Part shown: positions 1-64,000 of the stretch, piece by piece | How positions within the stretch are numbered: the stretch's first letter is position 1 | How the letters are laid out: every line of letters begins with the position of its first letter | DNA from: Pegea sp. RAD2-039 | Lineage: Eukaryota; Chordata; Thaliacea; Salpida; Salpidae | NCBI GenBank assembly: GCA_034620365.1 | Contig: JAQGEQ010000281.1 | Coordinates: 248,001-312,000 of the forward strand | Direction of reading: 5' to 3' | DNA: 64,000 bases | The notes under the pieces: model-generated | What the model saw: the letters and a program-made list of their open reading frames with translations, nothing else | What the model was told of the DNA's origin: nothing | The model's database searches: none | Position numbers and translations under genes: made by a program

Positions 1-1310
1 TGAAACTTGTAATATAATATTTAGCTGAAACATTTTTAAAATTAATGATATAATAAATGCTAACTTCCTTTGTTTACTGTTTTTGATTTAACAATAAAGA
101 AAACGAGCCTATAAAACAGCCATTATTATGGTGTAGAAGAAAATTACTCTAAGATAATAACATCATAAATTAAAAACGTCTTTTGCTAAGGCAAGGCAAT
201 TTTCAAAAGTTTAAAAAACTACAACACAGGTGAAATAATTAAAACTAACAACCTGAAACAATTCTTACAAGTTTAAATGATGATTTTTATAAAGTTACTC
301 TAATATACTAACGTATAACATTTGCTTCTCAACTCAAATTAAACTTTATGACAAACTGTATTGAAACCAAAATAAAAAATTAATTGAGTAATATGTTGTT
401 AATTTAAAATTAATTTCACATATTTAGTAGAGGTTTCATCTAGCATTATGAGACCTCCTGTGAAGTTGCTCTACAAATTTTGTAAACGAAATACTTGCTT
501 GGTAAGGTTGTCACATTTTATTATAGTTGGTCTTCTTTTATCCTTAAGCTAAATTATTAGTTATAATTTCATTTATAATATATTTTAATACAAAATCCAA
601 GCTTAATTTACGGACGTAGTCCTAAAATTGTAAAAAGCTGGTCAGCTTACCCACTTAAACAAACTCTTTATACAAACTAAATAAGTTAAAAAACATAGCA
701 TCAAATTTTCAAAAATTTTTTTACTTCAACGTAAAGTTGGGAGTTTAAAAAGAGTTTTTCATCCAAATATTATTCAACTTCATGAATCTATTAAAACTCC
801 AAGGGATTTAATACCTTAAACATTTGCTAAATAAGATTTTGTTTAATAATTTTATTTTGATTTTCTAATAATCTTAACTAAAATGCAAAATCTGTTTTTT
901 GTGAAGAATTTTTGCCTAACTGGTCAACTTCTGCTTGAAAACAGAGGTCCTTTTACTTAACCACTAAATTCCACATAAAAAAATGTCTCATCAACGCCAT
1001 CTATTTATGATCTCAGTAAATTTAGGTGGGATTGTTAACTTTGATTTAAAAGTAGACAATTTTTTTGTTGGAGTTTGGCCTCTCTGATCTTGAAAACCAT
1101 CTGATTGATATCAAAGTAAGTTATGAATCAGTTCTTTCAAACTGTATCTGATGTTTCCAGCTCAGGTTCTGCTTTTTGGTTGTCAAAGGTCTTGGTAAAG
1201 ATGCCATGTTACTTGTAGGTCTACGGTGTATGGCACCAGAAGTCATTCAAATCACAATTACACGGAAAAATCTGATCCCTGGAGCGATATCCTTTGATAA
1301 AGTCATTTTG
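1..1310. repeat. Block Y, partial and decayed copy (Y0)
   Basis: This stretch aligns by eye with the later Y copies, for example 34190-35520 and 42950-44280, sharing the same AT-rich lead-in and then the kinase exons. It enters the window already inside Y and stops matching at about 1285-1310, just after the subdomain IX codons, where unrelated DNA begins. It is more diverged than the other Y copies. The first 850 bases are non-coding AT-rich sequence with no gene visible. Confidence 0.85.
882..1050 (+). pseudogene. Kinase hinge/catalytic-loop exon, decayed (Y0)
   Basis: This is the homologue of the well-kept exon at 21700-21888. The LLENRGPF segment is readable, but a stop follows at once and an internal deletion removes the end of helix E and the YLH segment. 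It is the only Y copy of this exon that is broken, which gives a useful contrast to the five intact copies. Confidence 0.75.
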
Positions 1311-1331
1311 GTTTTAATGATTAACTTGTAG
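1056..1331 (+). pseudogene. Kinase activation segment, two exons around a 45-nt intron (Y0)
   Basis: The first piece (to 1115) reads TIFLLEFGLSDLENHLIDIK and resembles the DFG motif region with EFG in place of DFG. A canonical donor GTAAGT at 1116 and an acceptor TTTCCAG ending at 1160 bound a 45-nt intron. The next exon, from 1161, continues in phase and contains GLRCMAPEVIQI (MAPEVI at 1230-1247), the kinase subdomain VIII signature. Frame is lost shortly after: the DPWS codons of subdomain IX lie in another frame at about 1270-1285, and the block then breaks off. The later Y copies read MALEVI and carry two extra bases after the acceptor. The kinase assignment is firm; this piece is incomplete. 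Confidence 0.75.
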
Positions 1332-4300
1332 GTTCAAGTATTAAGTAAAAGATTTTGTATGTTTTTCAAATTGATTAAGATTTCTGTTTCCCAAATTATT
1401 AGATTTCAACAATCCACCTTGTTTATAGATGTCTTTGTTTATAAGACTACTTCAAAATTCTTGTTACTGATCTAGAGTATTACAAGATGACAATTACTTT
1501 GTGAAATGTGGTGCTATACTGCTTTCAAACGGTCAAAAATTAAGATAATTCGTAGAATCAAATTTCATAAGTAAATCACATGTGGCTTAATACCATTTTT
1601 TGTTACCTGATATTATACTAAAATCTGCTTGAAAGTAGAGTGTTGCAAACTTTGTTATTGGTGTTTTTTTAGAGGAGGTAATAGAGTTAGTAGAAAAAAT
1701 ATGATTGAAGCTAAACATTTGGTACAAGTTATCATAGTAAGCTTACTGAATCTTGTAGAACAAAAGTGCAATAAATAATAGCCTAAATAAAACCTTTAGT
1801 TTGCTTTATAGGCTAAGAAGGTTTAGTTAAAGTAATTGTTTGTATTTATACGACATATTGCCTTAATTTCTTTTACTATTTTTAAGTTACCAAGTGCTAA
1901 ATCAGATTTTACATCAACAGCCAAACCTGTAACTATAAAATATTAGTTTATATTCTCTTGAACGTTTTTTAAACTCTCAATATTTTTTTTCAATAGATTT
2001 TTCGGCTGATTCACGTTTTCACTATAAGCATACTATAAGAGAAACTTCACTATAGAAAAAGGAATAAAATTAAAAGTCGACTTATCAAATATTTGGATTT
2101 TGATTACAATTGAGCTTCTTTTTATTAATTAAAAAGGCTTAATACAGTTTGATTAAACAAAATATGCAATTTAGGAAACTATTAAATAATGAGATATTTC
2201 TTAGACTATTCTAAATTTTGCTGTTGGTGTTTTTTTAGAGGAGGAAAACTAAACGGCTCACTAAGACTTATCAATAATTAAGAGTTAAAATGATAAGATA
2301 GGAAAATGAAAAGATTGTCTTTCAAGGGGAATGAAGAAACTCAAGTTTAAACCAAAACTTGCTTTTTTCAACTAGATTTTTTTTTCAATTTTCAATTAAG
2401 TATTTTCAAAAGTTATTTAAACTTCATTTGCTATTTTATTTGAACTTACCTGTAGATATGATAACGTCTCGCTCAACTGAAATCACTGTAGTGGAAAGAG
2501 ACGATGACAACAAATAAGAAGGTAAAACAAGTTTAAAAAAGGAGAAGTTAAAATTAAAAGGAAATGTTTGTTACATTTTCTTTACGTTTTATAATTTGTT
2601 GTAGTGAATTATCAATAAAATTATTTGAAAAAAGTCATTGAAGATATTCAGTTTTTTAATTTTTTATTTTCAGTAAACTTGACTTAAATTTTATTCAATT
2701 TTTTATTTTTATCTTTTATTTAAATTTAATTTTACTCTCTTCTCTAAAATTAAAAGCTAATGCTAACTCAAAGCTTTTTTTCTTTTAACTGATAAACAAC
2801 TTTTTGTTTCATTCCTTAAATGAAGAAATAATACTTTTCCATTTCTAAAATTCCAAAGTTAAAACTGAAAATAAAAGTCAGGAAACAATAAACTATAAGA
2901 AGATTAACATTTGTTTACCAACTTTCTATCAAAATAAGTCAGTTCTATCATAACAGTTTAGTTCCTTTAAACTATCATTACAGGAAAATAGTGAAATAAT
3001 TTTTATAAAACTTTCTGTTAAACCTTTGCTAGATTGCTGCATCATTTACATGAATCATATATATGCATCATATATGCTGCATCACAGAAATATCAGTACG
3101 TGATTCGTTGAATAAATGATACAACTACAATACTACAATACTACAACTCGAAAATGAGCAAACAAGTTTTATCTTAAATGTAGGTTCTGAAAAAAGTTTC
3201 TGAAGACTTTTGTAGGACTTTTTTAGATTAAGTAATTGAAGCAATTTTACTTGTAAAACGTATTACTTTATTTAATAGTTTATTAAAATATTTTCTTAAA
3301 ACCTATGGAAGTAATCCTTCACAACTATTAAAAATTGTTCAATTTATAAATAAAATAAGGAATTGCTTTTAAATTTGTTAAACAATTAAATAGAAATCAC
3401 ATTTCAATATTTAAAATTTCTATGAATAAAACATTTTAGTAAAATTTTCGTGCTTTTAATGAATCACCTGTAAATTTAAGTAGTATGTAAAAGAGTTTTT
3501 ATCATTTTTTAAAATTGATTAAAGTCACTTTTTTCAGAATTTATTAGATTTCAACAATCCAGTTTGTTTGGAGATGCCCTTGTCTTTAAAACTACCTCAC
3601 AATTCACGTTACTGAGCTAAAATTGTACGGGATGACAATTACTTTGTGAAATGTGGTGCTATACTGCTTTCAAGCGGTTAAAAATTAAAATAATCCCCTG
3701 AAACAGACTGAATAACAAAATAATTTCTTAATTTTTTCTCGGTGAGTAAGTTCATAAGTTAATTACTAACTTAATCATAAACAGCCTAACGTGTGTATAC
3801 AGAATTTAGAGAAATTGTCTTTAGCGTTTTTAAACCGACATAAAATAGTTTGTTGTAAAATTCTGCCTAATAATTTATGTTTTCACAATAAATATGCTAC
3901 GTGAAAATTCAAGAGAAAAGTGCACTGGATTTTGTTTAAAGTTCAACTTTACATAATCTAAATAACATGACTAGCAAAAGTAGTTAGAAAAGTATTTAAA
4001 ATTAACTTAACAAATAAGCCTGCTGATTTAACTATTTGGATATTTATTAGATTTTCTTATAATGATCAAAAAGGTATAAAATATTTTGAGGAAACAAAAT
4101 ATGCTACTTAGAAAGCTAACAAATAATGAAAGAATTTTAGAAAACCTTCAATCACTTAAAGTTTAGAGTCTTTTTAAAAATAGTTGTAATTAGTCAAGAG
4201 TTTAATTTGATTTTATTATATAATTTTCTATGTAAAATTTAGTTAGGTTTAAATCTTAGCTAATATCAAGGTTTGACATCATTTAAAACCAAACGAGAAG

Positions 4301-5034
4301 TTGAATAAGCTTAAAAATATAGTTTTAAATAAGTTTTTATTTTTAACCTATCAATTAGTTTACCCCTTTACTGACAGACGTGTTAAGGTTTTTTTTAATT
4401 CATATTCTCTACTGTAACTCGCTCTTAAAAAGAGAAACAATGTATATTTTGAACAGATGAATAAGGTTAATTGTGATGAAAGTTTGCATTTTTATATTTC
4501 GGCTGATTAAAGCATTTTAACCATGAAAGCGTAAAATGATGAAACATGTAAAAATAAGTGTCTTTAAAATAAAAAGCAGAAACTCAAGTTCAGATAAAAA
4601 CTTGCTTTTTGAAATAGATTATTTTCATTTTTCATTTAAGTGTTTTTAGAAGGTATTTAAATTTGATTTGAACTTACCAAAAGAAAAGAGAAAGTTTTGT
4701 TGAAATTAATGTATCGAATTAGATTAAGACAACAAATAAGAAAATAATTAAAATAAGCTTAAACTAAGGAGAAAAATTGTGATTTATTTAAATTAAATAT
4801 TTTGTTGTGGCAAGTAATACATCGAATTTGCAAATAAGATGCGGTTAAAAAAGGCTTTGTTTTTTAATTTATGATATTACCGCAAATTTGTTTAATAGTT
4901 AAGATAAATAATCTTCACAGTAAAATAAATTTGAAACTGTTGTCCACTCATGGAAAAATAATTTGTAAAATTTGCGTTTTCAGATACCTCTTATAATAGA
5001 ATGGTAACAAAGTTTTCAAAATTGTTCATTTACA
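1311..5034. other. Unique AT-rich DNA with a diverged internal duplication
   Basis: This sequence is not shared with X or Y. Two parts resemble each other at a spacing of about 2.15 kb: 1384-1555 with 3535-3700 (both end with a shared ACAATTACTTTGTGAAATGT-type stretch), 2085-2200 with 4015-4130, and 2340-2460 with 4570-4680. A short motif around TTTTTTTAGAGGAGG occurs twice, at about 1665 and 2232. No open frame of note, RNA gene or transposon end was seen. Confidence 0.6.
3049..3146. repeat. Low-complexity CATATATG and ACAATACT runs
   Basis: Bases 3049-3085 alternate ATCATATAT/GCATCA units. Bases 3120-3146 hold about three copies of ACAATACT. The two are probably independent simple-sequence expansions; no function is implied. 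Confidence 0.7.
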
Positions 5035-6035
5035 ATTACAGAGAACACAGATTCATCTTTTCTGTTTTACAGACAAAAAGGTCTATTAGTAAATAGAAAA
5101 CTGGTAATTACATTATTATTTATTTTAAACCTATTATTAACACAAATACCTAATTCCATCTAAAAGTGCCATTAACTAATAAAAAGAAATTATGCAATTA
5201 ATCATTATAGTAGCCCGTTTAAGTTGATTGTGATTTGTTTTTCTACATCATATGCTCAAACAATTTTTTGTCGCTAGCCGAAAGAATAACTATATTGATA
5301 TATATAGGAAGTTTATGAAAATTTATGGTTGCGTTATTAAAATTATGAATGACAACGTTTAATATTAAAAAATGATTACTAAAGGTAATTTACTAAAGAT
5401 AAATAAATGTGTTTACTAAATGCAAAACTCATCAATCACAAAATCTATTCCTAAAACAAGGAAGCTTATTTTACTTTTAATTTAAAAACTAAATAATTAC
5501 TTAGTTAATTTATTTATATCAATAAAAGCGAAGGAGGGTGCCTGAAGAGAGCACTTCCCGCTAACATATATTTTCACAAATAATATCAACTAATTTAGAA
5601 ATAAGGAATAAAAAGGTCTAACACATGGTATTTCAGTAGTCCTCAAAGCATATAAGATTGAATAATTAAATAGGATGTTAATAATATAGTAACTAGAAAA
5701 ATCACAAGTGTTCGCAAAAGATTTATTTATAACTTCTTATTTTTTCTTTGGACAACGCGAGTGATTGATATATGACAGTGTCTGATGTCAGATGGCTCCA
5801 ATTACTAATTGTATAGTATAAGAAAAGCATTTGCTCTGAGTAACCTACCAAGTGATATGGGTTTATCAACATGTAATGGGTGTGGTATGAGCTGATATAA
5901 GCTGAGAGTAAGACTAATGGAAAATAAATCATTGAATTTAATGTCAATTAAATTGTGGATAATTTAAAAAGTATGAAAGAAGTCATATCTAATCCATCAT
6001 GTTTTTTAACTGTCTAAAGTGAAGAAGCTGAGACG

Positions 6036-6233
6036 TTGTTTATAACTATCGTATTTAATGTTAAGTTTCCTGCAAACCAATGTCGTAAATGTTGCCTTAA
6101 CAGATTCGATATTTTTGATATTACTGACTTGTTATGGCATCCATGCACTGACATCACATTCAAAATTAGACATACGTACAATTTGAAAAGACTGTTGAGA
6201 CATTATAGATCCTTAGAGTTTAAAGTGATTTAA
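6036..6233 (+). other. Cys-rich ORF of block Xa, copy 1 (altered)
   Basis: This is the homologue of the 74-codon ORF at 24454-24678. The core with NQCRKCCLNRFDIFDI is kept, but the 5' part is out of frame and the 3' part has changed (TYNLKRLLRHYRSLEFKVI). No domain was recognised. It may be an exon fragment or non-coding. Confidence 0.35.
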
Positions 6234-7371
6234 TAAAGTAGACGAAGTTGCTTGATTTTGCAAAGATTTTGGAAACATAAACATAAGATTTAAAGTCATA
6301 TGATAGGGTAATGCCAAGGTCTAGGACCGAACGTATTCAAATTAAATCCGTTGATGGAATATTGATTTAAAGAATTTTTGCTGGCTTACGGCAGAAAGTT
6401 ACAAGTTCAGCATTTGTAAGCTAGGTTCAGAGCTGCCAATTCGTAGATCAGTTTTCTACAGTGTGTGGTATAGTTTGAAGTTTTGAAGAATATATATAAT
6501 AGAATATGAAAATTTTGAATTTAAACACTATTAGTTTTCACCAAGAAATATAAAATAAACTAAGGTAGAAGTTTCTAGGAATCTTTTTTATTGGTAGAAA
6601 TTAAAAAAAGACAATTTAGTATAAGCACGTGGGTTGTAGGGAACTAGCTTTAAACTTGATATTTATAGTAAAATTTAAACTACGGAAATTATTTAATGAG
6701 CATTTTTATACATAAATTAGTCTTTTACTACTTAAAATTTGGATACAAGAGCTAATTGACCTTTTATTTTCATCTTATCTCAAGGTTATTTTGTAATAAA
6801 TTAAAAATTATATAAGGTTTAGCTTTATAATAATTAAACTTACTTTTTATTTAACTATTTAAATATTTTAATTTTTTACTTTTGTTTAAATGTGTAAATT
6901 AAATTTTTGATATAAAATATTAGATTTAGTAATGTTTTGCTTGGTATTAATCTTATTAGAAGATTGTATTAACAACATACTAACAACAATACTAACAACA
7001 TATTAAATAATAAATACTATTAAATTTTATTAGAAATAGGATTAATATTGAAGGACTAATGATAAATACTATAAAACTTATTTTCTTATTGAAAATTTAT
7101 TTTAATTTTTTAAACAATTATTTATTATTTTTATAATGATCATATATTATGTTACTAATTTATAATGTTAAACTATAATAATATTATTCATTCTTATTGT
7201 AAACATTAATTAAACTATTGTTACAGAATCTTAACAAAATGATCCAGTGTAGTTCCTATAAGACCAATATTTCAAATTTTTTAATCAATTGTAATTACTA
7301 AAGTTTACATATTTAAAGTAATCATAATTTCAACTCATGTCAAAATTTTTGTAAACATTTTTTACTTTATA

Positions 7372-7560
7372 GGAAGCAATTAACTTGTAGGATTTTGAAA
7401 GAAAAGTCATCATTGGACTTGAACTCTCTCCCAGGTAACTTTTCTATTACCTAAGCCTTGGATCAAAAAAGAAGCAGATCACTCAGATGAAGCCCAACCT
7501 CAACAAGAATTTTTTAAATTTCTGGAGGTTAGTTGTAAAATATTGCTATAAAAATCAGCC
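7372..7560 (+). other. Exon-like piece of Xa with conserved splice donors
   Basis: Here the AT-rich DNA gives way to more balanced sequence. After TTATAG, the frame DFERKVIIGLELSP runs into CCCAG/GTAACT. A second coding-like run then ends at GAG/GTTAGT (donor at 7528). All Xa copies keep both sites, and Xb copies keep the second (for example at 13201). The product is unknown; it may be an N-terminal exon of the kinase gene. Confidence 0.35.
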
Positions 7561-8175
7561 AACTCTTTGTCAAATAAAGTTTGACCACTTTAACTAACAA
7601 GGGTTTCTTTAAGTTGCTGTTTTACTATATACTCTTATACTCACACTACTAGCAAATTTGAATTAATATTTTATTCTGAAAATTTTTGAAACTACAGAAA
7701 TATTTGAAATGCCATTTCGGAGAGATAAAAAAAACTATGATCAAAACACCTTTTTTCAAATTTTGAGAAATATTTAAATATCTCATGAAAAGCTAATAGA
7801 GTCGATTTATCAACATGATAGGTAAATGTAATTGACGGTCAAAACTCAAACGAAGCAAATAACTTACTTAAGGTTGTTGTTATGACAACGTACAATTATT
7901 AGAAACTACTAAAAGTGTAGTTTAAGAGCCACTAATTTTGACTTAAATTTGACTCGATAGTTCATTAGATTCCTATTAGAAATTTTGTATATATGATCAA
8001 TCCTAATACTAATCGAAAGTAAATAGAAGAAACTTTTGAACAGCAGCTCTGCAAATTTATATTAAGTTGTGGATTAGAATAATTCCTTTTTCCTATCCTA
8101 ATCTTTGACTTTACTAATAATTAGACATTTATTTCGCAAAATTATGAAATATTTTTTTTGACCTTTATTAATCTC

Positions 8176-8412
8176 TTAAATTTCAAATTTTAGAAGATTT
8201 GACAACAAAAGATTTTTTCTTAAACTTGCAACTGTTGATTTCTTTATAATACAAATGTTCTTCAGTAGTCTCACTTGATGATTCAGTAATGAATTCATTC
8301 TTGCTAGCAAGTGATTGGCTGTTGGCGGGTGCAGCGGTGTAGATGTCCTCTGACGTGGAAATTCTCCATAAAAAAAATTTAAAAAAAATTCAAAAACTGA
8401 TCTTTTAGTCAA
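8176..8412 (-). other. Antisense ORF of block Xa, copy 1
   Basis: A 78-codon open frame on the reverse strand opens with TTG rather than ATG. It reads MTKRSVFEFFLNFFYGEFPR and onward to LLSNLLKFEI. The alternative reverse frame, open in copies 3 and 8, has a more protein-like Ser/Glu-rich composition (for example STSEDIYTAAPANSQS) and is entered here only across a length change in the poly-T tract. Five Xa copies keep this region. No family was recognised. Confidence 0.35.
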
Positions 8413-8453
8413 CTTCTAAGATCTTGAGAGTAATATTTGACAAATATCTACAA

Positions 8454-8582
8454 ATGCTGAAGACGTTTATTATAATCGACTGCACTCTGCAACAAATAAT
8501 CTCATCACTTGCATATGAACTAGTTTCTGATGATCAAAATGTTTCAAACACTCGTTATTATTTTATGAGCAAACTAAGCTAG
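8454..8582 (+). other. 42-codon ATG ORF upstream of kinase remnant, Xa copy 1
   Basis: The frame opens with ATG and reads MLKTFIIIDCTLQQIISSLA, then YELVSDDQNVSNTRYY, ending FMSKLS. It is open here and in copy 3 (18211-18339), but copies 4, 6 and 8 have a TAG within RY/FMG. Composition looks coding-like. No domain is known; it could be a short exon. Confidence 0.35.
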
Positions 8583-8684
8583 TTAAGTACATACTTGTAC
8601 GTTACAATTTGCTTCAAAAATTTAGAATCATCATAATCGCACTTCAGTCGTCTGACTACTAAATGAAACTTGATACGTTTACAG

Positions 8685-9155
8685 ATCATTTTTTTGATGA
8701 GATGTCTAATTGGTGTCAATCTAATCTACCTTCTTTCGAACATCATGAAAGACTACCTCACACAAGAGTTGATGATTTTTGAAGCAGTTGAAGAAATATG
8801 ACGGGATGATGGTATTTGTTCGTTTAACAAAAGATTTTCATTTGTTGATGAGAAATTAGAGAAATTCTCAAAAAGGGATCAGTGAACTTCTTGTATATCA
8901 ATTATAAGAACATATCTTTGGTAGGTTAATAATTGGTGACCAAGTGACATGACACCTGATTTTCTGACATTCACAGTGAAGGATTTTATCAGGAACTTAC
9001 TGTTTGTCGATCCCAATTATAAATTGACAGATTCATCAAACTGCAACTGCGTCACAAACAGGTTGTTAGATTTCTTTTTTCACTCCACATTTATTGCGGC
9101 AATGCCATCACTGACCAAAGTTCATCTCAGCGAACTTCCCGACTCCTTTGGCTGA
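8685..9155 (+). pseudogene. Kinase C-lobe remnant, subdomains IX-XI (Xa copy 1)
   Basis: The piece follows a TTTACAG acceptor. Subdomain IX-like residues (YDGMMVFVRLTKDF in sister copies) are followed by FGRLIIGDQVT, which ends in a TGA overlapping the next ATG (ATGA at 8949-8952). The next frame (8949-9155) gives TPDFLTFTVKDFIRNLLFVD and then PNYKLT, the kinase XI signature LL..DP..R.TA. It then runs into a splice-like CACAAACAG/GT junction and tail sequence joined by deletion (IHLSELPDSFG, stop). The frame breaks make it non-functional. Confidence 0.75.
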
Positions 9156-9208
9156 TGGAAGAATCGTCCTGATGACGTCATCAGCGTGTTTGGTCAGCTG
9201 TGAAGTGA

Positions 9209-9253
9209 TTCTAATAATAATAATTTCTAATAATAATTTCTAATAATAATTTC
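9209..9253. repeat. TTCTAATAATAAT short tandem repeat
   Basis: There are about three head-to-tail copies of a 13-base unit. It is found only in this X copy and marks the junction where the upstream acidic-exon segment was lost. Confidence 0.85.
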
Positions 9254-9772
9254 AAAGCCCTTCCAAATCTCGTCAGATGAAGAAGAGAACTCTAACATAG
9301 AAGATGAGTCGATAGAAGAATCAGTAAGTTGAAAAGCCACCACTAGATGTCAGTCTAATTTATGACGTCATCAGAGTGAAACGAGAGTAATGAAAGGTGA
9401 AGTCATCAGAACTACAATCGCGTCACGAACGGTTTATTTGATTTCTCTTTGCCCTGCACATTCAACAATCTTGTCTTTTCAGTCACTTCAGATGACGTCA
9501 TCACGAAATTATCCCAAACCATTGGAAGCCATAAGGAGAAACCGATGCAATGTTCCAAAACATTACGTGAGCGGTTGACAAGTCTGCTGCAACATCTAAT
9601 GTCACTCAACGTGGCAATGACGTCACTGACGAAGATTGACGGATGACTGCGGGTGCTCCCGTGGGGCGAATCACTTGAGGATTTCATTATTTCCAGTCAA
9701 AGCGAGAAGATGAGCAAAAGTCCTTTCACTTCCGGTTGGAGAACTGATCAAAACAAATCTTTTACTGTTTAA
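9254..9772 (+). pseudogene. Kinase tail exons (Xa copy 1)
   Basis: The remnant of the acidic exon reads ISSDEEENSNIEDESIEES and ends at a GTAAGTT donor at 9324. A further exon starts at ATG 9390 (MKGEVIRTTIASR). The short intron then ends with TTTTCAG at 9482. The last exon gives VTSDDVITKLSQTIGS and later SLTKIDG, then a TGA where other copies read IDGGLR. It resumes with VLPWGESLEDF and stops at 9770-9772. The intron joins out of phase here because one base of the donor exon is missing. Confidence 0.65.
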
Positions 9773-12700
9773 AAGAGGCGAGAACATGTGTGCCTGTACT
9801 GACGTCATCGTTTTAAATCCCGATTTGTTTATGTTGTATTCGCGCAAATTTTGTTGATAATGGTGAAGTCAGAAAAACGTGACAAGAGCTCTGTCACTTT
9901 AGTCTTTTTTACATTGATGTCATCGTTTCATATTTTATTTTGTTGAATTCCCAGGTTTCCTATCCAAAATGCCTTTCCTCTATTTATTTATCTTTTTTAT
10001 AAAGATATCATTGTTTTAGATTTTTCGATGACGAGAGTTTCTTAATTATTTTTGACATCATCAGTACCTGGTTTGATGGTTTCACTAATAAGTTGTTTCA
10101 TTGTGACGTTTGCAGATGATTTAATGACATCATCCGTTTTGATACTTCACTGTTCTCAGCTGTAGATTTCTGTTTTATGTTCATCATTGCTAATTTTGTA
10201 TCTATTTTTTTAGAATGAAAACAAATCTATTTTTGTGAATGTTAATCTTTCTAACTAACTAAAATTGTTTCAACAATAACTTCATTATTTCAACCTCTGG
10301 GACTTGAATATCTATCATTAAATCCGACGTTTATAATATTTAAGATTTATTTTTTCGAATTTTATGTTACTAAGCTATTGTTGTCTAAATTAACTATTAT
10401 TTTGTAATTTGTAGTGGTTCATCTTCTTCTAGCGTTTATAAATAAGGTGATATATAAAAGTATATTGTCACGGATGAAGAATTTATTCATCTTTAATATT
10501 TTAACAAGATCTATCTGTAAATAAAAAACTGGTAATTACATTACTAATTATTTCAAACCTGATAGTAAGACAAATACCTGTTTGGATGGAAAACTGCTAA
10601 TAGTTTCATTATCCTAAAAATAAATTTAATCAATAGTAGTTGGTTTAAAGTGGTTTTGACCTGTTCTTTTGTTTTTATCTCGTTGAATCTGGGTTGGAAA
10701 GATTTTCACGTCGTAACAAGAAAGCATTTTACTTTATTTGGTCAAAACATTTCTTGTCGCTCGCCGAAAGAAAAACTTTATAGATACATTTAGAAAATTT
10801 GTAAAAAGTTATAGCTGCGTTGTTAAAATCTAGATTATCAGCGCTTAATATTAAAACATCATTGCAAGAAAAAATTAACTTTGTTTACAAAATGCAAAAC
10901 TTATTCTATGGCAAATGTGGCAAAAATTATTTATTTGTTTACAAAGATTATGCGTAATTATTGATAAAACTGGTCAGTTTACTTTTAACGTACAAACTAA
11001 ATGATTAATCAGATAATTTATTCATTTCAATAAATGTACAGGAAGGTTCATGATGAGCAAGTCCCGTTAACACACATTCTCAATAATAACATGAATTGAG
11101 TTAGAAATATAGAAAGAAACAGATGTAACACATGACATTTTAGTAGTTTTCAAAGCATATAACAGTGGATAATTACATATAATTTTAATAAACTAAAATG
11201 GAGAAGTCACAGTTTAGAAATGGTACTGTTGTCAGGAATAAAAAATTTTAGCTTGTGCCTGAGCAACATGAGTGATTCTGACATGACAACATCTGATGGC
11301 AGCTGGTTCCATATAATAATTGTGCGGTAAGAGAAAAAATTCAATATGATTAATGTACCAGGTGATATGGGCTTATTAAGATGTAATGTGTGTTGTCTGA
11401 GTTGACATAAGTCGAAGTAAGGATTAATTGAAAAGAAATCATCAAACTGAAGGCTAAATCAATTGTTGATAATTTAAAAAATAGGAATAAAGTCGTGTGT
11501 AATCCGTCGAATTTCAGAAATATCTCAATTTAAGAAGCTAACACCAAGTTTGAAAAAATTGTATTTAATATTAAGTTTGCTGCATACGAATCTCGCAATT
11601 GTTGCTTAAAAAGACTCATCTGTTTGATATTACTAAGTTGCTTTAGTATCCATGCACTAACATTGTATCCAAGACGTGCATACTATTTGAAAACACTGTT
11701 GAAGGATTATAAATCCTTAGAGATTAACGTAAGATTATTAAAGTAAACAATCTTGGTTGATATAGCTAAGATTTTCGGAAATATAATTGTTGCATCTAAA
11801 GTCAGATGATATGGTAATGCAAACGTCTAGAAAAATTGGTCGAACATTGGTTCAAGAAAATTTCAGTCGGTCAAATGAGAAAGTCTTATGTTCAGACTTT
11901 GTAGGCTGAATTTTTGCTGCCAGTTTGTGGATTATTTTTCTACAGTGCGTACAGCGGTTTGAAGTTTTGAAAGTTTTTAAGATAATAGCTTGGTATTATC
12001 TGCATACACACACCAACAGTGATTATTAACTTTAAAAAAAATCACAAATTCTGTAAAGAATATCTAACTATTTACAAATATTTCAAAATGAAATTTTTTT
12101 TTATACTATAAGTTTTTTAGAAAAACTAACTACAGTAGATGTTACTAGGATCCTTTTGTATTGTTAGAAATTAAAAAAAGACAATTTAGTACAAGCACGT
12201 GGGTTGTAATCCTGTAGCTTTAATATTGATATTTGTATTATTATGTAAATTAAAACAACTACTTTAAGCAAGATCTTTTTATATAATTTACTCTTCTATT
12301 AGTTAAAGTTTGGATAAAACAGCTAATTGACATTTAACTTTTACTTTATCTCAAGATTATTTTGTATTAAATTTAAAACTAAATAAAGTTGAACTTAAAA
12401 AGAATTAATCTTACTTTTTATATAACTAGTTAACTAATTGAATTTTGTACTTTTATATATATTTGCCTGCTAAATATTCAACTATAAATTTATAGTTTAA
12501 GTGAAGTTTTTGTTGTTTTTAATCTTATTATTCTAAACTTGAAATTAACAAGAATAATTTCTTTTTAAATTTATTAGAAAAAAATTACTTTTAAGAGACT
12601 AATGATAAAGTAAAAAAAATAATTTGTTATGTAAAAAATAACTTAGATATTTAAAAAAATATTTTACAAATTTGTATTGTTTAGCTGTTATAATTCCAAT

Positions 12701-13089
12701 TTAGAAAATATTATACTTAAAAAACATGATTTAACGGTGTGACATATTTAAAAAATAATCTTAGTAAATTATAATAAATTATAATTTCAAACTGAACTAT
12801 TAGGTAGTCTTTTTTATTAAATTTCATTAAGAATAAGCAATTTAAAAAATTTTTTATATTCTTTAAGTAGATACAAAAATGTTTTTTCACAGAGTTCATC
12901 AAAAGATATAATTATGGGATATATCTACTCTTGGAAACATATCAATTGAATATTGGAAATTTTTCAAGAAGTTGGAATAACTAAATTTTATAAAAGGTTA
13001 GAATTTCAAGACTGTTAATTTATATTCATGGCATACAGAAGTATTATAAGCATAACTTACCCAACAAGAAGTATTAAATTCTGAAGATT

Positions 13090-13287
13090 TTGAACAAAAA
13101 GTCATTATTGCATTTTCTATTACCTGAGCCTTGGATCACAAATGGGGCAAGTTCTTTTGGTGAAGCCCAACATCACCAAAGAGTTTGTAGATTTCTAAAG
13201 GTTAGTGCTAAAACATTGATGTTTAAATCCGCCACCTCTTTGAGAAATTTCGTTTGGTCGTTAAAGCACCTCATCTGGCTTCTCTAA
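13090..13287 (+). other. Exon-like ORF of Xb with conserved donor
   Basis: The frame reads LLPEPWITNGASSFGEAQHH and onward to CRFLK, followed by a GTTAGT donor at 13201. The 65-codon frame runs beyond the donor only by chance. Copies at 31627-31824 and about 62508-62725 are similar. It corresponds to the exon-like piece of Xa at 7372-7560. No domain was identified. Confidence 0.35.
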
Positions 13288-13598
13288 ATGAATTTTTTAC
13301 TATAAGATAACTTCGTTACTCACAGTATTAACATATTCTTATCTTTGTTGTACTTCAAATATTACTCAAACTAGTCATAGACAAAGTATTATTTAGGAGC
13401 ACTACAACACTATGATGAAACGTTTCTTGATTCAACTTTTTTCAAAGCTTAGTCGATGTACAAAACCTAGTAAATAGTTGTTTTCAATTTGGTTTATTAA
13501 ATTAAAAGTTGCTGAAATTTCTCCAGGGTAATTACAATCTGTGTGTCCAGAGATCAAGAATAAAGTATGAAGCCAAAAGTCGCAAAGAGAAATAAGAT

Positions 13599-13775
13599 TT
13601 GACTCCTGTTGCCAAGCTGTTTGGAGATGCTACTGGTAAGATGGTCGTGATGGAAACTGCAACTGCGTCACAAATTCAGTTGTTGGTTGACAATAAAAAA
13701 AAACTTGTCTTTTCAGTCATTTCTGATGATGTCATCACAAATAACTCCCTAACCACTGGAGGTAGCAGAAACTGA
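13599..13775 (+). pseudogene. Xb tail ORF, 58 codons, with exonised intron
   Basis: The frame reads LTPVAKLFGDATGKMVVMET and then ATASQIQ, followed by VISDDVIT. The block homologous to the 50-nt intron of Xa is shorter here and has lost its donor (CAGTTG instead of CAGGTT), so the frame runs straight through VDNKKKLVFS and ends GGSRN. The other two complete Xb copies (32137-32313, 63025-63201) keep exactly the same 58-codon length. The ATG at 13641 is internal. It is part of the kinase tail family; function unknown. Confidence 0.5.
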
Positions 13776-13880
13776 CGCAAAGTTCTATAACAATACATGA
13801 GCGGTTGACAAGTCAGGCTATAACATCTGATGTCACTCAACGCAGCAATGATGTCACTGACCAAGATTGTCACTGACCAA

Positions 13881-14625
13881 CTAAACTTTATGACAAACTG
13901 AGTTGAAACCAAATTAAAAAATTAATTGAGTAATATTTTGTTAATTTAAAATTAATTCAACATATTTAGTAAAGGTTTCATCTAGCATTATAAGATCTCT
14001 TGTGAAGTTGATCTACAAATTTTGTAAACGAAATACTTGCTTGGTAAGGTTGTCACTTTTTATTATAGTTGGTCTTCTTATATCCTTAAGCTAAATTATT
14101 AGTTATAATTTCATTTATAATATATTTTAATACAAAATCCTAACTTAATTTAAAGACGTAGTCCTAAAATTGTAAAAAGCTGGTCAGCTTACCCACTTAT
14201 ACAAATTCTTTATACAAACTAAATAAGTTAAGAAACATAGCATCAAATTTTCAAAACATTTAACATTAACGTGAAGTTGGGATTTTAAAATGAGTTTTTC
14301 ATCCAAATATTATTCAACTTCATGAAGCTATTAAAACTCCAAGGGTTTTAATTCCTTAAACCGTTGCCAAATACAATTTTGTTTAATAATTTTATTTTCA
14401 ATATATAATAGTTTTGACTAAAATGCAAAATCTGTATTTTGTGACGAATTTATGCCAAATTGGTAAACTAAAACCCTTGCTTGAAAACAGAGGTCCTTTT
14501 ATTGAAACCACTACCCGCCACAAGAGAAAATGTCTCATTAATGCCATCGTCTATCTACATCTAAAGGGTCACTCTATTTTTGATCTCAATAAATTTAGGT
14601 GGGATTGTTAACTTTGATTTAAAAT
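13881..14625. repeat. Block Y fragment (Y1)
   Basis: About 745 bases of Y, corresponding to 43290-44030, lie between two broken X copies. The left junction falls inside Xb tail sequence after GACCAAGATTGTCACTGACC. The right junction, near 14620, passes from Y GATTTAAAA directly into X TTTACAGAAGC. Only the hinge/catalytic-loop exon is included. Confidence 0.85.
14423..14611 (+). pseudogene. Kinase hinge-to-catalytic-loop exon (Y1)
   Basis: The intact 62-codon frame reads LYFVTNLCQIGKLKPLLENR, then GPFIETTTRH, CLINAIVYLHLKG and HSIFDLNKF. It matches kinase subdomains V-VIB: hinge, helix D, helix E and the start of the catalytic loop. The HRDLKPEN motif is replaced by IFDLNKFR, so the Asp is kept but the catalytic Lys and Asn are not. 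A GTGGG donor-like site follows AAATTTAG. The protein is the same as in Y4 and differs from Y2, Y3 and Y5 by one residue (Gln/Lys in LC[QK]IG). Confidence 0.75.
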
Positions 14626-15659
14626 TTACAGAAGCAAATTGTCATGGAAGAAGAATTTGTTCATCTTTAAAGTTTTAACAAGATCTATCAGTAAATAGCA
14701 ATCTTGTAATTATATTATTATTTGTTTTAAACCTAATAGTAACACAAATACCTGTTTCGATCGAAAATTGGCTTTAATCTTAATACAAAATGAATCAATA
14801 GTAGTTGGTTGCAATTGATTGTGACATGTTTAATTTTATAATTATAAATTCACATATAAGATGTTTTTCGTTTGTATCACCATGAGGAAGCATTCAACTT
14901 TATTTGGTCAAAACATTTCTTGTCCTTAGCCGAATAAAACAGTTAATGTATATATTGAAAGTTTGTGATAAGCTCTGGTTGCGTTGTTATAATCTAGATA
15001 ATCAACGCTTAATATTAAAAAATCATTGCAACAAAAAAATAAATTTCTTTACAAAATTCAAAACTTATTCTACGATACAAATGTGGCAAAAATTATTTAT
15101 CTCTTTAAAATATAATTCGTAATTACTAATACAACTGGTTGGTTTTCTTTTAACATAAAAACTAAATGATTAATCAGTTAATTTATTTATTCTAATAATT
15201 GTACTGGAATGTGCCTGGAGAGCGTAACTCCCGTTACTACACATTCTCACAAATTAGATGTATTGAGTTAGCAATATAGAAAGAAAAAGATGTAACACGT
15301 GACATTTTAGTAGTTTGCAAAGCATGAACAGTGGATATATACTAAGAATTATAAAACATAAAAGTGGGAAAATCACAGTTTAGAAATAATACCGTTGGCA
15401 AGAATATAAAATTTTAGATTCTACCTGAATAACACGAGTGATTCTGACATGACAACATCTGATGGCAGCTGGTTCCAAGAAATAATTATTCAGTAAGAGA
15501 AAAAATTCAACATAATAAATGTACCAGTTGACATGGGCTCATTTAGATGTAATGTGTGTCGCCTCAGATGTTATAGCTTGAGAGAAAGACTAATGGAAAA
15601 TAAATCATTGAATTTAAGGTCAATTAAATTGTGGATAATTTAAAAATATTAATTAGTTC

Positions 15660-15884
15660 GTGTTTAATCCTCTATGTTTCTTTACTATCTATAGTGAAGA
15701 AGCTAAGACGATGTTTATAAGTATCGTATGTAATGTTAAGTTTCCTGCAAACCAATGTCGTAAATGTTGCCTTAACAAATTCGATATTTTTGATATCATT
15801 GATTTGTTATGGCATCCATGCACTGACACCTCATTCAAGAATTGGATGTACGTACAATTTGAAAAGATTTTTGAGTTATTATAG
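15660..15884 (+). other. Cys-rich ORF of block Xa, copy 3
   Basis: The 74-codon frame first opens at GTG; an ATG lies at codon 18. It contains VCNVKFPANQCRKCCLNKFD and LLWHPCTDTSF. The CxxCC and HPC clusters are kept in copies 4, 6 and 8. It may be an exon, since TATCTATAG precedes the EEA residues. No metal-binding family was recognised. Confidence 0.4.
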
Positions 15885-17935
15885 ATCCTTAGAGTTTAAA
15901 GTGATTTAATAAAGTAGACGAAGTTGCTTGATTTTGCTAAGATTTTGGAAACATAATCATGCCATTTAAAGTCATATGATAGGGTAATGCAAAGGTCTAG
16001 GACCGAAGATATTCAAATTAAATCCATTGACGGAACCATGATTCGGGGAATTTTCAGCTGGTTCACGGGAGAAAGTTACAAGTTCACCATTAGTAAGCTA
16101 GGTTAAGAGCTGCCAATTTTTAAATCAGTTTTCTACAGTTTGTAGTAAAGTTTGAAGTTTTGAAGATTTGCAAGAAAATAGCTTGATAAAATTTGAATAC
16201 ACAAACACACTGTAATTAATAATTTTCAAAAGAAAGAATCACAAGTTCTTTACAAGAGATCCAACATTTAATATAAAATAAAATATGAAAATTTAAATTT
16301 AAGCATATTTGTTTTCACAAAGAAAACTAAACTAAGGTAGAAGTTTCTAGGAATCTTTTTTTTTTGGCAGCAATTAAAGAAAGACAATTTAGTATAAGTA
16401 CGTGTGTTGTAGGGAACTAACCTTAAACTTGATATTTATAGTAAAATGTAAACTACGGAAATTATTTAATGAGCATTTTTATACATAAATTAGTCTTATA
16501 TTACTTAAAATATGGATACAAGAGCTAATTGACCTTTTATTTTCATCTTATCTCAAGACTATTTTGTAATAAATTAAAAATTTTATAAGGTTTAGCTTTA
16601 GAATAATTAAACTTACTTTTTATTTAACTATTTAAATATTTTAATTTTTTACTTTTGTTTAAATGTGTAAATTAAATTTTTGATATAAAATATTAGTTTT
16701 AGTAATGTTTCGCTTGGTATTAATCTTATTAGAAGATTGTATTAACAACATACTAACAAGAATACTAACAACATATTAAATAATAAATACTATTAAATTT
16801 TATTAGAAATAGGATTAATTTTGAAGGACTAATGATAAATACTATAAAACTTATTGTCTTATTGAAAATAAATTTAAATTTTTCAAACAATTATTATTTT
16901 TATAATAATCATATATTATGTTACTAATTTATATAGTTAAGCTATAATAATATTATTCATTCTTATTTTAAACATTAATTAAACTATTGTTACAGAATCT
17001 TAACAAAATGATCCAGTGTAGTTCCTACAAGACCAATATTTCAAATTTTTTAATCAATTGTAATTACTAAAGTTTACATATTTAAGGTAATCATAATTTC
17101 AACTCATGTCAAAATTTTTGTAAATATTTTTTACTTTATAGGAAGCAATTAACTTGTAGGATTTTGAAAGAAAAGTCATCATTGGACTTGAACTCTCTCC
17201 CAGGTAACTTTTCTATTACCTAAGCCTTGAATCAAAAAAGAAGCAGATCACTCAGGTGAAGCCCAACCTCAACAAGAATTTTTTAAATTTCTGGAGGTTA
17301 GTTGTAAAATATTGCTATAAAAATCAGCCAACTCTTTGTCAAATAAATTTTGACCACTTTAACTAATAAGGGTTTCTTTAAGTTGCTGTTTTACTATATA
17401 CTCTTGTACTCACACTAATAGCAAATTTGAATTAATATTTTATTCTGAAAATTTTTGAAACTACAGAAATATTTGAAATGCCATTTCGGAGAGATAAAAA
17501 AACTATGATCAAAACTCCTTTTTTCAAATTTTGAGAACTATTTAAATATCTCATGAAAAGCTAACAGAGTCGATTAATCAACATGATAGGTAAATGTAAT
17601 TGACGTTCAAAACTCAAACGAAGCAAATAACTTACTTAAGGTTGTTGTTATGACAACTTACAATTATTAGAAACTACTAAAAGTGTAGTTAAAGAGCCAC
17701 TAATTTTGTCTTAAATTTGACTCGATAGTTCATTAGATTACTATTAGTAATTTTGTATATATGATCAATCCAAATACTAATCGAAAGTAAATAGAAGAAA
17801 CTTTTGAACAGCAGCTCTGCAAATTTATATTAAGTTGTGGATTAGAATAATTCCTTTTTCCTATCCTAATCTTTGACTTTACTAATAATTAGACATTTAT
17901 TTCGCAAAATCATGAAAGATTTTTTTTGACTTTTA

Positions 17936-18169
17936 TTAATCTCTTAAATTTAAAATTTTAAAAGATTTGACAACAAAAGATTTTTTCTTAAACTTGCAAC
18001 TGTTGATTTCTTTATAATACAAATGTTCTTCAATAGTCTCACTTGATGATTCAGTAATGAATTCATTCTTGCTAGCAAGTGATTGGCTGTTGGCGGGTGC
18101 AGCGGTGTAGATGTCCTCTGACGTGGAAATTCTCCATAAAAAAAATTCAAAAACTGATCTTTTAGTCAA
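17936..18169 (-). other. Antisense ORF of block Xa, copy 3, Ser/Glu-rich frame
   Basis: The poly-T tract is shorter in this copy, so MTKRSVFEFF joins directly to WRISTSEDIYTAAPANSQS, then NEFITESSSETIEEHLYY and a Lys-rich end (CKFKKKSFVVK). It opens at TTG. This acidic-then-basic layout looks more coding-like than the alternative reverse frame. Copy 8 restores the same frame by a different length change. Confidence 0.4.
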
Positions 18170-18210
18170 CTTCTAAGATCTTGAGAGTAATATTTGACAA
18201 ATATCTACAA

Positions 18211-18339
18211 ATGCTGAAGACGTTTATTATAATCGACTGCACTCTGCAACAAATAATCTCATCACTTGCATATGAACTAGTTTCTGATGATCAAAATGTT
18301 TCAAACACTCGTTATTATTTTATGGGCAAACTAAACTAG
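18211..18339 (+). other. 42-codon ATG ORF, Xa copy 3
   Basis: This copy matches 8454-8582 and ends YYFMGKLN before TAG. It sits between the antisense ORF and the kinase C-lobe remnant, about 100 bases before the TTTACAG acceptor. Confidence 0.35.
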
Positions 18340-18441
18340 TTAAGTACATACTTGTACGTTACAATTTGCTTCAAAAATTTAGAATCATCATAATCGCACT
18401 TCAGTCGTCTGACTACTAAATGAAACTTGATACGTTTACAG

Positions 18442-18911
18442 ATCATTTTTTTGATGAGATGTCTAATTGGTGTCAATCTAATCTACCTTCTTTTGAACAT
18501 CATGAAAGACTACCTCACACAAGAGTTGATGATTGTGAAGCAGTTGAAGAAATATGATGGGATGATGGTATTTGTTCGTTTAACAAAAGATTTCCATTTG
18601 TTGATGAGAAATTAGAGAAATTCTCAAGAAGGGATCAGTGAACTTCTTGTATATCAATTATAAGAACATATCTTTGGTAGGTTAATAATTGGTGACCAAG
18701 TGACATGACACCTGATTTTCTGACATTCACAGTGAAGGATTTTATCAGGAACTTACTGTTTGTCGATCCCAATTATAAATTGACAGCTTCATCAAACTGC
18801 AACTGCGTCACAAACAGGTTGTTCGATTTCTCTTTTCACTCTACATTTAATGCGGCAATGACTTCACTGAACAAAATTCATCTCAGCGAACTTCCCGACT
18901 CCTTTGGCTGA
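18442..18911 (+). pseudogene. Kinase C-lobe remnant, subdomains IX-XI (Xa copy 3)
   Basis: After the acceptor (AG at 18440-18441), the frame contains KKYDGMMVFVRLTKDFHLL and then a TAG at the next Asn codon. The GISELLVYQL segment follows with a TAA. The subdomain XI frame 18705-18911 (NLLFVDPNYKLTASS) is identical in protein to copy 6. At least three frame breaks make it a pseudogene. Confidence 0.75.
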
Positions 18912-19190
18912 TAGAAGAATTGTCCTGATGACGTCATCATTGAGTTTGTTCTTCTGTGAAATGAATCTCAGAATAGTGGCCTAAAAACTGGCGTCAAAAT
19001 GTCAACTGACTTCGTCAACCAACTAATTTATTTTTTTTAAGTGAGTATCTCGATTTGGTCTAGAAAATGACTAGGTTTATTCAGTAAGACGTTAATACCG
19101 CGTTTTAAAAATCCATTTTTTGACTTAAGCTTCTGACTACCTATCATACAAGTAGGAACAATAAGAATTGCGACGTCACATAACTTTCAG

Positions 19191-19351
19191 AAGATCTGGA
19201 ACGTTTGATTCGCAAGCTCGCGCGTCGGTACCAATACTACTGCAAGCACCCCGCTTTTAATTATCCATGTATTTCTTGGAACACAATGATTTCAAAACTT
19301 ATCCGAATCTCGTCAGATAAAGAAAAGTACTCTAACTTAGAAGATGAGTAG
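19191..19351 (+). pseudogene. Acidic kinase C-terminal exon, 52 codons open (Xa copy 3)
   Basis: The exon opens right after CTTTCAG (ends 19190). The frame from 19193 reads DLERLIRKLARRYQYYCKHP, then AFNYPCISWNTMISK and an acidic run ISSDKEKYSNLEDE. HPAFNYPCISW corresponds to the HPW element that closes kinase domains. It ends with TAG at 19349-19351, where copy 1 instead continues to a GTAAGT donor. The frame is intact, with the same length, in copies 6 and 7. Confidence 0.6.
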
Positions 19352-19430
19352 AAAAAAGAAACAGTAAGTTGAAAAAACAACCACTAGATGTCAGTCTAAT
19401 TGATTACGTCATCAGAGTGAAACGACAGCA

Positions 19431-19807
19431 ATGAAAGTTGAAGTCATCGAAACTGCAATCGCGTCACAAACAGGTTTTTTGATTTCTCTTTACGTAGCAC
19501 ATTCAACAATCTTGTCTTTTCAGTCACTTCAGATGACGTCATCCCTATAAACTCCTAAATCACTGGAAGTGGACAGCAGGAAATGACGCAAAGTTCTATA
19601 ACATTACGTGACCGGTTGACAAGTCTGCTGCTACGTCTGACGCCAATCAACGTGGCAATGACGTCACTGACCAAGATTGATGGAGGACTGCGAATGCTCC
19701 CATGTGGCGAATCACTTGAAGATTTCAATATTTCGAAGCAAAGCGAGAAGACTAGCCTTTTCACTTCCGGTTGGAGAACTGATCAAAACATCGTTTTTAC
19801 TCTTTAA
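19431..19807 (+). pseudogene. Kinase tail, two exons around a 50-nt intron (Xa copy 3)
   Basis: Exon one (ATG 19431 to 19473) encodes MKVEVIETAIASQ. The intron 19474-19523 runs from GTTTTT to TTTTCAG. The splice restores a Val codon across the junction and continues VTSDDVIP, but a TAA follows within nine codons. The rest stays open: MTSLTKIDGGLRMLPCGESL, then EDFNISKQSEK, ending at 19805-19807. Relative to copies 6 and 7, an in-frame loss removes four residues after SEK. Confidence 0.65.
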
Positions 19808-19924
19808 AAGATGCGGGAATGTGCGTGCCTGTACTGACGTCATCGTATTAAAACCCAACTGGTTAATGACCTAATTAATGTAAATTTTTCTTGATGTTGA
19901 TGAAATCAGAAAAGCATGACGTCA
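19534..19924. other. Cluster of four TGACGTCA palindromes
   Basis: Exact octamers lie at 19534, 19659, 19835 and 19917. Another lies in the K2 junction near 18934, with near-matches around them. The octamer is the cAMP-response/ATF-CREB consensus. Two of the sites coincide with tail codons (Asp-Asp-Val-Ile and Met-Thr-Ser-Leu); the other two lie beyond the stop codon. Binding is possible but unproven; coding origin explains part of the pattern. Confidence 0.5.
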
Positions 19925-19962
19925 CTGCTTTCAAAAGTAGTCTTCTGTTTTTGTAAAATTAA

Positions 19963-20142
19963 AAATCAAGTAGAAGAGATGATGTTGTGGTCGATTCTAA
20001 ATTTCTAACAAGATTCGACGTATTAAATGCTGATTACAAGCAGCTCAGCATATCCTTTCAACAATTGGTGAGTTATTGTAAGCAGATAATCCAACCAACT
20101 AAGAAATCATTAAGATTATGTTGGGTTACATTGACAAAATAG
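19963..20142 (+). other. Open frame before the 88-codon ORF, with donor-like site (Y2)
   Basis: The frame reads KSSRRDDVVVDSKFLTRFDV, then LNADYKQLSISFQQL, followed by GTGAGTT (GTAAGTT in Y5), a good splice donor. Read through, it stays open to TAG at 20140-20142. Y5 is also open; Y4 has a one-base deletion. No start codon is obvious, so it would have to be an internal exon. Not recognised. Confidence 0.35.
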
Positions 20143-20384
20143 CTGAAACAAATAACAATACTATTACCGACTTTGTAACATTAGAAAAACGAAATCCATT
20201 TGGCGATTATTTCTTAGAATCAAATCTTCTAACCAAAACTGTTTTTCAAATTAATATTGATCTTGATAATATCATTTATTTCAGTAACTGCAAACCTGTT
20301 TTTATAAACAGCGCATTTTCACTAAAAACAAGTTTCCTGAAGAATTACCTAATTCAGGGTTTTTATTCTACATTAGTTCACTGA
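20118..20384 (+). CDS. 88-codon ATG ORF of block Y, unknown (Y2)
   Basis: The frame starts at ATG and reads MLGYIDKIAETNNNTITDFV, then RNPFGDYFLESNLL, and ends with a hydrophobic stretch SFLKNYLIQGFYSTLVH. There is no signal peptide or domain I can name. Three Y copies keep the frame, one with an in-frame eight-codon deletion (Y4), which is mild support for coding. It could equally be an exon or a chance frame. It overlaps the preceding open frame in a different phase. Confidence 0.4.
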   Translation: MLGYIDKIAETNNNTITDFVTLEKRNPFGDYFLESNLLTKTVFQINIDLDNIIYFSNCKPVFINSAFSLKTSFLKNYLIQGFYSTLVH

Positions 20385-21699
20385 GAAGTCAACAAAATTC
20401 TACAGTACAAGTGACAAGCTCAACTACCTGCAACCCTTCTTTCTAGAAGGATTTGAAATCTTATCAAACATTTCATCCTTTTGAATACTGTGTCAAAACT
20501 TCTAAAATAGAGACTGAAAACTTAAGTAGTATTCTATTTGAAGTTTTACTTTTATCAGTAAACTTGATATGCCAAATAAAATAATCTGTGTTCAAAAAAT
20601 GCTCAATGAAATTTTCCTTCTCTAGTTGCAAGTCTTATGTTTGTAAAAAAATTATATTTGAGTTTTATTAGCTAGGTAATTAACGTTTAACCCTAAAAGG
20701 TAATTTTATAAAATGAATTAAATATCATAATTACCAAAAATGAGTGATTTTATTTAGATTTTTTTACTTAATGAAACGAAATTTGTCAATTAATTATAAA
20801 TATTGTAACACTAAACTGAAACTTGTAATATAATATTTAGTTCTAACAATTTAAAAATTAATGATAAAATAAATGCTAACTTCTATTGTTTACTGTTTTT
20901 GATTTAACAATAAAGAAAACAAGCCTATAAAACAGCCATTATTATGTTGTAGAAGAAAATTACACAGCTATAAAATAATATTGTCATAAATTAAAAACGT
21001 CCTTTGTTAAGGCAAGGCAATTTTCTAAAGTGTAAAAACTACAACACAGTTCAAACATTTAAAAATAACAACCTGAAACAATTCTTACAAGTTTAAATGA
21101 TGATTTTTATAAAGTTACTCTAATATACTAACGTATTACATTTGCTTTTCAAATCAAACTAAACTTTATGACAAACTGTATTGAAACCAAATAAAAAATT
21201 AATGGAGTAATATGTTGTTAATTAAAAATTAATTTAACATATTTAGTAGAGGTTTCATCTAACATTATAATATCTATTGTGAAGTTGCTCTACAAATTTT
21301 GTAAACGAAATACCTGCTTGGTAAAGTTGTCACTTTTTATTATAGTTGGTCTTGTTTTATCCTTAAGCTAAATTATTAGTTATAATTTCCTTTATAATAT
21401 ATTTTAATACAAAATCCAAGCTTAATGTAAAGACGTAGTCCTAAAATTGTAAAAAGCTGGTCAACTTACCCACTTATACAAATTCTTTATACAAACTAAA
21501 TAAGTTAAAAAACATAGCATCAAATTTTCAAAAAATTTGAGATTAACGTGAAGCTGGGATTTTAAAATGAGTTTTTCATCCAAATATTATTCAACTTCAT
21601 GAAGCTATTAAAACTCCAGGGGATTTACTTCCTTAAACCGTTGCTAAATACAATTTTGTTCAATAATTTTATTATGAATTTGTAATAATCCTAACTAAA

Positions 21700-21888
21700 A
21701 TGCAGAATCTATATTTTGTGACGAATTTATGCAAAATTGGTAAACTAAAACCCTTGCTTGAAAACAGAGGTCCTTTTATTGAAACCACTACCCGCCACAA
21801 GAGAAAATGTCTCATCAATGCCATCGTCTATCTACATCTAAAGGGTCACTCTATTTTTGATCTCAATAAATTTAGGTGGGATTGTTAA
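21700..21888 (+). pseudogene. Kinase hinge-to-catalytic-loop exon (Y2)
   Basis: The intact 62-codon ATG frame is identical in protein to Y3 and Y5. It differs from Y1/Y4 by Lys for Gln and by several silent changes (CAG/CAA, CTA/CTG, ATC/ATT). VTNLC is the hinge; helix E ends NAIVYLHLKG; IFDLNK stands in for HRDLKP. It is one of the best preserved elements in the window. Confidence 0.75.
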
Positions 21889-21899
21889 CTTTGATTTAA

Positions 21900-22413
21900 A
21901 AGTAAACAATTTTTTAGTTGGAGTTTGGCCTCTCTGATCTTCAAAACCCTCTGATTGATATCAAAGTAGGTTATGAATTAGTTCTTTCAAACTTTATCTG
22001 ATGTTTCCAGCTTACAGATTTTGCTTTTTGGTTGTCAAAGGTCTTGGTAAAGATGCCATGTTACTTGTAGGTCTACGATGTATGGCACTAGAAGTCATTC
22101 AAATCAGAATTGCACGGAAAAATCTGATCCTTGGAGCGCAGGGATGATAGTGTTTTGTCTTCTTGTTTTTGCCAAAAATTTTTTATTCGTTGCTAACAAA
22201 GAAGAGGTATTGAGAACGAAAGCATTAATTAGGGGTCAGTGAACTTCTCGTCTACCAAATGGAGGAACATTTCTTTGGTAGGCTTATAATTGGTGACCAA
22301 TTGACATGACACCTGACTTTCTGACATCAACATTGAAGGATTTTATCAACAGATTATTAGTTGTGGATCCCGCTGATAGAGTAACAGCTCCTGAAGCTTC
22401 TAATTATCGATGA
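21900..22413 (+). pseudogene. Kinase subdomains VII-XI in broken frames (Y2)
   Basis: EFGLSDLQNPLIDIK is followed by a weakened donor (GTAGGT) and TTTCCAG. Next come MALEVIQI, TEKSDPWSAGMIVFCLLVFA, stop at 22240-22242, then a shifted frame LVYQ...FGRLIIGDQLT ending in ATGA, and TPDFLTSTLKDFINRLLVVD with PADRVTAPEASNYR and a TGA (22411-22413) in place of the Trp seen in Y3-Y5. Motif order is exactly that of a kinase C-lobe. At least four frame breaks are present. Confidence 0.8.
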
Positions 22414-22560
22414 ATCTTACCACTAGATCTCAGTCTAATTGATGACGTCATCAGAGTAAAATAAAAGCAATGATAGATGAAGTCGTCAAACTGCAACCAC
22501 ATTACAAACGGCTTGTTCAATTTCCTTTTTCTTAGCACATTTAAAAATATTGTCTTTCAG

Positions 22561-22849
22561 TCACTTCGATGACGTCACCACGAAAAACCCCCAAACCACC
22601 GGAAGCTATAAGCAGAAGTCGATGCACCGTTCCAAAACATTACTTGAGCAGTTTACAAGCACACAGCAATATCTAACGTCATTCAACGTGACAATGACGT
22701 CACTGACGAAGATTGATGGAGGACTGCGCGCGCTCCCGTGTGGCGAATCACTTGAAGATTTCAACACTTCGAAGCAAAGCGAGAAGATGAGTGAAAGTCT
22801 TTTCACTTCCGGTCGGAGAACTGATCAAAATATCGTATTTACTGTTTAA
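22561..22849 (+). pseudogene. Kinase C-terminal tail, last exon fully open (Y2)
   Basis: The exon follows GTCTTTCAG and stays open for 96 codons to TAA at 22847-22849: HFDDVTTKNPQTTGSYKQK, then TSLTKIDGGLRALPCGESLE and SESLFTSGRRTDQNIVFTV. A one-base difference from the Xa tail near the acceptor shifts the join but not the rest. It is hydrophilic and rich in Ser, Thr and Lys, and probably a regulatory tail beyond the kinase domain. Confidence 0.6.
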
Positions 22850-24453
22850 ATGGTGCGGGAACGCGCGTGCCTGTAATGACGTCATCGTTTTAAAACCCAA
22901 CTGGTTTATGTTTTATTCGCGCACGACGGGAGTTTCTTAATTATTTTTGACATCATCAGTAGATGGTTTGATGGTTTCAGCAACAAGTTGTATCTTTGTG
23001 ACGTTTCCAGCTGACCAAATGCCATCATTAGTTTCGATAAGACACTGCTTTCGATAGTAGTCTTTTGTTTTTGGTACATAATTTTGATTGCTGTATCCTA
23101 TAATTTTTATTTAGTTGTAAACGAATGGATTTTTGTAAGCTAATCTTTTTAACTTTCTCAAATTGTTTCAACCTCTGGGACGTGAATTTCTATCTTCATA
23201 TCAGACTTATTATTTGTTATAATTTAAATGTGAAAATAAAATAAAAATTCCCTCTAAAATTTTAGAATTTTTTCTCGAATTGTAGGTTAGTAATTTAGTG
23301 TTATGTAAAATGACTATTATTTTGTAATGTGGAGTTGTTCATCGTATTCCTGTTCATCTTGTTCGAGATTGTAGTTTAATTTTGATCGAAAGGTTATAAA
23401 TATAGTGATTTACAGAAGCAAATTGTCATGGAAGAAGAATTTGTTCATCTTTAAAGTTTTAACAAGATCTATCAGTAAATAGCAATATTTAAAAATATTG
23501 TAATTTTTCTATTATTAGTTTTAAACCTAATAGTAACACAAACACCTGTTTCGATCGAAAATTGGCGTTTATCTAAATACAAAATGAATCAATAGTAGTT
23601 GGTTGCAATTGATTGTGACATGTTTAATTTTATAATTATAAAATCACATATAAGATGTTTTTCGTTTGTATCACCATGAGGAAGCATTCCACTTTATTTG
23701 GTCAAAACATTTGTTGTCCTTAGCCGAATAAAACAGTTAATGTATGAATTGAAAATTTGTGAAAAGCTCTGGTTGCGTTGTTACAATCTAGATAATCAAC
23801 GCTTAATATTAAAAAATCATTGCAACAAAAAAATAAATTTCTTTACAAAATTCAAAACTTATTCTACGATACAAATGTGGCAAAAATTATTTATCTCTTT
23901 AAAATATAATTCGTAATTACTAATACAACTGGTTGGTTTTCTTTTAACATAAAAACTAAATGATTAATCAGTTAATTTATTTATTCTAATAATTGTACTG
24001 GAATGTGCCTGGAGAGCGTAACTCCCGTTACCACACATTCTCACAAATTATATGTATTGAGTTAGCAATATAGAAAGAAAAAGATGTAACACGTGACATT
24101 TTAGTAGTTTGCAAAGCATAAACAGTGGATATATACTAAGAATTATAAAACATAAAAGTGGGAAAATCACAGTTTAGAAATAATACCGTTGGCAAGAATA
24201 TAAAATTTTAGATTCTACCTGAATAACACGAGTGATTCTGACATGACAACATCTGATGGCAGCTGGTTCCAAGAAATAATTATTCAATAAGAGAAAAAAT
24301 TCAATATAATAAATGTACCAGGTGATATGGGCTCATTTAGATGTAATGTGTGTCGCCTCAGATGTTATAGCTTGAGAGAAAGACTAATGGAAAATAAATC
24401 ATTGAATTTAAGGTCAATTAAATTGTGGATAATTTAAAAATATTAATTAGGTC

Positions 24454-24678
24454 GTGTTTAATCCTTTATGTTTCTTTACTATCTATAGTGAAGAAGCTGA
24501 GACGATGTTTATAAGTATTGTATGTAATGTTAAGTTTCCTGCAAACCAATGTCGTAAATGTTGCCTTAACAGATTCGATATTTTTGATATCATTGATTTG
24601 TTATGGCATCCATGCACTGACACCTCATTCAAGAATTGGATGTACGTACAATTTGAAAAGATTTTTGAGATATTATAG
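24454..24678 (+). other. Cys-rich ORF of block Xa, copy 4
   Basis: This 74-codon frame opens at GTG and is probably closest to the family consensus: SEEAETMFISIVCNVKF, NQCRKCCLNRFDIFDIIDLL, WHPCTDTSFKNW. It ends in EKIFEIL. An ATG lies at MFIS, leaving 57 codons if translation starts there. Confidence 0.4.
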
Positions 24679-26700
24679 ATCCTTAGAGTTTAAAGTGATT
24701 TAATAAAGTAGACGAAGTTGCTTGATTTTGCTAAGATTTTGGAAACATAAACATGCTATTTAAAGTCATATGATAGGGTAATGCAAAGGTCTAGGACCGA
24801 AGATATTCAAATTAAATCCATTGATAGAATATTGATTTAAAGAGTTTTTAGCTGGCTTACGGAAGAAAGTTACAAGTTCACCATTAGTAAGCTAGGTTAA
24901 GAGCTGCCAATTTTTAGATCAGTTTTCTACAGTTTGTAGAAAAGTTTGAAGTTTTGAAGATTTGCAAGAAAATAGCTTGATACAATTTGAATACACAAAC
25001 ACAGTTTAATTAATAATTTTCAAAAGAAAGAATCACAAGTTCTTTACAAGAGATCCAAGATTTAATATAAAATAAAATATTAAAATTTAAATTTAAGCAT
25101 ATTTGTTTTCACAAAGAAAACTAAACTAAGGTAGAAGTTTCTAGGAATCTTTTTTTTTTGACAGCAATTAAAAAAGACAATTTAGTATAAGTACGTGTGT
25201 TGTAGGGAACTAACCTTAAACTTGATATTTATAGTAAAATGTAAACTACGGAAATTATTTAATGAACATTTTTATACATAAATTAGTCTTTTATTACTTA
25301 AAATTTGGATACAAGAGCTAATTGACCTTTTATTTTCATCTTATCTTAAGATTATTTTGTAATAAATAAAAAATTGTATAAGGTTTAGCTTTAGAATAAT
25401 TAAACTTACTTTTTATTTAACTATTTAAATATTTTAATTTTTTACTTTTGTTTAAATGTGTAAATTACATTTTTGATATAAAATATTAGTTTTAATAATG
25501 TTTTGCTTGGTATTAATCTTATTAGAAGATATTTAATAAATACTATTAAATTTTATTAGAAATAGGATTAATTTTGAAGGACTAATGATAAATACTATAA
25601 AACTTATTGTCTTATTGAAAATATATTTTAATTTTTTAAACAATTATTTATTATTTTTATAATAATCTTATATTATTTTACTAATTTATATAGTTAAACT
25701 TTAATAATATTATTCATTCTTATCATAAACATTAATTAAACTATTGTTACAGAATCTTAACAAAATGATCCAGTGTAGTTCCTATAAGACCAATATTTCA
25801 AATTTTTTAATCAATTGTAATTACTAAAGTTTACATATTTAAGGTAAGCGTAATTTCAACTCATGTCAAAATTTTTTTTAATATTTTTTACTTTATAGGA
25901 AGCAATTAACTTGTAGGATTTTGAAAGAAAAGTCATCATTGGACTTGAACTCTCTCCCAGGTAACTTTTCTATTACCTAAGCCTTGGATCAAAAAAGAAG
26001 CAGATCACTCAGATGAAGCCCAACCTCAACAAGAATTTTTTAAATTTCTGGAGGTTAGTTGTAAAATATTGCTATAAAAATCAGCCAACTCTTTGTCAAA
26101 TAAAGTTTGACCACTTTAACTACCAAGGGTTTCTTTAAGTTGCTGTTTTACTATATACTCTTATACTCACACTACTAGCAAATTTGAATTAATATTTTAT
26201 TCTGAAAATTTTTGAAACTACAGAAATATTTGAAATGCCATTTCGGAGAGATAAAAAAACTATGATCAAAACACCTTTTTTAAAATTTTGAGAAATATTT
26301 AAATATCTAATGAAAAGCTAACAGAGTCGATTAATCAACATGATAGGTAAATGTAATTGACGTTCAAAACTCAAACGAAGCAAATAACTTACTTAAGGCT
26401 GTTGTTATGACAACGTACAATTATTAGAAACTACTAAAAGTGTAGTTAAAGAGCCACTAATTTTGACTTAAATTTGACTCGATAGTTCATTAGATTCCTA
26501 TTAGAAATTTTGTATATATGATCAATCCTAATACTAATCGAAAGTAAATAGAAGAAACTTTTGAACAGCAGCTCTGCAAATTTATATTAAGTTGTGGATT
26601 AGAATAATTCCTTTTTCCTATCCTAATCTTTGACTTTACTAATAATTAGACATTTATTTCGCAAAATTATGAAAGATTTTTTTTGACCTTTATTAATCTC

Positions 26701-26937
26701 TTAAATTTCAAATTTTAGAAGATTTGACAACAAAAGATTTTTTCTTAAACTTGCAACTGTTGATTTCTTTATAATACAAATGTTCTTCAGTAGTCTCACT
26801 TGATGATTCAGTAATGAATTCATTCTTGCTAGCGACTGATTGGTTGTTGGCGGGTGCAGCGGTGTAGATGTCCTCTGACGTGGAAATTCTCCATAAGAAA
26901 AATTAAAAAAAAATTCAAAAACTGATCTTTTAGTCAA
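26701..26937 (-). other. Antisense ORF of block Xa, copy 4
   Basis: The reverse-strand frame of 78 codons has the NFSYGEFPRQRTSTPLHPP version and shares LARMNSLLNHQVRLLKN with copies 1 and 6. A Gln-Ser change (TTNQSLAR) is shared with copy 8, confirming that 4 and 8 are sisters. Confidence 0.35.
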
Positions 26938-27213
26938 CTTCTAAGATCTTGAGAGTAATATTTGACAAATATCTACAAATGCTGAAGACGTTTATTATAA
27001 TCGACTGCACTCTGCAACAAATAATCTCATCACTTGCATATGAACTAGTTTCTGATGATCAAAATGTTTCAAACACTCGTTATTAGTTTATGGGCAAACT
27101 AAACTATCTAGTTAAGTACATACTTGTACGTTACAATTTGCTTCAAAAATTTAGAATCATCATAATCGCACTTCAGTCGTCTGACTACTAAATGAAACTT
27201 GATACGTTTACAG

Positions 27214-27535
27214 ATCATTTTTTTGATGAGATGTCTAATTGGTGTCAATCTAATCTACCTTCATTTGAACATCATGAAAGACTACCTCACACAAGAGTTG
27301 ATGATTGTGAAGCAGTTGAAGAAATATGACGGGATGATGGTATTTGTTCGTTTAACAAAAGATTTTCATTTGTTGATGAGAAATAAGAGAAATTCTCAAG
27401 AAGGGATCAGTGAACTTCTTGTATATCAATTATAAGAACATATCTTTGGTAGGTTAATAATTGGTGACCAAGTGACATGACACCTGATTTTCTGACATTC
27501 ACAGTGAAGGATTTTATGATGAAGAATCGTCCTGA
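27214..27535 (+). pseudogene. Kinase C-lobe remnant with 165-base deletion (Xa copy 4)
   Basis: The subdomain IX-X frame is long here (GMMVFVRLTKDFHLLMRNK, then GISELLVYQL before TAA). After ATGACACCTGATTTTCTG, the reading jumps from GTGAAGGATTTTAT straight to GATGAAGAATCGTCC. This removes the LLFVDP motif and the tail join present in copy 8. A few matching bases at the ends suggest a simple deletion. Confidence 0.75.
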
Positions 27536-28048
27536 TGACGTCATCAGAAGTTCGTTCAGCTGTGAAGTGATTCTAAGATAATTTTTCTCAAATCTGGAAT
27601 CAAGAAGTCAACTGGCTTCGTTAACCAACCGTTTGTTGGTCCAATTTAGTGGACGGCAAGTTAAAGGCAAGTGGTATTCTCGATGTGGCCCAGAAAACGA
27701 CTAGATTTGTTCACTAAGACGTTAACACAGCATTTTAAACGTGATTTTTTGACTTGCACTTTTAGCTACCTATCATACAAGTAGGATCAATCCGAATTAC
27801 CACCTCACATAACTTTAACAAATCTAGAACGCTTGAATCACCAGCCTGGGGCAATACTCCTGCAAACACCCCACTTCTAACTACCCCTGTACTTTTAAAC
27901 ACAATGATTTTAAGGCATCTTCGGAATCTCGTCAGATGAAGAAAAGATCTCTAACATATAAGATGAGTCGATAAAAGAATCAGTAAGTTGAAAAGCGACC
28001 ACTAGGTGTCAGTCTAATTGATTACGTCATCAGAGTGAAACGACAGCG

Positions 28049-28431
28049 ATGAAAGTTGAAGTCATCAAAACCGTAATCGTGTCACAAACAGGTTTTTTGA
28101 TTTCTCTTTACCTAGCGCATTCTACAATCTTGTCTTTTCAGTCACTTCAGATAACGATATCACGGAAAAGTCCCAAACCACCGGAAGTTATAAGCAGAAG
28201 CCGATGCAGTGTTCCAAAACATTACGTTAGCAGTTTACAAGCACACAGCAACATCTAACGTTATTCAACGTGACAATAACGTCACTGACCAAGATTGATG
28301 GAGGACTGCGAGCGCTCCCGTGTGGCGAATCACTTGAAGATTTCAACATTTCGAAGCAAAGTGAGAACATGAGTGAAAGTCTGTTCACTTCCGGTTGGAG
28401 AACTGATAAAAATATCGTTTTTACTGTTTAA
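28049..28431 (+). pseudogene. Kinase tail, spliced frame with a single stop (Xa copy 4)
   Basis: ATG 28049 opens MKVEVIKTVIVSQ. The 50-nt intron 28092-28141 (GTTTTT to TTTTCAG) splices in phase to VTSDNDITEKSQTTGS. The frame is interrupted only once, by TAG where other copies have GAG (Glu) in LR-E-QFTS, then runs to TAA at 28429-28431. Copy 8 carries the same TAG, so the mutation predates their duplication. Confidence 0.65.
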
Positions 28432-31400
28432 ATGGTGCGGGAATGAGCGTGCCTGTAATGACGTCATCGTTTTAAAACCCAACTGGTTTATGTCTTATTC
28501 GCGCATGACGAAAGTTTCTTAATTATTTTTGACATCATCAGTAGATGGTTTGATGGTTTCAGCAACAAGTTGTATCTTTGTGACGTTTCCAGCTGACCAA
28601 ATGCCATCATTAGTTTCGATACGACACTGCTTTCGATAGTAGTCTTTTGTTTTTGGTACATACTTTTGATTGCTGTATCTTATAATTTTTATTTAGTTGT
28701 AAACGAATGGATTTTTGTAAGCTAATCTTTTTAACTTTCTCAAATTGTTTCAACCTCTGGGACGTGAATTTCTATCTTCATATCAGACTTATTATTTGTT
28801 ATAATTTAAATGTGAAAATAAAATAAATATTCCCTCTAAAATTTTAGAATTTTTTCTCGAATTGTAGGTTAGTAATTTAATGTTATGTAAAATGACTATT
28901 ATTTTGTAATGTGGAGTTGTTTATCGTATTCCTGTTCATCTTGTTCGAGATTGTAGTTTAATTTTGATCGACAGGTTATAAATATAGTGATTTACAGAAG
29001 CAAATTGTCATGGAAGAAGAATTTGTTCATCTTTAAAGTTTTAATAAGATCTATCAGTAAATAGCAATCTTGTAATTATATTATTATTAGTTTTAAACCT
29101 AATAGTAACACAAGTACCTGTTTCGATCGAAAATTGGCGTTTAAACTAAATTCAAACTGAATCAATAGTAGTTGGTTGCAATTGATTGTGACATGTTTAA
29201 TTTTATAATTATAAATTCACATAAAAGATGTTTTTCGTTCCTATCACCATGAGGAAGCATTCCACTTTATTTGGTCAAAACATTTCTTGTCCTTAGCCGA
29301 ATAAAACAGTTAATGTATATATTGAAAATTTGTGAAAAGCTCTGGTTGCGTTGTTACAATCTAGATAATCAACGCTTAATATTAAAAAATCATTGCAACA
29401 AAACAATAAATTTCTTTACAAAATTCAAAACTTATTCTACGATACAAATGTGGCAAAAATTATTTATCTCTTTAAAATATAATTCGTAATTACTAATACA
29501 ACTGGTTGGTTTTCTTTTAACATAAAAACTAAATGATTAATCAGTTAATTTATTTATTCTAATAATTGTACTGGAATGTGCCTGGAGAGCGTAACTCCCG
29601 TTACCACACATTCTCACAAATTATATGTATTGAGTTAGCAATATAGAAAGAAACAGATGTAACACATGACATTTTAGTAGTTTGCAAAGCATAAACAGTG
29701 GATATATACTAAGAATTATAAAACATAAAAGTGGAAAATCACAGTTTAGAAATAATATCGTTGGCAAGAATATAAAATTTTAGATTCTACCTGAATAACA
29801 CGAGTGATTCTGACATGACAACATCTGATGGCAGCTGGTTCCATATAATAATTGTGCGGTAAGAGTAAAAATTCAATATGATTAATGTACCAGGTGATAT
29901 GGGCTTATTAAGATGTACTGTGTGTTGTCTGAGTTGACATAAGTCGAAGTAAGGATTAATTGAAAAGAAATCATCAAACTGAAGGCTAAATAAATTGTTG
30001 ATAATTTAAAAAATAGGAATAAAGTCGTGTGTAATCCGTCGAATTTCAAAAATATCTCAATTTAAGAAGCTAACACCAAGTTTGAAAAAATTGTATTTAA
30101 TATTAAGTTTGCTGCATACGAGTCTCGCAATTGTTGCTTAAAAAGACTCATTTGTTTGATATCACTAAGTTGCTTTAGTATCCATGCACTAACATTGTAT
30201 TCAAGACGTGCGTACTATTTGAAAACACTGTTGAAGGATTATAAATCCTTAGAGATTAACGTAAGATTATTATGGTATACAATCTTGCTTGATTTCGCTA
30301 AGATTTTCGGAAATATAATTGAGGCATCTAAAGTCAGATGATATGGTAATGCAAACGTCTAGAAAAGAGTTGTCGAACATTGGTTCAAGGAAATTTCAGC
30401 CGGTCTAAAGAGACAGTTTTATGTTCAGACTTTGTAGGCTGAATTTTTGTTGCCAGTTCATGGATTATTTTTCTACAGTGCGTACAGCGGTTTGAAGTTT
30501 TGAAAGTTTTTAAGATAATGGCTTGGTATTATCTGCATACACACACCAACAGTGATTATTAACTTTAAAAAAAAATCACAAGTTCTGTAAAGAATAACTA
30601 ACTATTTACATATAATGAAAAATCAAAATTTTTTATTTTAATACTATAAGTTTTTTAGAAAAACTAACTACAGTAGATGTTACTAGGAACCTTTTGTATT
30701 GTTAGAAATTAAAAAAAAGACAATTTAGTACAAGCACCTGGGTTTTAATCCTGTAGCTTTAATATTGATATTTGTATTATTATGTAAATTAAAACAACTA
30801 CTTTAAGCAAGGTCTTTTTATATAATTTACTCTTCTATTAGTTAAATTTTGGATAAAACAGCTAATTGACTTTTAACTTTTACTTTATCTCAAGATTATT
30901 TTGTATTAAATTTAAAACTAAATAAAGTTGAGCTTAAAAAGAATTAATCTTACTTTTTATATAACTAGTTAACTAATTGAATTTTGTACTTTTATATATA
31001 TTTGCCTGCTAAATATTCAACTATAAATTTATAGTTTAAGTGAAGTTTTTGTTGTTTTTAATCTTATTATTCTAAACTTGAAATTAACAAGAATAATTTC
31101 TTTTTAAATTTATTAGAAAAAAATTACTTTTAAAAGACTAATGATAAAGTAAAAAAAATAATTTGTTATGTAAAAAATAACTTAGATATTTAAAAAATTA
31201 TTTTACAAATCTGTATTGTTTAGCTGTTATAATTCCAATTTAGAAAATATTATACTTAAAAAACATGATTTAATGGTGTGACATATTTAAAAAATAATCT
31301 TAGTAAATTATAATAAATCATAATTTCAAACTGAACTATTAGGTAGTCTTTTTTAATAAATTTCATTAAGAATAGGCAATTTAAAAAATTTTTTATATTC

Positions 31401-31626
31401 TTTAAGTAGATACAAAAATGTTTTTTCACAGAGTTCATCAAAAGATATAATTATGGGTTATATCATCTCTTTGACAATCATCTGAATATTGGAAATTTTT
31501 CAAGAAGTTGGAATAACTAAATTTTATAAAAGGTTAGAATTTCAAGACATTTTAATTTATATTCATGGCATACAGAAGTATTGTAAGCATAACTTACCCA
31601 ACAAGAAGTATTAAATTCTGAAGATT

Positions 31627-31824
31627 TTGAACAAAAAGTCTTTATTGGATTTTCTATTACATGAGCCTTGGATCACAAATGGGGCAAGTTTTTCAGGTGA
31701 ATCCCAACATCAACAAAGAGTTTGTAGATTTCTAAAGGTTAGTGCTAAAATATTGATGTTTAAATCCGCCACATCTTTGTCAAATTTCGTTTGGTCGTTA
31801 AAGCACCTCATCTGGCTTCTCTAA
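31627..31824 (+). other. Exon-like ORF of Xb, copy 5
   Basis: This matches 13090-13287, with LLHEPWITNGASFSGESQHQ and CRFLK before the GTTAGT donor. Amino-acid changes outnumber silent ones relative to copy 2, so there is no sign of constraint. Confidence 0.3.
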
Positions 31825-32136
31825 ATGATTTTTTTACTATAAGATAACTTTGTTACTCGCAACATTAACATATTTTTATCTTTATTGTACTCCATATATT
31901 ACTCAAACTAGTCATAGACAAAGTATTATTTAGGAGCGCTACAATAAACTTTGATGAAAACGTCTTGATTCAACTTTTTTCAAAGCTTAGTCGATGTACA
32001 CAACCTAGTAAATAGTTGCTGTCAATTTAGTTTATAAAATTAAAAGTTGCTGAAATTTGTGCAGGGTAATTACAATCTGTGTGTCCAGAGATCAAGAATA
32101 AAGAATGAAAAAATGAATCACGAAGAGAAATAATAA

Positions 32137-32313
32137 TTGATTCCTGTTGCCAAGCTGTTTGGAGATGCTACTGGTAAGATGGTCGTGATAGAATCTGCAG
32201 CTGCGTCACAAATTCAGTTGTTTGTCAACAATAAAAAAAAACTTGTCTTTTCAGTCATTTCTGATGACGTCATCGCAAATAACTCCCTAACCACTGGAGG
32301 TAGCAGAAACTGA
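32137..32313 (+). pseudogene. Xb tail ORF, 58 codons (copy 5)
   Basis: The same-length counterpart of 13599-13775 reads LIPVAKLFGDATGKMVVIES and then FSVISDDVIANNSLTTGGSRN. The donor is also lost here (CAGTTG). Confidence 0.5.
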
Positions 32314-32689
32314 CGCAAAGTCCCAAAACATCACGTGAACGGTTGACAACTCTGCAGCAGCATCTGAGGTCTCTCAACGTTGCAATGATGTCACTAACCA
32401 AAATTGATGGAGGACTGCGAGCCGAGGCGAGAGACGTCATCTGCGCGTTTGTTCAGCTGTGAGGCGATTCTGACCATATTTAATTGAAAACAGGCATCAA
32501 GAAATCAACTGGCTTCGTCGACCAACTATTTGATTTAGTTCAATTGACGGCAAGTCGTATTCTCGATGTGGTCCTGAAAACGACGAGGTATAATCATTAA
32601 AACGTTAACACTGCGTTTTCAACACCCCTTTTTCGTCTTTATACAAGTAGGAACAATCAAAATTGCCACATCACATAACTTTCAAAAGA

Positions 32690-33173
32690 TCGGGAACGTT
32701 TGATTTGCAAGCTCTCGTGTCGGCACTAATACCACTGCAAGCACCCCGCTTTTAATGATCCATGCATTTCCTGGAACACAATGATTTCAAAACAATTCCC
32801 AATCTCGTCAGATGAAGAGGAGAACTCTAACAAAAGAAATTAGTCGAGAAAAGAATCAGTAAGTTGAAAAGCCACCCCTAGATGTCAGTCTAATTGATTA
32901 CGTCATCAGAATGAAACGAGAACGATGAAAGCCAAAGTCATCGAAACTGCAACTGCGTCACAAATGGGTTCTTCGATTTTTCTTTGCCTAGCACATTCAA
33001 CAATCTTGTCTATTCAGTCACTTCAGATGACGTCATCGCTAAAACTTCTAAATCAACGGAAGTGGACAGCAGGAAACGACGCAAAGTTCCAAAACATTAC
33101 ATGTGCGGTTTATAAGGCTGCTGCAACGTCTCACGTCACTCAACAAGGCAATGACGTCACTGACGAAGTTTGA
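32690..33173 (+). pseudogene. Kinase acidic exon and tail, decayed (copy 5)
   Basis: The DLERL exon is readable as REGTFDLQ-type frame-shifted DNA, with a TAA in the HQYHCKHP region, followed by ISSDEEENSN. From ATG 32925 the tail opens MKAKVIETATASQM. The intron acceptor is TATTCAG rather than TTTTCAG, then VTSDDVIAK and a shifted frame. At GACGAAGTTTGATGGAGGA the sequence switches into the kinase insert. Confidence 0.55.
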
Positions 33174-33634
33174 TGGAGGATTTTATTACAGGAAATGTTC
33201 ATCATGATTGAAAATTAGTCGATATTTTAGTTGCTAAGATTGTTGGTGATTTTCAAAACCATCTGGTTGATCAAAGAGTAAGTTATGAATTAACTCTTTT
33301 AAACTTCACCTGATCCTATGATTTCCAGCGTAAATATTTTGGCTTATCGGTGGTCAAAGATTTGGTAAAGGTGCCATTTTATCATCTGTGTTAAAAAATT
33401 GGTCGGTGGACTTCTCGTCTATCGAATGGACCAGCATCTCTTCCGCAGGTTGATAATTACTGATCAATCGATATGACTACTAACTTTTTGATATCCACAG
33501 CGAAAGCTTTTGCCATCAACTTGCTGGTTGTCTATCTCACTTATAGATTAACAGCTTATATATCTTCTAATCATCCCTGGATCTTAAGACACAATGATAT
33601 CAAAACAACTCCGAAATTTGATGAAACAATTTAA
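33162..33634 (+). pseudogene. Third kinase paralogue (K3), catalytic loop to HPW
   Basis: The piece reads MEDFITGNVHHD, stop, K, then DILVAKIVGDFQNHLVDQ, a GTAAGTT donor and TTTCCAG, then KYFGLSVVKDLVK. After a gap, ATG 33473 opens 53 codons: TTNFLISTAKAFAINLLVV, YRLTA and SSNHPWILRHNDIKT, the kinase subdomain XI and closing HPW element. HHD replaces the HRD still visible in the fragment at 49189. It is homologous to the Y kinase but much diverged and interrupted. Confidence 0.7.
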
Positions 33635-33829
33635 TGCTAGGAGACCCTAATTTGGCATTCAAATCTCATCAAGTAAAGAAAAGAACTCTAACAGAGAATA
33701 AGTGTCAAAAAAAGAAAAAGTGAGTTAAAAAGCCACCACTAGATGTCAGTCTAATTGATGACGTCAACAGAGTGAAACGACAACAATGAAAGGTGAAGTC
33801 ATCAGAACCGTAATCGCGTCACGAAGGAT

Positions 33830-34048
33830 TTGAAATCTTATCAAACATTTCATCTTTTTGAATACTGTGTCAAAACTTCTAAAATAGGCACTGAAAACTT
33901 AAGTAGTATTCTATTTGAAGTTTTACTTTTAGCAGTAAACTTGATATGCCAAATAAAAGAATCTGTGTTCAAAAAATGCTCAATGAAATTTTCCATCTCT
34001 AGTTGCAAGTCTTATGTTTGTAAAAAAATCATATTTGAGTTTTATTAG
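33830..34048 (+). other. 72-codon ORF of block Y (Y3)
   Basis: The frame opens at TTG and reads LKSYQTFHLFEYCVKTSKIG, then LLLAVNLICQIKESVFKK and SCKSYVCKKIIFEFY. It is open here and in Y5; Y2 and Y4 have a stop (AAATAATCT) in place of KESV. It is weakly hydrophobic in the middle. No family was recognised; it may be an exon. Confidence 0.35.
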
Positions 34049-35073
34049 CTGGGTAATTAACGTTTAACCCTAAAAAGTAATTTTATAAAATGAATTAAAT
34101 CTCATAAATACCAAAAATGAGTGATTTCATTTAGATTTTTTTACTTAATGAAACAAAATTTGTCAATTAATTATAATCCTTGTAACACTAAACTGAAACT
34201 TGTAATGTAATATTTAGCTGAAACATTTTTAAAATTAATAATATAATAAATGCTAACTTCTATTGTTTACTGTTTTTCATTTAACAAAAAAGAAAACGAG
34301 CCTATAAAACAGCCATTATTATGGTGTAGAAGAAAATTACTCTAAGATAATATCATCATAAATTAAAAACGTCTTTTGTTAAGGCAAGGCAATTTTCAAA
34401 AGTTTAAAAAACTACAACAAATTGAAATAATTAAAACTAACAACCTGAAACAATTCTTACAAGTTTAAATGATGATTTTTATAAAGTTACTCTAATATAC
34501 TAACGTATAACATTTGCTTCTCAAATCAAATTAAACTTTATAACAAACTGTATTGAAACCAAATTAAAAAATTAATTGAATAATATGTTGTTAATTTAAA
34601 ATTAATTTAACATATTTAGTAGAAGTTTCATCTAGCATTATAAGACCTCCTGTGAAGCTGCTCTACAAATTTTGTAAACGAAATACTTGCTTGGTAAGGT
34701 TGTCACGTTTTATTATAGTTGGTCTTCTTTTATCCTTAGGCTAAATTATAAGTTATAATTTCATTTATAATATATTTTAATAGAAAATCCAAGCTTAATT
34801 TAAAGAAGTAGTCCTAAAATTGTAAAAAGCTGGTCAACTTACCCACTTATACAAATTCTTTATACAAACTAAATAAGTTAAAAAACATAGCATCACATTT
34901 TCAAAACATTTTTACATGAATGTGAAGTTGAGATTTTAAAATGAGTTTTTCATCCAAATATTATTCAACTTCATGAAGCTATTAAAACTCCAAGGGATTT
35001 ACTTCCTTAAACCGTTGCTAAATACAATTTTGTTCAATAATTTTATTATGAATTTGTAATAATCCTAACTAAA

Positions 35074-35262
35074 ATGCAGAATCTATATTTTGTGACGAAT
35101 TTATGCAAAATTGGTAAACTAAAACCCTTGCTTGAAAACAGAGGTCCTTTTATTGAAACCACTACCCGCCACAAGAGAAAATGTCTCATCAATGCCATCG
35201 TCTATCTACATCTAAAGGGTCACTCTATTTTTGATCTCAATAAATTTAGGTGGGATTGTTAA
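35074..35262 (+). pseudogene. Kinase hinge-to-catalytic-loop exon (Y3)
   Basis: The protein is identical to that of Y2. It is followed, as in the others, by AAATTTAG/GTGGG and about 45 bases of intron-like DNA before the EFG exon. Confidence 0.75.
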
Positions 35263-35282
35263 CTTTGATTTAAAAGTAAACA

Positions 35283-35838
35283 ATTTTTTATTTGGAGTTT
35301 GGCCTCTCTGATCTTCAAAACCCTCTGATTGATATCAAAGTAGGTTATGAATTAGTTCTTTCAAACTTTATCTGATGTTTCCAGCTTACAGGTTTTGCTT
35401 TTTGGTTGTCAAAGGTCTTGGAAAAGATGCCATGTTACTTGTAGGTCTACGATGTATGGCACTAGAAGTCATTCAAATCAGAATTACACGGAAAAATCTG
35501 ATCCTTGGAGCGCAGGGATGATAGTGTTTTGTCTTCTTGTTTTTGCCAAAAACTTTTTATTCGTTGCTAACAAAGAAGAGGTATTGAGAATGAAATCATT
35601 AATTAGGGGTCGGTGAACTTCTCGTCTACCAAATAGAGGAACATTTCTTCGGTAGGCTTATAATTGGTGACCAATTGACATGACACCTGACTTTCTGACA
35701 TCAACATTGAAGGATTTTATCAAGAGCTTACTAGTTGTTGATCCCGCTGATAGAGTAACAGCTCCTGAAGCTTCTAATTATCGATGGATCTTACCACTAG
35801 ATCTCAGTCTAATTGATGACGTCATCAGAGTAAAATAA
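35283..35838 (+). pseudogene. Kinase subdomains VII-XI, best preserved Y copy (Y3)
   Basis: EFGLSDLQNPLIDIK is followed by the intron, then a 73-codon frame (35395-35616) carrying TEKSDPWSAGMIVFCLLVFA and NKEEVLRMKSLIRG. Next comes a shifted GELLVYQ...GRLIIGDQLT segment ending in ATGA. A final intact 52-codon ATG frame (35680-35838) reads DFIKSLLVVDPADRVTAPEA, SNYRWILPLDLSLIDDVIRVK. DPADRVTA and RW match the end of the kinase fold. It is broken only by frameshifts, not by stops within motifs. Confidence 0.82.
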
Positions 35839-35935
35839 AAGCAATGATAGATGAAGTCGTCAAACTGCAACCACATTACAAACGGCTTGTTCAATTTCTT
35901 TTTTCTTAGCACATTTAAAAATACTGTCTTTTCAG

Positions 35936-36224
35936 TCACTTCGATGACGTCACCACGAAAAACCCCCAAACCACCGGAAGCTATAAGCAGAAGTCGATGC
36001 AATGTTCCAAAACATTACGTGAGCAGTTTACAAGCACACAGCAACATCTAACGTCATTCAACGTGACAATGACGTCACTGACGAAGATTGATGGAGGACT
36101 GCGCGCGCTCCCGTGTGGCGAATCACTTGAAGATTTCAACACTTCGAAGCAAAGCGAGAAGATGAGTGAAAGTCTTTTCACTTCCAGTCGGAGAACTTAT
36201 CATAATATCTTTTTTACTGTTTAA
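35936..36224 (+). pseudogene. Kinase C-terminal tail, last exon fully open (Y3)
   Basis: It is the same 289-base exon length as Y2 (22561-22849), behind TTTTCAG. It contains SKTLREQFTSTQQHLTSFNV and SLTKIDGGLRALPCGES, and ends SSRRTYHNIFFTV. Differences from Y2 include Arg-Glu for Leu-Glu and His-Asn for Gln-Asn near the end. Confidence 0.6.
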
Positions 36225-37807
36225 AAGATGCGAGAACGAGCGTGCCTGTACTGACGTCATCGTTTTAAAACCCAATTTGTTGATGTTGTATTCGCGCATG
36301 ACGAAAGTTTCTTAATTATTTTTGACATCATCATTAGACGGTTTGATGGTTTCAGCAACAAGTTGTTTCTTTGTGACGTTTGCAGCTGACCATATGACAT
36401 CATCAGTTTCGATACGACACTGCTCTAGATAGTATTCTTCTGTTTTTGGTACATACTTTTAATTGCTGTATCCTATAATTTTTATTTAGTTGTAAACGAA
36501 TGGGTTTTTGTAAGCTAATCTTTTTAACTTTCTCAAATTGTTTCAACCTCTGGGACGTGAATTTCTATCTTCATATCAGACTTATTATTTGTTATAATTT
36601 AAATGTGAAAATAAAATAAAAATTTCCCCTAAAATTTTAGAATTTTTTCTCGAATTGTAGGTTAGTAATTTAATGTTATGTAAAATGACTATTATTTTGT
36701 AATGTGGAGTTGTACATCGTATACCTGTTCATCTTGTTCGAGATTGTTGTTTTATTTTATTCAAAAGGTTATAAATATAGTGATTTACAGAAGCAAATTG
36801 TCATTGAAGAAGAATTTGTTCATCTTTAAAGTTTTAACAAGATCTATCAGTAAATAGCAATCTTGTAATTATATTATTATTTGTTTTAAACCTAATAGTA
36901 ACACAAATACCTGTTTCGATCGAAAAATGGCTTTAATCTAAATACAAAATGAATCAATAGTAGTTGGTTGCAATTGATTGTGACATGTTTAATTTTATAA
37001 TTATAAATTCACATATAAGATGTTTTTCGTTTTTATCACCATGAGGAAGCATTCCACTTTATTCGGTCAAAACATTTCTTGTCCTTAGCCGAATAAAACA
37101 GTTAATGTATATATTGAAAGTTTGTGATAAGCTCTGGTTGCGTTGTTACAATCTAGATAATCAACGCTTACTATTAAAAAATCATTGCAACAAAAAAATA
37201 AATTTCTTTACAAAATTCTACGATACAAATGTGGCAAAAATTATTAATCTCTTTAAAATATAATTCGTAATTACTAATACAACTGGTTGGTTTTCTTTTA
37301 ACATAAAAACTAAATGATTAATCAGTTAATTTATTTATTCTAATAATTGTACTGGAATGTGCCTGGAGAGCGTAACTCCCGTTACTACACATTCTCACAA
37401 ATTAGATGTATTGAGTTAGCAATATAGAAAGAAAAAGATGTAACACGTGACATTTTAGTAGTTTGCAAAGCATAAACAGTGGATATATACTAAGAATTAT
37501 AAAACATAAAAGTGGGAAAATCACAGTTTAGAAATAATACCGTTGGCAAGAATATAAAATTTTAGATTCTACCTGAATAACACGAGTGATTCTGACATGA
37601 CAACATCTGATGGCAGCTGGTTCCAAGAAATAATTATTCAATAAGAGAAAAAATTCAATATAATAAATGTACCAGGTGATATGGGCTCATTTAGATGTAA
37701 TGTGTGTCGCCTCAGATGTTATAGCTTGAGAGAAAGACTAATGGAAAATAAATCATTGAATTTAAGGTCAATTAAATTGTGGATAATTTAAAAATATTAA
37801 TTAGGTC

Positions 37808-38032
37808 GTGTTTAATCCTTTATGTTTCTTTACTATCTATATTGAAGAAGCTGAGACGATGTTTATAAGTATCGTATGTAATGTTAAGTTTCCTGCAAAC
37901 CAATGTCGTAAATGTTGCCTTAACAGATTCGATATTTTTTATATCATTGATTTGTTATGGCATCCATGCACTGACACCTCATTCAAGAATTGGATGTACT
38001 TACAATTTGAAAAGATTTTTGAGATATTATAG
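37808..38032 (+). other. Cys-rich ORF of block Xa, copy 6
   Basis: This 74-codon copy has Ile for Ser (YIEEAET), Tyr for Asp (DIFYIID, shared with copy 8) and Leu for Val (MYLQF). The cysteine pattern is unchanged. Confidence 0.4.
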
Positions 38033-40086
38033 ATCCTTAGAGTTTAAAGTAATTTAATAAAGTAGACGAAGTTGCTTGATTTTGCTAAGATTTGCAAACA
38101 TAAACATGCTATTTAAAGTCATATGATAGGGTAATGCAAAGGTCTAGGACCGAAAATATTCAAATTAAATCCATTGACGGAACCATGATTCGGGGAATTT
38201 TCAGCTGGTTCACGGGAGAAAGTTACAAGTTCACCATTAGTAAGCTAGGTTAAGAGCTGCCAATTTTTAGATCAGTTTTCTACAGTTTGTAGTAAAGTTT
38301 GAAGTTTTGAAGATTTGCAAGAAAATAGCTTGATACAATTTGAATACACAAACACACTTTAATTAATAATTTTCAAAAGAAAGAATCACAAGTTCTTTAC
38401 AAGAGATCCAAGATTTAATATAAAATAAAATATGAAAATTTAAATTTAAGCATATTTGTTTTCACAAAGAAAACTAAACAAAGGTAGAAGTTTCTAGGAA
38501 TCATTTTTTTTTGGCAGCAATTAAAACAAGACAATTTAGTATAAGTACGTGTGTTGTAGGGAACTAACCTTAAACTTGATATTTATAGTAAAATGTAAAC
38601 TACGGAAATTATTTAATGAACATTTTTATACATAAATTAGTCTTTTATTACTTAAAATTTGGATACAAGAGCTAATTGACCTTTTATTTTCATCTTATCT
38701 CAAGATTATTTTGTAACAAATTAAAAATTTTATAAGGTTTAGCTTTAGAATAATTAAACTTACTTTTTATTTAACTATTTTAATTTTTTACTTTTGTTTA
38801 AATGTGTAAATTAAATTTTTGATATAAAATATTAGTTTTAGTAATGTTTTGCTTGGTATTAATCTTATTAGAAGATTGTATTAACAACATACTAACAAGA
38901 ATACTAACAACATATTAAATAATAAATATTATTAAATTTTATTAGAAATAGGATTAATTTTGAAGGACTAATGATAAATACTATAAAACTTATTGTCTTA
39001 TTGAAAATAAATTTTAATTTTTTAAACAATTATTTATTATTTTTATAATAATCATATATTATGTTACTAATTTATATAGTTAAGCTATAATAATATTATT
39101 CATTCTTATTTTAAACATTAATTAAACTATTGTTACAGAATCTTAACAAAATGATCAAGTGTAGTTCCTATAAGACCAATATTTCAAATTTTTTAATCAA
39201 TTGTAATTACTAAAGTTTACATATTTAAGGTAATCATAATTTCAACTCATGTCAAAATTTTTGTAAATATTTTTTACTTTATAGGAAGCAATTAACTTGT
39301 AGGATTTTGAAAGAAAAGTCATCATTGGACTTGAACTCTCTCCCAGGTAACTTTTCTATTACCTAAGCCTTGGATCAAAAAAGAAGCAGATCACTCAGAT
39401 GAAGCCCAACCTCAACAAGAATTTTTTAAATTTCTGGAGGTTAGTTGTAAAATATTGCTATAAAAATCAGCCAACTCTTTGTCAAATAAAGTTTGACCAC
39501 TTTAACTAACAAGGGTTTCTTTAAGTTGCTGTTTTACTATATACTCTTATACTCACACTACTAGCAAATTTGAATTAATATTTTATTCTGAAAATTTTTG
39601 AAACTACAGAAATATTTGAAATGCCATTTCGGAGAGATAAAAAAACTATGATCAAAACACCTTTTTTCAAATTTTGAGAAATATTTAAATATTTCATGAA
39701 AAGCTAACAGAGTCGATTAATCAACATGATAGGTAAATGTAATTGACGTTCAAAACACAAACGAAGCAAATAACTTACTTAAGGTTGTTGTTATGACAAC
39801 GTACAATTATTAGAAACTACTAAAAGTGTAGTTAAAGAGCCACTAATTTTGACTTAAATTTGACTCGATAGTTCATTAGATTCCTATTAGAAATTTTGCA
39901 TATATGATCAATCCTAATACTAATCGAAAGTAAATAGAAGAAACTTTTGAACAGCAGCTCTGCAAATTTATATTAAGTTGTGGATTAGAATAATTCCTTT
40001 TTCCTATCCTAATCTTTGACTTTACTAATAATTAGACATTTATTTCGCAAAATTATGAAAGATTTTTTTTGACCTTTATTAATCTC

Positions 40087-40323
40087 TTAATATTCAAATT
40101 TTAGAAGATTTGACAACAAAAGATTTTTTCTTAAACTTGCAACTGTTGATTTCTTTATAATGCAAATGTTCTTCAGTAGTCTCACTTGATGATTTAGTAA
40201 TGAATTCATTCTTCCTAGCAAGTGATTGGCTGTTGGCGGGTGCAGCGGTGTAGATGTCCTCTGACGTGGAAATTCTCCATAAAAAAAATTTAAAATAAAT
40301 TCAAAAACTGATCTTTTAGTCAA
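40087..40323 (-). other. Antisense ORF of block Xa, copy 6
   Basis: This 78-codon reverse frame is nearly the same as copy 1 (LLGRMNSLLNH, ending LLKFEY). Confidence 0.35.
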
Positions 40324-40580
40324 CTTCTAAGATCTTGAGAGTAATATTTGACAAATATCTACAAATGCTGAAGACGTTTAATATAATCGACTGCATTCTG
40401 CAACAAATAATCTCATCACTTGCATATGAACTAGTTTTTGATGATCAAAATGTTTCAAACACTCGTTATTAGTTTATGGGCAAACTAAACTAGTTAAGTA
40501 CATACTTGTACGTTACAATTTGCTTTAAAAATTTAGAATCATCATAATCGCACTTCAGTCGTCTGACTACTAAATGAAAG

Positions 40581-41065
40581 TTGATAAGTTTACAGATCAT
40601 TTTTTTGATGAGATGTCTAATTGGTGTCAATCTAATCTACCTTCTTTTGAACATCATGAAAGACTACCTCACACAAGAGTTGATGATTGTGAAGCAGTTG
40701 AAGAAATATAATGGGATGATGGTATTTGTTCGTTTAACAAGAGATTTCCATTTGTTGATGAGAAATAAGAGAAATTCTCAAGAAGGGATCAGTGAACTTC
40801 TTGTATATCAATTAAAAGAACATATCTTTGGTAGGTTAATAATTGGTGACCAAGTGACATGACACCTGATTTTCTGACATTCACAGTGAAGGATTTTATC
40901 AGGAACTTACTGTTTGTCGATCCCAATTATAAATTGACAGCTTCATCAAACTGCAACTGCGTCACAAACAGGTTGTTCGATTTCTCTTTTCACTCTACAT
41001 TTAATGCGGCAATGACTTCACTGAACAAAATTCATCTCAGCGAACTTCCCGACTCCTTTGGCTGA
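40581..41065 (+). pseudogene. Kinase C-lobe remnant, least damaged X copy (copy 6)
   Basis: The stop codons that interrupt other copies after MRN and after YQL are absent, so one 93-codon frame (40581-40862) runs from the exon start through YNGMMVFVRLTRDFHLLMRN and EGISELLVYQLKEHIFGRLI to GDQVT. It ends in a TGA that overlaps the ATG of the next frame (ATGA, 40859-40862). That frame (40859-41065) carries KDFIRNLLFVDPNYKLTASS. The two halves of the kinase C-lobe are thus offset by one frame at a four-base overlap, as in every copy. Confidence 0.78.
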
Positions 41066-41344
41066 TAGAAGAATTGTCCTGATGACGTCATCATTGAGTT
41101 TGTTCTTCTGTGAAAGGAATCTCAGAATAGTGGCCTAAAAACTGGCGTCAAAATGTCAACTGACTTCGTCAACCAACTAATTTATTTTTTTTAAGTGAGT
41201 ATCTCGATTTGGTCTAGAAAACGACTAGGTTTGTTCAGTAAGACGTTAATACCGCGTTTTAAAAATCCATTTTTTGACTTAAGCTTCTGACTACCTATCA
41301 TACAAGTAGGAACAATAAGAATTGCGACGTCACATAACTTTCAG

Positions 41345-41505
41345 AAGATCTGGAACGTTTGATTCGCAAGCTCGCGCGTCGGTACCAATACTACTGCAAG
41401 CACCCCGCTTTTAATTATCCATGTATTTCTTGGAACACAATGATTTCAAAACTTATCCGAATCTCGTCAGATGAAGAAGAGTACTCTAACTTAGAAGATG
41501 AGTAG
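41345..41505 (+). pseudogene. Acidic kinase C-terminal exon, 52 codons open (copy 6)
   Basis: It follows ACTTTCAG; the frame from 41347 is as in copy 3 but with SSDEEEYSNLEDE. It ends in TAG at 41503-41505 at the same position. Confidence 0.6.
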
Positions 41506-41583
41506 AAAAAGAAACAGTAAGTTGAAAAAACAACCACTAGATGTCAGTCTAATTGATTACGTCATCAGAGTGAAACGACAACG

Positions 41584-41966
41584 ATGAAAGCCAAAGTCAT
41601 CGAAACTGTAACTGCGTCACAAATGGGTTGTTCGATTTCTCTTTGCCTAGCACATTCAACAATCTTGTCTTTTCAGTCACTTCAGATGACGTCTTCCCTA
41701 AAAGCTCTTAAATCAGCGGAAGTGGACAGCAGAAAACGACGCAAAGTTCTATAACATTACATGAGCGGTTGACAAGTCTGCTGTAACATCTGACGTCACT
41801 CAACGCAGCAATGATGTCACTGACCAAGATTGATGGAGGACTGCGAGCGCTACTGTCTGGCGATTCACTTGAAGATATCAATATTTCGAGGCAAAGCGAG
41901 AAGATGAGTGAAAGTCTTTTCACTTCCGGTTGGAGAACTGATCAAAACATCGTTTTTACTCTTTAA
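41584..41966 (+). pseudogene. Kinase tail (copy 6)
   Basis: ATG 41584 opens MKAKVIETVTASQM, as in copy 5 rather than copy 3, so this tail has probably been exchanged by recombination. After the intron come VTSDDVFPKSS, TAA, then ERLTSLL, TAA, and an open end: MSLTKIDGGLRALLSGDSLE to NIVFTL, TAA at 41964-41966. Confidence 0.6.
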
Positions 41967-42270
41967 AAGATGCGGGAACGCACGTGCCTGTACTGACTTC
42001 ATTGTATTAAAACCCAATTGGTTTCAGACGTAATTAATGTATGTTTTTCGTTGATGATGGCAAAGTCAGAAAAGCATGACGTCACTGCTCTCAATTGTAG
42101 TCTTCTGTTTTTGAAAAATTACAAATCAAGTAGAAGAGATGATGTTGTGGTCGATTCTAAATTCTAACAAGATTCGACCTATTAAATACTGATTACAAGC
42201 AGCTCAGCATATCCTTTTAACAATTGGTGAGTTATTGTAAGCAGCTAATCCAACCAACTGAGAAATCATT

Positions 42271-42519
42271 ATGATTATGTTGGGTTACACTGAAAAAATA
42301 GCTGAAACAAATAACAATACTATTACCGACTTTGTAACATTAGAAAAACGAAATCCATTTGGCGATTATTTCTTAGAATCAAATCTTCTAACTGATCTTG
42401 ATAAAATAATTTGCTTCAGTAACTGCAAATCTGTTTTTATAAACAGCGCATTTTCACTAAAAACAAGTTTCCTGAAGAATTACCTAATACAGGGTTTTTA
42501 TTCCACATTAGTTCACTGA
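42271..42519 (+). CDS. Y ORF with in-frame eight-codon deletion (Y4)
   Basis: This is the homologue of 20118-20384. It lacks the segment KTVFQINI (24 bases), so the frame is unchanged and the C-terminus SFLKNYLIQGFYSTLVH is kept. ATG 42271 is two codons earlier than in the other copies. Coding status is uncertain. Confidence 0.4.
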   Translation: MIMLGYTEKIAETNNNTITDFVTLEKRNPFGDYFLESNLLTDLDKIICFSNCKSVFINSAFSLKTSFLKNYLIQGFYSTLVH

Positions 42520-43835
42520 GAAGTCAACAAAATTCTACAGTACAAGTGACAAGCTCAACTACCTGCAACCCATCTTTCTAGAAGGATTTGAAATCTTATC
42601 AAACATTTCATCCTTTTGAATACTGTGTCAAAACTTCTAAAATGGGCACTGAAAACTTAAGTAGTATTCTATTTGAAGTTTTACTTTTATCAGTAAATTT
42701 GATATGCCAAATAAAATAATCTGTGTTCAAAAAATGGTCAATGAAATTTTCCTTCTCTAGTTGCAAGTCTTATGTTTGTAAAAAAATTATATTTGAGTTT
42801 TATTAGCTAGGTAATTAACGTTTAACCCTAAAAAGTATTTTTATGAAATGAATTAAATCTCATAAATACCAAAAATGAGTGATTTCATTTAGATTTTTTT
42901 ACTTAATGAAACGAAATTTGTCAATTAATTATAAATATTGTAACACTAAACTGAAACTTGTAATATAATATTTAGTTCTAACATTTTAAAAATTAATGAT
43001 AAAATAAATGCTAACTTCTATTGTTTACTGCTTTTGATTTAACAATGAAGAAAACAAGCCTATAAAACAGCCATTATTATGATGTAGAAGAAAATTACAC
43101 AGCTATAAAATAATATTGTCATAAATTAAAAACGTCCTTTGCTAAGGCAAAGCAACTTTCAAAAGTTTAAAAAACTACAACAAATTGAAATAATTAAAAA
43201 TTACAACCTGAAACAATTCTTACAAGTTTAAATGATGATTTTTATAAAGTTACTCTAATATACTAACGTATTATATTTGCTTCTCAAATCAAACTAAACT
43301 TTGTGACAAACTGAGTTGAAACCAAATTAAAAAATTAATTGAGTAATATTTTGTTAATTTAAAATTAATTCAACATATTTAGTAGAGGTTTCATCTAGCA
43401 TTATAAGATCTCTTGTGAAGTTGATCTACAAATTTTGTAAACGAAATACTTGCTTGGTAAGGATGTCACTTTTTATTATAGTTGGTCTTCTTATATCCTT
43501 AAGCTAAATTATTAGTTATAATTTTATTTATAATATATTTTAATACAAAATCCTAGCTTAATTTAAAGACGTAGTCCTAAAATTGTAAAAAGCTGGTCAG
43601 CTTACCCACTTATACAAGTTCTTTATACAAACTAAATAAGTTAAAAAACATAGCATCAAATTTTCAAATAATTTAACATCAACGTGAAGTTGGGATTTTA
43701 AAATGAATTTTTCATCCAAATATTATTCAACTTCATGATGCTATTAACACTCCAAGAGTTTTAATTCCTTAAACCGTTGCCAAATACAATTTTGTTCAAT
43801 AATTTTATTTTCAATATATAATAGTTTTGACTAAA

Positions 43836-44024
43836 ATGCAAAATCTGTATTTTGTGACGAATTTATGCCAAATTGGTAAACTAAAACCCTTGCTTGAAAA
43901 CAGAGGTCCTTTTATTGAAACCACTACCCGCCACAAGAGAAAATGTCTCATCAATGCCATCGTCTATCTACATCTAAAGGGTCACTCTATCTTTGATCTC
44001 AATAAATTTAGGTGGGATTGTTAA
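43836..44024 (+). pseudogene. Kinase hinge-to-catalytic-loop exon (Y4)
   Basis: The protein is identical to Y1 (LCQIGKL version), with two silent differences from it. Confidence 0.75.
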
Positions 44025-44044
44025 CTTTGATTTAAAAGTAAACA

Positions 44045-44600
44045 ATTTTTTAGTTGGAGTTTGGCCTCTCTGATCTTCAAAACCCTCTGATTGATATCAA
44101 AGTAGGTTATGAATTAGTTCTTTCAAACTTTATCTGATGTTTCCAGCTTACAGATTTTGCTTTTTGGTTGTCAACGGTCTTGGTAAAGATGCCATGTTAC
44201 TTGTAAGTCTACGATGTATGGCACTAGAAGTCATTCAAATCAGAATTACACGGAAAAATCTGATCCTTGGAGCGCAGGGATGATAGTGTTTTGTCTTCTT
44301 GTTTTTGCCAAAAACTTTTTATTCGTTGCTAACAAAGAAGAGGTATTAAGAACGAAATCATTAATTAGGGGTCAGTGAACTTCTCGTCTACCAAATAGAG
44401 GACCATTTATTCGGTAGGCTTATAATTGGTGACCAATTGACATGACACCTGACTTTCTGACATCAACATAGAAGGATTTTATCAACAGCTTGCTAGTTGT
44501 TGATCCCGCTGATAGAGTAACAGCTCCTGAAGCTTCTAATTATCGATGGATCTTACCACTAGATCTCAGTTTAATTGATGACGTCATCAGAGTAAAATAA
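44045..44600 (+). pseudogene. Kinase subdomains VII-XI (Y4)
   Basis: The same motif series as Y3. The last frame has an extra stop: TAG replaces the Leu codon in STLKDF (near 44466), so LLVVDPADRVTAPEASNYRW is no longer attached to its ATG (44442). It ends VIRVK, TAA at 44598-44600. Confidence 0.78.
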
Positions 44601-44790
44601 AAGCAATGATAGATGAAGTCGTCAAACTGCAACCACATTACAAACGGCTTGTTCAATTTCTTTTTTCTTAGCACATTTAAAAATATTGTCTTTTCAGTCA
44701 CTTCGATGACGTCACCACGAAAAACTGCCTAACCAGCGAAAATGGTAAGCAGAAACCGACACAGAGTTCCGATACATCACGCGAGTGGTT

Positions 44791-45955
44791 GACAAGCGCA
44801 CTGCAACATCTGGCAAAAGATGACTTTAGTAACTTAGGCGCTGGTTCATGTATAAGGTTGTCTTTGTTTAACAGATTGGTAGATAGTACAAATAAAGTAT
44901 TTACGAACGGATAATTATAAATAAAGAATATTATATTTATGAAAATCTATCTAGGTTGTTCGTTGTTGTTGAAAAACTGTTTTATTCTGTTTGGTGAGTT
45001 TTTCATACAAATAAAAGCTTTAGTATAAATAAGATGAATTTTGACGAAAACAATCTCAATCGAAATGATTGAATGATTTCTTATTTCACCTTTTAAAACT
45101 GATATACACATAATCAGATGTCAAATGTTTCCACTGGTGACTTACTTAATAACCTTGTAAGAGCAAAAACTGCTTTTAAGTATGATAATTACAAAAATGT
45201 TTTTTATCATAATTATTTATTCTTAAAACATTTGGGGATTATTTTGCAAATGGAGTATGTCTAGTTGCTTTTACACAGTATAAGAACTTTCTTAGGGATG
45301 TTTTTTAGTAAATACTATACTACTAGATTTTAAGTACAATTTAAGCATATTTAATTATTTAATTTTAAGTAAATCATATTAAATAATAAAAATAAATCTA
45401 GAATTACGTAGTAAAATGTTGTGAAAATTACATTTGGGCTTCTTATAAAAAGAAAGATTCAATTTTTAGTTCGGCTGTTAGTGATAGACATTCGTAGAAT
45501 TCCTAAAATAGTATTTATAACTGTTATTTTTATTGACTCAAATACCATCTTACAATTTTAGAGAAACCAAAATGGCACTTATAAATAACCATGTTTCATA
45601 TTCATTTTTAACTGAATAAATCAAATTTCTGAAAACTTATAAAAGATAAAAAAAGTAGAAACAAACACAAAATTTGAAGTAGTTCTTATCAAAAATAAAT
45701 AAATAAAATAAAAGTTTTTCAAATTTTATAGATTTATCAACATAAAACTTATAAAAACTGATTCAGACAAACTAATGCAGCCGCAGCGATCTGTCGTCGC
45801 AGGAGCTGCCATAGCAATTTTGGGTACAGTGACGAACTGCCTACAGGGCTCCAACTACAGCTATGATTTCGGATTTTCGCATCTCCTAGTCCTGTTACCT
45901 TACCCAAAGTCCCCTTTTACCTGGTTTTTATGGACTTTTTCATATATATAAATTC
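44791..45955. other. Unique insert between Y4 and X7
   Basis: This sequence has no match elsewhere in the window. Bases 44791-45760 are AT-rich with no open frame of note. Bases 45775-45930 are distinctly GC-richer (about half G+C by eye). The element replaces the linker and the start of an X block. No terminal inverted repeats or target-site duplication were found by eye. Confidence 0.65.
45775..45951 (+). other. 58-codon GC-richer ORF in the insert
   Basis: The ATG frame reads MQPQRSVVAGAAIAILGTVT, NCLQGSNYSYDFGFSHLLVL, LPYPKSPFTWFLWTFSYI, then TAA. A hydrophobic stretch AGAAIAILGTV lies near the start. The base composition is foreign to the surroundings, suggesting a fragment of a dispersed element or a coding exon from elsewhere. 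I cannot name it, and the reverse strand does not give a longer frame. Confidence 0.35.
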
Positions 45956-45987
45956 GTGTATGAGAGGTTTTTTGGTCGTATCACCAT

Positions 45988-46205
45988 GAGGAAGCATTCC
46001 ACTTTTTTTGGTCAAAACATTTCTTGTCGCTAGCTGAATTAAACAATATATAGATGTATATAGAAAGTTTACAAACAACTTTTGTTTTTCGCTACAATGT
46101 TAAAAAGTCACATTTTAGGAAGCACTATACATTATTTGGTCAAAACATTTCTTGTGCTTAGCCGAATAAAACAATATGAATATATTTAGAAAGTTGATGA
46201 AAAGT
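45988..46205. repeat. Short tandem duplication of the X lead
   Basis: The lead segment containing TTTGGTCAAAACATTTCTTG occurs twice in a row here, from about 45990 and again from about 46117, where all other X copies have it once. Confidence 0.7.
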
Positions 46206-48668
46206 TCTGGTTGTGTTGTTATAATCTAGATTATCAACGCTTAATATTAAAAAATGATTGCAACCAAAAAAAATTTGTTTACAAAATGCAAGACTTATTT
46301 ACGGTACAAAGCAAACTACAGTACAAATGTGGAAAAATTATATATTTACTTACAGAAATTATGCTTAAATCCTGATAAAACAGGTCAGTTTACTTTTAAC
46401 ATACAAACTAAATGTTTAATTAGATAAGTTATTTATTTCAATAAATGTACAGGAGGGTTCCTGATGAGCGCAAGTCCCGTTAACCCAACTTCTCACAAAT
46501 AACATAATAACAATATATTGAATTTAATACTAACATATTGAGTTTGAAATATTGAAAAAAAAAACTTAACACATGACATTTTAGTAGTATTCAATCATAT
46601 AACACTGGATAATTACTAAGAATTATGAAAAAATAAAAGTGGAAAATCACAATTTAGAAATGGTACTCTTAGCAAGAATATAAACCTTGGCTTCTGCCTA
46701 AATAACACTAGTGAATTCTGACACGACAACTTTTGATCGCAGCTGGTTTCAAGTACTAGTTTTGCGGTAAGAGAAAAAATTCAATCTGACTAATATACCA
46801 TATGATATTGGTTTATTAAGATGTATTGTGTGTCCTCTGAGTTGATACAAATTGAGATAAGGATTAATGGAAAAGAAATCCTCAAGCTGAAGGTCAATTG
46901 AATTGTTTTTAATTTTTAAAATAGGAATTATACCTTACGTATTTCGTCAAATGTCAAAAATATCTCCGTGTAAGAAGCTAAAACCAAGTTTACAACTATT
47001 GTATTTAATATTAAGATTCCTGCATACTAATTTTGCAAATATTCCCTGAAAAGAATCAATTGTTTGATATCACTAACTTGTTTTAGCATCAATGGAGTAA
47101 CATTGTATTCAAGACATGCGTACAATTTGAAAACACTGTTGAAGGACTATAGATCCTTATAGTTAAAGGTAAATAGTAATAATAACATTAAGGTAGACAA
47201 GGTTGCTTGATATCGCTAGGATTTTTGAAAACATTATAAGACCATCTAAAGTCAAATGATATGGTAATGCAAACGTTAAAAAAATGGTCAAATATTGGTT
47301 CAAGGAAATTTCAGCCGGTCTAAAGAGACAATTTTATGTTCAGACTTTGTAAGCTGAATCTTGTGCTGCAAGCTCATGGTATATTTTTTACAGTGTTTAG
47401 AGCAGTTTGAAGTTTCGAAAGTATGCAAGTTTATGGCTTGATATTATCTGCATACACACCAACTGTAATTATTAATTTTAAAAAGAAAGAATCACAAGTT
47501 CTGTAAAGAAGATCTAACTATTTACATCTAATAGAATTTGAAAATTTTCTAAACACTATAAGTTTTTATTTAGAAAAACTAACTACGGTAGATGTTACTT
47601 TGAACCTTTTGTATTGTTAGAGATTAAAAAAAGACAATTTAGTACAAGCACGTGGGTTGTAATCCTGCAGCTTTAAACTTGATATTTGTATTAATATCTA
47701 AATTATAAGAACTATTTCAAGTAAGATTTTTTTATATCATATGCTTCTATTAGTTAAAGTTTGGATACAACTTGTAGTTTACTTTTTACTTTCATCTTAT
47801 TTCAAGGTTATTTTGTAATAAATTTAAAACTAAATAATGTTGAACTTAAAAAGAATTGATGTTACTTTTTATATAAATATTTAACTAATTGAATTTTGTA
47901 ATTTTATATATTTTTGCCTATTAAATTTTCAACTATAAAACTATAATTTAAGTGAAGTTTTTGTTATTATTAATCTTATTAGTACACACTTGAAATTAAT
48001 AACAATAAATACTTTATAATTTTATTAAAGATAGATCTAGTTTTAAGAGACTAATGTCAAAGTAAAAGAAATAGTGTCATATGTTAAAAATAACTTAATT
48101 ATTTAAACAATTATTTAACAAATTCATTATTTCTAGTTGTTATAATTCTAATTTATAGTGTTAAACTTTTATAAGATTTTCCTTTTTTATTCTAAATAGT
48201 AATTAAATTAATTTTACAGAATTTTTTGAATGTTGAAAAATAATTAAAGATTGATGTAAAGAAAAGAAAATATTCTACTTAAAAAAAAAGGTTTAATGGT
48301 GCGACATATTTAAAAAATAATCTTAGTAAATTATAATAAATTATAATTTCAAACTGAACTATTAGGTAGTCTTGTTTAAGAAATTTCATAAAGATTAGGC
48401 CATTTTAAAGTTTTTTATATTGTTTAATTAGAAACAAAAATGTATTTTTTTACAGAATTCATCTAAAGATATAATTATGGGATATATCAACTCTTTGAAA
48501 ATCAATTGAATAATAGAAATTTCTCAAGAACTTGGAATTAACATAAATTATAAAGGTTAAGATTTTAGGTCATTTTAATTTATATTCATAGCATAGAGAA
48601 ATATTGTAACCATTACTTACCCAACAAGAAGTATTCGACTCTGACGATTTTGAACAAGAAGTCATTAT

Positions 48669-49180
48669 TGGATTTAGAAGATCTGGAATAATTGATTCGC
48701 AAGCTCGCGCGTCAACACCAATGCCACTGCAAGCAGCCCGCTTTTAATTATCCATGCATCTTGGGAAATAATGATTTTAAAACAATTCCGAATCTCGTCA
48801 GATGAAGAGGAGAACTCTAACATAGAAGATGATTCGACAAAAGCATTAAGTTAAAGAACAAACCACTAGATGTCAGTCTATTTGATGATGTCATCAGAGT
48901 GAAACGAGAACGATTAAAGTTGAAGTAATCAAAACCGTAATCGCGTCACAAACAGGTTATTTGGTTTCTCTTTGCCTAGCACATTCACAAATCTTGTCTT
49001 TTCAGTCACTTCAGGTGACGTCATCACGAAATTATCCCAAATCACCGGAAGTGGACAGCAGGAAACGAAGCAAAGTTCTATAACATTACATGAGCGGTTG
49101 ACAAGCCTGCTGCCACCTCTGACGTCAATCAACAAGGCAATGACGTCACTGACAAAGTTTGATGGAGGATTTTATTACAA
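48669..49180 (+). pseudogene. Kinase acidic exon and tail fused to Xb exon (copy 7)
   Basis: The Xb sequence GTCATTATTGGATTT joins directly to AGAAGATCTGGAA of the acidic exon (in-frame TAA in LE-stop-LIRKLAR). Then come ISSDEEENSNIEDDS and, after a normal TTTTCAG, the tail VTSGDVITKLSQITGSGQQE, ERLTSLLPPLTSI, open until the switch into K3 at GATGGAGGATTT. Confidence 0.6.
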
Positions 49181-49260
49181 GAAATGTTCATCGTGATTGA
49201 AAACAAGCAGATATTTTGGTTGCTAAGATTGTTGGTGATTTTCAAAACCTTCAAAAAAAT
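49162..49260 (+). pseudogene. K3 kinase fragment with HRD motif
   Basis: From ATG 49162 the frame is MEDFITRNVHRD, then TGA at 49198, then KQADILVAKIVGDFQN. HRD (49189-49197) followed by x-K and, further on, DF is the kinase catalytic loop running to the DFG region. The stop sits where Leu of HRDL is expected. Only about 100 bases are present before a truncated tail module follows. Confidence 0.7.
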
Positions 49261-49960
49261 GAGTTGAAAAAAGAAGTAAGTGAAAAAGCCACCACTAGAT
49301 GTCAGTCTAATCTATGAGGTAATCAGAATTAAACAAGAACAATGGAAGATAAAACTTTGTCATGAAACTGCAACTGCGTCACAAACAGGTTGTTCGATTT
49401 TTCTTTATACTGTTTGGTCATTTATTTCCTAGTATTTTCAACAAACTTGTCTTTCAGTTCTTTCGGATGACGTCACCACGAACAACTTCTAAATCACCAT
49501 AGATGGTGAGGAAATAGCAATGCACAGTCCGAAACATAACTTGAGCGGTTGAGAAGTCTGCAGCAGTATCTGACGTCACTCTACAAGGTAATGACGTCAC
49601 TGACTAAGATTGATCTCAATCAACTGCTCAAATCATTTAGTGAGAGTGGCTGATAGAACAATCGTCCTGATGACGTTATAATCTTCATATGACGAAGAGA
49701 ACCTTAACAAAGAAAATGAGTTGAAAAGGAAGAAGTAAGTTGAAAAGCCACCTCTAGATGCCACTGTAATCTATGACGTCCTCAGAGTAAATCAAGAACA
49801 ATGAAAGATGAAGCTTCGTCACCAAACTGCAACTACGTAACAAACAGGTTTTCGATTTCTCTTTTCACTCCACAATTAATGTAGCAATGACATCACTGAA
49901 CAAACTTCATCTCAGCGAGCTTCCCGACTCCTTTGGCTGATGGAAGAATTGTCCTGATGA
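49261..49960. repeat. Two further truncated kinase-tail modules in tandem
   Basis: Bases 49261-49660 and 49680-49960 each contain GTAAGT(T)GAAAAGCCACC, the CTAGATGTCAGTCTAAT-like stretch, CTGCAACTGCGTCACAAACAG and TGACGTCA-type palindromes, in the same order as 9300-9660. Frames are broken throughout. This local expansion is absent from other X copies. Confidence 0.75.
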
Positions 49961-50207
49961 CGTCATTATAGAGTTTGTTCTGCTTTGAAGCGAATCTCAG
50001 AATATTGGCGTCAAAATGTCAACTGACTTCGTCGACCAACTATTTGATGCATTGCAAGTGAGTACCTCGATGTGGTCCAAAAAACGACTAGGTTTGTTCA
50101 GTAAGACGTTAATACCGCGTTTAAAAAATCCCTTTTTCGACTTAAGTTTCTGACTACCTCTCATACAATTAAAAACAATCAGAATTAACACGTCACATAA
50201 CTTTCAG

Positions 50208-50368
50208 AAGATCTGGAACGTTTGATTTGCAAGCTGGCGCTTCTGTACCAACACTACTACAAGCACCCCGCTTTTAATTATCCATGTATTTCTTGGAACA
50301 CAATGATTTCAAAACTTTTCCGAATCTCGTCAGATGAAGAAGAGAACTCTAACTTAGAAGATGAGTAG
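50208..50368 (+). pseudogene. Acidic kinase C-terminal exon, 52 codons open (copy 7)
   Basis: It follows CTTTCAG; the frame from 50210 reads DLERLICKLALLYQHYYKHP, AFNYPCISWNTMISKLF, SSDEEENSNLEDE and ends in TAG at 50366-50368. Compared with copies 3 and 6, most differences change the residue, so length is kept but sequence is not tightly constrained. Confidence 0.6.
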
Positions 50369-50446
50369 AAAAAAGAAACAGTAAGTTAAAAAACAACCAC
50401 TAGATGTCAGTCTATTTGATTACGTCATCAGAGTGAAACGACAGCA

Positions 50447-50828
50447 ATGAAAGTTGAAGTCATCGAAACCGCAATCGCGTCACAAACAGGTTTTTTGATT
50501 TCTCTTTACGTAGCACATTCAACAATCTTGTCTTTTCATTCCTTCAGATGACGTCATCCCTATAAACTCCTTAATCAATGGAAGTGGACAGCAGGAAACG
50601 ACGCAAAGTTCTATAACATTACGTGACCGGTTGACAAGTCTGCTGCTACGTCTGACGTCAATCAACGTGGCAATGACGTCACTGACCAAGATTGATGGAG
50701 GACTGCGAGTGCTCCCGTGTGGCAAATCACTTGAAGATTTCAATATTTCGAAGCAAAGCGAGAAGATGAGCGAAAGTCTTTTCACCTCCGGTTGGAGAAC
50801 TAATCAAAACATCGTTTTTACTCTTTAA
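50447..50828 (+). pseudogene. Kinase tail with lost splice acceptor (copy 7)
   Basis: ATG 50447 opens MKVEVIETAIASQ and the donor at 50490 is intact. The usual TTTTCAG has become TTTTCAT, and a CCTTCAG lies a few bases downstream, so normal splicing would fail or shift. The later part remains open: SLTKIDGGLRVLPCGKSLED, SESLFTSGWRTNQNIVFTL. Confidence 0.6.
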
Positions 50829-51138
50829 AAGATGCAGGAATGTGCGTGCCTGTACTGACGTCATCGTATTAAAACCCAACTGGTTAATGACCTAATTAAT
50901 GTACGTTTTCGTTGATGTTGGTGAAATCAGAAAAGCATGACGTCACTGCTTTCAAATGTAGTCTTCTGTTTTTGTAAAATTAAAAATCAAGTAAAAGAGA
51001 TGATGTTGTGGTCGACTCTAAACTTCTAATAAGATTCGACGTATTAAGTACTGATTACAAGCAGCTCAGCATATCCTTTCAACAATTGGTAAGTTATTGT
51101 AAGCAGATAATTCAACTAACTAAGAAATCATTAAGATT

Positions 51139-51405
51139 ATGTTGGGTTACACTGATAAAATAGCTGAAACAAATAACAATACTATTACCGACTTTGTAAC
51201 ATTAAAAAAACGAAATCCATTTGGCGATTATTTCTTAGAATCAAATCTTCTAACCAAAAGTGTTTTTCAAATTAATATTGATCGTGATAAAATCATTTGC
51301 TTCAGTAACTGCAAACCTGTTTTTAAAAACAGCACATTTTCACTAAAAACAAGTTTCCTGAAGAATTACCTAATACAGGGTTTTTATTCCACATTAGTTC
51401 ACTGA
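51139..51405 (+). CDS. 88-codon ATG ORF of block Y (Y5)
   Basis: The same length as in Y2, with replacements such as Thr for Ile (GYTDK), Lys for Glu (TLKKRN) and Arg for Leu (DRDKII). The preceding frame (about 50982-51163) is open too and carries a perfect GTAAGT donor after FQQL. Confidence 0.4.
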   Translation: MLGYTDKIAETNNNTITDFVTLKKRNPFGDYFLESNLLTKSVFQINIDRDKIICFSNCKPVFKNSTFSLKTSFLKNYLIQGFYSTLVH

Positions 51406-51473
51406 GAAGTCAACAAAATTCTACAGTACAAGTGACAAGCTCAACTACCTGCAACCCATCTTTCTAGAAGGAT

Positions 51474-51692
51474 TTGAAAACTTATCAAACATTTCATCCT
51501 TTTGAATACTGTGTCAAAACTTCTAAAATAGGGACTGAAAACTTAAGTAATATTGTATTTGAAATTTTACTTTTATCAGTAAATTTGATATGCCAAATAA
51601 AAGAATCTGTGTTCAAAAAATGGTCAATGAAATTTTCCTTCTCTAGTTGCAAGTCTTATGTTTGTAAAAAAATTATATTTGAGTTTTATTAG
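51474..51692 (+). other. 72-codon ORF of block Y (Y5)
   Basis: This is the counterpart of 33830-34048. It opens at TTG and differs at several residues (LSNIVFEILLLSVNLI; FKKWSMKFSF). Its survival in two of four copies is compatible with chance. Confidence 0.35.
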
Positions 51693-52721
51693 CTAGGTAA
51701 TTAACGTTTAACCTTAAAAAGTATTTTTATGAAATGAATTAAATCTCATAAATACCAAAAATGAGTGATTTCATTTAGATTTTTTTACTTAATGAAACGA
51801 AATTTGTCAATTAATTATAATCATTGTAACACTAAACTGAAACTTGTAATAAAATATTTAGTTCTAACATTTTAAAAATTAATGATAAAATAAATGCTAA
51901 CTTCCTTTGTTTACTGCTTTTGATTCAACAATAAAGAAAACAAGCCTATAAAACAGCCATTATTATGATGTAGAAGAAAATTACACAGCTATAAAATAAT
52001 ATTGTCATAAATTAAAAACGTTCTTTGTTAAGGCAAGGCAAATTTCCAAAGTGTAAAAACTACAACTCAGTTCAAACAATTAAAACTAACAACTTGAAAC
52101 AAATCCTACAAGTTTAAATGATGATTTTTATAAAGTTACTCTAATATACTAACGTTTTACATTTGCTTCTCAAATCAAACTAAACTTTATGACAAACTGA
52201 GTTGAAACCAAATTAAAAAATTAATTGAGTAATATTTTGTTAATTAAAAATTAATTCTACATATTTAGTAAAGGTTTCATCTAGCATTATAAGATCTCTT
52301 GTGAAGTTGATCTACAAATTTTGTAAACGAAATACTTGCTTGTTAAGGTTGTCACTTTTTATTATAGTTGGTCTTCTTTTATCCTTAAGCTAAATTATTA
52401 GTTATAATTTCATTTATAATATATTTTAATACAAAATCCTAACTTAATTTAAAGACGTAGTCCTAAAATTGTAAAAGGCTGGTCAGCTTACCCACTTATA
52501 CAAATTCTTTTTACAAACTAAATAAGTTAAAAAACATAGCATCAAATTTTCAAAAAATTTAACATTAACGTGAAGTTGGGATTTTAAAATGAGTTTTTCA
52601 TCCAAATATTATTCAACTTCATGAAGCTATTAAAACTCCAAGGGTTTTAATTCCTTAAACCGTTGCTAAATACAATTTTGTTCAATAATTTTATTATGAA
52701 TTTGTAATAATCCTAACTAAA

Positions 52722-52910
52722 ATGCAGAATCTATATTTTGTGACGAATTTATGCAAAATTGGTAAACTAAAACCCTTGCTTGAAAACAGAGGTCCTTTTA
52801 TTGAAACCACTACCCGCCACAAGAGAAAATGTCTCATTAATGCCATCGTCTATCTACATCTAAAGGGTCACTCTATTTTTGATCTCAATAAATTTAGGTG
52901 GGATTGTTAA
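52722..52910 (+). pseudogene. Kinase hinge-to-catalytic-loop exon (Y5)
   Basis: The protein is identical to Y2 and Y3 and differs in DNA by one silent change (ATT for ATC in LINA). Confidence 0.75.
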
Positions 52911-52929
52911 CTTTGATTTAAAAGTAAAC

Positions 52930-53486
52930 AATTTTTTAGTTGGAGTTTGGCTTCTCTGATCTTCAAAACCCTCTGATTGATATCAAAGTAAGTTATGAAT
53001 TAGTTCTTTCAAACTTTATCTGATGTTTCCAGCTTACAGATTTTGCTTTTTGGTTGTCAAAGGTCTTGGTAAAGATGCCATGTTACTTGTAGGTCTACGA
53101 TGTATGGCACTAGAAGTCATTCAAATCAGAATTACACGGAGAAATCTGATCCTTGGAGCGCAGGGATGATAGTGTTTTGTCTTCTTGTTTTTGCCAAAAA
53201 CTTTTTATTCGTTGCTAACAAAGAAGAGGTATTGAGAACGAAAGCATTAATTAGGGGTCAGTGAACTTCTCGTCTACCAAATAGAGAAACATTTCTTCGG
53301 TAGGCTTATAATTGGTGACCAATTGACATGACACCTGACTTTCTGACATCAACATTGAAGGATTTTATCAACAGCTTACTAGTTGTTGATCCCGCTGATA
53401 GAGTAACAGCTCCTGAAGCTTCTAATTATCGATGGATCTTACCACTAGATCTCAGCCTAATTGATGACGTCATCAGAGTAAAATAA
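52930..53486 (+). pseudogene. Kinase subdomains VII-XI (Y5)
   Basis: The intron after IDIK has the consensus GTAAGTT donor here. The subdomain IX frame ends at TGA 53262-53264. The closing frame 53328-53486 is an intact 52 codons (DFINSLLVVDPADRVTAPEA, NYRWILPLDLSLIDDVIRVK), one of two such copies with Y3. Confidence 0.8.
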
Positions 53487-53583
53487 AAGCAATGATAGAT
53501 GAAGTCGTCAAACTGCAACCACATTACAAACGGCTTGTTCAATTTCTTTTTTCTTAGCACATTTAAAAATATTGTCTTTTCAG

Positions 53584-53872
53584 TCACTTCGATGACGTCA
53601 CCACGACAAACCCCCAAACCACCGGAAGCTATAAGCAGAAGTCGATGCAATGTTCCAAAACATTACGTGAGCAGTTTACAAGCACACAGTAACATCTAAT
53701 GTCATTCAACGTGACAATGACGTCACTGACGAAGATTGATGGAGGACTGCGCGCGCTCTCGTGTGGCGAATCATTTGAAGATTTCAACTTTTCGAAGCAA
53801 AGTGAGAACATGAGTGAAAGTCTTTTCACTTCCGGTCGGAAAACTGATCAAAATATCGTTTTTACTGTTTAA
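53584..53872 (+). pseudogene. Kinase C-terminal tail, one stop (Y5)
   Basis: This last-exon counterpart of 22561-22849 has a TAA in place of the second Gln of STQQ and a Ser for Pro in ALSCGES. It otherwise reads to VFTV, TAA at 53870-53872. Confidence 0.6.
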
Positions 53873-55462
53873 ATGGTGCGGGAACGCGCGTGCCTGTAAT
53901 GACGTCATCGTTTTAAAACCCAACTGGTTTTTGTTTTATTCGCGCATGACGAGTGTTTCTTAATTATTTTTGACATCATTAGTAGATGGTTTGATGGTTT
54001 CAGCAACAAGTTGTATCTTTGTGACTTTCCAGCTGACCAAATGCCATCATTAGTTTCGATACGACACTGCTTTCGATAGTAGTCTTTTGTTTTTGGTACA
54101 TACTTTTGATTGCTGTGTCCCATAATTTTTATTTAGTTGTAAACGAATGGATTTTTGTAAGCTAATCTTTTTAACTTTCTCAAATTGTTTCAACCTCTGG
54201 GACGTGAGTTTCTATCTTCATATCAGACGTATTATTTGTTATAATTTAAATGTGAAAATAAAATAAAAATTTCCTCTAAAATTTTAGAATTTTTTCTCGA
54301 ATTGTAGGTTAGTAATTTAATGTTATGTAAAATGACTATTATTTTGTAATGTGGAGTTGTTCATCGTATTCCTGTTCATCTTGTTCGATATTGTAGTTTA
54401 ATTTTGATCGAAAGGTTTTAAATATGGTGATTTACAGAAGCAAATTGTCATGGAAGAAGAATTTGTTCATCGTTAAAGTTTTAACAAGAGCTATCAGTAA
54501 ATAGCAATCTTGTAATTATATTATTCTTTGTTTTAAACCTAATAATAACACAAATACCTGTTTCGATCTAAAATTGGCGTTTATCTAAATACAAAATGAA
54601 TAAATAGTAGTTGGTTGCAATTGATTATGACATGTTTAATTTTATAATTATAAATTCACATATAAGATGTTTTTCGTTTGTATCACCATGAGGAAGCATT
54701 CCACTTTATTTGGTCAAAACATTTCTTGTCCTTAGCCGAATAAAACAGTTAATGTATATATTGAAAATTTGTGAAAAGCTCTGGTTGCGTTGTTACAATC
54801 TAGATAATCAACGCTTAATATTAAAAAATCATTGCAACAAAAAAATAAATATCTTTACAAAATTCAAAACTTATTCTATGATACAAATGTGTAAAATTAT
54901 TTATCTCTTTAAAATATAATTCGTAATTACTAATACAACTGGTTGGTTTTCTTTTAACATAAAAACTAAATGATTAATCAGTTAATTTATTTATTCTAAT
55001 AATTGTACTGGAATGTGCCTGGAGAGCGTAACTCCTGTTACCACACATTCTCACAAATTATATGTATTGAGTTAGCAATATAGAAAGAAAAAGATGTAAC
55101 ACGTGACATTTTAGGAGTTTGCAAAGCATAAACAGTGGATATATACTAAGAATTATAAAACATAAAAGTGGAAAATCACAGTTTAGAAATAATACCGTTG
55201 GCAAGAATATAAAATTTTAGATTCTACCTGAATAACACGAGTGATTCTGACATGACAACATCTGATGGCAGCTGGTTCCAAGAAATAATTATTCAGTAAG
55301 AGAAAAAATTCAATATAATAAATGTACCAGGTGATATGGGCTCATTTAGATGTAATGTGTGTCGCCTCAGATGTTATAGCTTGAGAGAAAGACTAATGGA
55401 AAATAAATCATTGAATTTAAGGTCAATTAAATTGTGGATAATTTAAAAATATTAATTAGGTC

Positions 55463-55687
55463 GTGTTTAATCCTCTATGTTTCTTTACTATCTATAGTGA
55501 AGAAGCTGAGACGATGTTTATAAGTATCGTATGTAATGTTAAGTTTCCTGCAAACCAATGTCGTAAATGTTGCCTTAACAGATTCGATATTTTTTATATC
55601 ATTGATTTGTTATGGCATCCATGCACTGACACCTCATTCAAGAATTGGATGTACGTACAATTTGAAAAGATTTTTGAGATATTATAG
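55463..55687 (+). other. Cys-rich ORF of block Xa, copy 8
   Basis: The 74-codon frame carries the DIFYIID variant also found in copy 6, with VQFEKIFEIL at the end. The 320-base deletion begins about 100 bases downstream, leaving the ORF untouched. Confidence 0.4.
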
Positions 55688-57439
55688 ATCCTTAGAGTTT
55701 AAAGTGATTTAATAAAGTAGACGAAGTTGCTTGATTTTGCTAAGATTTTGGAAATATAAACATGCTATTTAAAGTCATATGATAGGGTCATGTTTGTTTT
55801 CACAAAGAAAACTAAACTAAGGTAGAAGTTTCTAGGAATCTTTTTTTTTTGGCAGCAATTAAAAAAAGACAATTTAGTATAAGTACGTGTGTTGTAGGGA
55901 ACTAACCTTAAACTTGATATTTATAGTAAAATGTAAACTACGGAAATTATTTAATGAACATTTTTATACATAAATTAGTCTTTTATTACTTAAAATTTGG
56001 ATACAAGAGCTAATTGACCTTTTATTTTCATCTTATCTCAAGATTATTTTGTAATAAATTAAAAATTTTATAAGGTTTAGCTTTAGAATAATTAAACTTA
56101 CTTTTTATTTAACTATTTAAATATTTTAATTTTTTACTTTTGTTTAAATGTGTAAATTAAATTTTTGATATAAAATATTAATTTTAGTAATTTTTTGCTT
56201 GGTATTAATCTTATTAGAAGATTGTATTAACAACATACTAACAAGAATACTAACAACATATTAAATAATAAATACTATTAAATTTTATTAGAAATAGGAT
56301 TAATTTTGAAGGACTAATGATAAATACTATAAAACTTATTGTCTTATTGAAAATATATTTTAATTTTGTAAACAATTATTTATTATTTTTATAATAATCA
56401 TATATTATGTTACTAATTTATATAGTTAAACTTTAATAATATTATTCATTCTTATTTTAAACATTAATTAAACTATTGTTACAGAATCTTAACAAAATGA
56501 TCCAGTGTAGTTCCTATAAGACCAATATTTCAAATTTTTTAATCAATTGTAATTACTAAAGTTTACATATTTAAAGTAATCATAATTTCAACTCATGTCA
56601 AAATTTTTGTAAATATTTTTTACTTTATAGGAAGCAATTAACTTGTAGGATTTTGAAAGAAAAGTCATCATTGGACTTGAACTCTCTCCCAGGTAACTTT
56701 TCTATTACCTAAGCCTTGAATCAAAAAAGAAGCAGATCACTCAGATGAAGCCCAACCTCAACAAGAATTTTTTAAATTTCTGGAGGTTAGTTGTAAAATA
56801 TTGCTATAAAAATCAGCCAACTCTTTGTCAAATAAAATTTGACCACTTTAACTAATAAGGGTTTCTTTAAGTTGCTGTTTTACTATATACTCTTGTACTC
56901 ACACTAATAGCAAATTTGAATTAATATTTTATTCTGAGAATTTTTGAAACTACAGAAATATTTGAAATGCCATTTCGGAGAGATAAAAAAACTATGATCA
57001 AAACTCCTTTTTTCAAATTTTGAGAACTATTTAAATATTTAATGAAAAGCTAACTGAGTCGATTAATCAACATGATAGGTAAATGTAATTGACGTTCAAA
57101 ACTCAAACGAAGCAAATAACTTACTTAAGGTTGTTGTTATGACAACTTACAATTATTAGAAACTACTAAAAGTGTAGTTAAAGAGCCACTAATTTTGACT
57201 TAAATTTGACTCGATAGTTCATTAGATTCCTATTAGTAATTTTGTATATATGATCAATCCTAATACTAATCGAAAGTAAATAGAAGAAACTTTTGAACAG
57301 CAGCTCTGCAAATTTATATTAAGTTGTGGATTAGAATAATTCCTTTTTCCTATCCTAATCTTTGACTTTACTAATAATTAGACATTTATTTCGCAAAATT
57401 ATGAAAGATTTTTTTTGACCTTTATTAATCTCTTAAATT

Positions 57440-57667
57440 TCAAATTTTAAAAGATTTGTCAACAAAAGATTTTTCAAACTTGCAACTGTTGATTTCTTTA
57501 TAATACAAATGTTCTTCAGTAATCTCGCTTGATGTTTCAGTAATGAATTCATTCTTGCTAGCGACTGATTGGTTGTTGGCGGGTGCAGCGGTGTAGATGT
57601 CCTCTGACGTAGAAATTCTCCATAAAAAGAAATTAAAAAAAAATTCAAAAACTGATCTTTTAGTCAA
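57440..57667 (-). other. Antisense ORF of block Xa, copy 8, Ser/Glu-rich frame
   Basis: The poly-T tract is of a length that puts MTKRSVFEFFFNFFLWRIS in frame with TSEDIYTAAPANNQSVASKN and EFITETSSEITEEHLYYKE. A three-base loss in the Lys stretch keeps the frame (CKFEKSF for CKFKKKSF). Confidence 0.4.
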
Positions 57668-57939
57668 CTTCTAAGATCTTGAGAGTAATATTTGACAAAT
57701 ATCTACAAATGCTGAAGACGTTTAATATAATCGACTGCATTCTGCAACAAATAATCTCATCACTTGCATATGAACTAGTTTTTGATGATCAAAATGTTTC
57801 AAACACTCGTTATTAGTTTATGGGCAAACTAAACTAGTTAAGTACATACTTGTACGTTACAATTTGCTTCAAAAATTTAGAATCATCATAATCGCACTTC
57901 AGTCGTCTGACTACTAAATGAAACTTGATACGTTTACAG

Positions 57940-58409
57940 ATCATTTTTTTGATGAGATGTCTAATTGGTGTCAATCTAATCTACCTTCATTTGAACATCA
58001 TGAAAGACTACCTCACACAAGAGTTGATGATTGTGAAGCAGTTGAAGAAATATGACGGGATGATGGTATTTGTTCGTTTAACAAAAGATTTTCATTTGTT
58101 GATGAGAAATAAGAGAAATTCTCAAGAAGGGATCAGTGAACTTCTTGTATATCAATTATAAGAACATATCTTTGGTAGGTTAATAATTGGTGACCAAGTG
58201 ACATGAGACCTGATTTTCTGACATTCACAGTGAAGGATTTTATCAGGAACTTACTGTTTGTCGATCCCAATTATAAATTGACAGATTCATCAAACTGCAA
58301 CTGCGTCACAAACAGGTTGTTAGATTTCTTTTTTCACTCCACATTTAATGCAGCAATGACATCACTGACCAAAATTCATCTCAGCGAACTTCCCGACTCC
58401 TTTGGCTGA
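57940..58409 (+). pseudogene. Kinase C-lobe remnant, subdomains IX-XI (copy 8)
   Basis: The IX-X frame runs to a TAA after LVYQL. The XI frame 58203-58409 opens MRPDFLTF (Arg for Thr) and keeps NLLFVDPNYKLT. It shows what copy 4 looked like before its 165-base deletion. Confidence 0.75.
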
Positions 58410-58939
58410 TGGAAGAATCGTCCTGATGACGTCATCAGAAGTTCGTTCAGCTGTGAAGTGATTCTAAGATAATTTTTCTCAAATCTGGAATCAAGAAGTC
58501 AACTGGCTTCGTTAACCAACCGTTTGTTGGTCCAATTTAGTGGACGGCAAGTTAAAGGCAAGTGGTATTCTCGATGTGGCCCAGAAAACGACTAGATTTG
58601 TTCACTAAGACGTTAACACAGCATTTTAAACGTGATTTTTTGACTTGCACTTTTAGCTACCTATCATACAAGTAGGATCAATCCGAATTACCACCTCACA
58701 TAACTTTAACAAATCTAGAACGCTTGAATCACCAGCCTGGGGCAATACTCCTGCAAGCACCCCACTTCTAACTACCCCTGTACTATTAAACACAATGATT
58801 TTAAGGCATCTTCGGAATCTCGTCAGATGAAGAAAAGATCTCTAACATATAAGATGAGTCGATAAAAGAATCAGTAAGTTGAAAAGCGACCACTAGGTGT
58901 CAGTCTAATTGATTACATCATCAGAGTGAAACGACAGCG

Positions 58940-59322
58940 ATGAAAGTTGAAGTCATCAAAACCGTAATCGTGTCACAAACAGGTTTTTTTATTTCTCTTT
59001 ACCTAGCGCATTCTACAATCTTGTCTTTTCAGTCACTTCAGATAACGATATCACGGAAAACTCCCAAACCACCGGAAGTTATAAGCAGAAGCCGATGCAG
59101 TGTTCCAAAACATTACGTTAGCAGTTTACAAGCACACAGCAACATCTAACGTTATTCAACGTGACAATAACGTCACTGACCAAGATTGATGGAGGACTGC
59201 GAGCGCTCCCGTGTGGCGAATCACTTGAAGATTTCAACATTTCGAAGCAAAGTGAGAACATGAGTGAAAGTCTGTTAACTTCCGGTTGGAGAACTGATCA
59301 AAATATCGTTCTTACTGTTTAA
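58940..59322 (+). pseudogene. Kinase tail, spliced frame with a single stop (copy 8)
   Basis: The same structure as 28049-28431, including the shared TAG after TLR. The intron begins GTTTTTTTATTTC. It ends at TAA 59320-59322. Confidence 0.65.
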
Positions 59323-62300
59323 ATGGTGCGGGAACGCGCGTGCCTGTAATGACGTCATCGTTTTAAAACCCAACTGGTTTATGTCTTATTCGCGCATGAC
59401 GAAAGTTTCTTAATTATTTTTGACATCATCAGTAGATGGTTTGATGGTTTCAGCAACAAGTTGTATCTTTGTGACGTTTCCAGCTGACCAAATGCCATCA
59501 TTAGTTTAGATACGACACTGCTTTCGATAATAGTCTTTTGTTTTTGGTACATACTTTTGATTGCTGTATCCTATAATTTTTATTTAGTTGTAAACGAATG
59601 GATTTTTGTAAGCTAATCTTTTTAACTTTCTCAAATTGTTTCAACCTCTGGGACGTGAATTTCTATCTTCATATCAGACTTATTATTTGTTATAATTTAA
59701 ATGTGAAAATAAAATAAATATTCCCTCTAAAATTTTAGAATTTTTTCTCGAATTGTAGGTTAGTAATTTAATGTTATGTAAAATGACTATTATTTTGTAA
59801 TGTGGAGTTGTTCATCGTATTCCTGTTCATCTTGTTCGAGATTGTTGTTTAATTTTGATCGAAAGGTTATAAATAAGGTGACTTATAGAAGTAAATTGAC
59901 ACGAAAGAAGAATTTGTTCATCTTTAAAGTTTTAACAAGATCTATCAGTAAATAGCAATCTTGTAATTATATTATTATTAGTTTTAAACCTAATAGTAAC
60001 ACATACACCTGTTTCGATCGAAAATTGGCTTTAATCTAAATACAAAATGAATCTATAGCAGTAGGATTAAATTGGTTGTGACATGTTTAATTTTATAATT
60101 ATAAATTCACATATAAGATGTTTTTCGTTCGTATCACCCTGAGGAAGCATTCCACTTTATTCGGTCAAAACATTTCTTGTCCTTAGCCAAATTAAACAGT
60201 TAATGTATATATTGAAAATTTGTGAAAAGCTCTGGTTGCGTTGTTACAATCAAGATAATCAACCCTTAATATTAAAAAATCATTGCAACAAAAAAATAAA
60301 TTTCTTTACAAAATTCAAAACTTATTCTACCATACAAATGTAGCAAAAATTATTAATCTCTTTAAAATATAATTCGTAATTACTAATACAACTGGTTGGT
60401 TTTCTTTTAACATAAAAACTAAATGATTAATCAGTTAATTTATTTATTCTAATAATTGTACTGGAATGTGCCTGGAGAGCGTAACTCCCGTTACCACTTA
60501 TTCTCACAAATTATATGTATTGAGTTAGCAATATAGAAAGAAAAAGATGTAACACGTGACATTTTAGTAGTTTGCAAAGCATAAACAGTGGATATATACT
60601 AAGAATTATAAAACATAAAAGTGGAAAAATCACAGTTTAGAAATAATACCGTTGGCAAGAATATAAAATTTTAGATTTACCTGAATAACACGAGTGATTC
60701 TGACATGACAACATCTGATGGCAGCTGGTTCCATATAATAATTGTGCGGTAAGAGAAAAAATTCAATATTATTAATGTACCAGGTGATATGGGCTTATTA
60801 AGATGTAATGTGTGTTGTCTGAGTTGACATAAGTCGAAGTAAGGATTAATTCAAAAGAAATCATCAAACTGAAGGCTAAATAAATTGTTGATAATTTAAA
60901 AAATAGGAATAAAGTCGTGTGTAATCCGTCGAATTTCAGAAATATCTCAATTTAAGAAGCTAACACCAAGTTTGAAAAAATTGTATTTAATATTAAGTTT
61001 GCTGCATACGAGTCTCGCAACTGTTGCTTAAAAAGACTCATTTGTTTGATATCACTAAGTTGCTTTAGTATCCATGCACTAACATTATATCCAAGACGTG
61101 CATACTATTTGAAAACACTGTTGAAGGATTATAAATCCTTAGAGATTAACGTAAGATTATTATGGTATACAATCTTGCTTGATTTCGCTAAGATTTTCGG
61201 AAATATAATTGAGGCATCTAAAGTCAGATGATATGGTAATGCAAACGTCTAGAAAAGAGTTGTCGAACATTGGTTCAAGGAAATTTCAGCCGGTCTAAAG
61301 AGACAGTTTTATGTTCAGAATTTGTAGGCTGAATTTTTGCTGCCAGTTCATGGATTATTTTTCTACAGTGCGTACAGCGGTTTGAAGTTTTGAAAGTTTT
61401 AAGATAATGGCTTGGTATTATCTGCATACACACACCAACAGAAATTATTAACTTAAAAAAAAAATCACAAGTTCTGTAAAGAATAACTAACTATTTACAT
61501 ATAACTCAAAATGAAAATTTTTTATTTTAATACTATAAGTTTTTTAGAAAAACTAACTACAGTAGATGTTACTAGGAACCTTTTGTATTGTTAGAAATTA
61601 AAAAAAAGACAATTTAGTACAAGCACCTGGGTTGTAATCCTGTAGCTTTAATATTGATATTTGTATTATTATGTAAATTAAAACAACTACTTTAAGCAAG
61701 ATCTTTTTATATAATTTACTCTTCTATTAGTTAAAGTTTGGATAAAACAGCTAATTGACTTTTAACTTTTACTTTATCTCAAGATTATTTTGTATTAAAT
61801 TTAAAACTAAATAAAGTTGAACTTAAAAAGAATTAATCTTACTTTTTATATAACTAGTTAACTAATTGAAATTTGTACTTTTATATATATTTGCCTGCTA
61901 AATATTCAACTATAAATTTATAGTTTAAGTGAAGTTTTTGTTGTTTTTAATCTTATTATTCTAAACTTGAAATTAACAAGAATAATTTCTTTTTAAATTT
62001 ATTAGAAAAAAATTACTTTTAAGAGACTAATGATAAAGTAAAAAAAATAATTTGTTATGTAAAAAATAACTTAGATATTTAAAAAATTATTTTACAACTC
62101 TGTATTGTTTAGTTGTTATAATTCCAATTTAGAAAATATTATACTTAAAAAACATGATTTATCGGTGTGACATATTTAGAAAATAATCTTAGTAAATTAT
62201 AATAAATCATAATTTCAAACTGAACTGTTAAGTAGTCTTTTTTATTAAATTTCATTAAGAATAAGCAATTTAAAAAATTTTCTATATTCTTTAAGTAGAT

Positions 62301-63024
62301 ACAAAAATGTTTTTTCACAGAGTGCATCAAAAGATATAATTATGGGATATATCAACTCTTTGACAATCAATTGAATATTGGAAATTTTTCAAGAAGTTGG
62401 AATAACTAAATTTTATAAAAGGCTAGAATTTCAAGACATGTTAATTTATATTCATGGCATACAGAAATATTGTAAGCATAACTTACCAAACAAGAAGTAT
62501 TAAATTCTGAAGATTTTGAAATAAAAGTCATTATTAGATTTTCTATTACATGAGCCTTGGATCACAAATGGGGCAAGTTTTTCAGGTGAAGCCCAACATC
62601 AAAAAGAGTTTGTAGATTTCTAAAGGTTAGTGCTAAAATATTGATGTTTAAATCCGCCACATCTTTGTCAAATTTCGTTTGGTCGTTAAAGCACCTCATC
62701 TGGCTTCTCTAAATGATTTTTTTACTATAAGATAACTTTGTTAATCGCAACATTAACATATTTTTATCTTTATTGTACTCCATATATTACTCAAACTAGT
62801 CATAGACAAAGTATTATTTAGGAGTGCTACAAAAAACTTTGATGAAAACGTCTTGATTCAACTTTTTTCAAAGCTTAGTTGATGTACACAACCTAGTAAA
62901 TAGTTGCTGTCAATTTAGTTTATAAAATTAAAAGTTGCTGAAATTTGTGCAGGGTAATTACAATCTGTGTGTCCAGAGATCAAGAATAAAGTATGAAACA
63001 ATGAATCACGAAGAGAAATAATAA

Positions 63025-63201
63025 TTGATTCCTGTTGCCAAGCTGTTTGGAGATGCTACTGGTAAGATGGTCGTGATGGAAACTGCAACTGCGTCACAAA
63101 TTCAGGTGTTTGTCAACAATAAAAAAAAACCTGTCTTTTCAGTCATTTCTGATGACGTCATCACAAATAACTCCCTAATCACTGGAGGTAGCAGAAACTG
63201 A
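63025..63201 (+). pseudogene. Xb tail ORF, 58 codons (copy 9)
   Basis: The third same-length copy (compare 13599 and 32137). Here CAGGTGTTT retains a donor-like GT after ASQIQ, so both spliced and unspliced readings are possible; the unspliced one gives VFVNNKKKPVFSVISDDV. Confidence 0.5.
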
Positions 63202-63559
63202 CGCAAAGTCCCAAAACATCACGTGAACGGTTGACAACTCTGCAGCAGCATCTGAGGTCTCTCAACGTTGCAATGATGTCACTAACCAAAATTGATGGAG
63301 GACTGCGAGCCGAGGCGAGAGACGACATCTGCGCGTTTGTTCAGCTGTGAGGCGATTCTGACCATATTTAATTGAAAACAGGCATCAAGAAATCAACTGG
63401 CTTCGTCGATCAACTATTTGATTTAGTTCAATTGACGGCAAGTCGTATTCTCGATGTGTTCCTGAAAACGACGAGGTATAATCATTAAAACGTTAACACT
63501 GCGTTTTCAACACCCCTTTTTCGTCTTTATACAAGTAGGAACAATCAAAATTGCCACAT

Positions 63560-64000
63560 CACATAACTTTCAAAAGATCGGGAACGTTTGATTTGCAAGC
63601 TCTCGTGTCGGCACTAATACCACTGCAAGCACCCCGCTTTTAATGATCCATGCATTTCCTGGAAAACAATGATTTCAAAACAATTCCCAATCTCGTCAGA
63701 TGAAGAGGAGAACTCTAACAAAAGAGATTAGTCGAGAAAAGAATCAGTAAGTTGAAAAGCCACCACTAGATGTCAGTCTAATTGATTACGTCATCAGAAT
63801 GAAACGAGAACGATGAAAGCCAAAGTCATCGAAACTGCAACTGCGTCACAAATGGGTTCTTCGATTTTTCTTTGCCTAGCACATTCAACAATCTTGTCTA
63901 TTCAGTCACTTCAGATGACGTCATCGCTAAAACTTCTAAATCAACGGAAGTGGACAGCAGGAAACGATGCAAAGTTCCAAAACATTACATGTGCGGTTGA
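63560..64000 (+). pseudogene. Kinase acidic exon and tail, decayed and cut by window end (copy 9)
   Basis: ERLICKLSCRH is followed by TAA, then CKHPAFNDPCISWKTMISK and SSDEEENSNKRD. The tail reads MKAKVIETATASQM, intron with TATTCAG, VTSDDVIAK. It is the counterpart of 32690-33111. Confidence 0.55.

Follow-up and report, generated by a model that had tools for sequence, protein, structure and literature searches.

The 64,000-base window analysed here (C50:248001-312000 in the 105.7 Mb assembly) lies entirely within an array of about 270 kb (~C50:58,000-329,815). We read this array, at a probability of roughly 80%, as a pseudogene-derived complex tandem array, formed by tandem duplication and long-range exchange and kept by recombination as passive repetitive DNA. 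On sequence comparison, its units are derived from a locus like one on contig C1 that holds an STK33-type kinase gene and a DEAD-box helicase gene. The array has the look of duplicated DNA in decay, not of a functioning cluster of genes. Its extent was obtained by direct reading, except at C50:210-248 and 312-320 kb, where it comes from search matches.

The original prediction described an amplicon of two blocks, X and Y, nearly filling the window with nine X and six Y copies in one orientation. X was taken as the retrotransposon-bearing block and Y as the kinase-bearing block, equated with the X retro and Y 5' modules, respectively. Module mapping placed the former at nine places and the latter at six, and self-BLAST of the window gave at least 127 pairs of at least 300 bases, all those listed being on the plus strand, bearing out both the counts and the common orientation. 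No minus-strand match was found in the window for any of the 11 window-derived modules mapped, which account for 54,450 of its 64,000 bases. The same-strand repeats thus stand, but their extent is larger than was claimed, taking in the whole window and its surroundings.

All features of the window are on the plus strand. It opens with a diverged Y copy (1..1286) whose 5' and kinase parts are 92% and 85% identical to main Y, and in which the exon-5 lesion described below is present. The next stretch (1300..5050), formerly called unique, is low-copy array DNA: positions 2000-5000 have a 92% copy at C50:162940-165902, and from 2303 onward the stretch lies inside an 11.6 kb pair (C50:68868/250303, 97.9%). 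X copy 1 (5052..9883) comprises a retrotransposon piece (5505-6489), the X body (6492-8523), STK33 pieces from exon 1 (8525-8797) and exons 6/7 (8807-9034), and an end module (9267-9755). X copy 2 (10028..13869; retrotransposon piece 11014-12013) belongs to a diverged subfamily, with 87% identity to 28505-32406 and ~72% to 22925-25649. A truncated Y copy (13879..14624), detected by self-BLAST and module mapping, adjoins X copy 3 (14624..19868), a main-type copy with a retrotransposon piece (15178-16212), body (16213-18280), two STK33 pieces (18282-18553 and 18563-18790), a helicase piece (18877-19252) and an end module (19307-19795). The main-type Y copy (19900..22834) is composed of a 5' part found only on C50 (19900-21540), broken kinase exons (21545-22418) and an end module (22419-22834).

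X copy 4 (23408..28419; retrotransposon piece 23972-25003) terminates in a paralogous end module, and the helicase, kinase and end-module pieces are shuffled in X copy 5 (28505..33804; retrotransposon piece 29545-30546), of a diverged subfamily. Module mapping gave further Y copies at 33823..36212, 42063..44812 and 50922..53860, the first two flanking X copy 6 (36783..41954; retrotransposon piece 37326-38358). The second supposedly unique stretch (44813..45937) is repeated at the right edge of the array, where 44557-45946 has an 89% copy (C50:328460-329815), and elsewhere in C50. X copy 7 (46117..50816) is the most diverged, with a 72% retrotransposon piece (46425-47276) and nested end-module duplications. 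In X copy 8 (54430..59310) the retrotransposon piece is cut short (54982-55792) and followed by the body (55789-57778). X copy 9 (59883..64000; retrotransposon piece 60435-61435), of a diverged subfamily, continues past the window end. In the window self-BLAST, 27517-33110 and 58407-63998 are 97.7% alike.

X is not one family, since self-BLAST resolved subfamilies that are ~65-90% alike; the claim that copies differ by a few percent holds within subfamilies (closest copies 92-98%) but not between them. Nor are X and Y independent of each other: both terminate in paralogous copies of a single kinase-gene 3' module.

An intact relative is present at C1:4.36 Mb, where the STK33-type kinase gene and the helicase gene are arranged tail to tail; no other strong one was seen outside C50 and C51. 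STK33 is a sperm-related kinase. Apart from C50 and C51, the strongest matches to kinase pieces of the window, by a wide margin, are at C1:4364576-4364779 (69%) and C1:4364026-4364133 (64%); the kinase piece occurs at 21 places on C50. One C1 exon searched against PDB gave STK33 at 1.5e-32 and CaMK1G as the next chain at 3e-19. The C1 kinase exons, with edges set by hand, are open and have their catalytic motifs in place, and the neighboring gene encodes DEAD (9.7e-41), Helicase_C (5.1e-26) and CTE_SPB4 (4.8e-17) domains. In the C50 DNA read, the C1 locus yielded 237 BLAST pieces, 236 of them on the plus strand; relative to the C1 order they are shuffled and partly deleted, with 67-90% identity, mostly 70-80%. 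The patchy deletions originally described were confirmed, and they come with recurrent junctions: 4990>6880 in 30 places, 6890>4470 in 21 and 4980>3930 in 7. Microhomology beyond chance was not found at the 10 joints compared (random share at least 0.367 for each, divergence weakening the test). Many homologous same-strand units therefore adjoin at one site and trace to a gene elsewhere, the trace covering the gene pieces and, of the remaining unit DNA, the retrotransposon piece alone. With its intact relative still readable, the array offers an example of a small gene segment turning into a long, irregular tandem array. The origin of the blocks, as pieces of an STK33-helicase locus that is dead, had been overlooked.

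Every compared copy that retains exon 5 or exon 6 carries the same frame-breaking lesions there. An identical one-base insertion is present in 18/18 copies retaining exon 5, and four identical frame-breaking deletions in 16/16 copies compared for exon 6; the GT of the exon-6 donor is absent from all 15 copies with letters there. Since the exon-5 and exon-6 frame breaks are common to all compared copies, the kinase was presumably dead before amplification. The exon-5 splice acceptor was considered as a further lesion, its AG being off the C1 position in all copies, and was not counted because the copies carry an AG a few bases upstream. Given the frame breaks in exons 5 and 6, we rejected a functional kinase cluster for the array outside C50:210-248 and 312-320 kb.

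Exon 4 is the best-kept exon, open in 14 of 19 copies. An event count leaving out five copies (a diverged group and C51) gave 2 silent and 9 replacement changes, against 23% silent expected; these 11 changes are little material, and at this weak power purifying selection on the coding part was not detected. In a pooled scan, which is not independent, the exon-4 frames had pN/pS of 0.36-0.47, and low values were also obtained for frames at 44681 (0.42) and 20103 (0.49) and for two frames out of register with the inferred kinase frame (0.26). As other frames dip too and the event count is neutral, we do not read the exon-4 dip as selection. A coding array was rejected on the common lesions and the neutral event count, despite the lower pooled pN/pS. 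Judged by these sequence features, the kinase part most likely drifts neutrally, and the copies read would make no kinase.

Other candidate identities were set aside. Tandem Repeats Finder (period up to 500) returned only 21 short AT-rich arrays, and a simple satellite was rejected on that basis; the order of the units is shuffled and irregular, without a fixed period. Neither a tRNA nor an Rfam match at gathering score was found in the window, which also lacks any ORF of 150 aa, its longest stop-to-stop frame being 122 aa, and a bacterial or viral reading was rejected accordingly. COX1 gave no match in this genome, while 8 of 14 controls matched; SL1 RNA matched neither here nor in any control. 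Among the pieces of small array ORFs tried, no Pfam family scored above cut-off except for kinase traces. Besides gene pieces, the units hold a dispersed, truncated non-LTR retrotransposon piece and other AT-rich DNA. The 1 kb retrotransposon piece is the sole part of the X query to match other contigs, at 15 places, and no source of the other AT-rich DNA appeared in the X-body search (best 40 of 2945 candidates scored in each case). A transposable element family was rejected because the Y 5' part is confined to C50, at 24/24 places with all candidates scored.

Divergence between copies is independent of their distance. For the 51 end modules that passed the length filter in the DNA read, outside C50:210-248 and 312-320 kb, the Mantel rho was 0.0008, a value equalled or exceeded in 423/999 permutations. 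Only 1 of the 51 had the adjoining copy as its nearest relative, and the median distance to the nearest relative was 117 kb. The longest high-identity pairs are multi-unit blocks of up to 12.8 kb, and such pairs lie up to ~240 kb apart. Neighbor-to-neighbor exchange is thus not the whole story; long-range misaligned exchange, block duplication or conversion fits better than a stepwise process, and the repeated unequal exchange proposed from sister pairs survives only in a changed, long-range form. That divergence is unlinked to distance is a useful property that can be checked.

Misjoined reads could in principle have inflated a smaller repeat, and the assembly has doubtful spots here, as C51 and C53 have the same 6.6 kb in common and the first 21.5 kb of C50 contain a 98.4% inverted repeat; two pairs of end modules are identical, as such an artefact would allow. 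However, most copies differ and have their own indels, nearest relatives among the end modules being 0-6.8% apart and subfamilies up to ~35%, differences that misjoining reads from a single repeat would not produce. The array also sits within a contig of 644 kb, and its left flank contains a PP2C exon. We consider an artefact very unlikely.

For the pseudogene-derived array, we propose that C50 received, from a C1-like locus, a copy of a segment comprising the 3' part of an STK33-type kinase gene together with the convergent helicase gene. There the segment would have lost kinase function and gained the truncated retrotransposon piece and other AT-rich DNA. Early tandem duplications, probably marked by the two joints that recur backward relative to the C1 order, may have come next. 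Given the missing distance effect and the long high-identity blocks, the array would later have grown to ~270 kb of mosaic units as multi-unit blocks were duplicated and same-strand copies underwent long-range exchange or conversion.

Complex tandem arrays and segmental duplications typically have head-to-tail units, subfamilies, recurrent joints and block duplications. The array shares all of these, although its order is irregular and lacks a fixed period, and it belongs with them as a complex tandem array derived from gene fragments. No account of an STK33 tandem array or STK33-pseudogene array was found in the literature searched. According to excerpts of two reports, Drosophila has Y-linked kinase-gene repeats, PCKR and Su(Ste) from CK2-beta-tes and Lhk from SRPK; PCKR and Su(Ste) copies are broken, and the Su(Ste) unit joins part of the gene to AT-rich Y-specific sequence and a defective transposon (PMC8794474, PMC7874207). 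As in those excerpted cases, a kinase-related gene was copied to a new place and then amplified, whereas here the genes are STK33 and a helicase, a LINE piece takes the place of hoppel, the unit order is shuffled and the array is known from DNA alone. An excerpted account of Brachionus asplanchnoidis describes copy-number-variable tandem-repeat tracts, some of hundreds of kb, in otherwise normal contigs (PMC8447722). Those blocks resemble the array as large tandem-repeat tracts but, as described there, are mainly satellite DNA with raised GC, and not kilobase mosaics of dead genes.

Broken kinase-gene repeats, AT-rich array DNA and a defective transposon piece are all the parts of a Su(Ste)-type system, and by analogy the array might be a source of piRNA-like small RNAs against STK33 or the helicase. 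The array and the C1 locus have 14 exact stretches of at least 21 nt in common, some overlapping, the longest of 29, but overall identity is mostly 70-80%, and the array plus strand is sense to STK33 and antisense to the helicase. Such a role seems very unlikely. We give slightly less credence still to an independent Su(Ste)-like system, in which the dead STK33-helicase array would be limited to one arrangement and would make small RNAs or be a remnant of a genetic conflict. It would combine the LINE piece in X units, near-absence from the C51 arrangement and germline small RNAs against the kinase.

A sex-limited or otherwise dispensable, haplotype-limited ampliconic region is also improbable, if less so. 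The 24/24 Y 5' places on one contig are compatible with it, as is the search of C50:50001-58500, which gave no second full copy. C51 has only the right edge of the array (C51:290631-293157 versus C50:327489-330000, 97%), joined to DNA that C53 carries without the array, and the assembly thus contains a second arrangement. C51 may, however, represent either a separate locus or a join made in assembly, and its DNA left of the join is unmatched to the C50 left flank read save for one short piece. If array-poor, the C51 arrangement makes presence/absence variation testable. The end of the left-flank query is itself a dispersed repeat (best 39 of 2926 candidates scored).

The window corresponds to C50:248001-312000; contig C50 accounts for 644,471 bases of an assembly of 105,744,746 bases in 387 contigs. 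Self-BLAST of the window showed that, among the matches listed, one-strand repeats fill it densely. The original prediction of nine X and six Y blocks occupying almost the whole window agreed with the mapping of 11 window-derived modules, X being taken here as the block bearing a retrotransposon piece and Y as the one bearing broken kinase exons: nine retrotransposon-piece and six Y 5' places were located, the modules spanned 54,450 of 64,000 bases, and no minus-strand match was found on the window for any of the 11. Homology to the window along C50 is strong from ~58 kb and ends at 329,815. The C50 DNA read comprised 1-210000, the window and 320001-330000; the 210-248 and 312-320 kb regions are known through search matches and short loci alone.

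A 73-residue open piece in Y matched the protein kinase domain at 6.9e-5, under Pfam's own cut-off. Searched against the whole genome, this piece was located at 28 places. C50 has 21 of them and C51 a single one, five are weak, and the last is C1:4364576-4364779, with 69% identity. A second kinase piece was found at 69 places, including a single C1 place (64%) and a single C51 place. The kinase exons of the C1 locus (L031; C1:4361501-4368500), the proposed parent, are open when their edges are set manually and contain the HRD, DFG and APE motifs; three of its exons passed the Pfam kinase cut-off, and STK33 was the top PDB match for one. Tail to tail with the kinase gene lies a DEAD-box helicase gene whose end is CTE_SPB4 and whose nearest PDB chain is DDX18. 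It may correspond to DDX31/DBP7, and we use the neutral label helicase.

When the C1 locus was compared by BLAST with the C50 DNA read, 237 pieces matched at 67-90% identity, 236 of them on the plus strand. The sole minus-strand piece, at C50:72-133, lies beyond the array bounds, as does one plus-strand piece at C50:21374-21435. By the same comparison, a typical X consists of an exon-1 piece, an exon-6/7 piece, a helicase piece, an exon-7 piece, a 3' piece and the helicase end, and a typical Y of exons 3-7, a 3' piece and the helicase end. Joints, defined as consecutive C1-locus pieces at most 60 bases apart on C50 beyond 70 kb, with positions binned by 10, recurred from C1-locus position 4990 to 6880 (30 places), 6890 to 4470 (21), 4520 to 4580 (20), 4860 to 4900 (19), 4490 to 4650 (12), 4990 to 6560 (8) and 4980 to 3930 (7). 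Backward joints would be traces of tandem duplications and forward joints of deletions; microhomology at the 10 joints tested showed no excess over chance. Counts of the palindrome TGACGTCA were 16 for the 7 kb of the C1 locus (expected 0.10), 49 for the window (expected 0.51) and 2 for the 58 kb C50 left flank (expected 0.20).

Lesions were compared in 19 Y copies, 18 from C50 and one from C51. Exon 5 is kept in 18 of 19, all 18 with an identical single-base insertion, and the C1 HRD site reads NFD in 17 of these and NFN in one. Exon 6, present in 16 copies, has deletions of 1, 7, 2 and 1 bases common to all 16, and its donor GT is found in none of the 15 copies with letters there. Exon 4, unlike exons 5 and 6, is open in 14 of 19. 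Because the C51 copy too has the common lesions, the sequences point to descent of all compared Y copies from one already broken ancestor, in which the kinase would have been dead prior to amplification. The 14 main-group copies of exon 4, a small sample that leaves out 5 of the 19, contain 11 changes, of which 2 are silent and 9 are replacements (expected silent 23%). A pN/pS scan of 68 window frames, with values given for frames of at least three copies, yielded mostly 0.5-1.1 (range 0.26-1.67) and 0.36-0.47 for the five exon-4 frames. We preferred the exon-4 count because the scan counts common changes many times over and gives 0.26 in a frame off the inferred kinase frame. Judged by this small count, the kinase part of the array bears no firm sign of selection.

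Repeated unequal exchange, as originally predicted, may hold in a changed, long-range form: there are 231 same-strand pairs of at least 2.5 kb, the longest of 12,755 bases (96.0%) 189 kb apart and the second of 11,590 bases (97.9%) 181 kb apart. Exchange restricted to immediate neighbours does not fit the 51 end modules (the kinase-gene 3' module ending X and Y) in the DNA read, where distance and divergence gave a Mantel rho of 0.0008 (equalled or exceeded in 423 of 999 permutations) and the neighbouring copy was the nearest relative for 1 of the 51. Nearest relatives lay a median of 117 kb apart and differed by 0-6.8%. Growth may have proceeded by long-distance misaligned exchange, block duplication or conversion, which fit the data alike.

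Of 2945 first-look candidates, 40 were scored; in these, window 15178-16212 was dispersed over 15 places on 12 other contigs (77-78%), and the remainder of the X query had no match outside C50, the number scored being too few to show absence. Because window 15178-16212 resembles left-flank C50 DNA adjoining degraded endonuclease and reverse-transcriptase frames, we took it as a putative non-LTR retrotransposon 3' piece, oriented opposite to the array. Together with the kinase and helicase genes, this retrotransposon suggests an animal genome. The Y 5' part was found at 24 places, all on C50 (24 of 24 candidates scored), and is restricted to C50 at the search sensitivity used.

A second arrangement in the assembly involves C51:290631-293157, which corresponds to C50:327489-330000 at 97%. 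The DNA left of C51:290631 corresponds to C53 as far as C53:9810 (99.9% over 810 bases; a rounded 100% over 6,600 bases). C51:284001-290630 and C53:3181-9810 are thus common to both contigs, which diverge at a single position: C51 continues as the array edge, and C53 as repeats local to it. C53:9811-17000 contains such local repeats and does not match the C50 DNA read. In the C51 DNA read on the left side of the join, a single ~80-base piece matches the C50 DNA read (two places), and a second full copy of C50:50001-58500 was not found in the genome. The C51/C53 match, the near-absent C50 match left of the join and the lack of a second full C50:50001-58500 copy therefore leave two alternatives: either a haplotype without most of the array, or C51 as another locus or a misjoin.

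The nearest published kind that we found is the Drosophila Y-linked kinase-gene repeats, namely PCKR pseudogenes, Su(Ste) and Lhk (PMC8794474; PMC7874207). As described there, the Su(Ste) unit joins a frameshifted portion of a gene to AT-rich, Y-specific DNA and a defective transposon, an anatomy that the C50 units resemble. On this likeness the array might, with low probability, belong to a piRNA system; its identity to the C1 locus is mostly 70-80%, and the two have 14 exact stretches of at least 21 nt in common. We file the C50 array with pseudogene-derived tandem arrays, an already known kind.

C50 begins with an inverted repeat (C50:1-7799 and 13699-21506; L009-L011) whose 7.8 kb arms are 98.4% alike and which may be a genuine palindrome or a fold-back introduced by the assembly; several smaller inverted pairs lie inside the first 24 kb of the contig. 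L013, a piece of the left flank, contains a plus-strand non-LTR retrotransposon (2149-4599) with a stop codon between its endonuclease and reverse-transcriptase frames, and a minus-strand protein phosphatase 2C (PP2C) exon (7952-8812; 7.6e-64).
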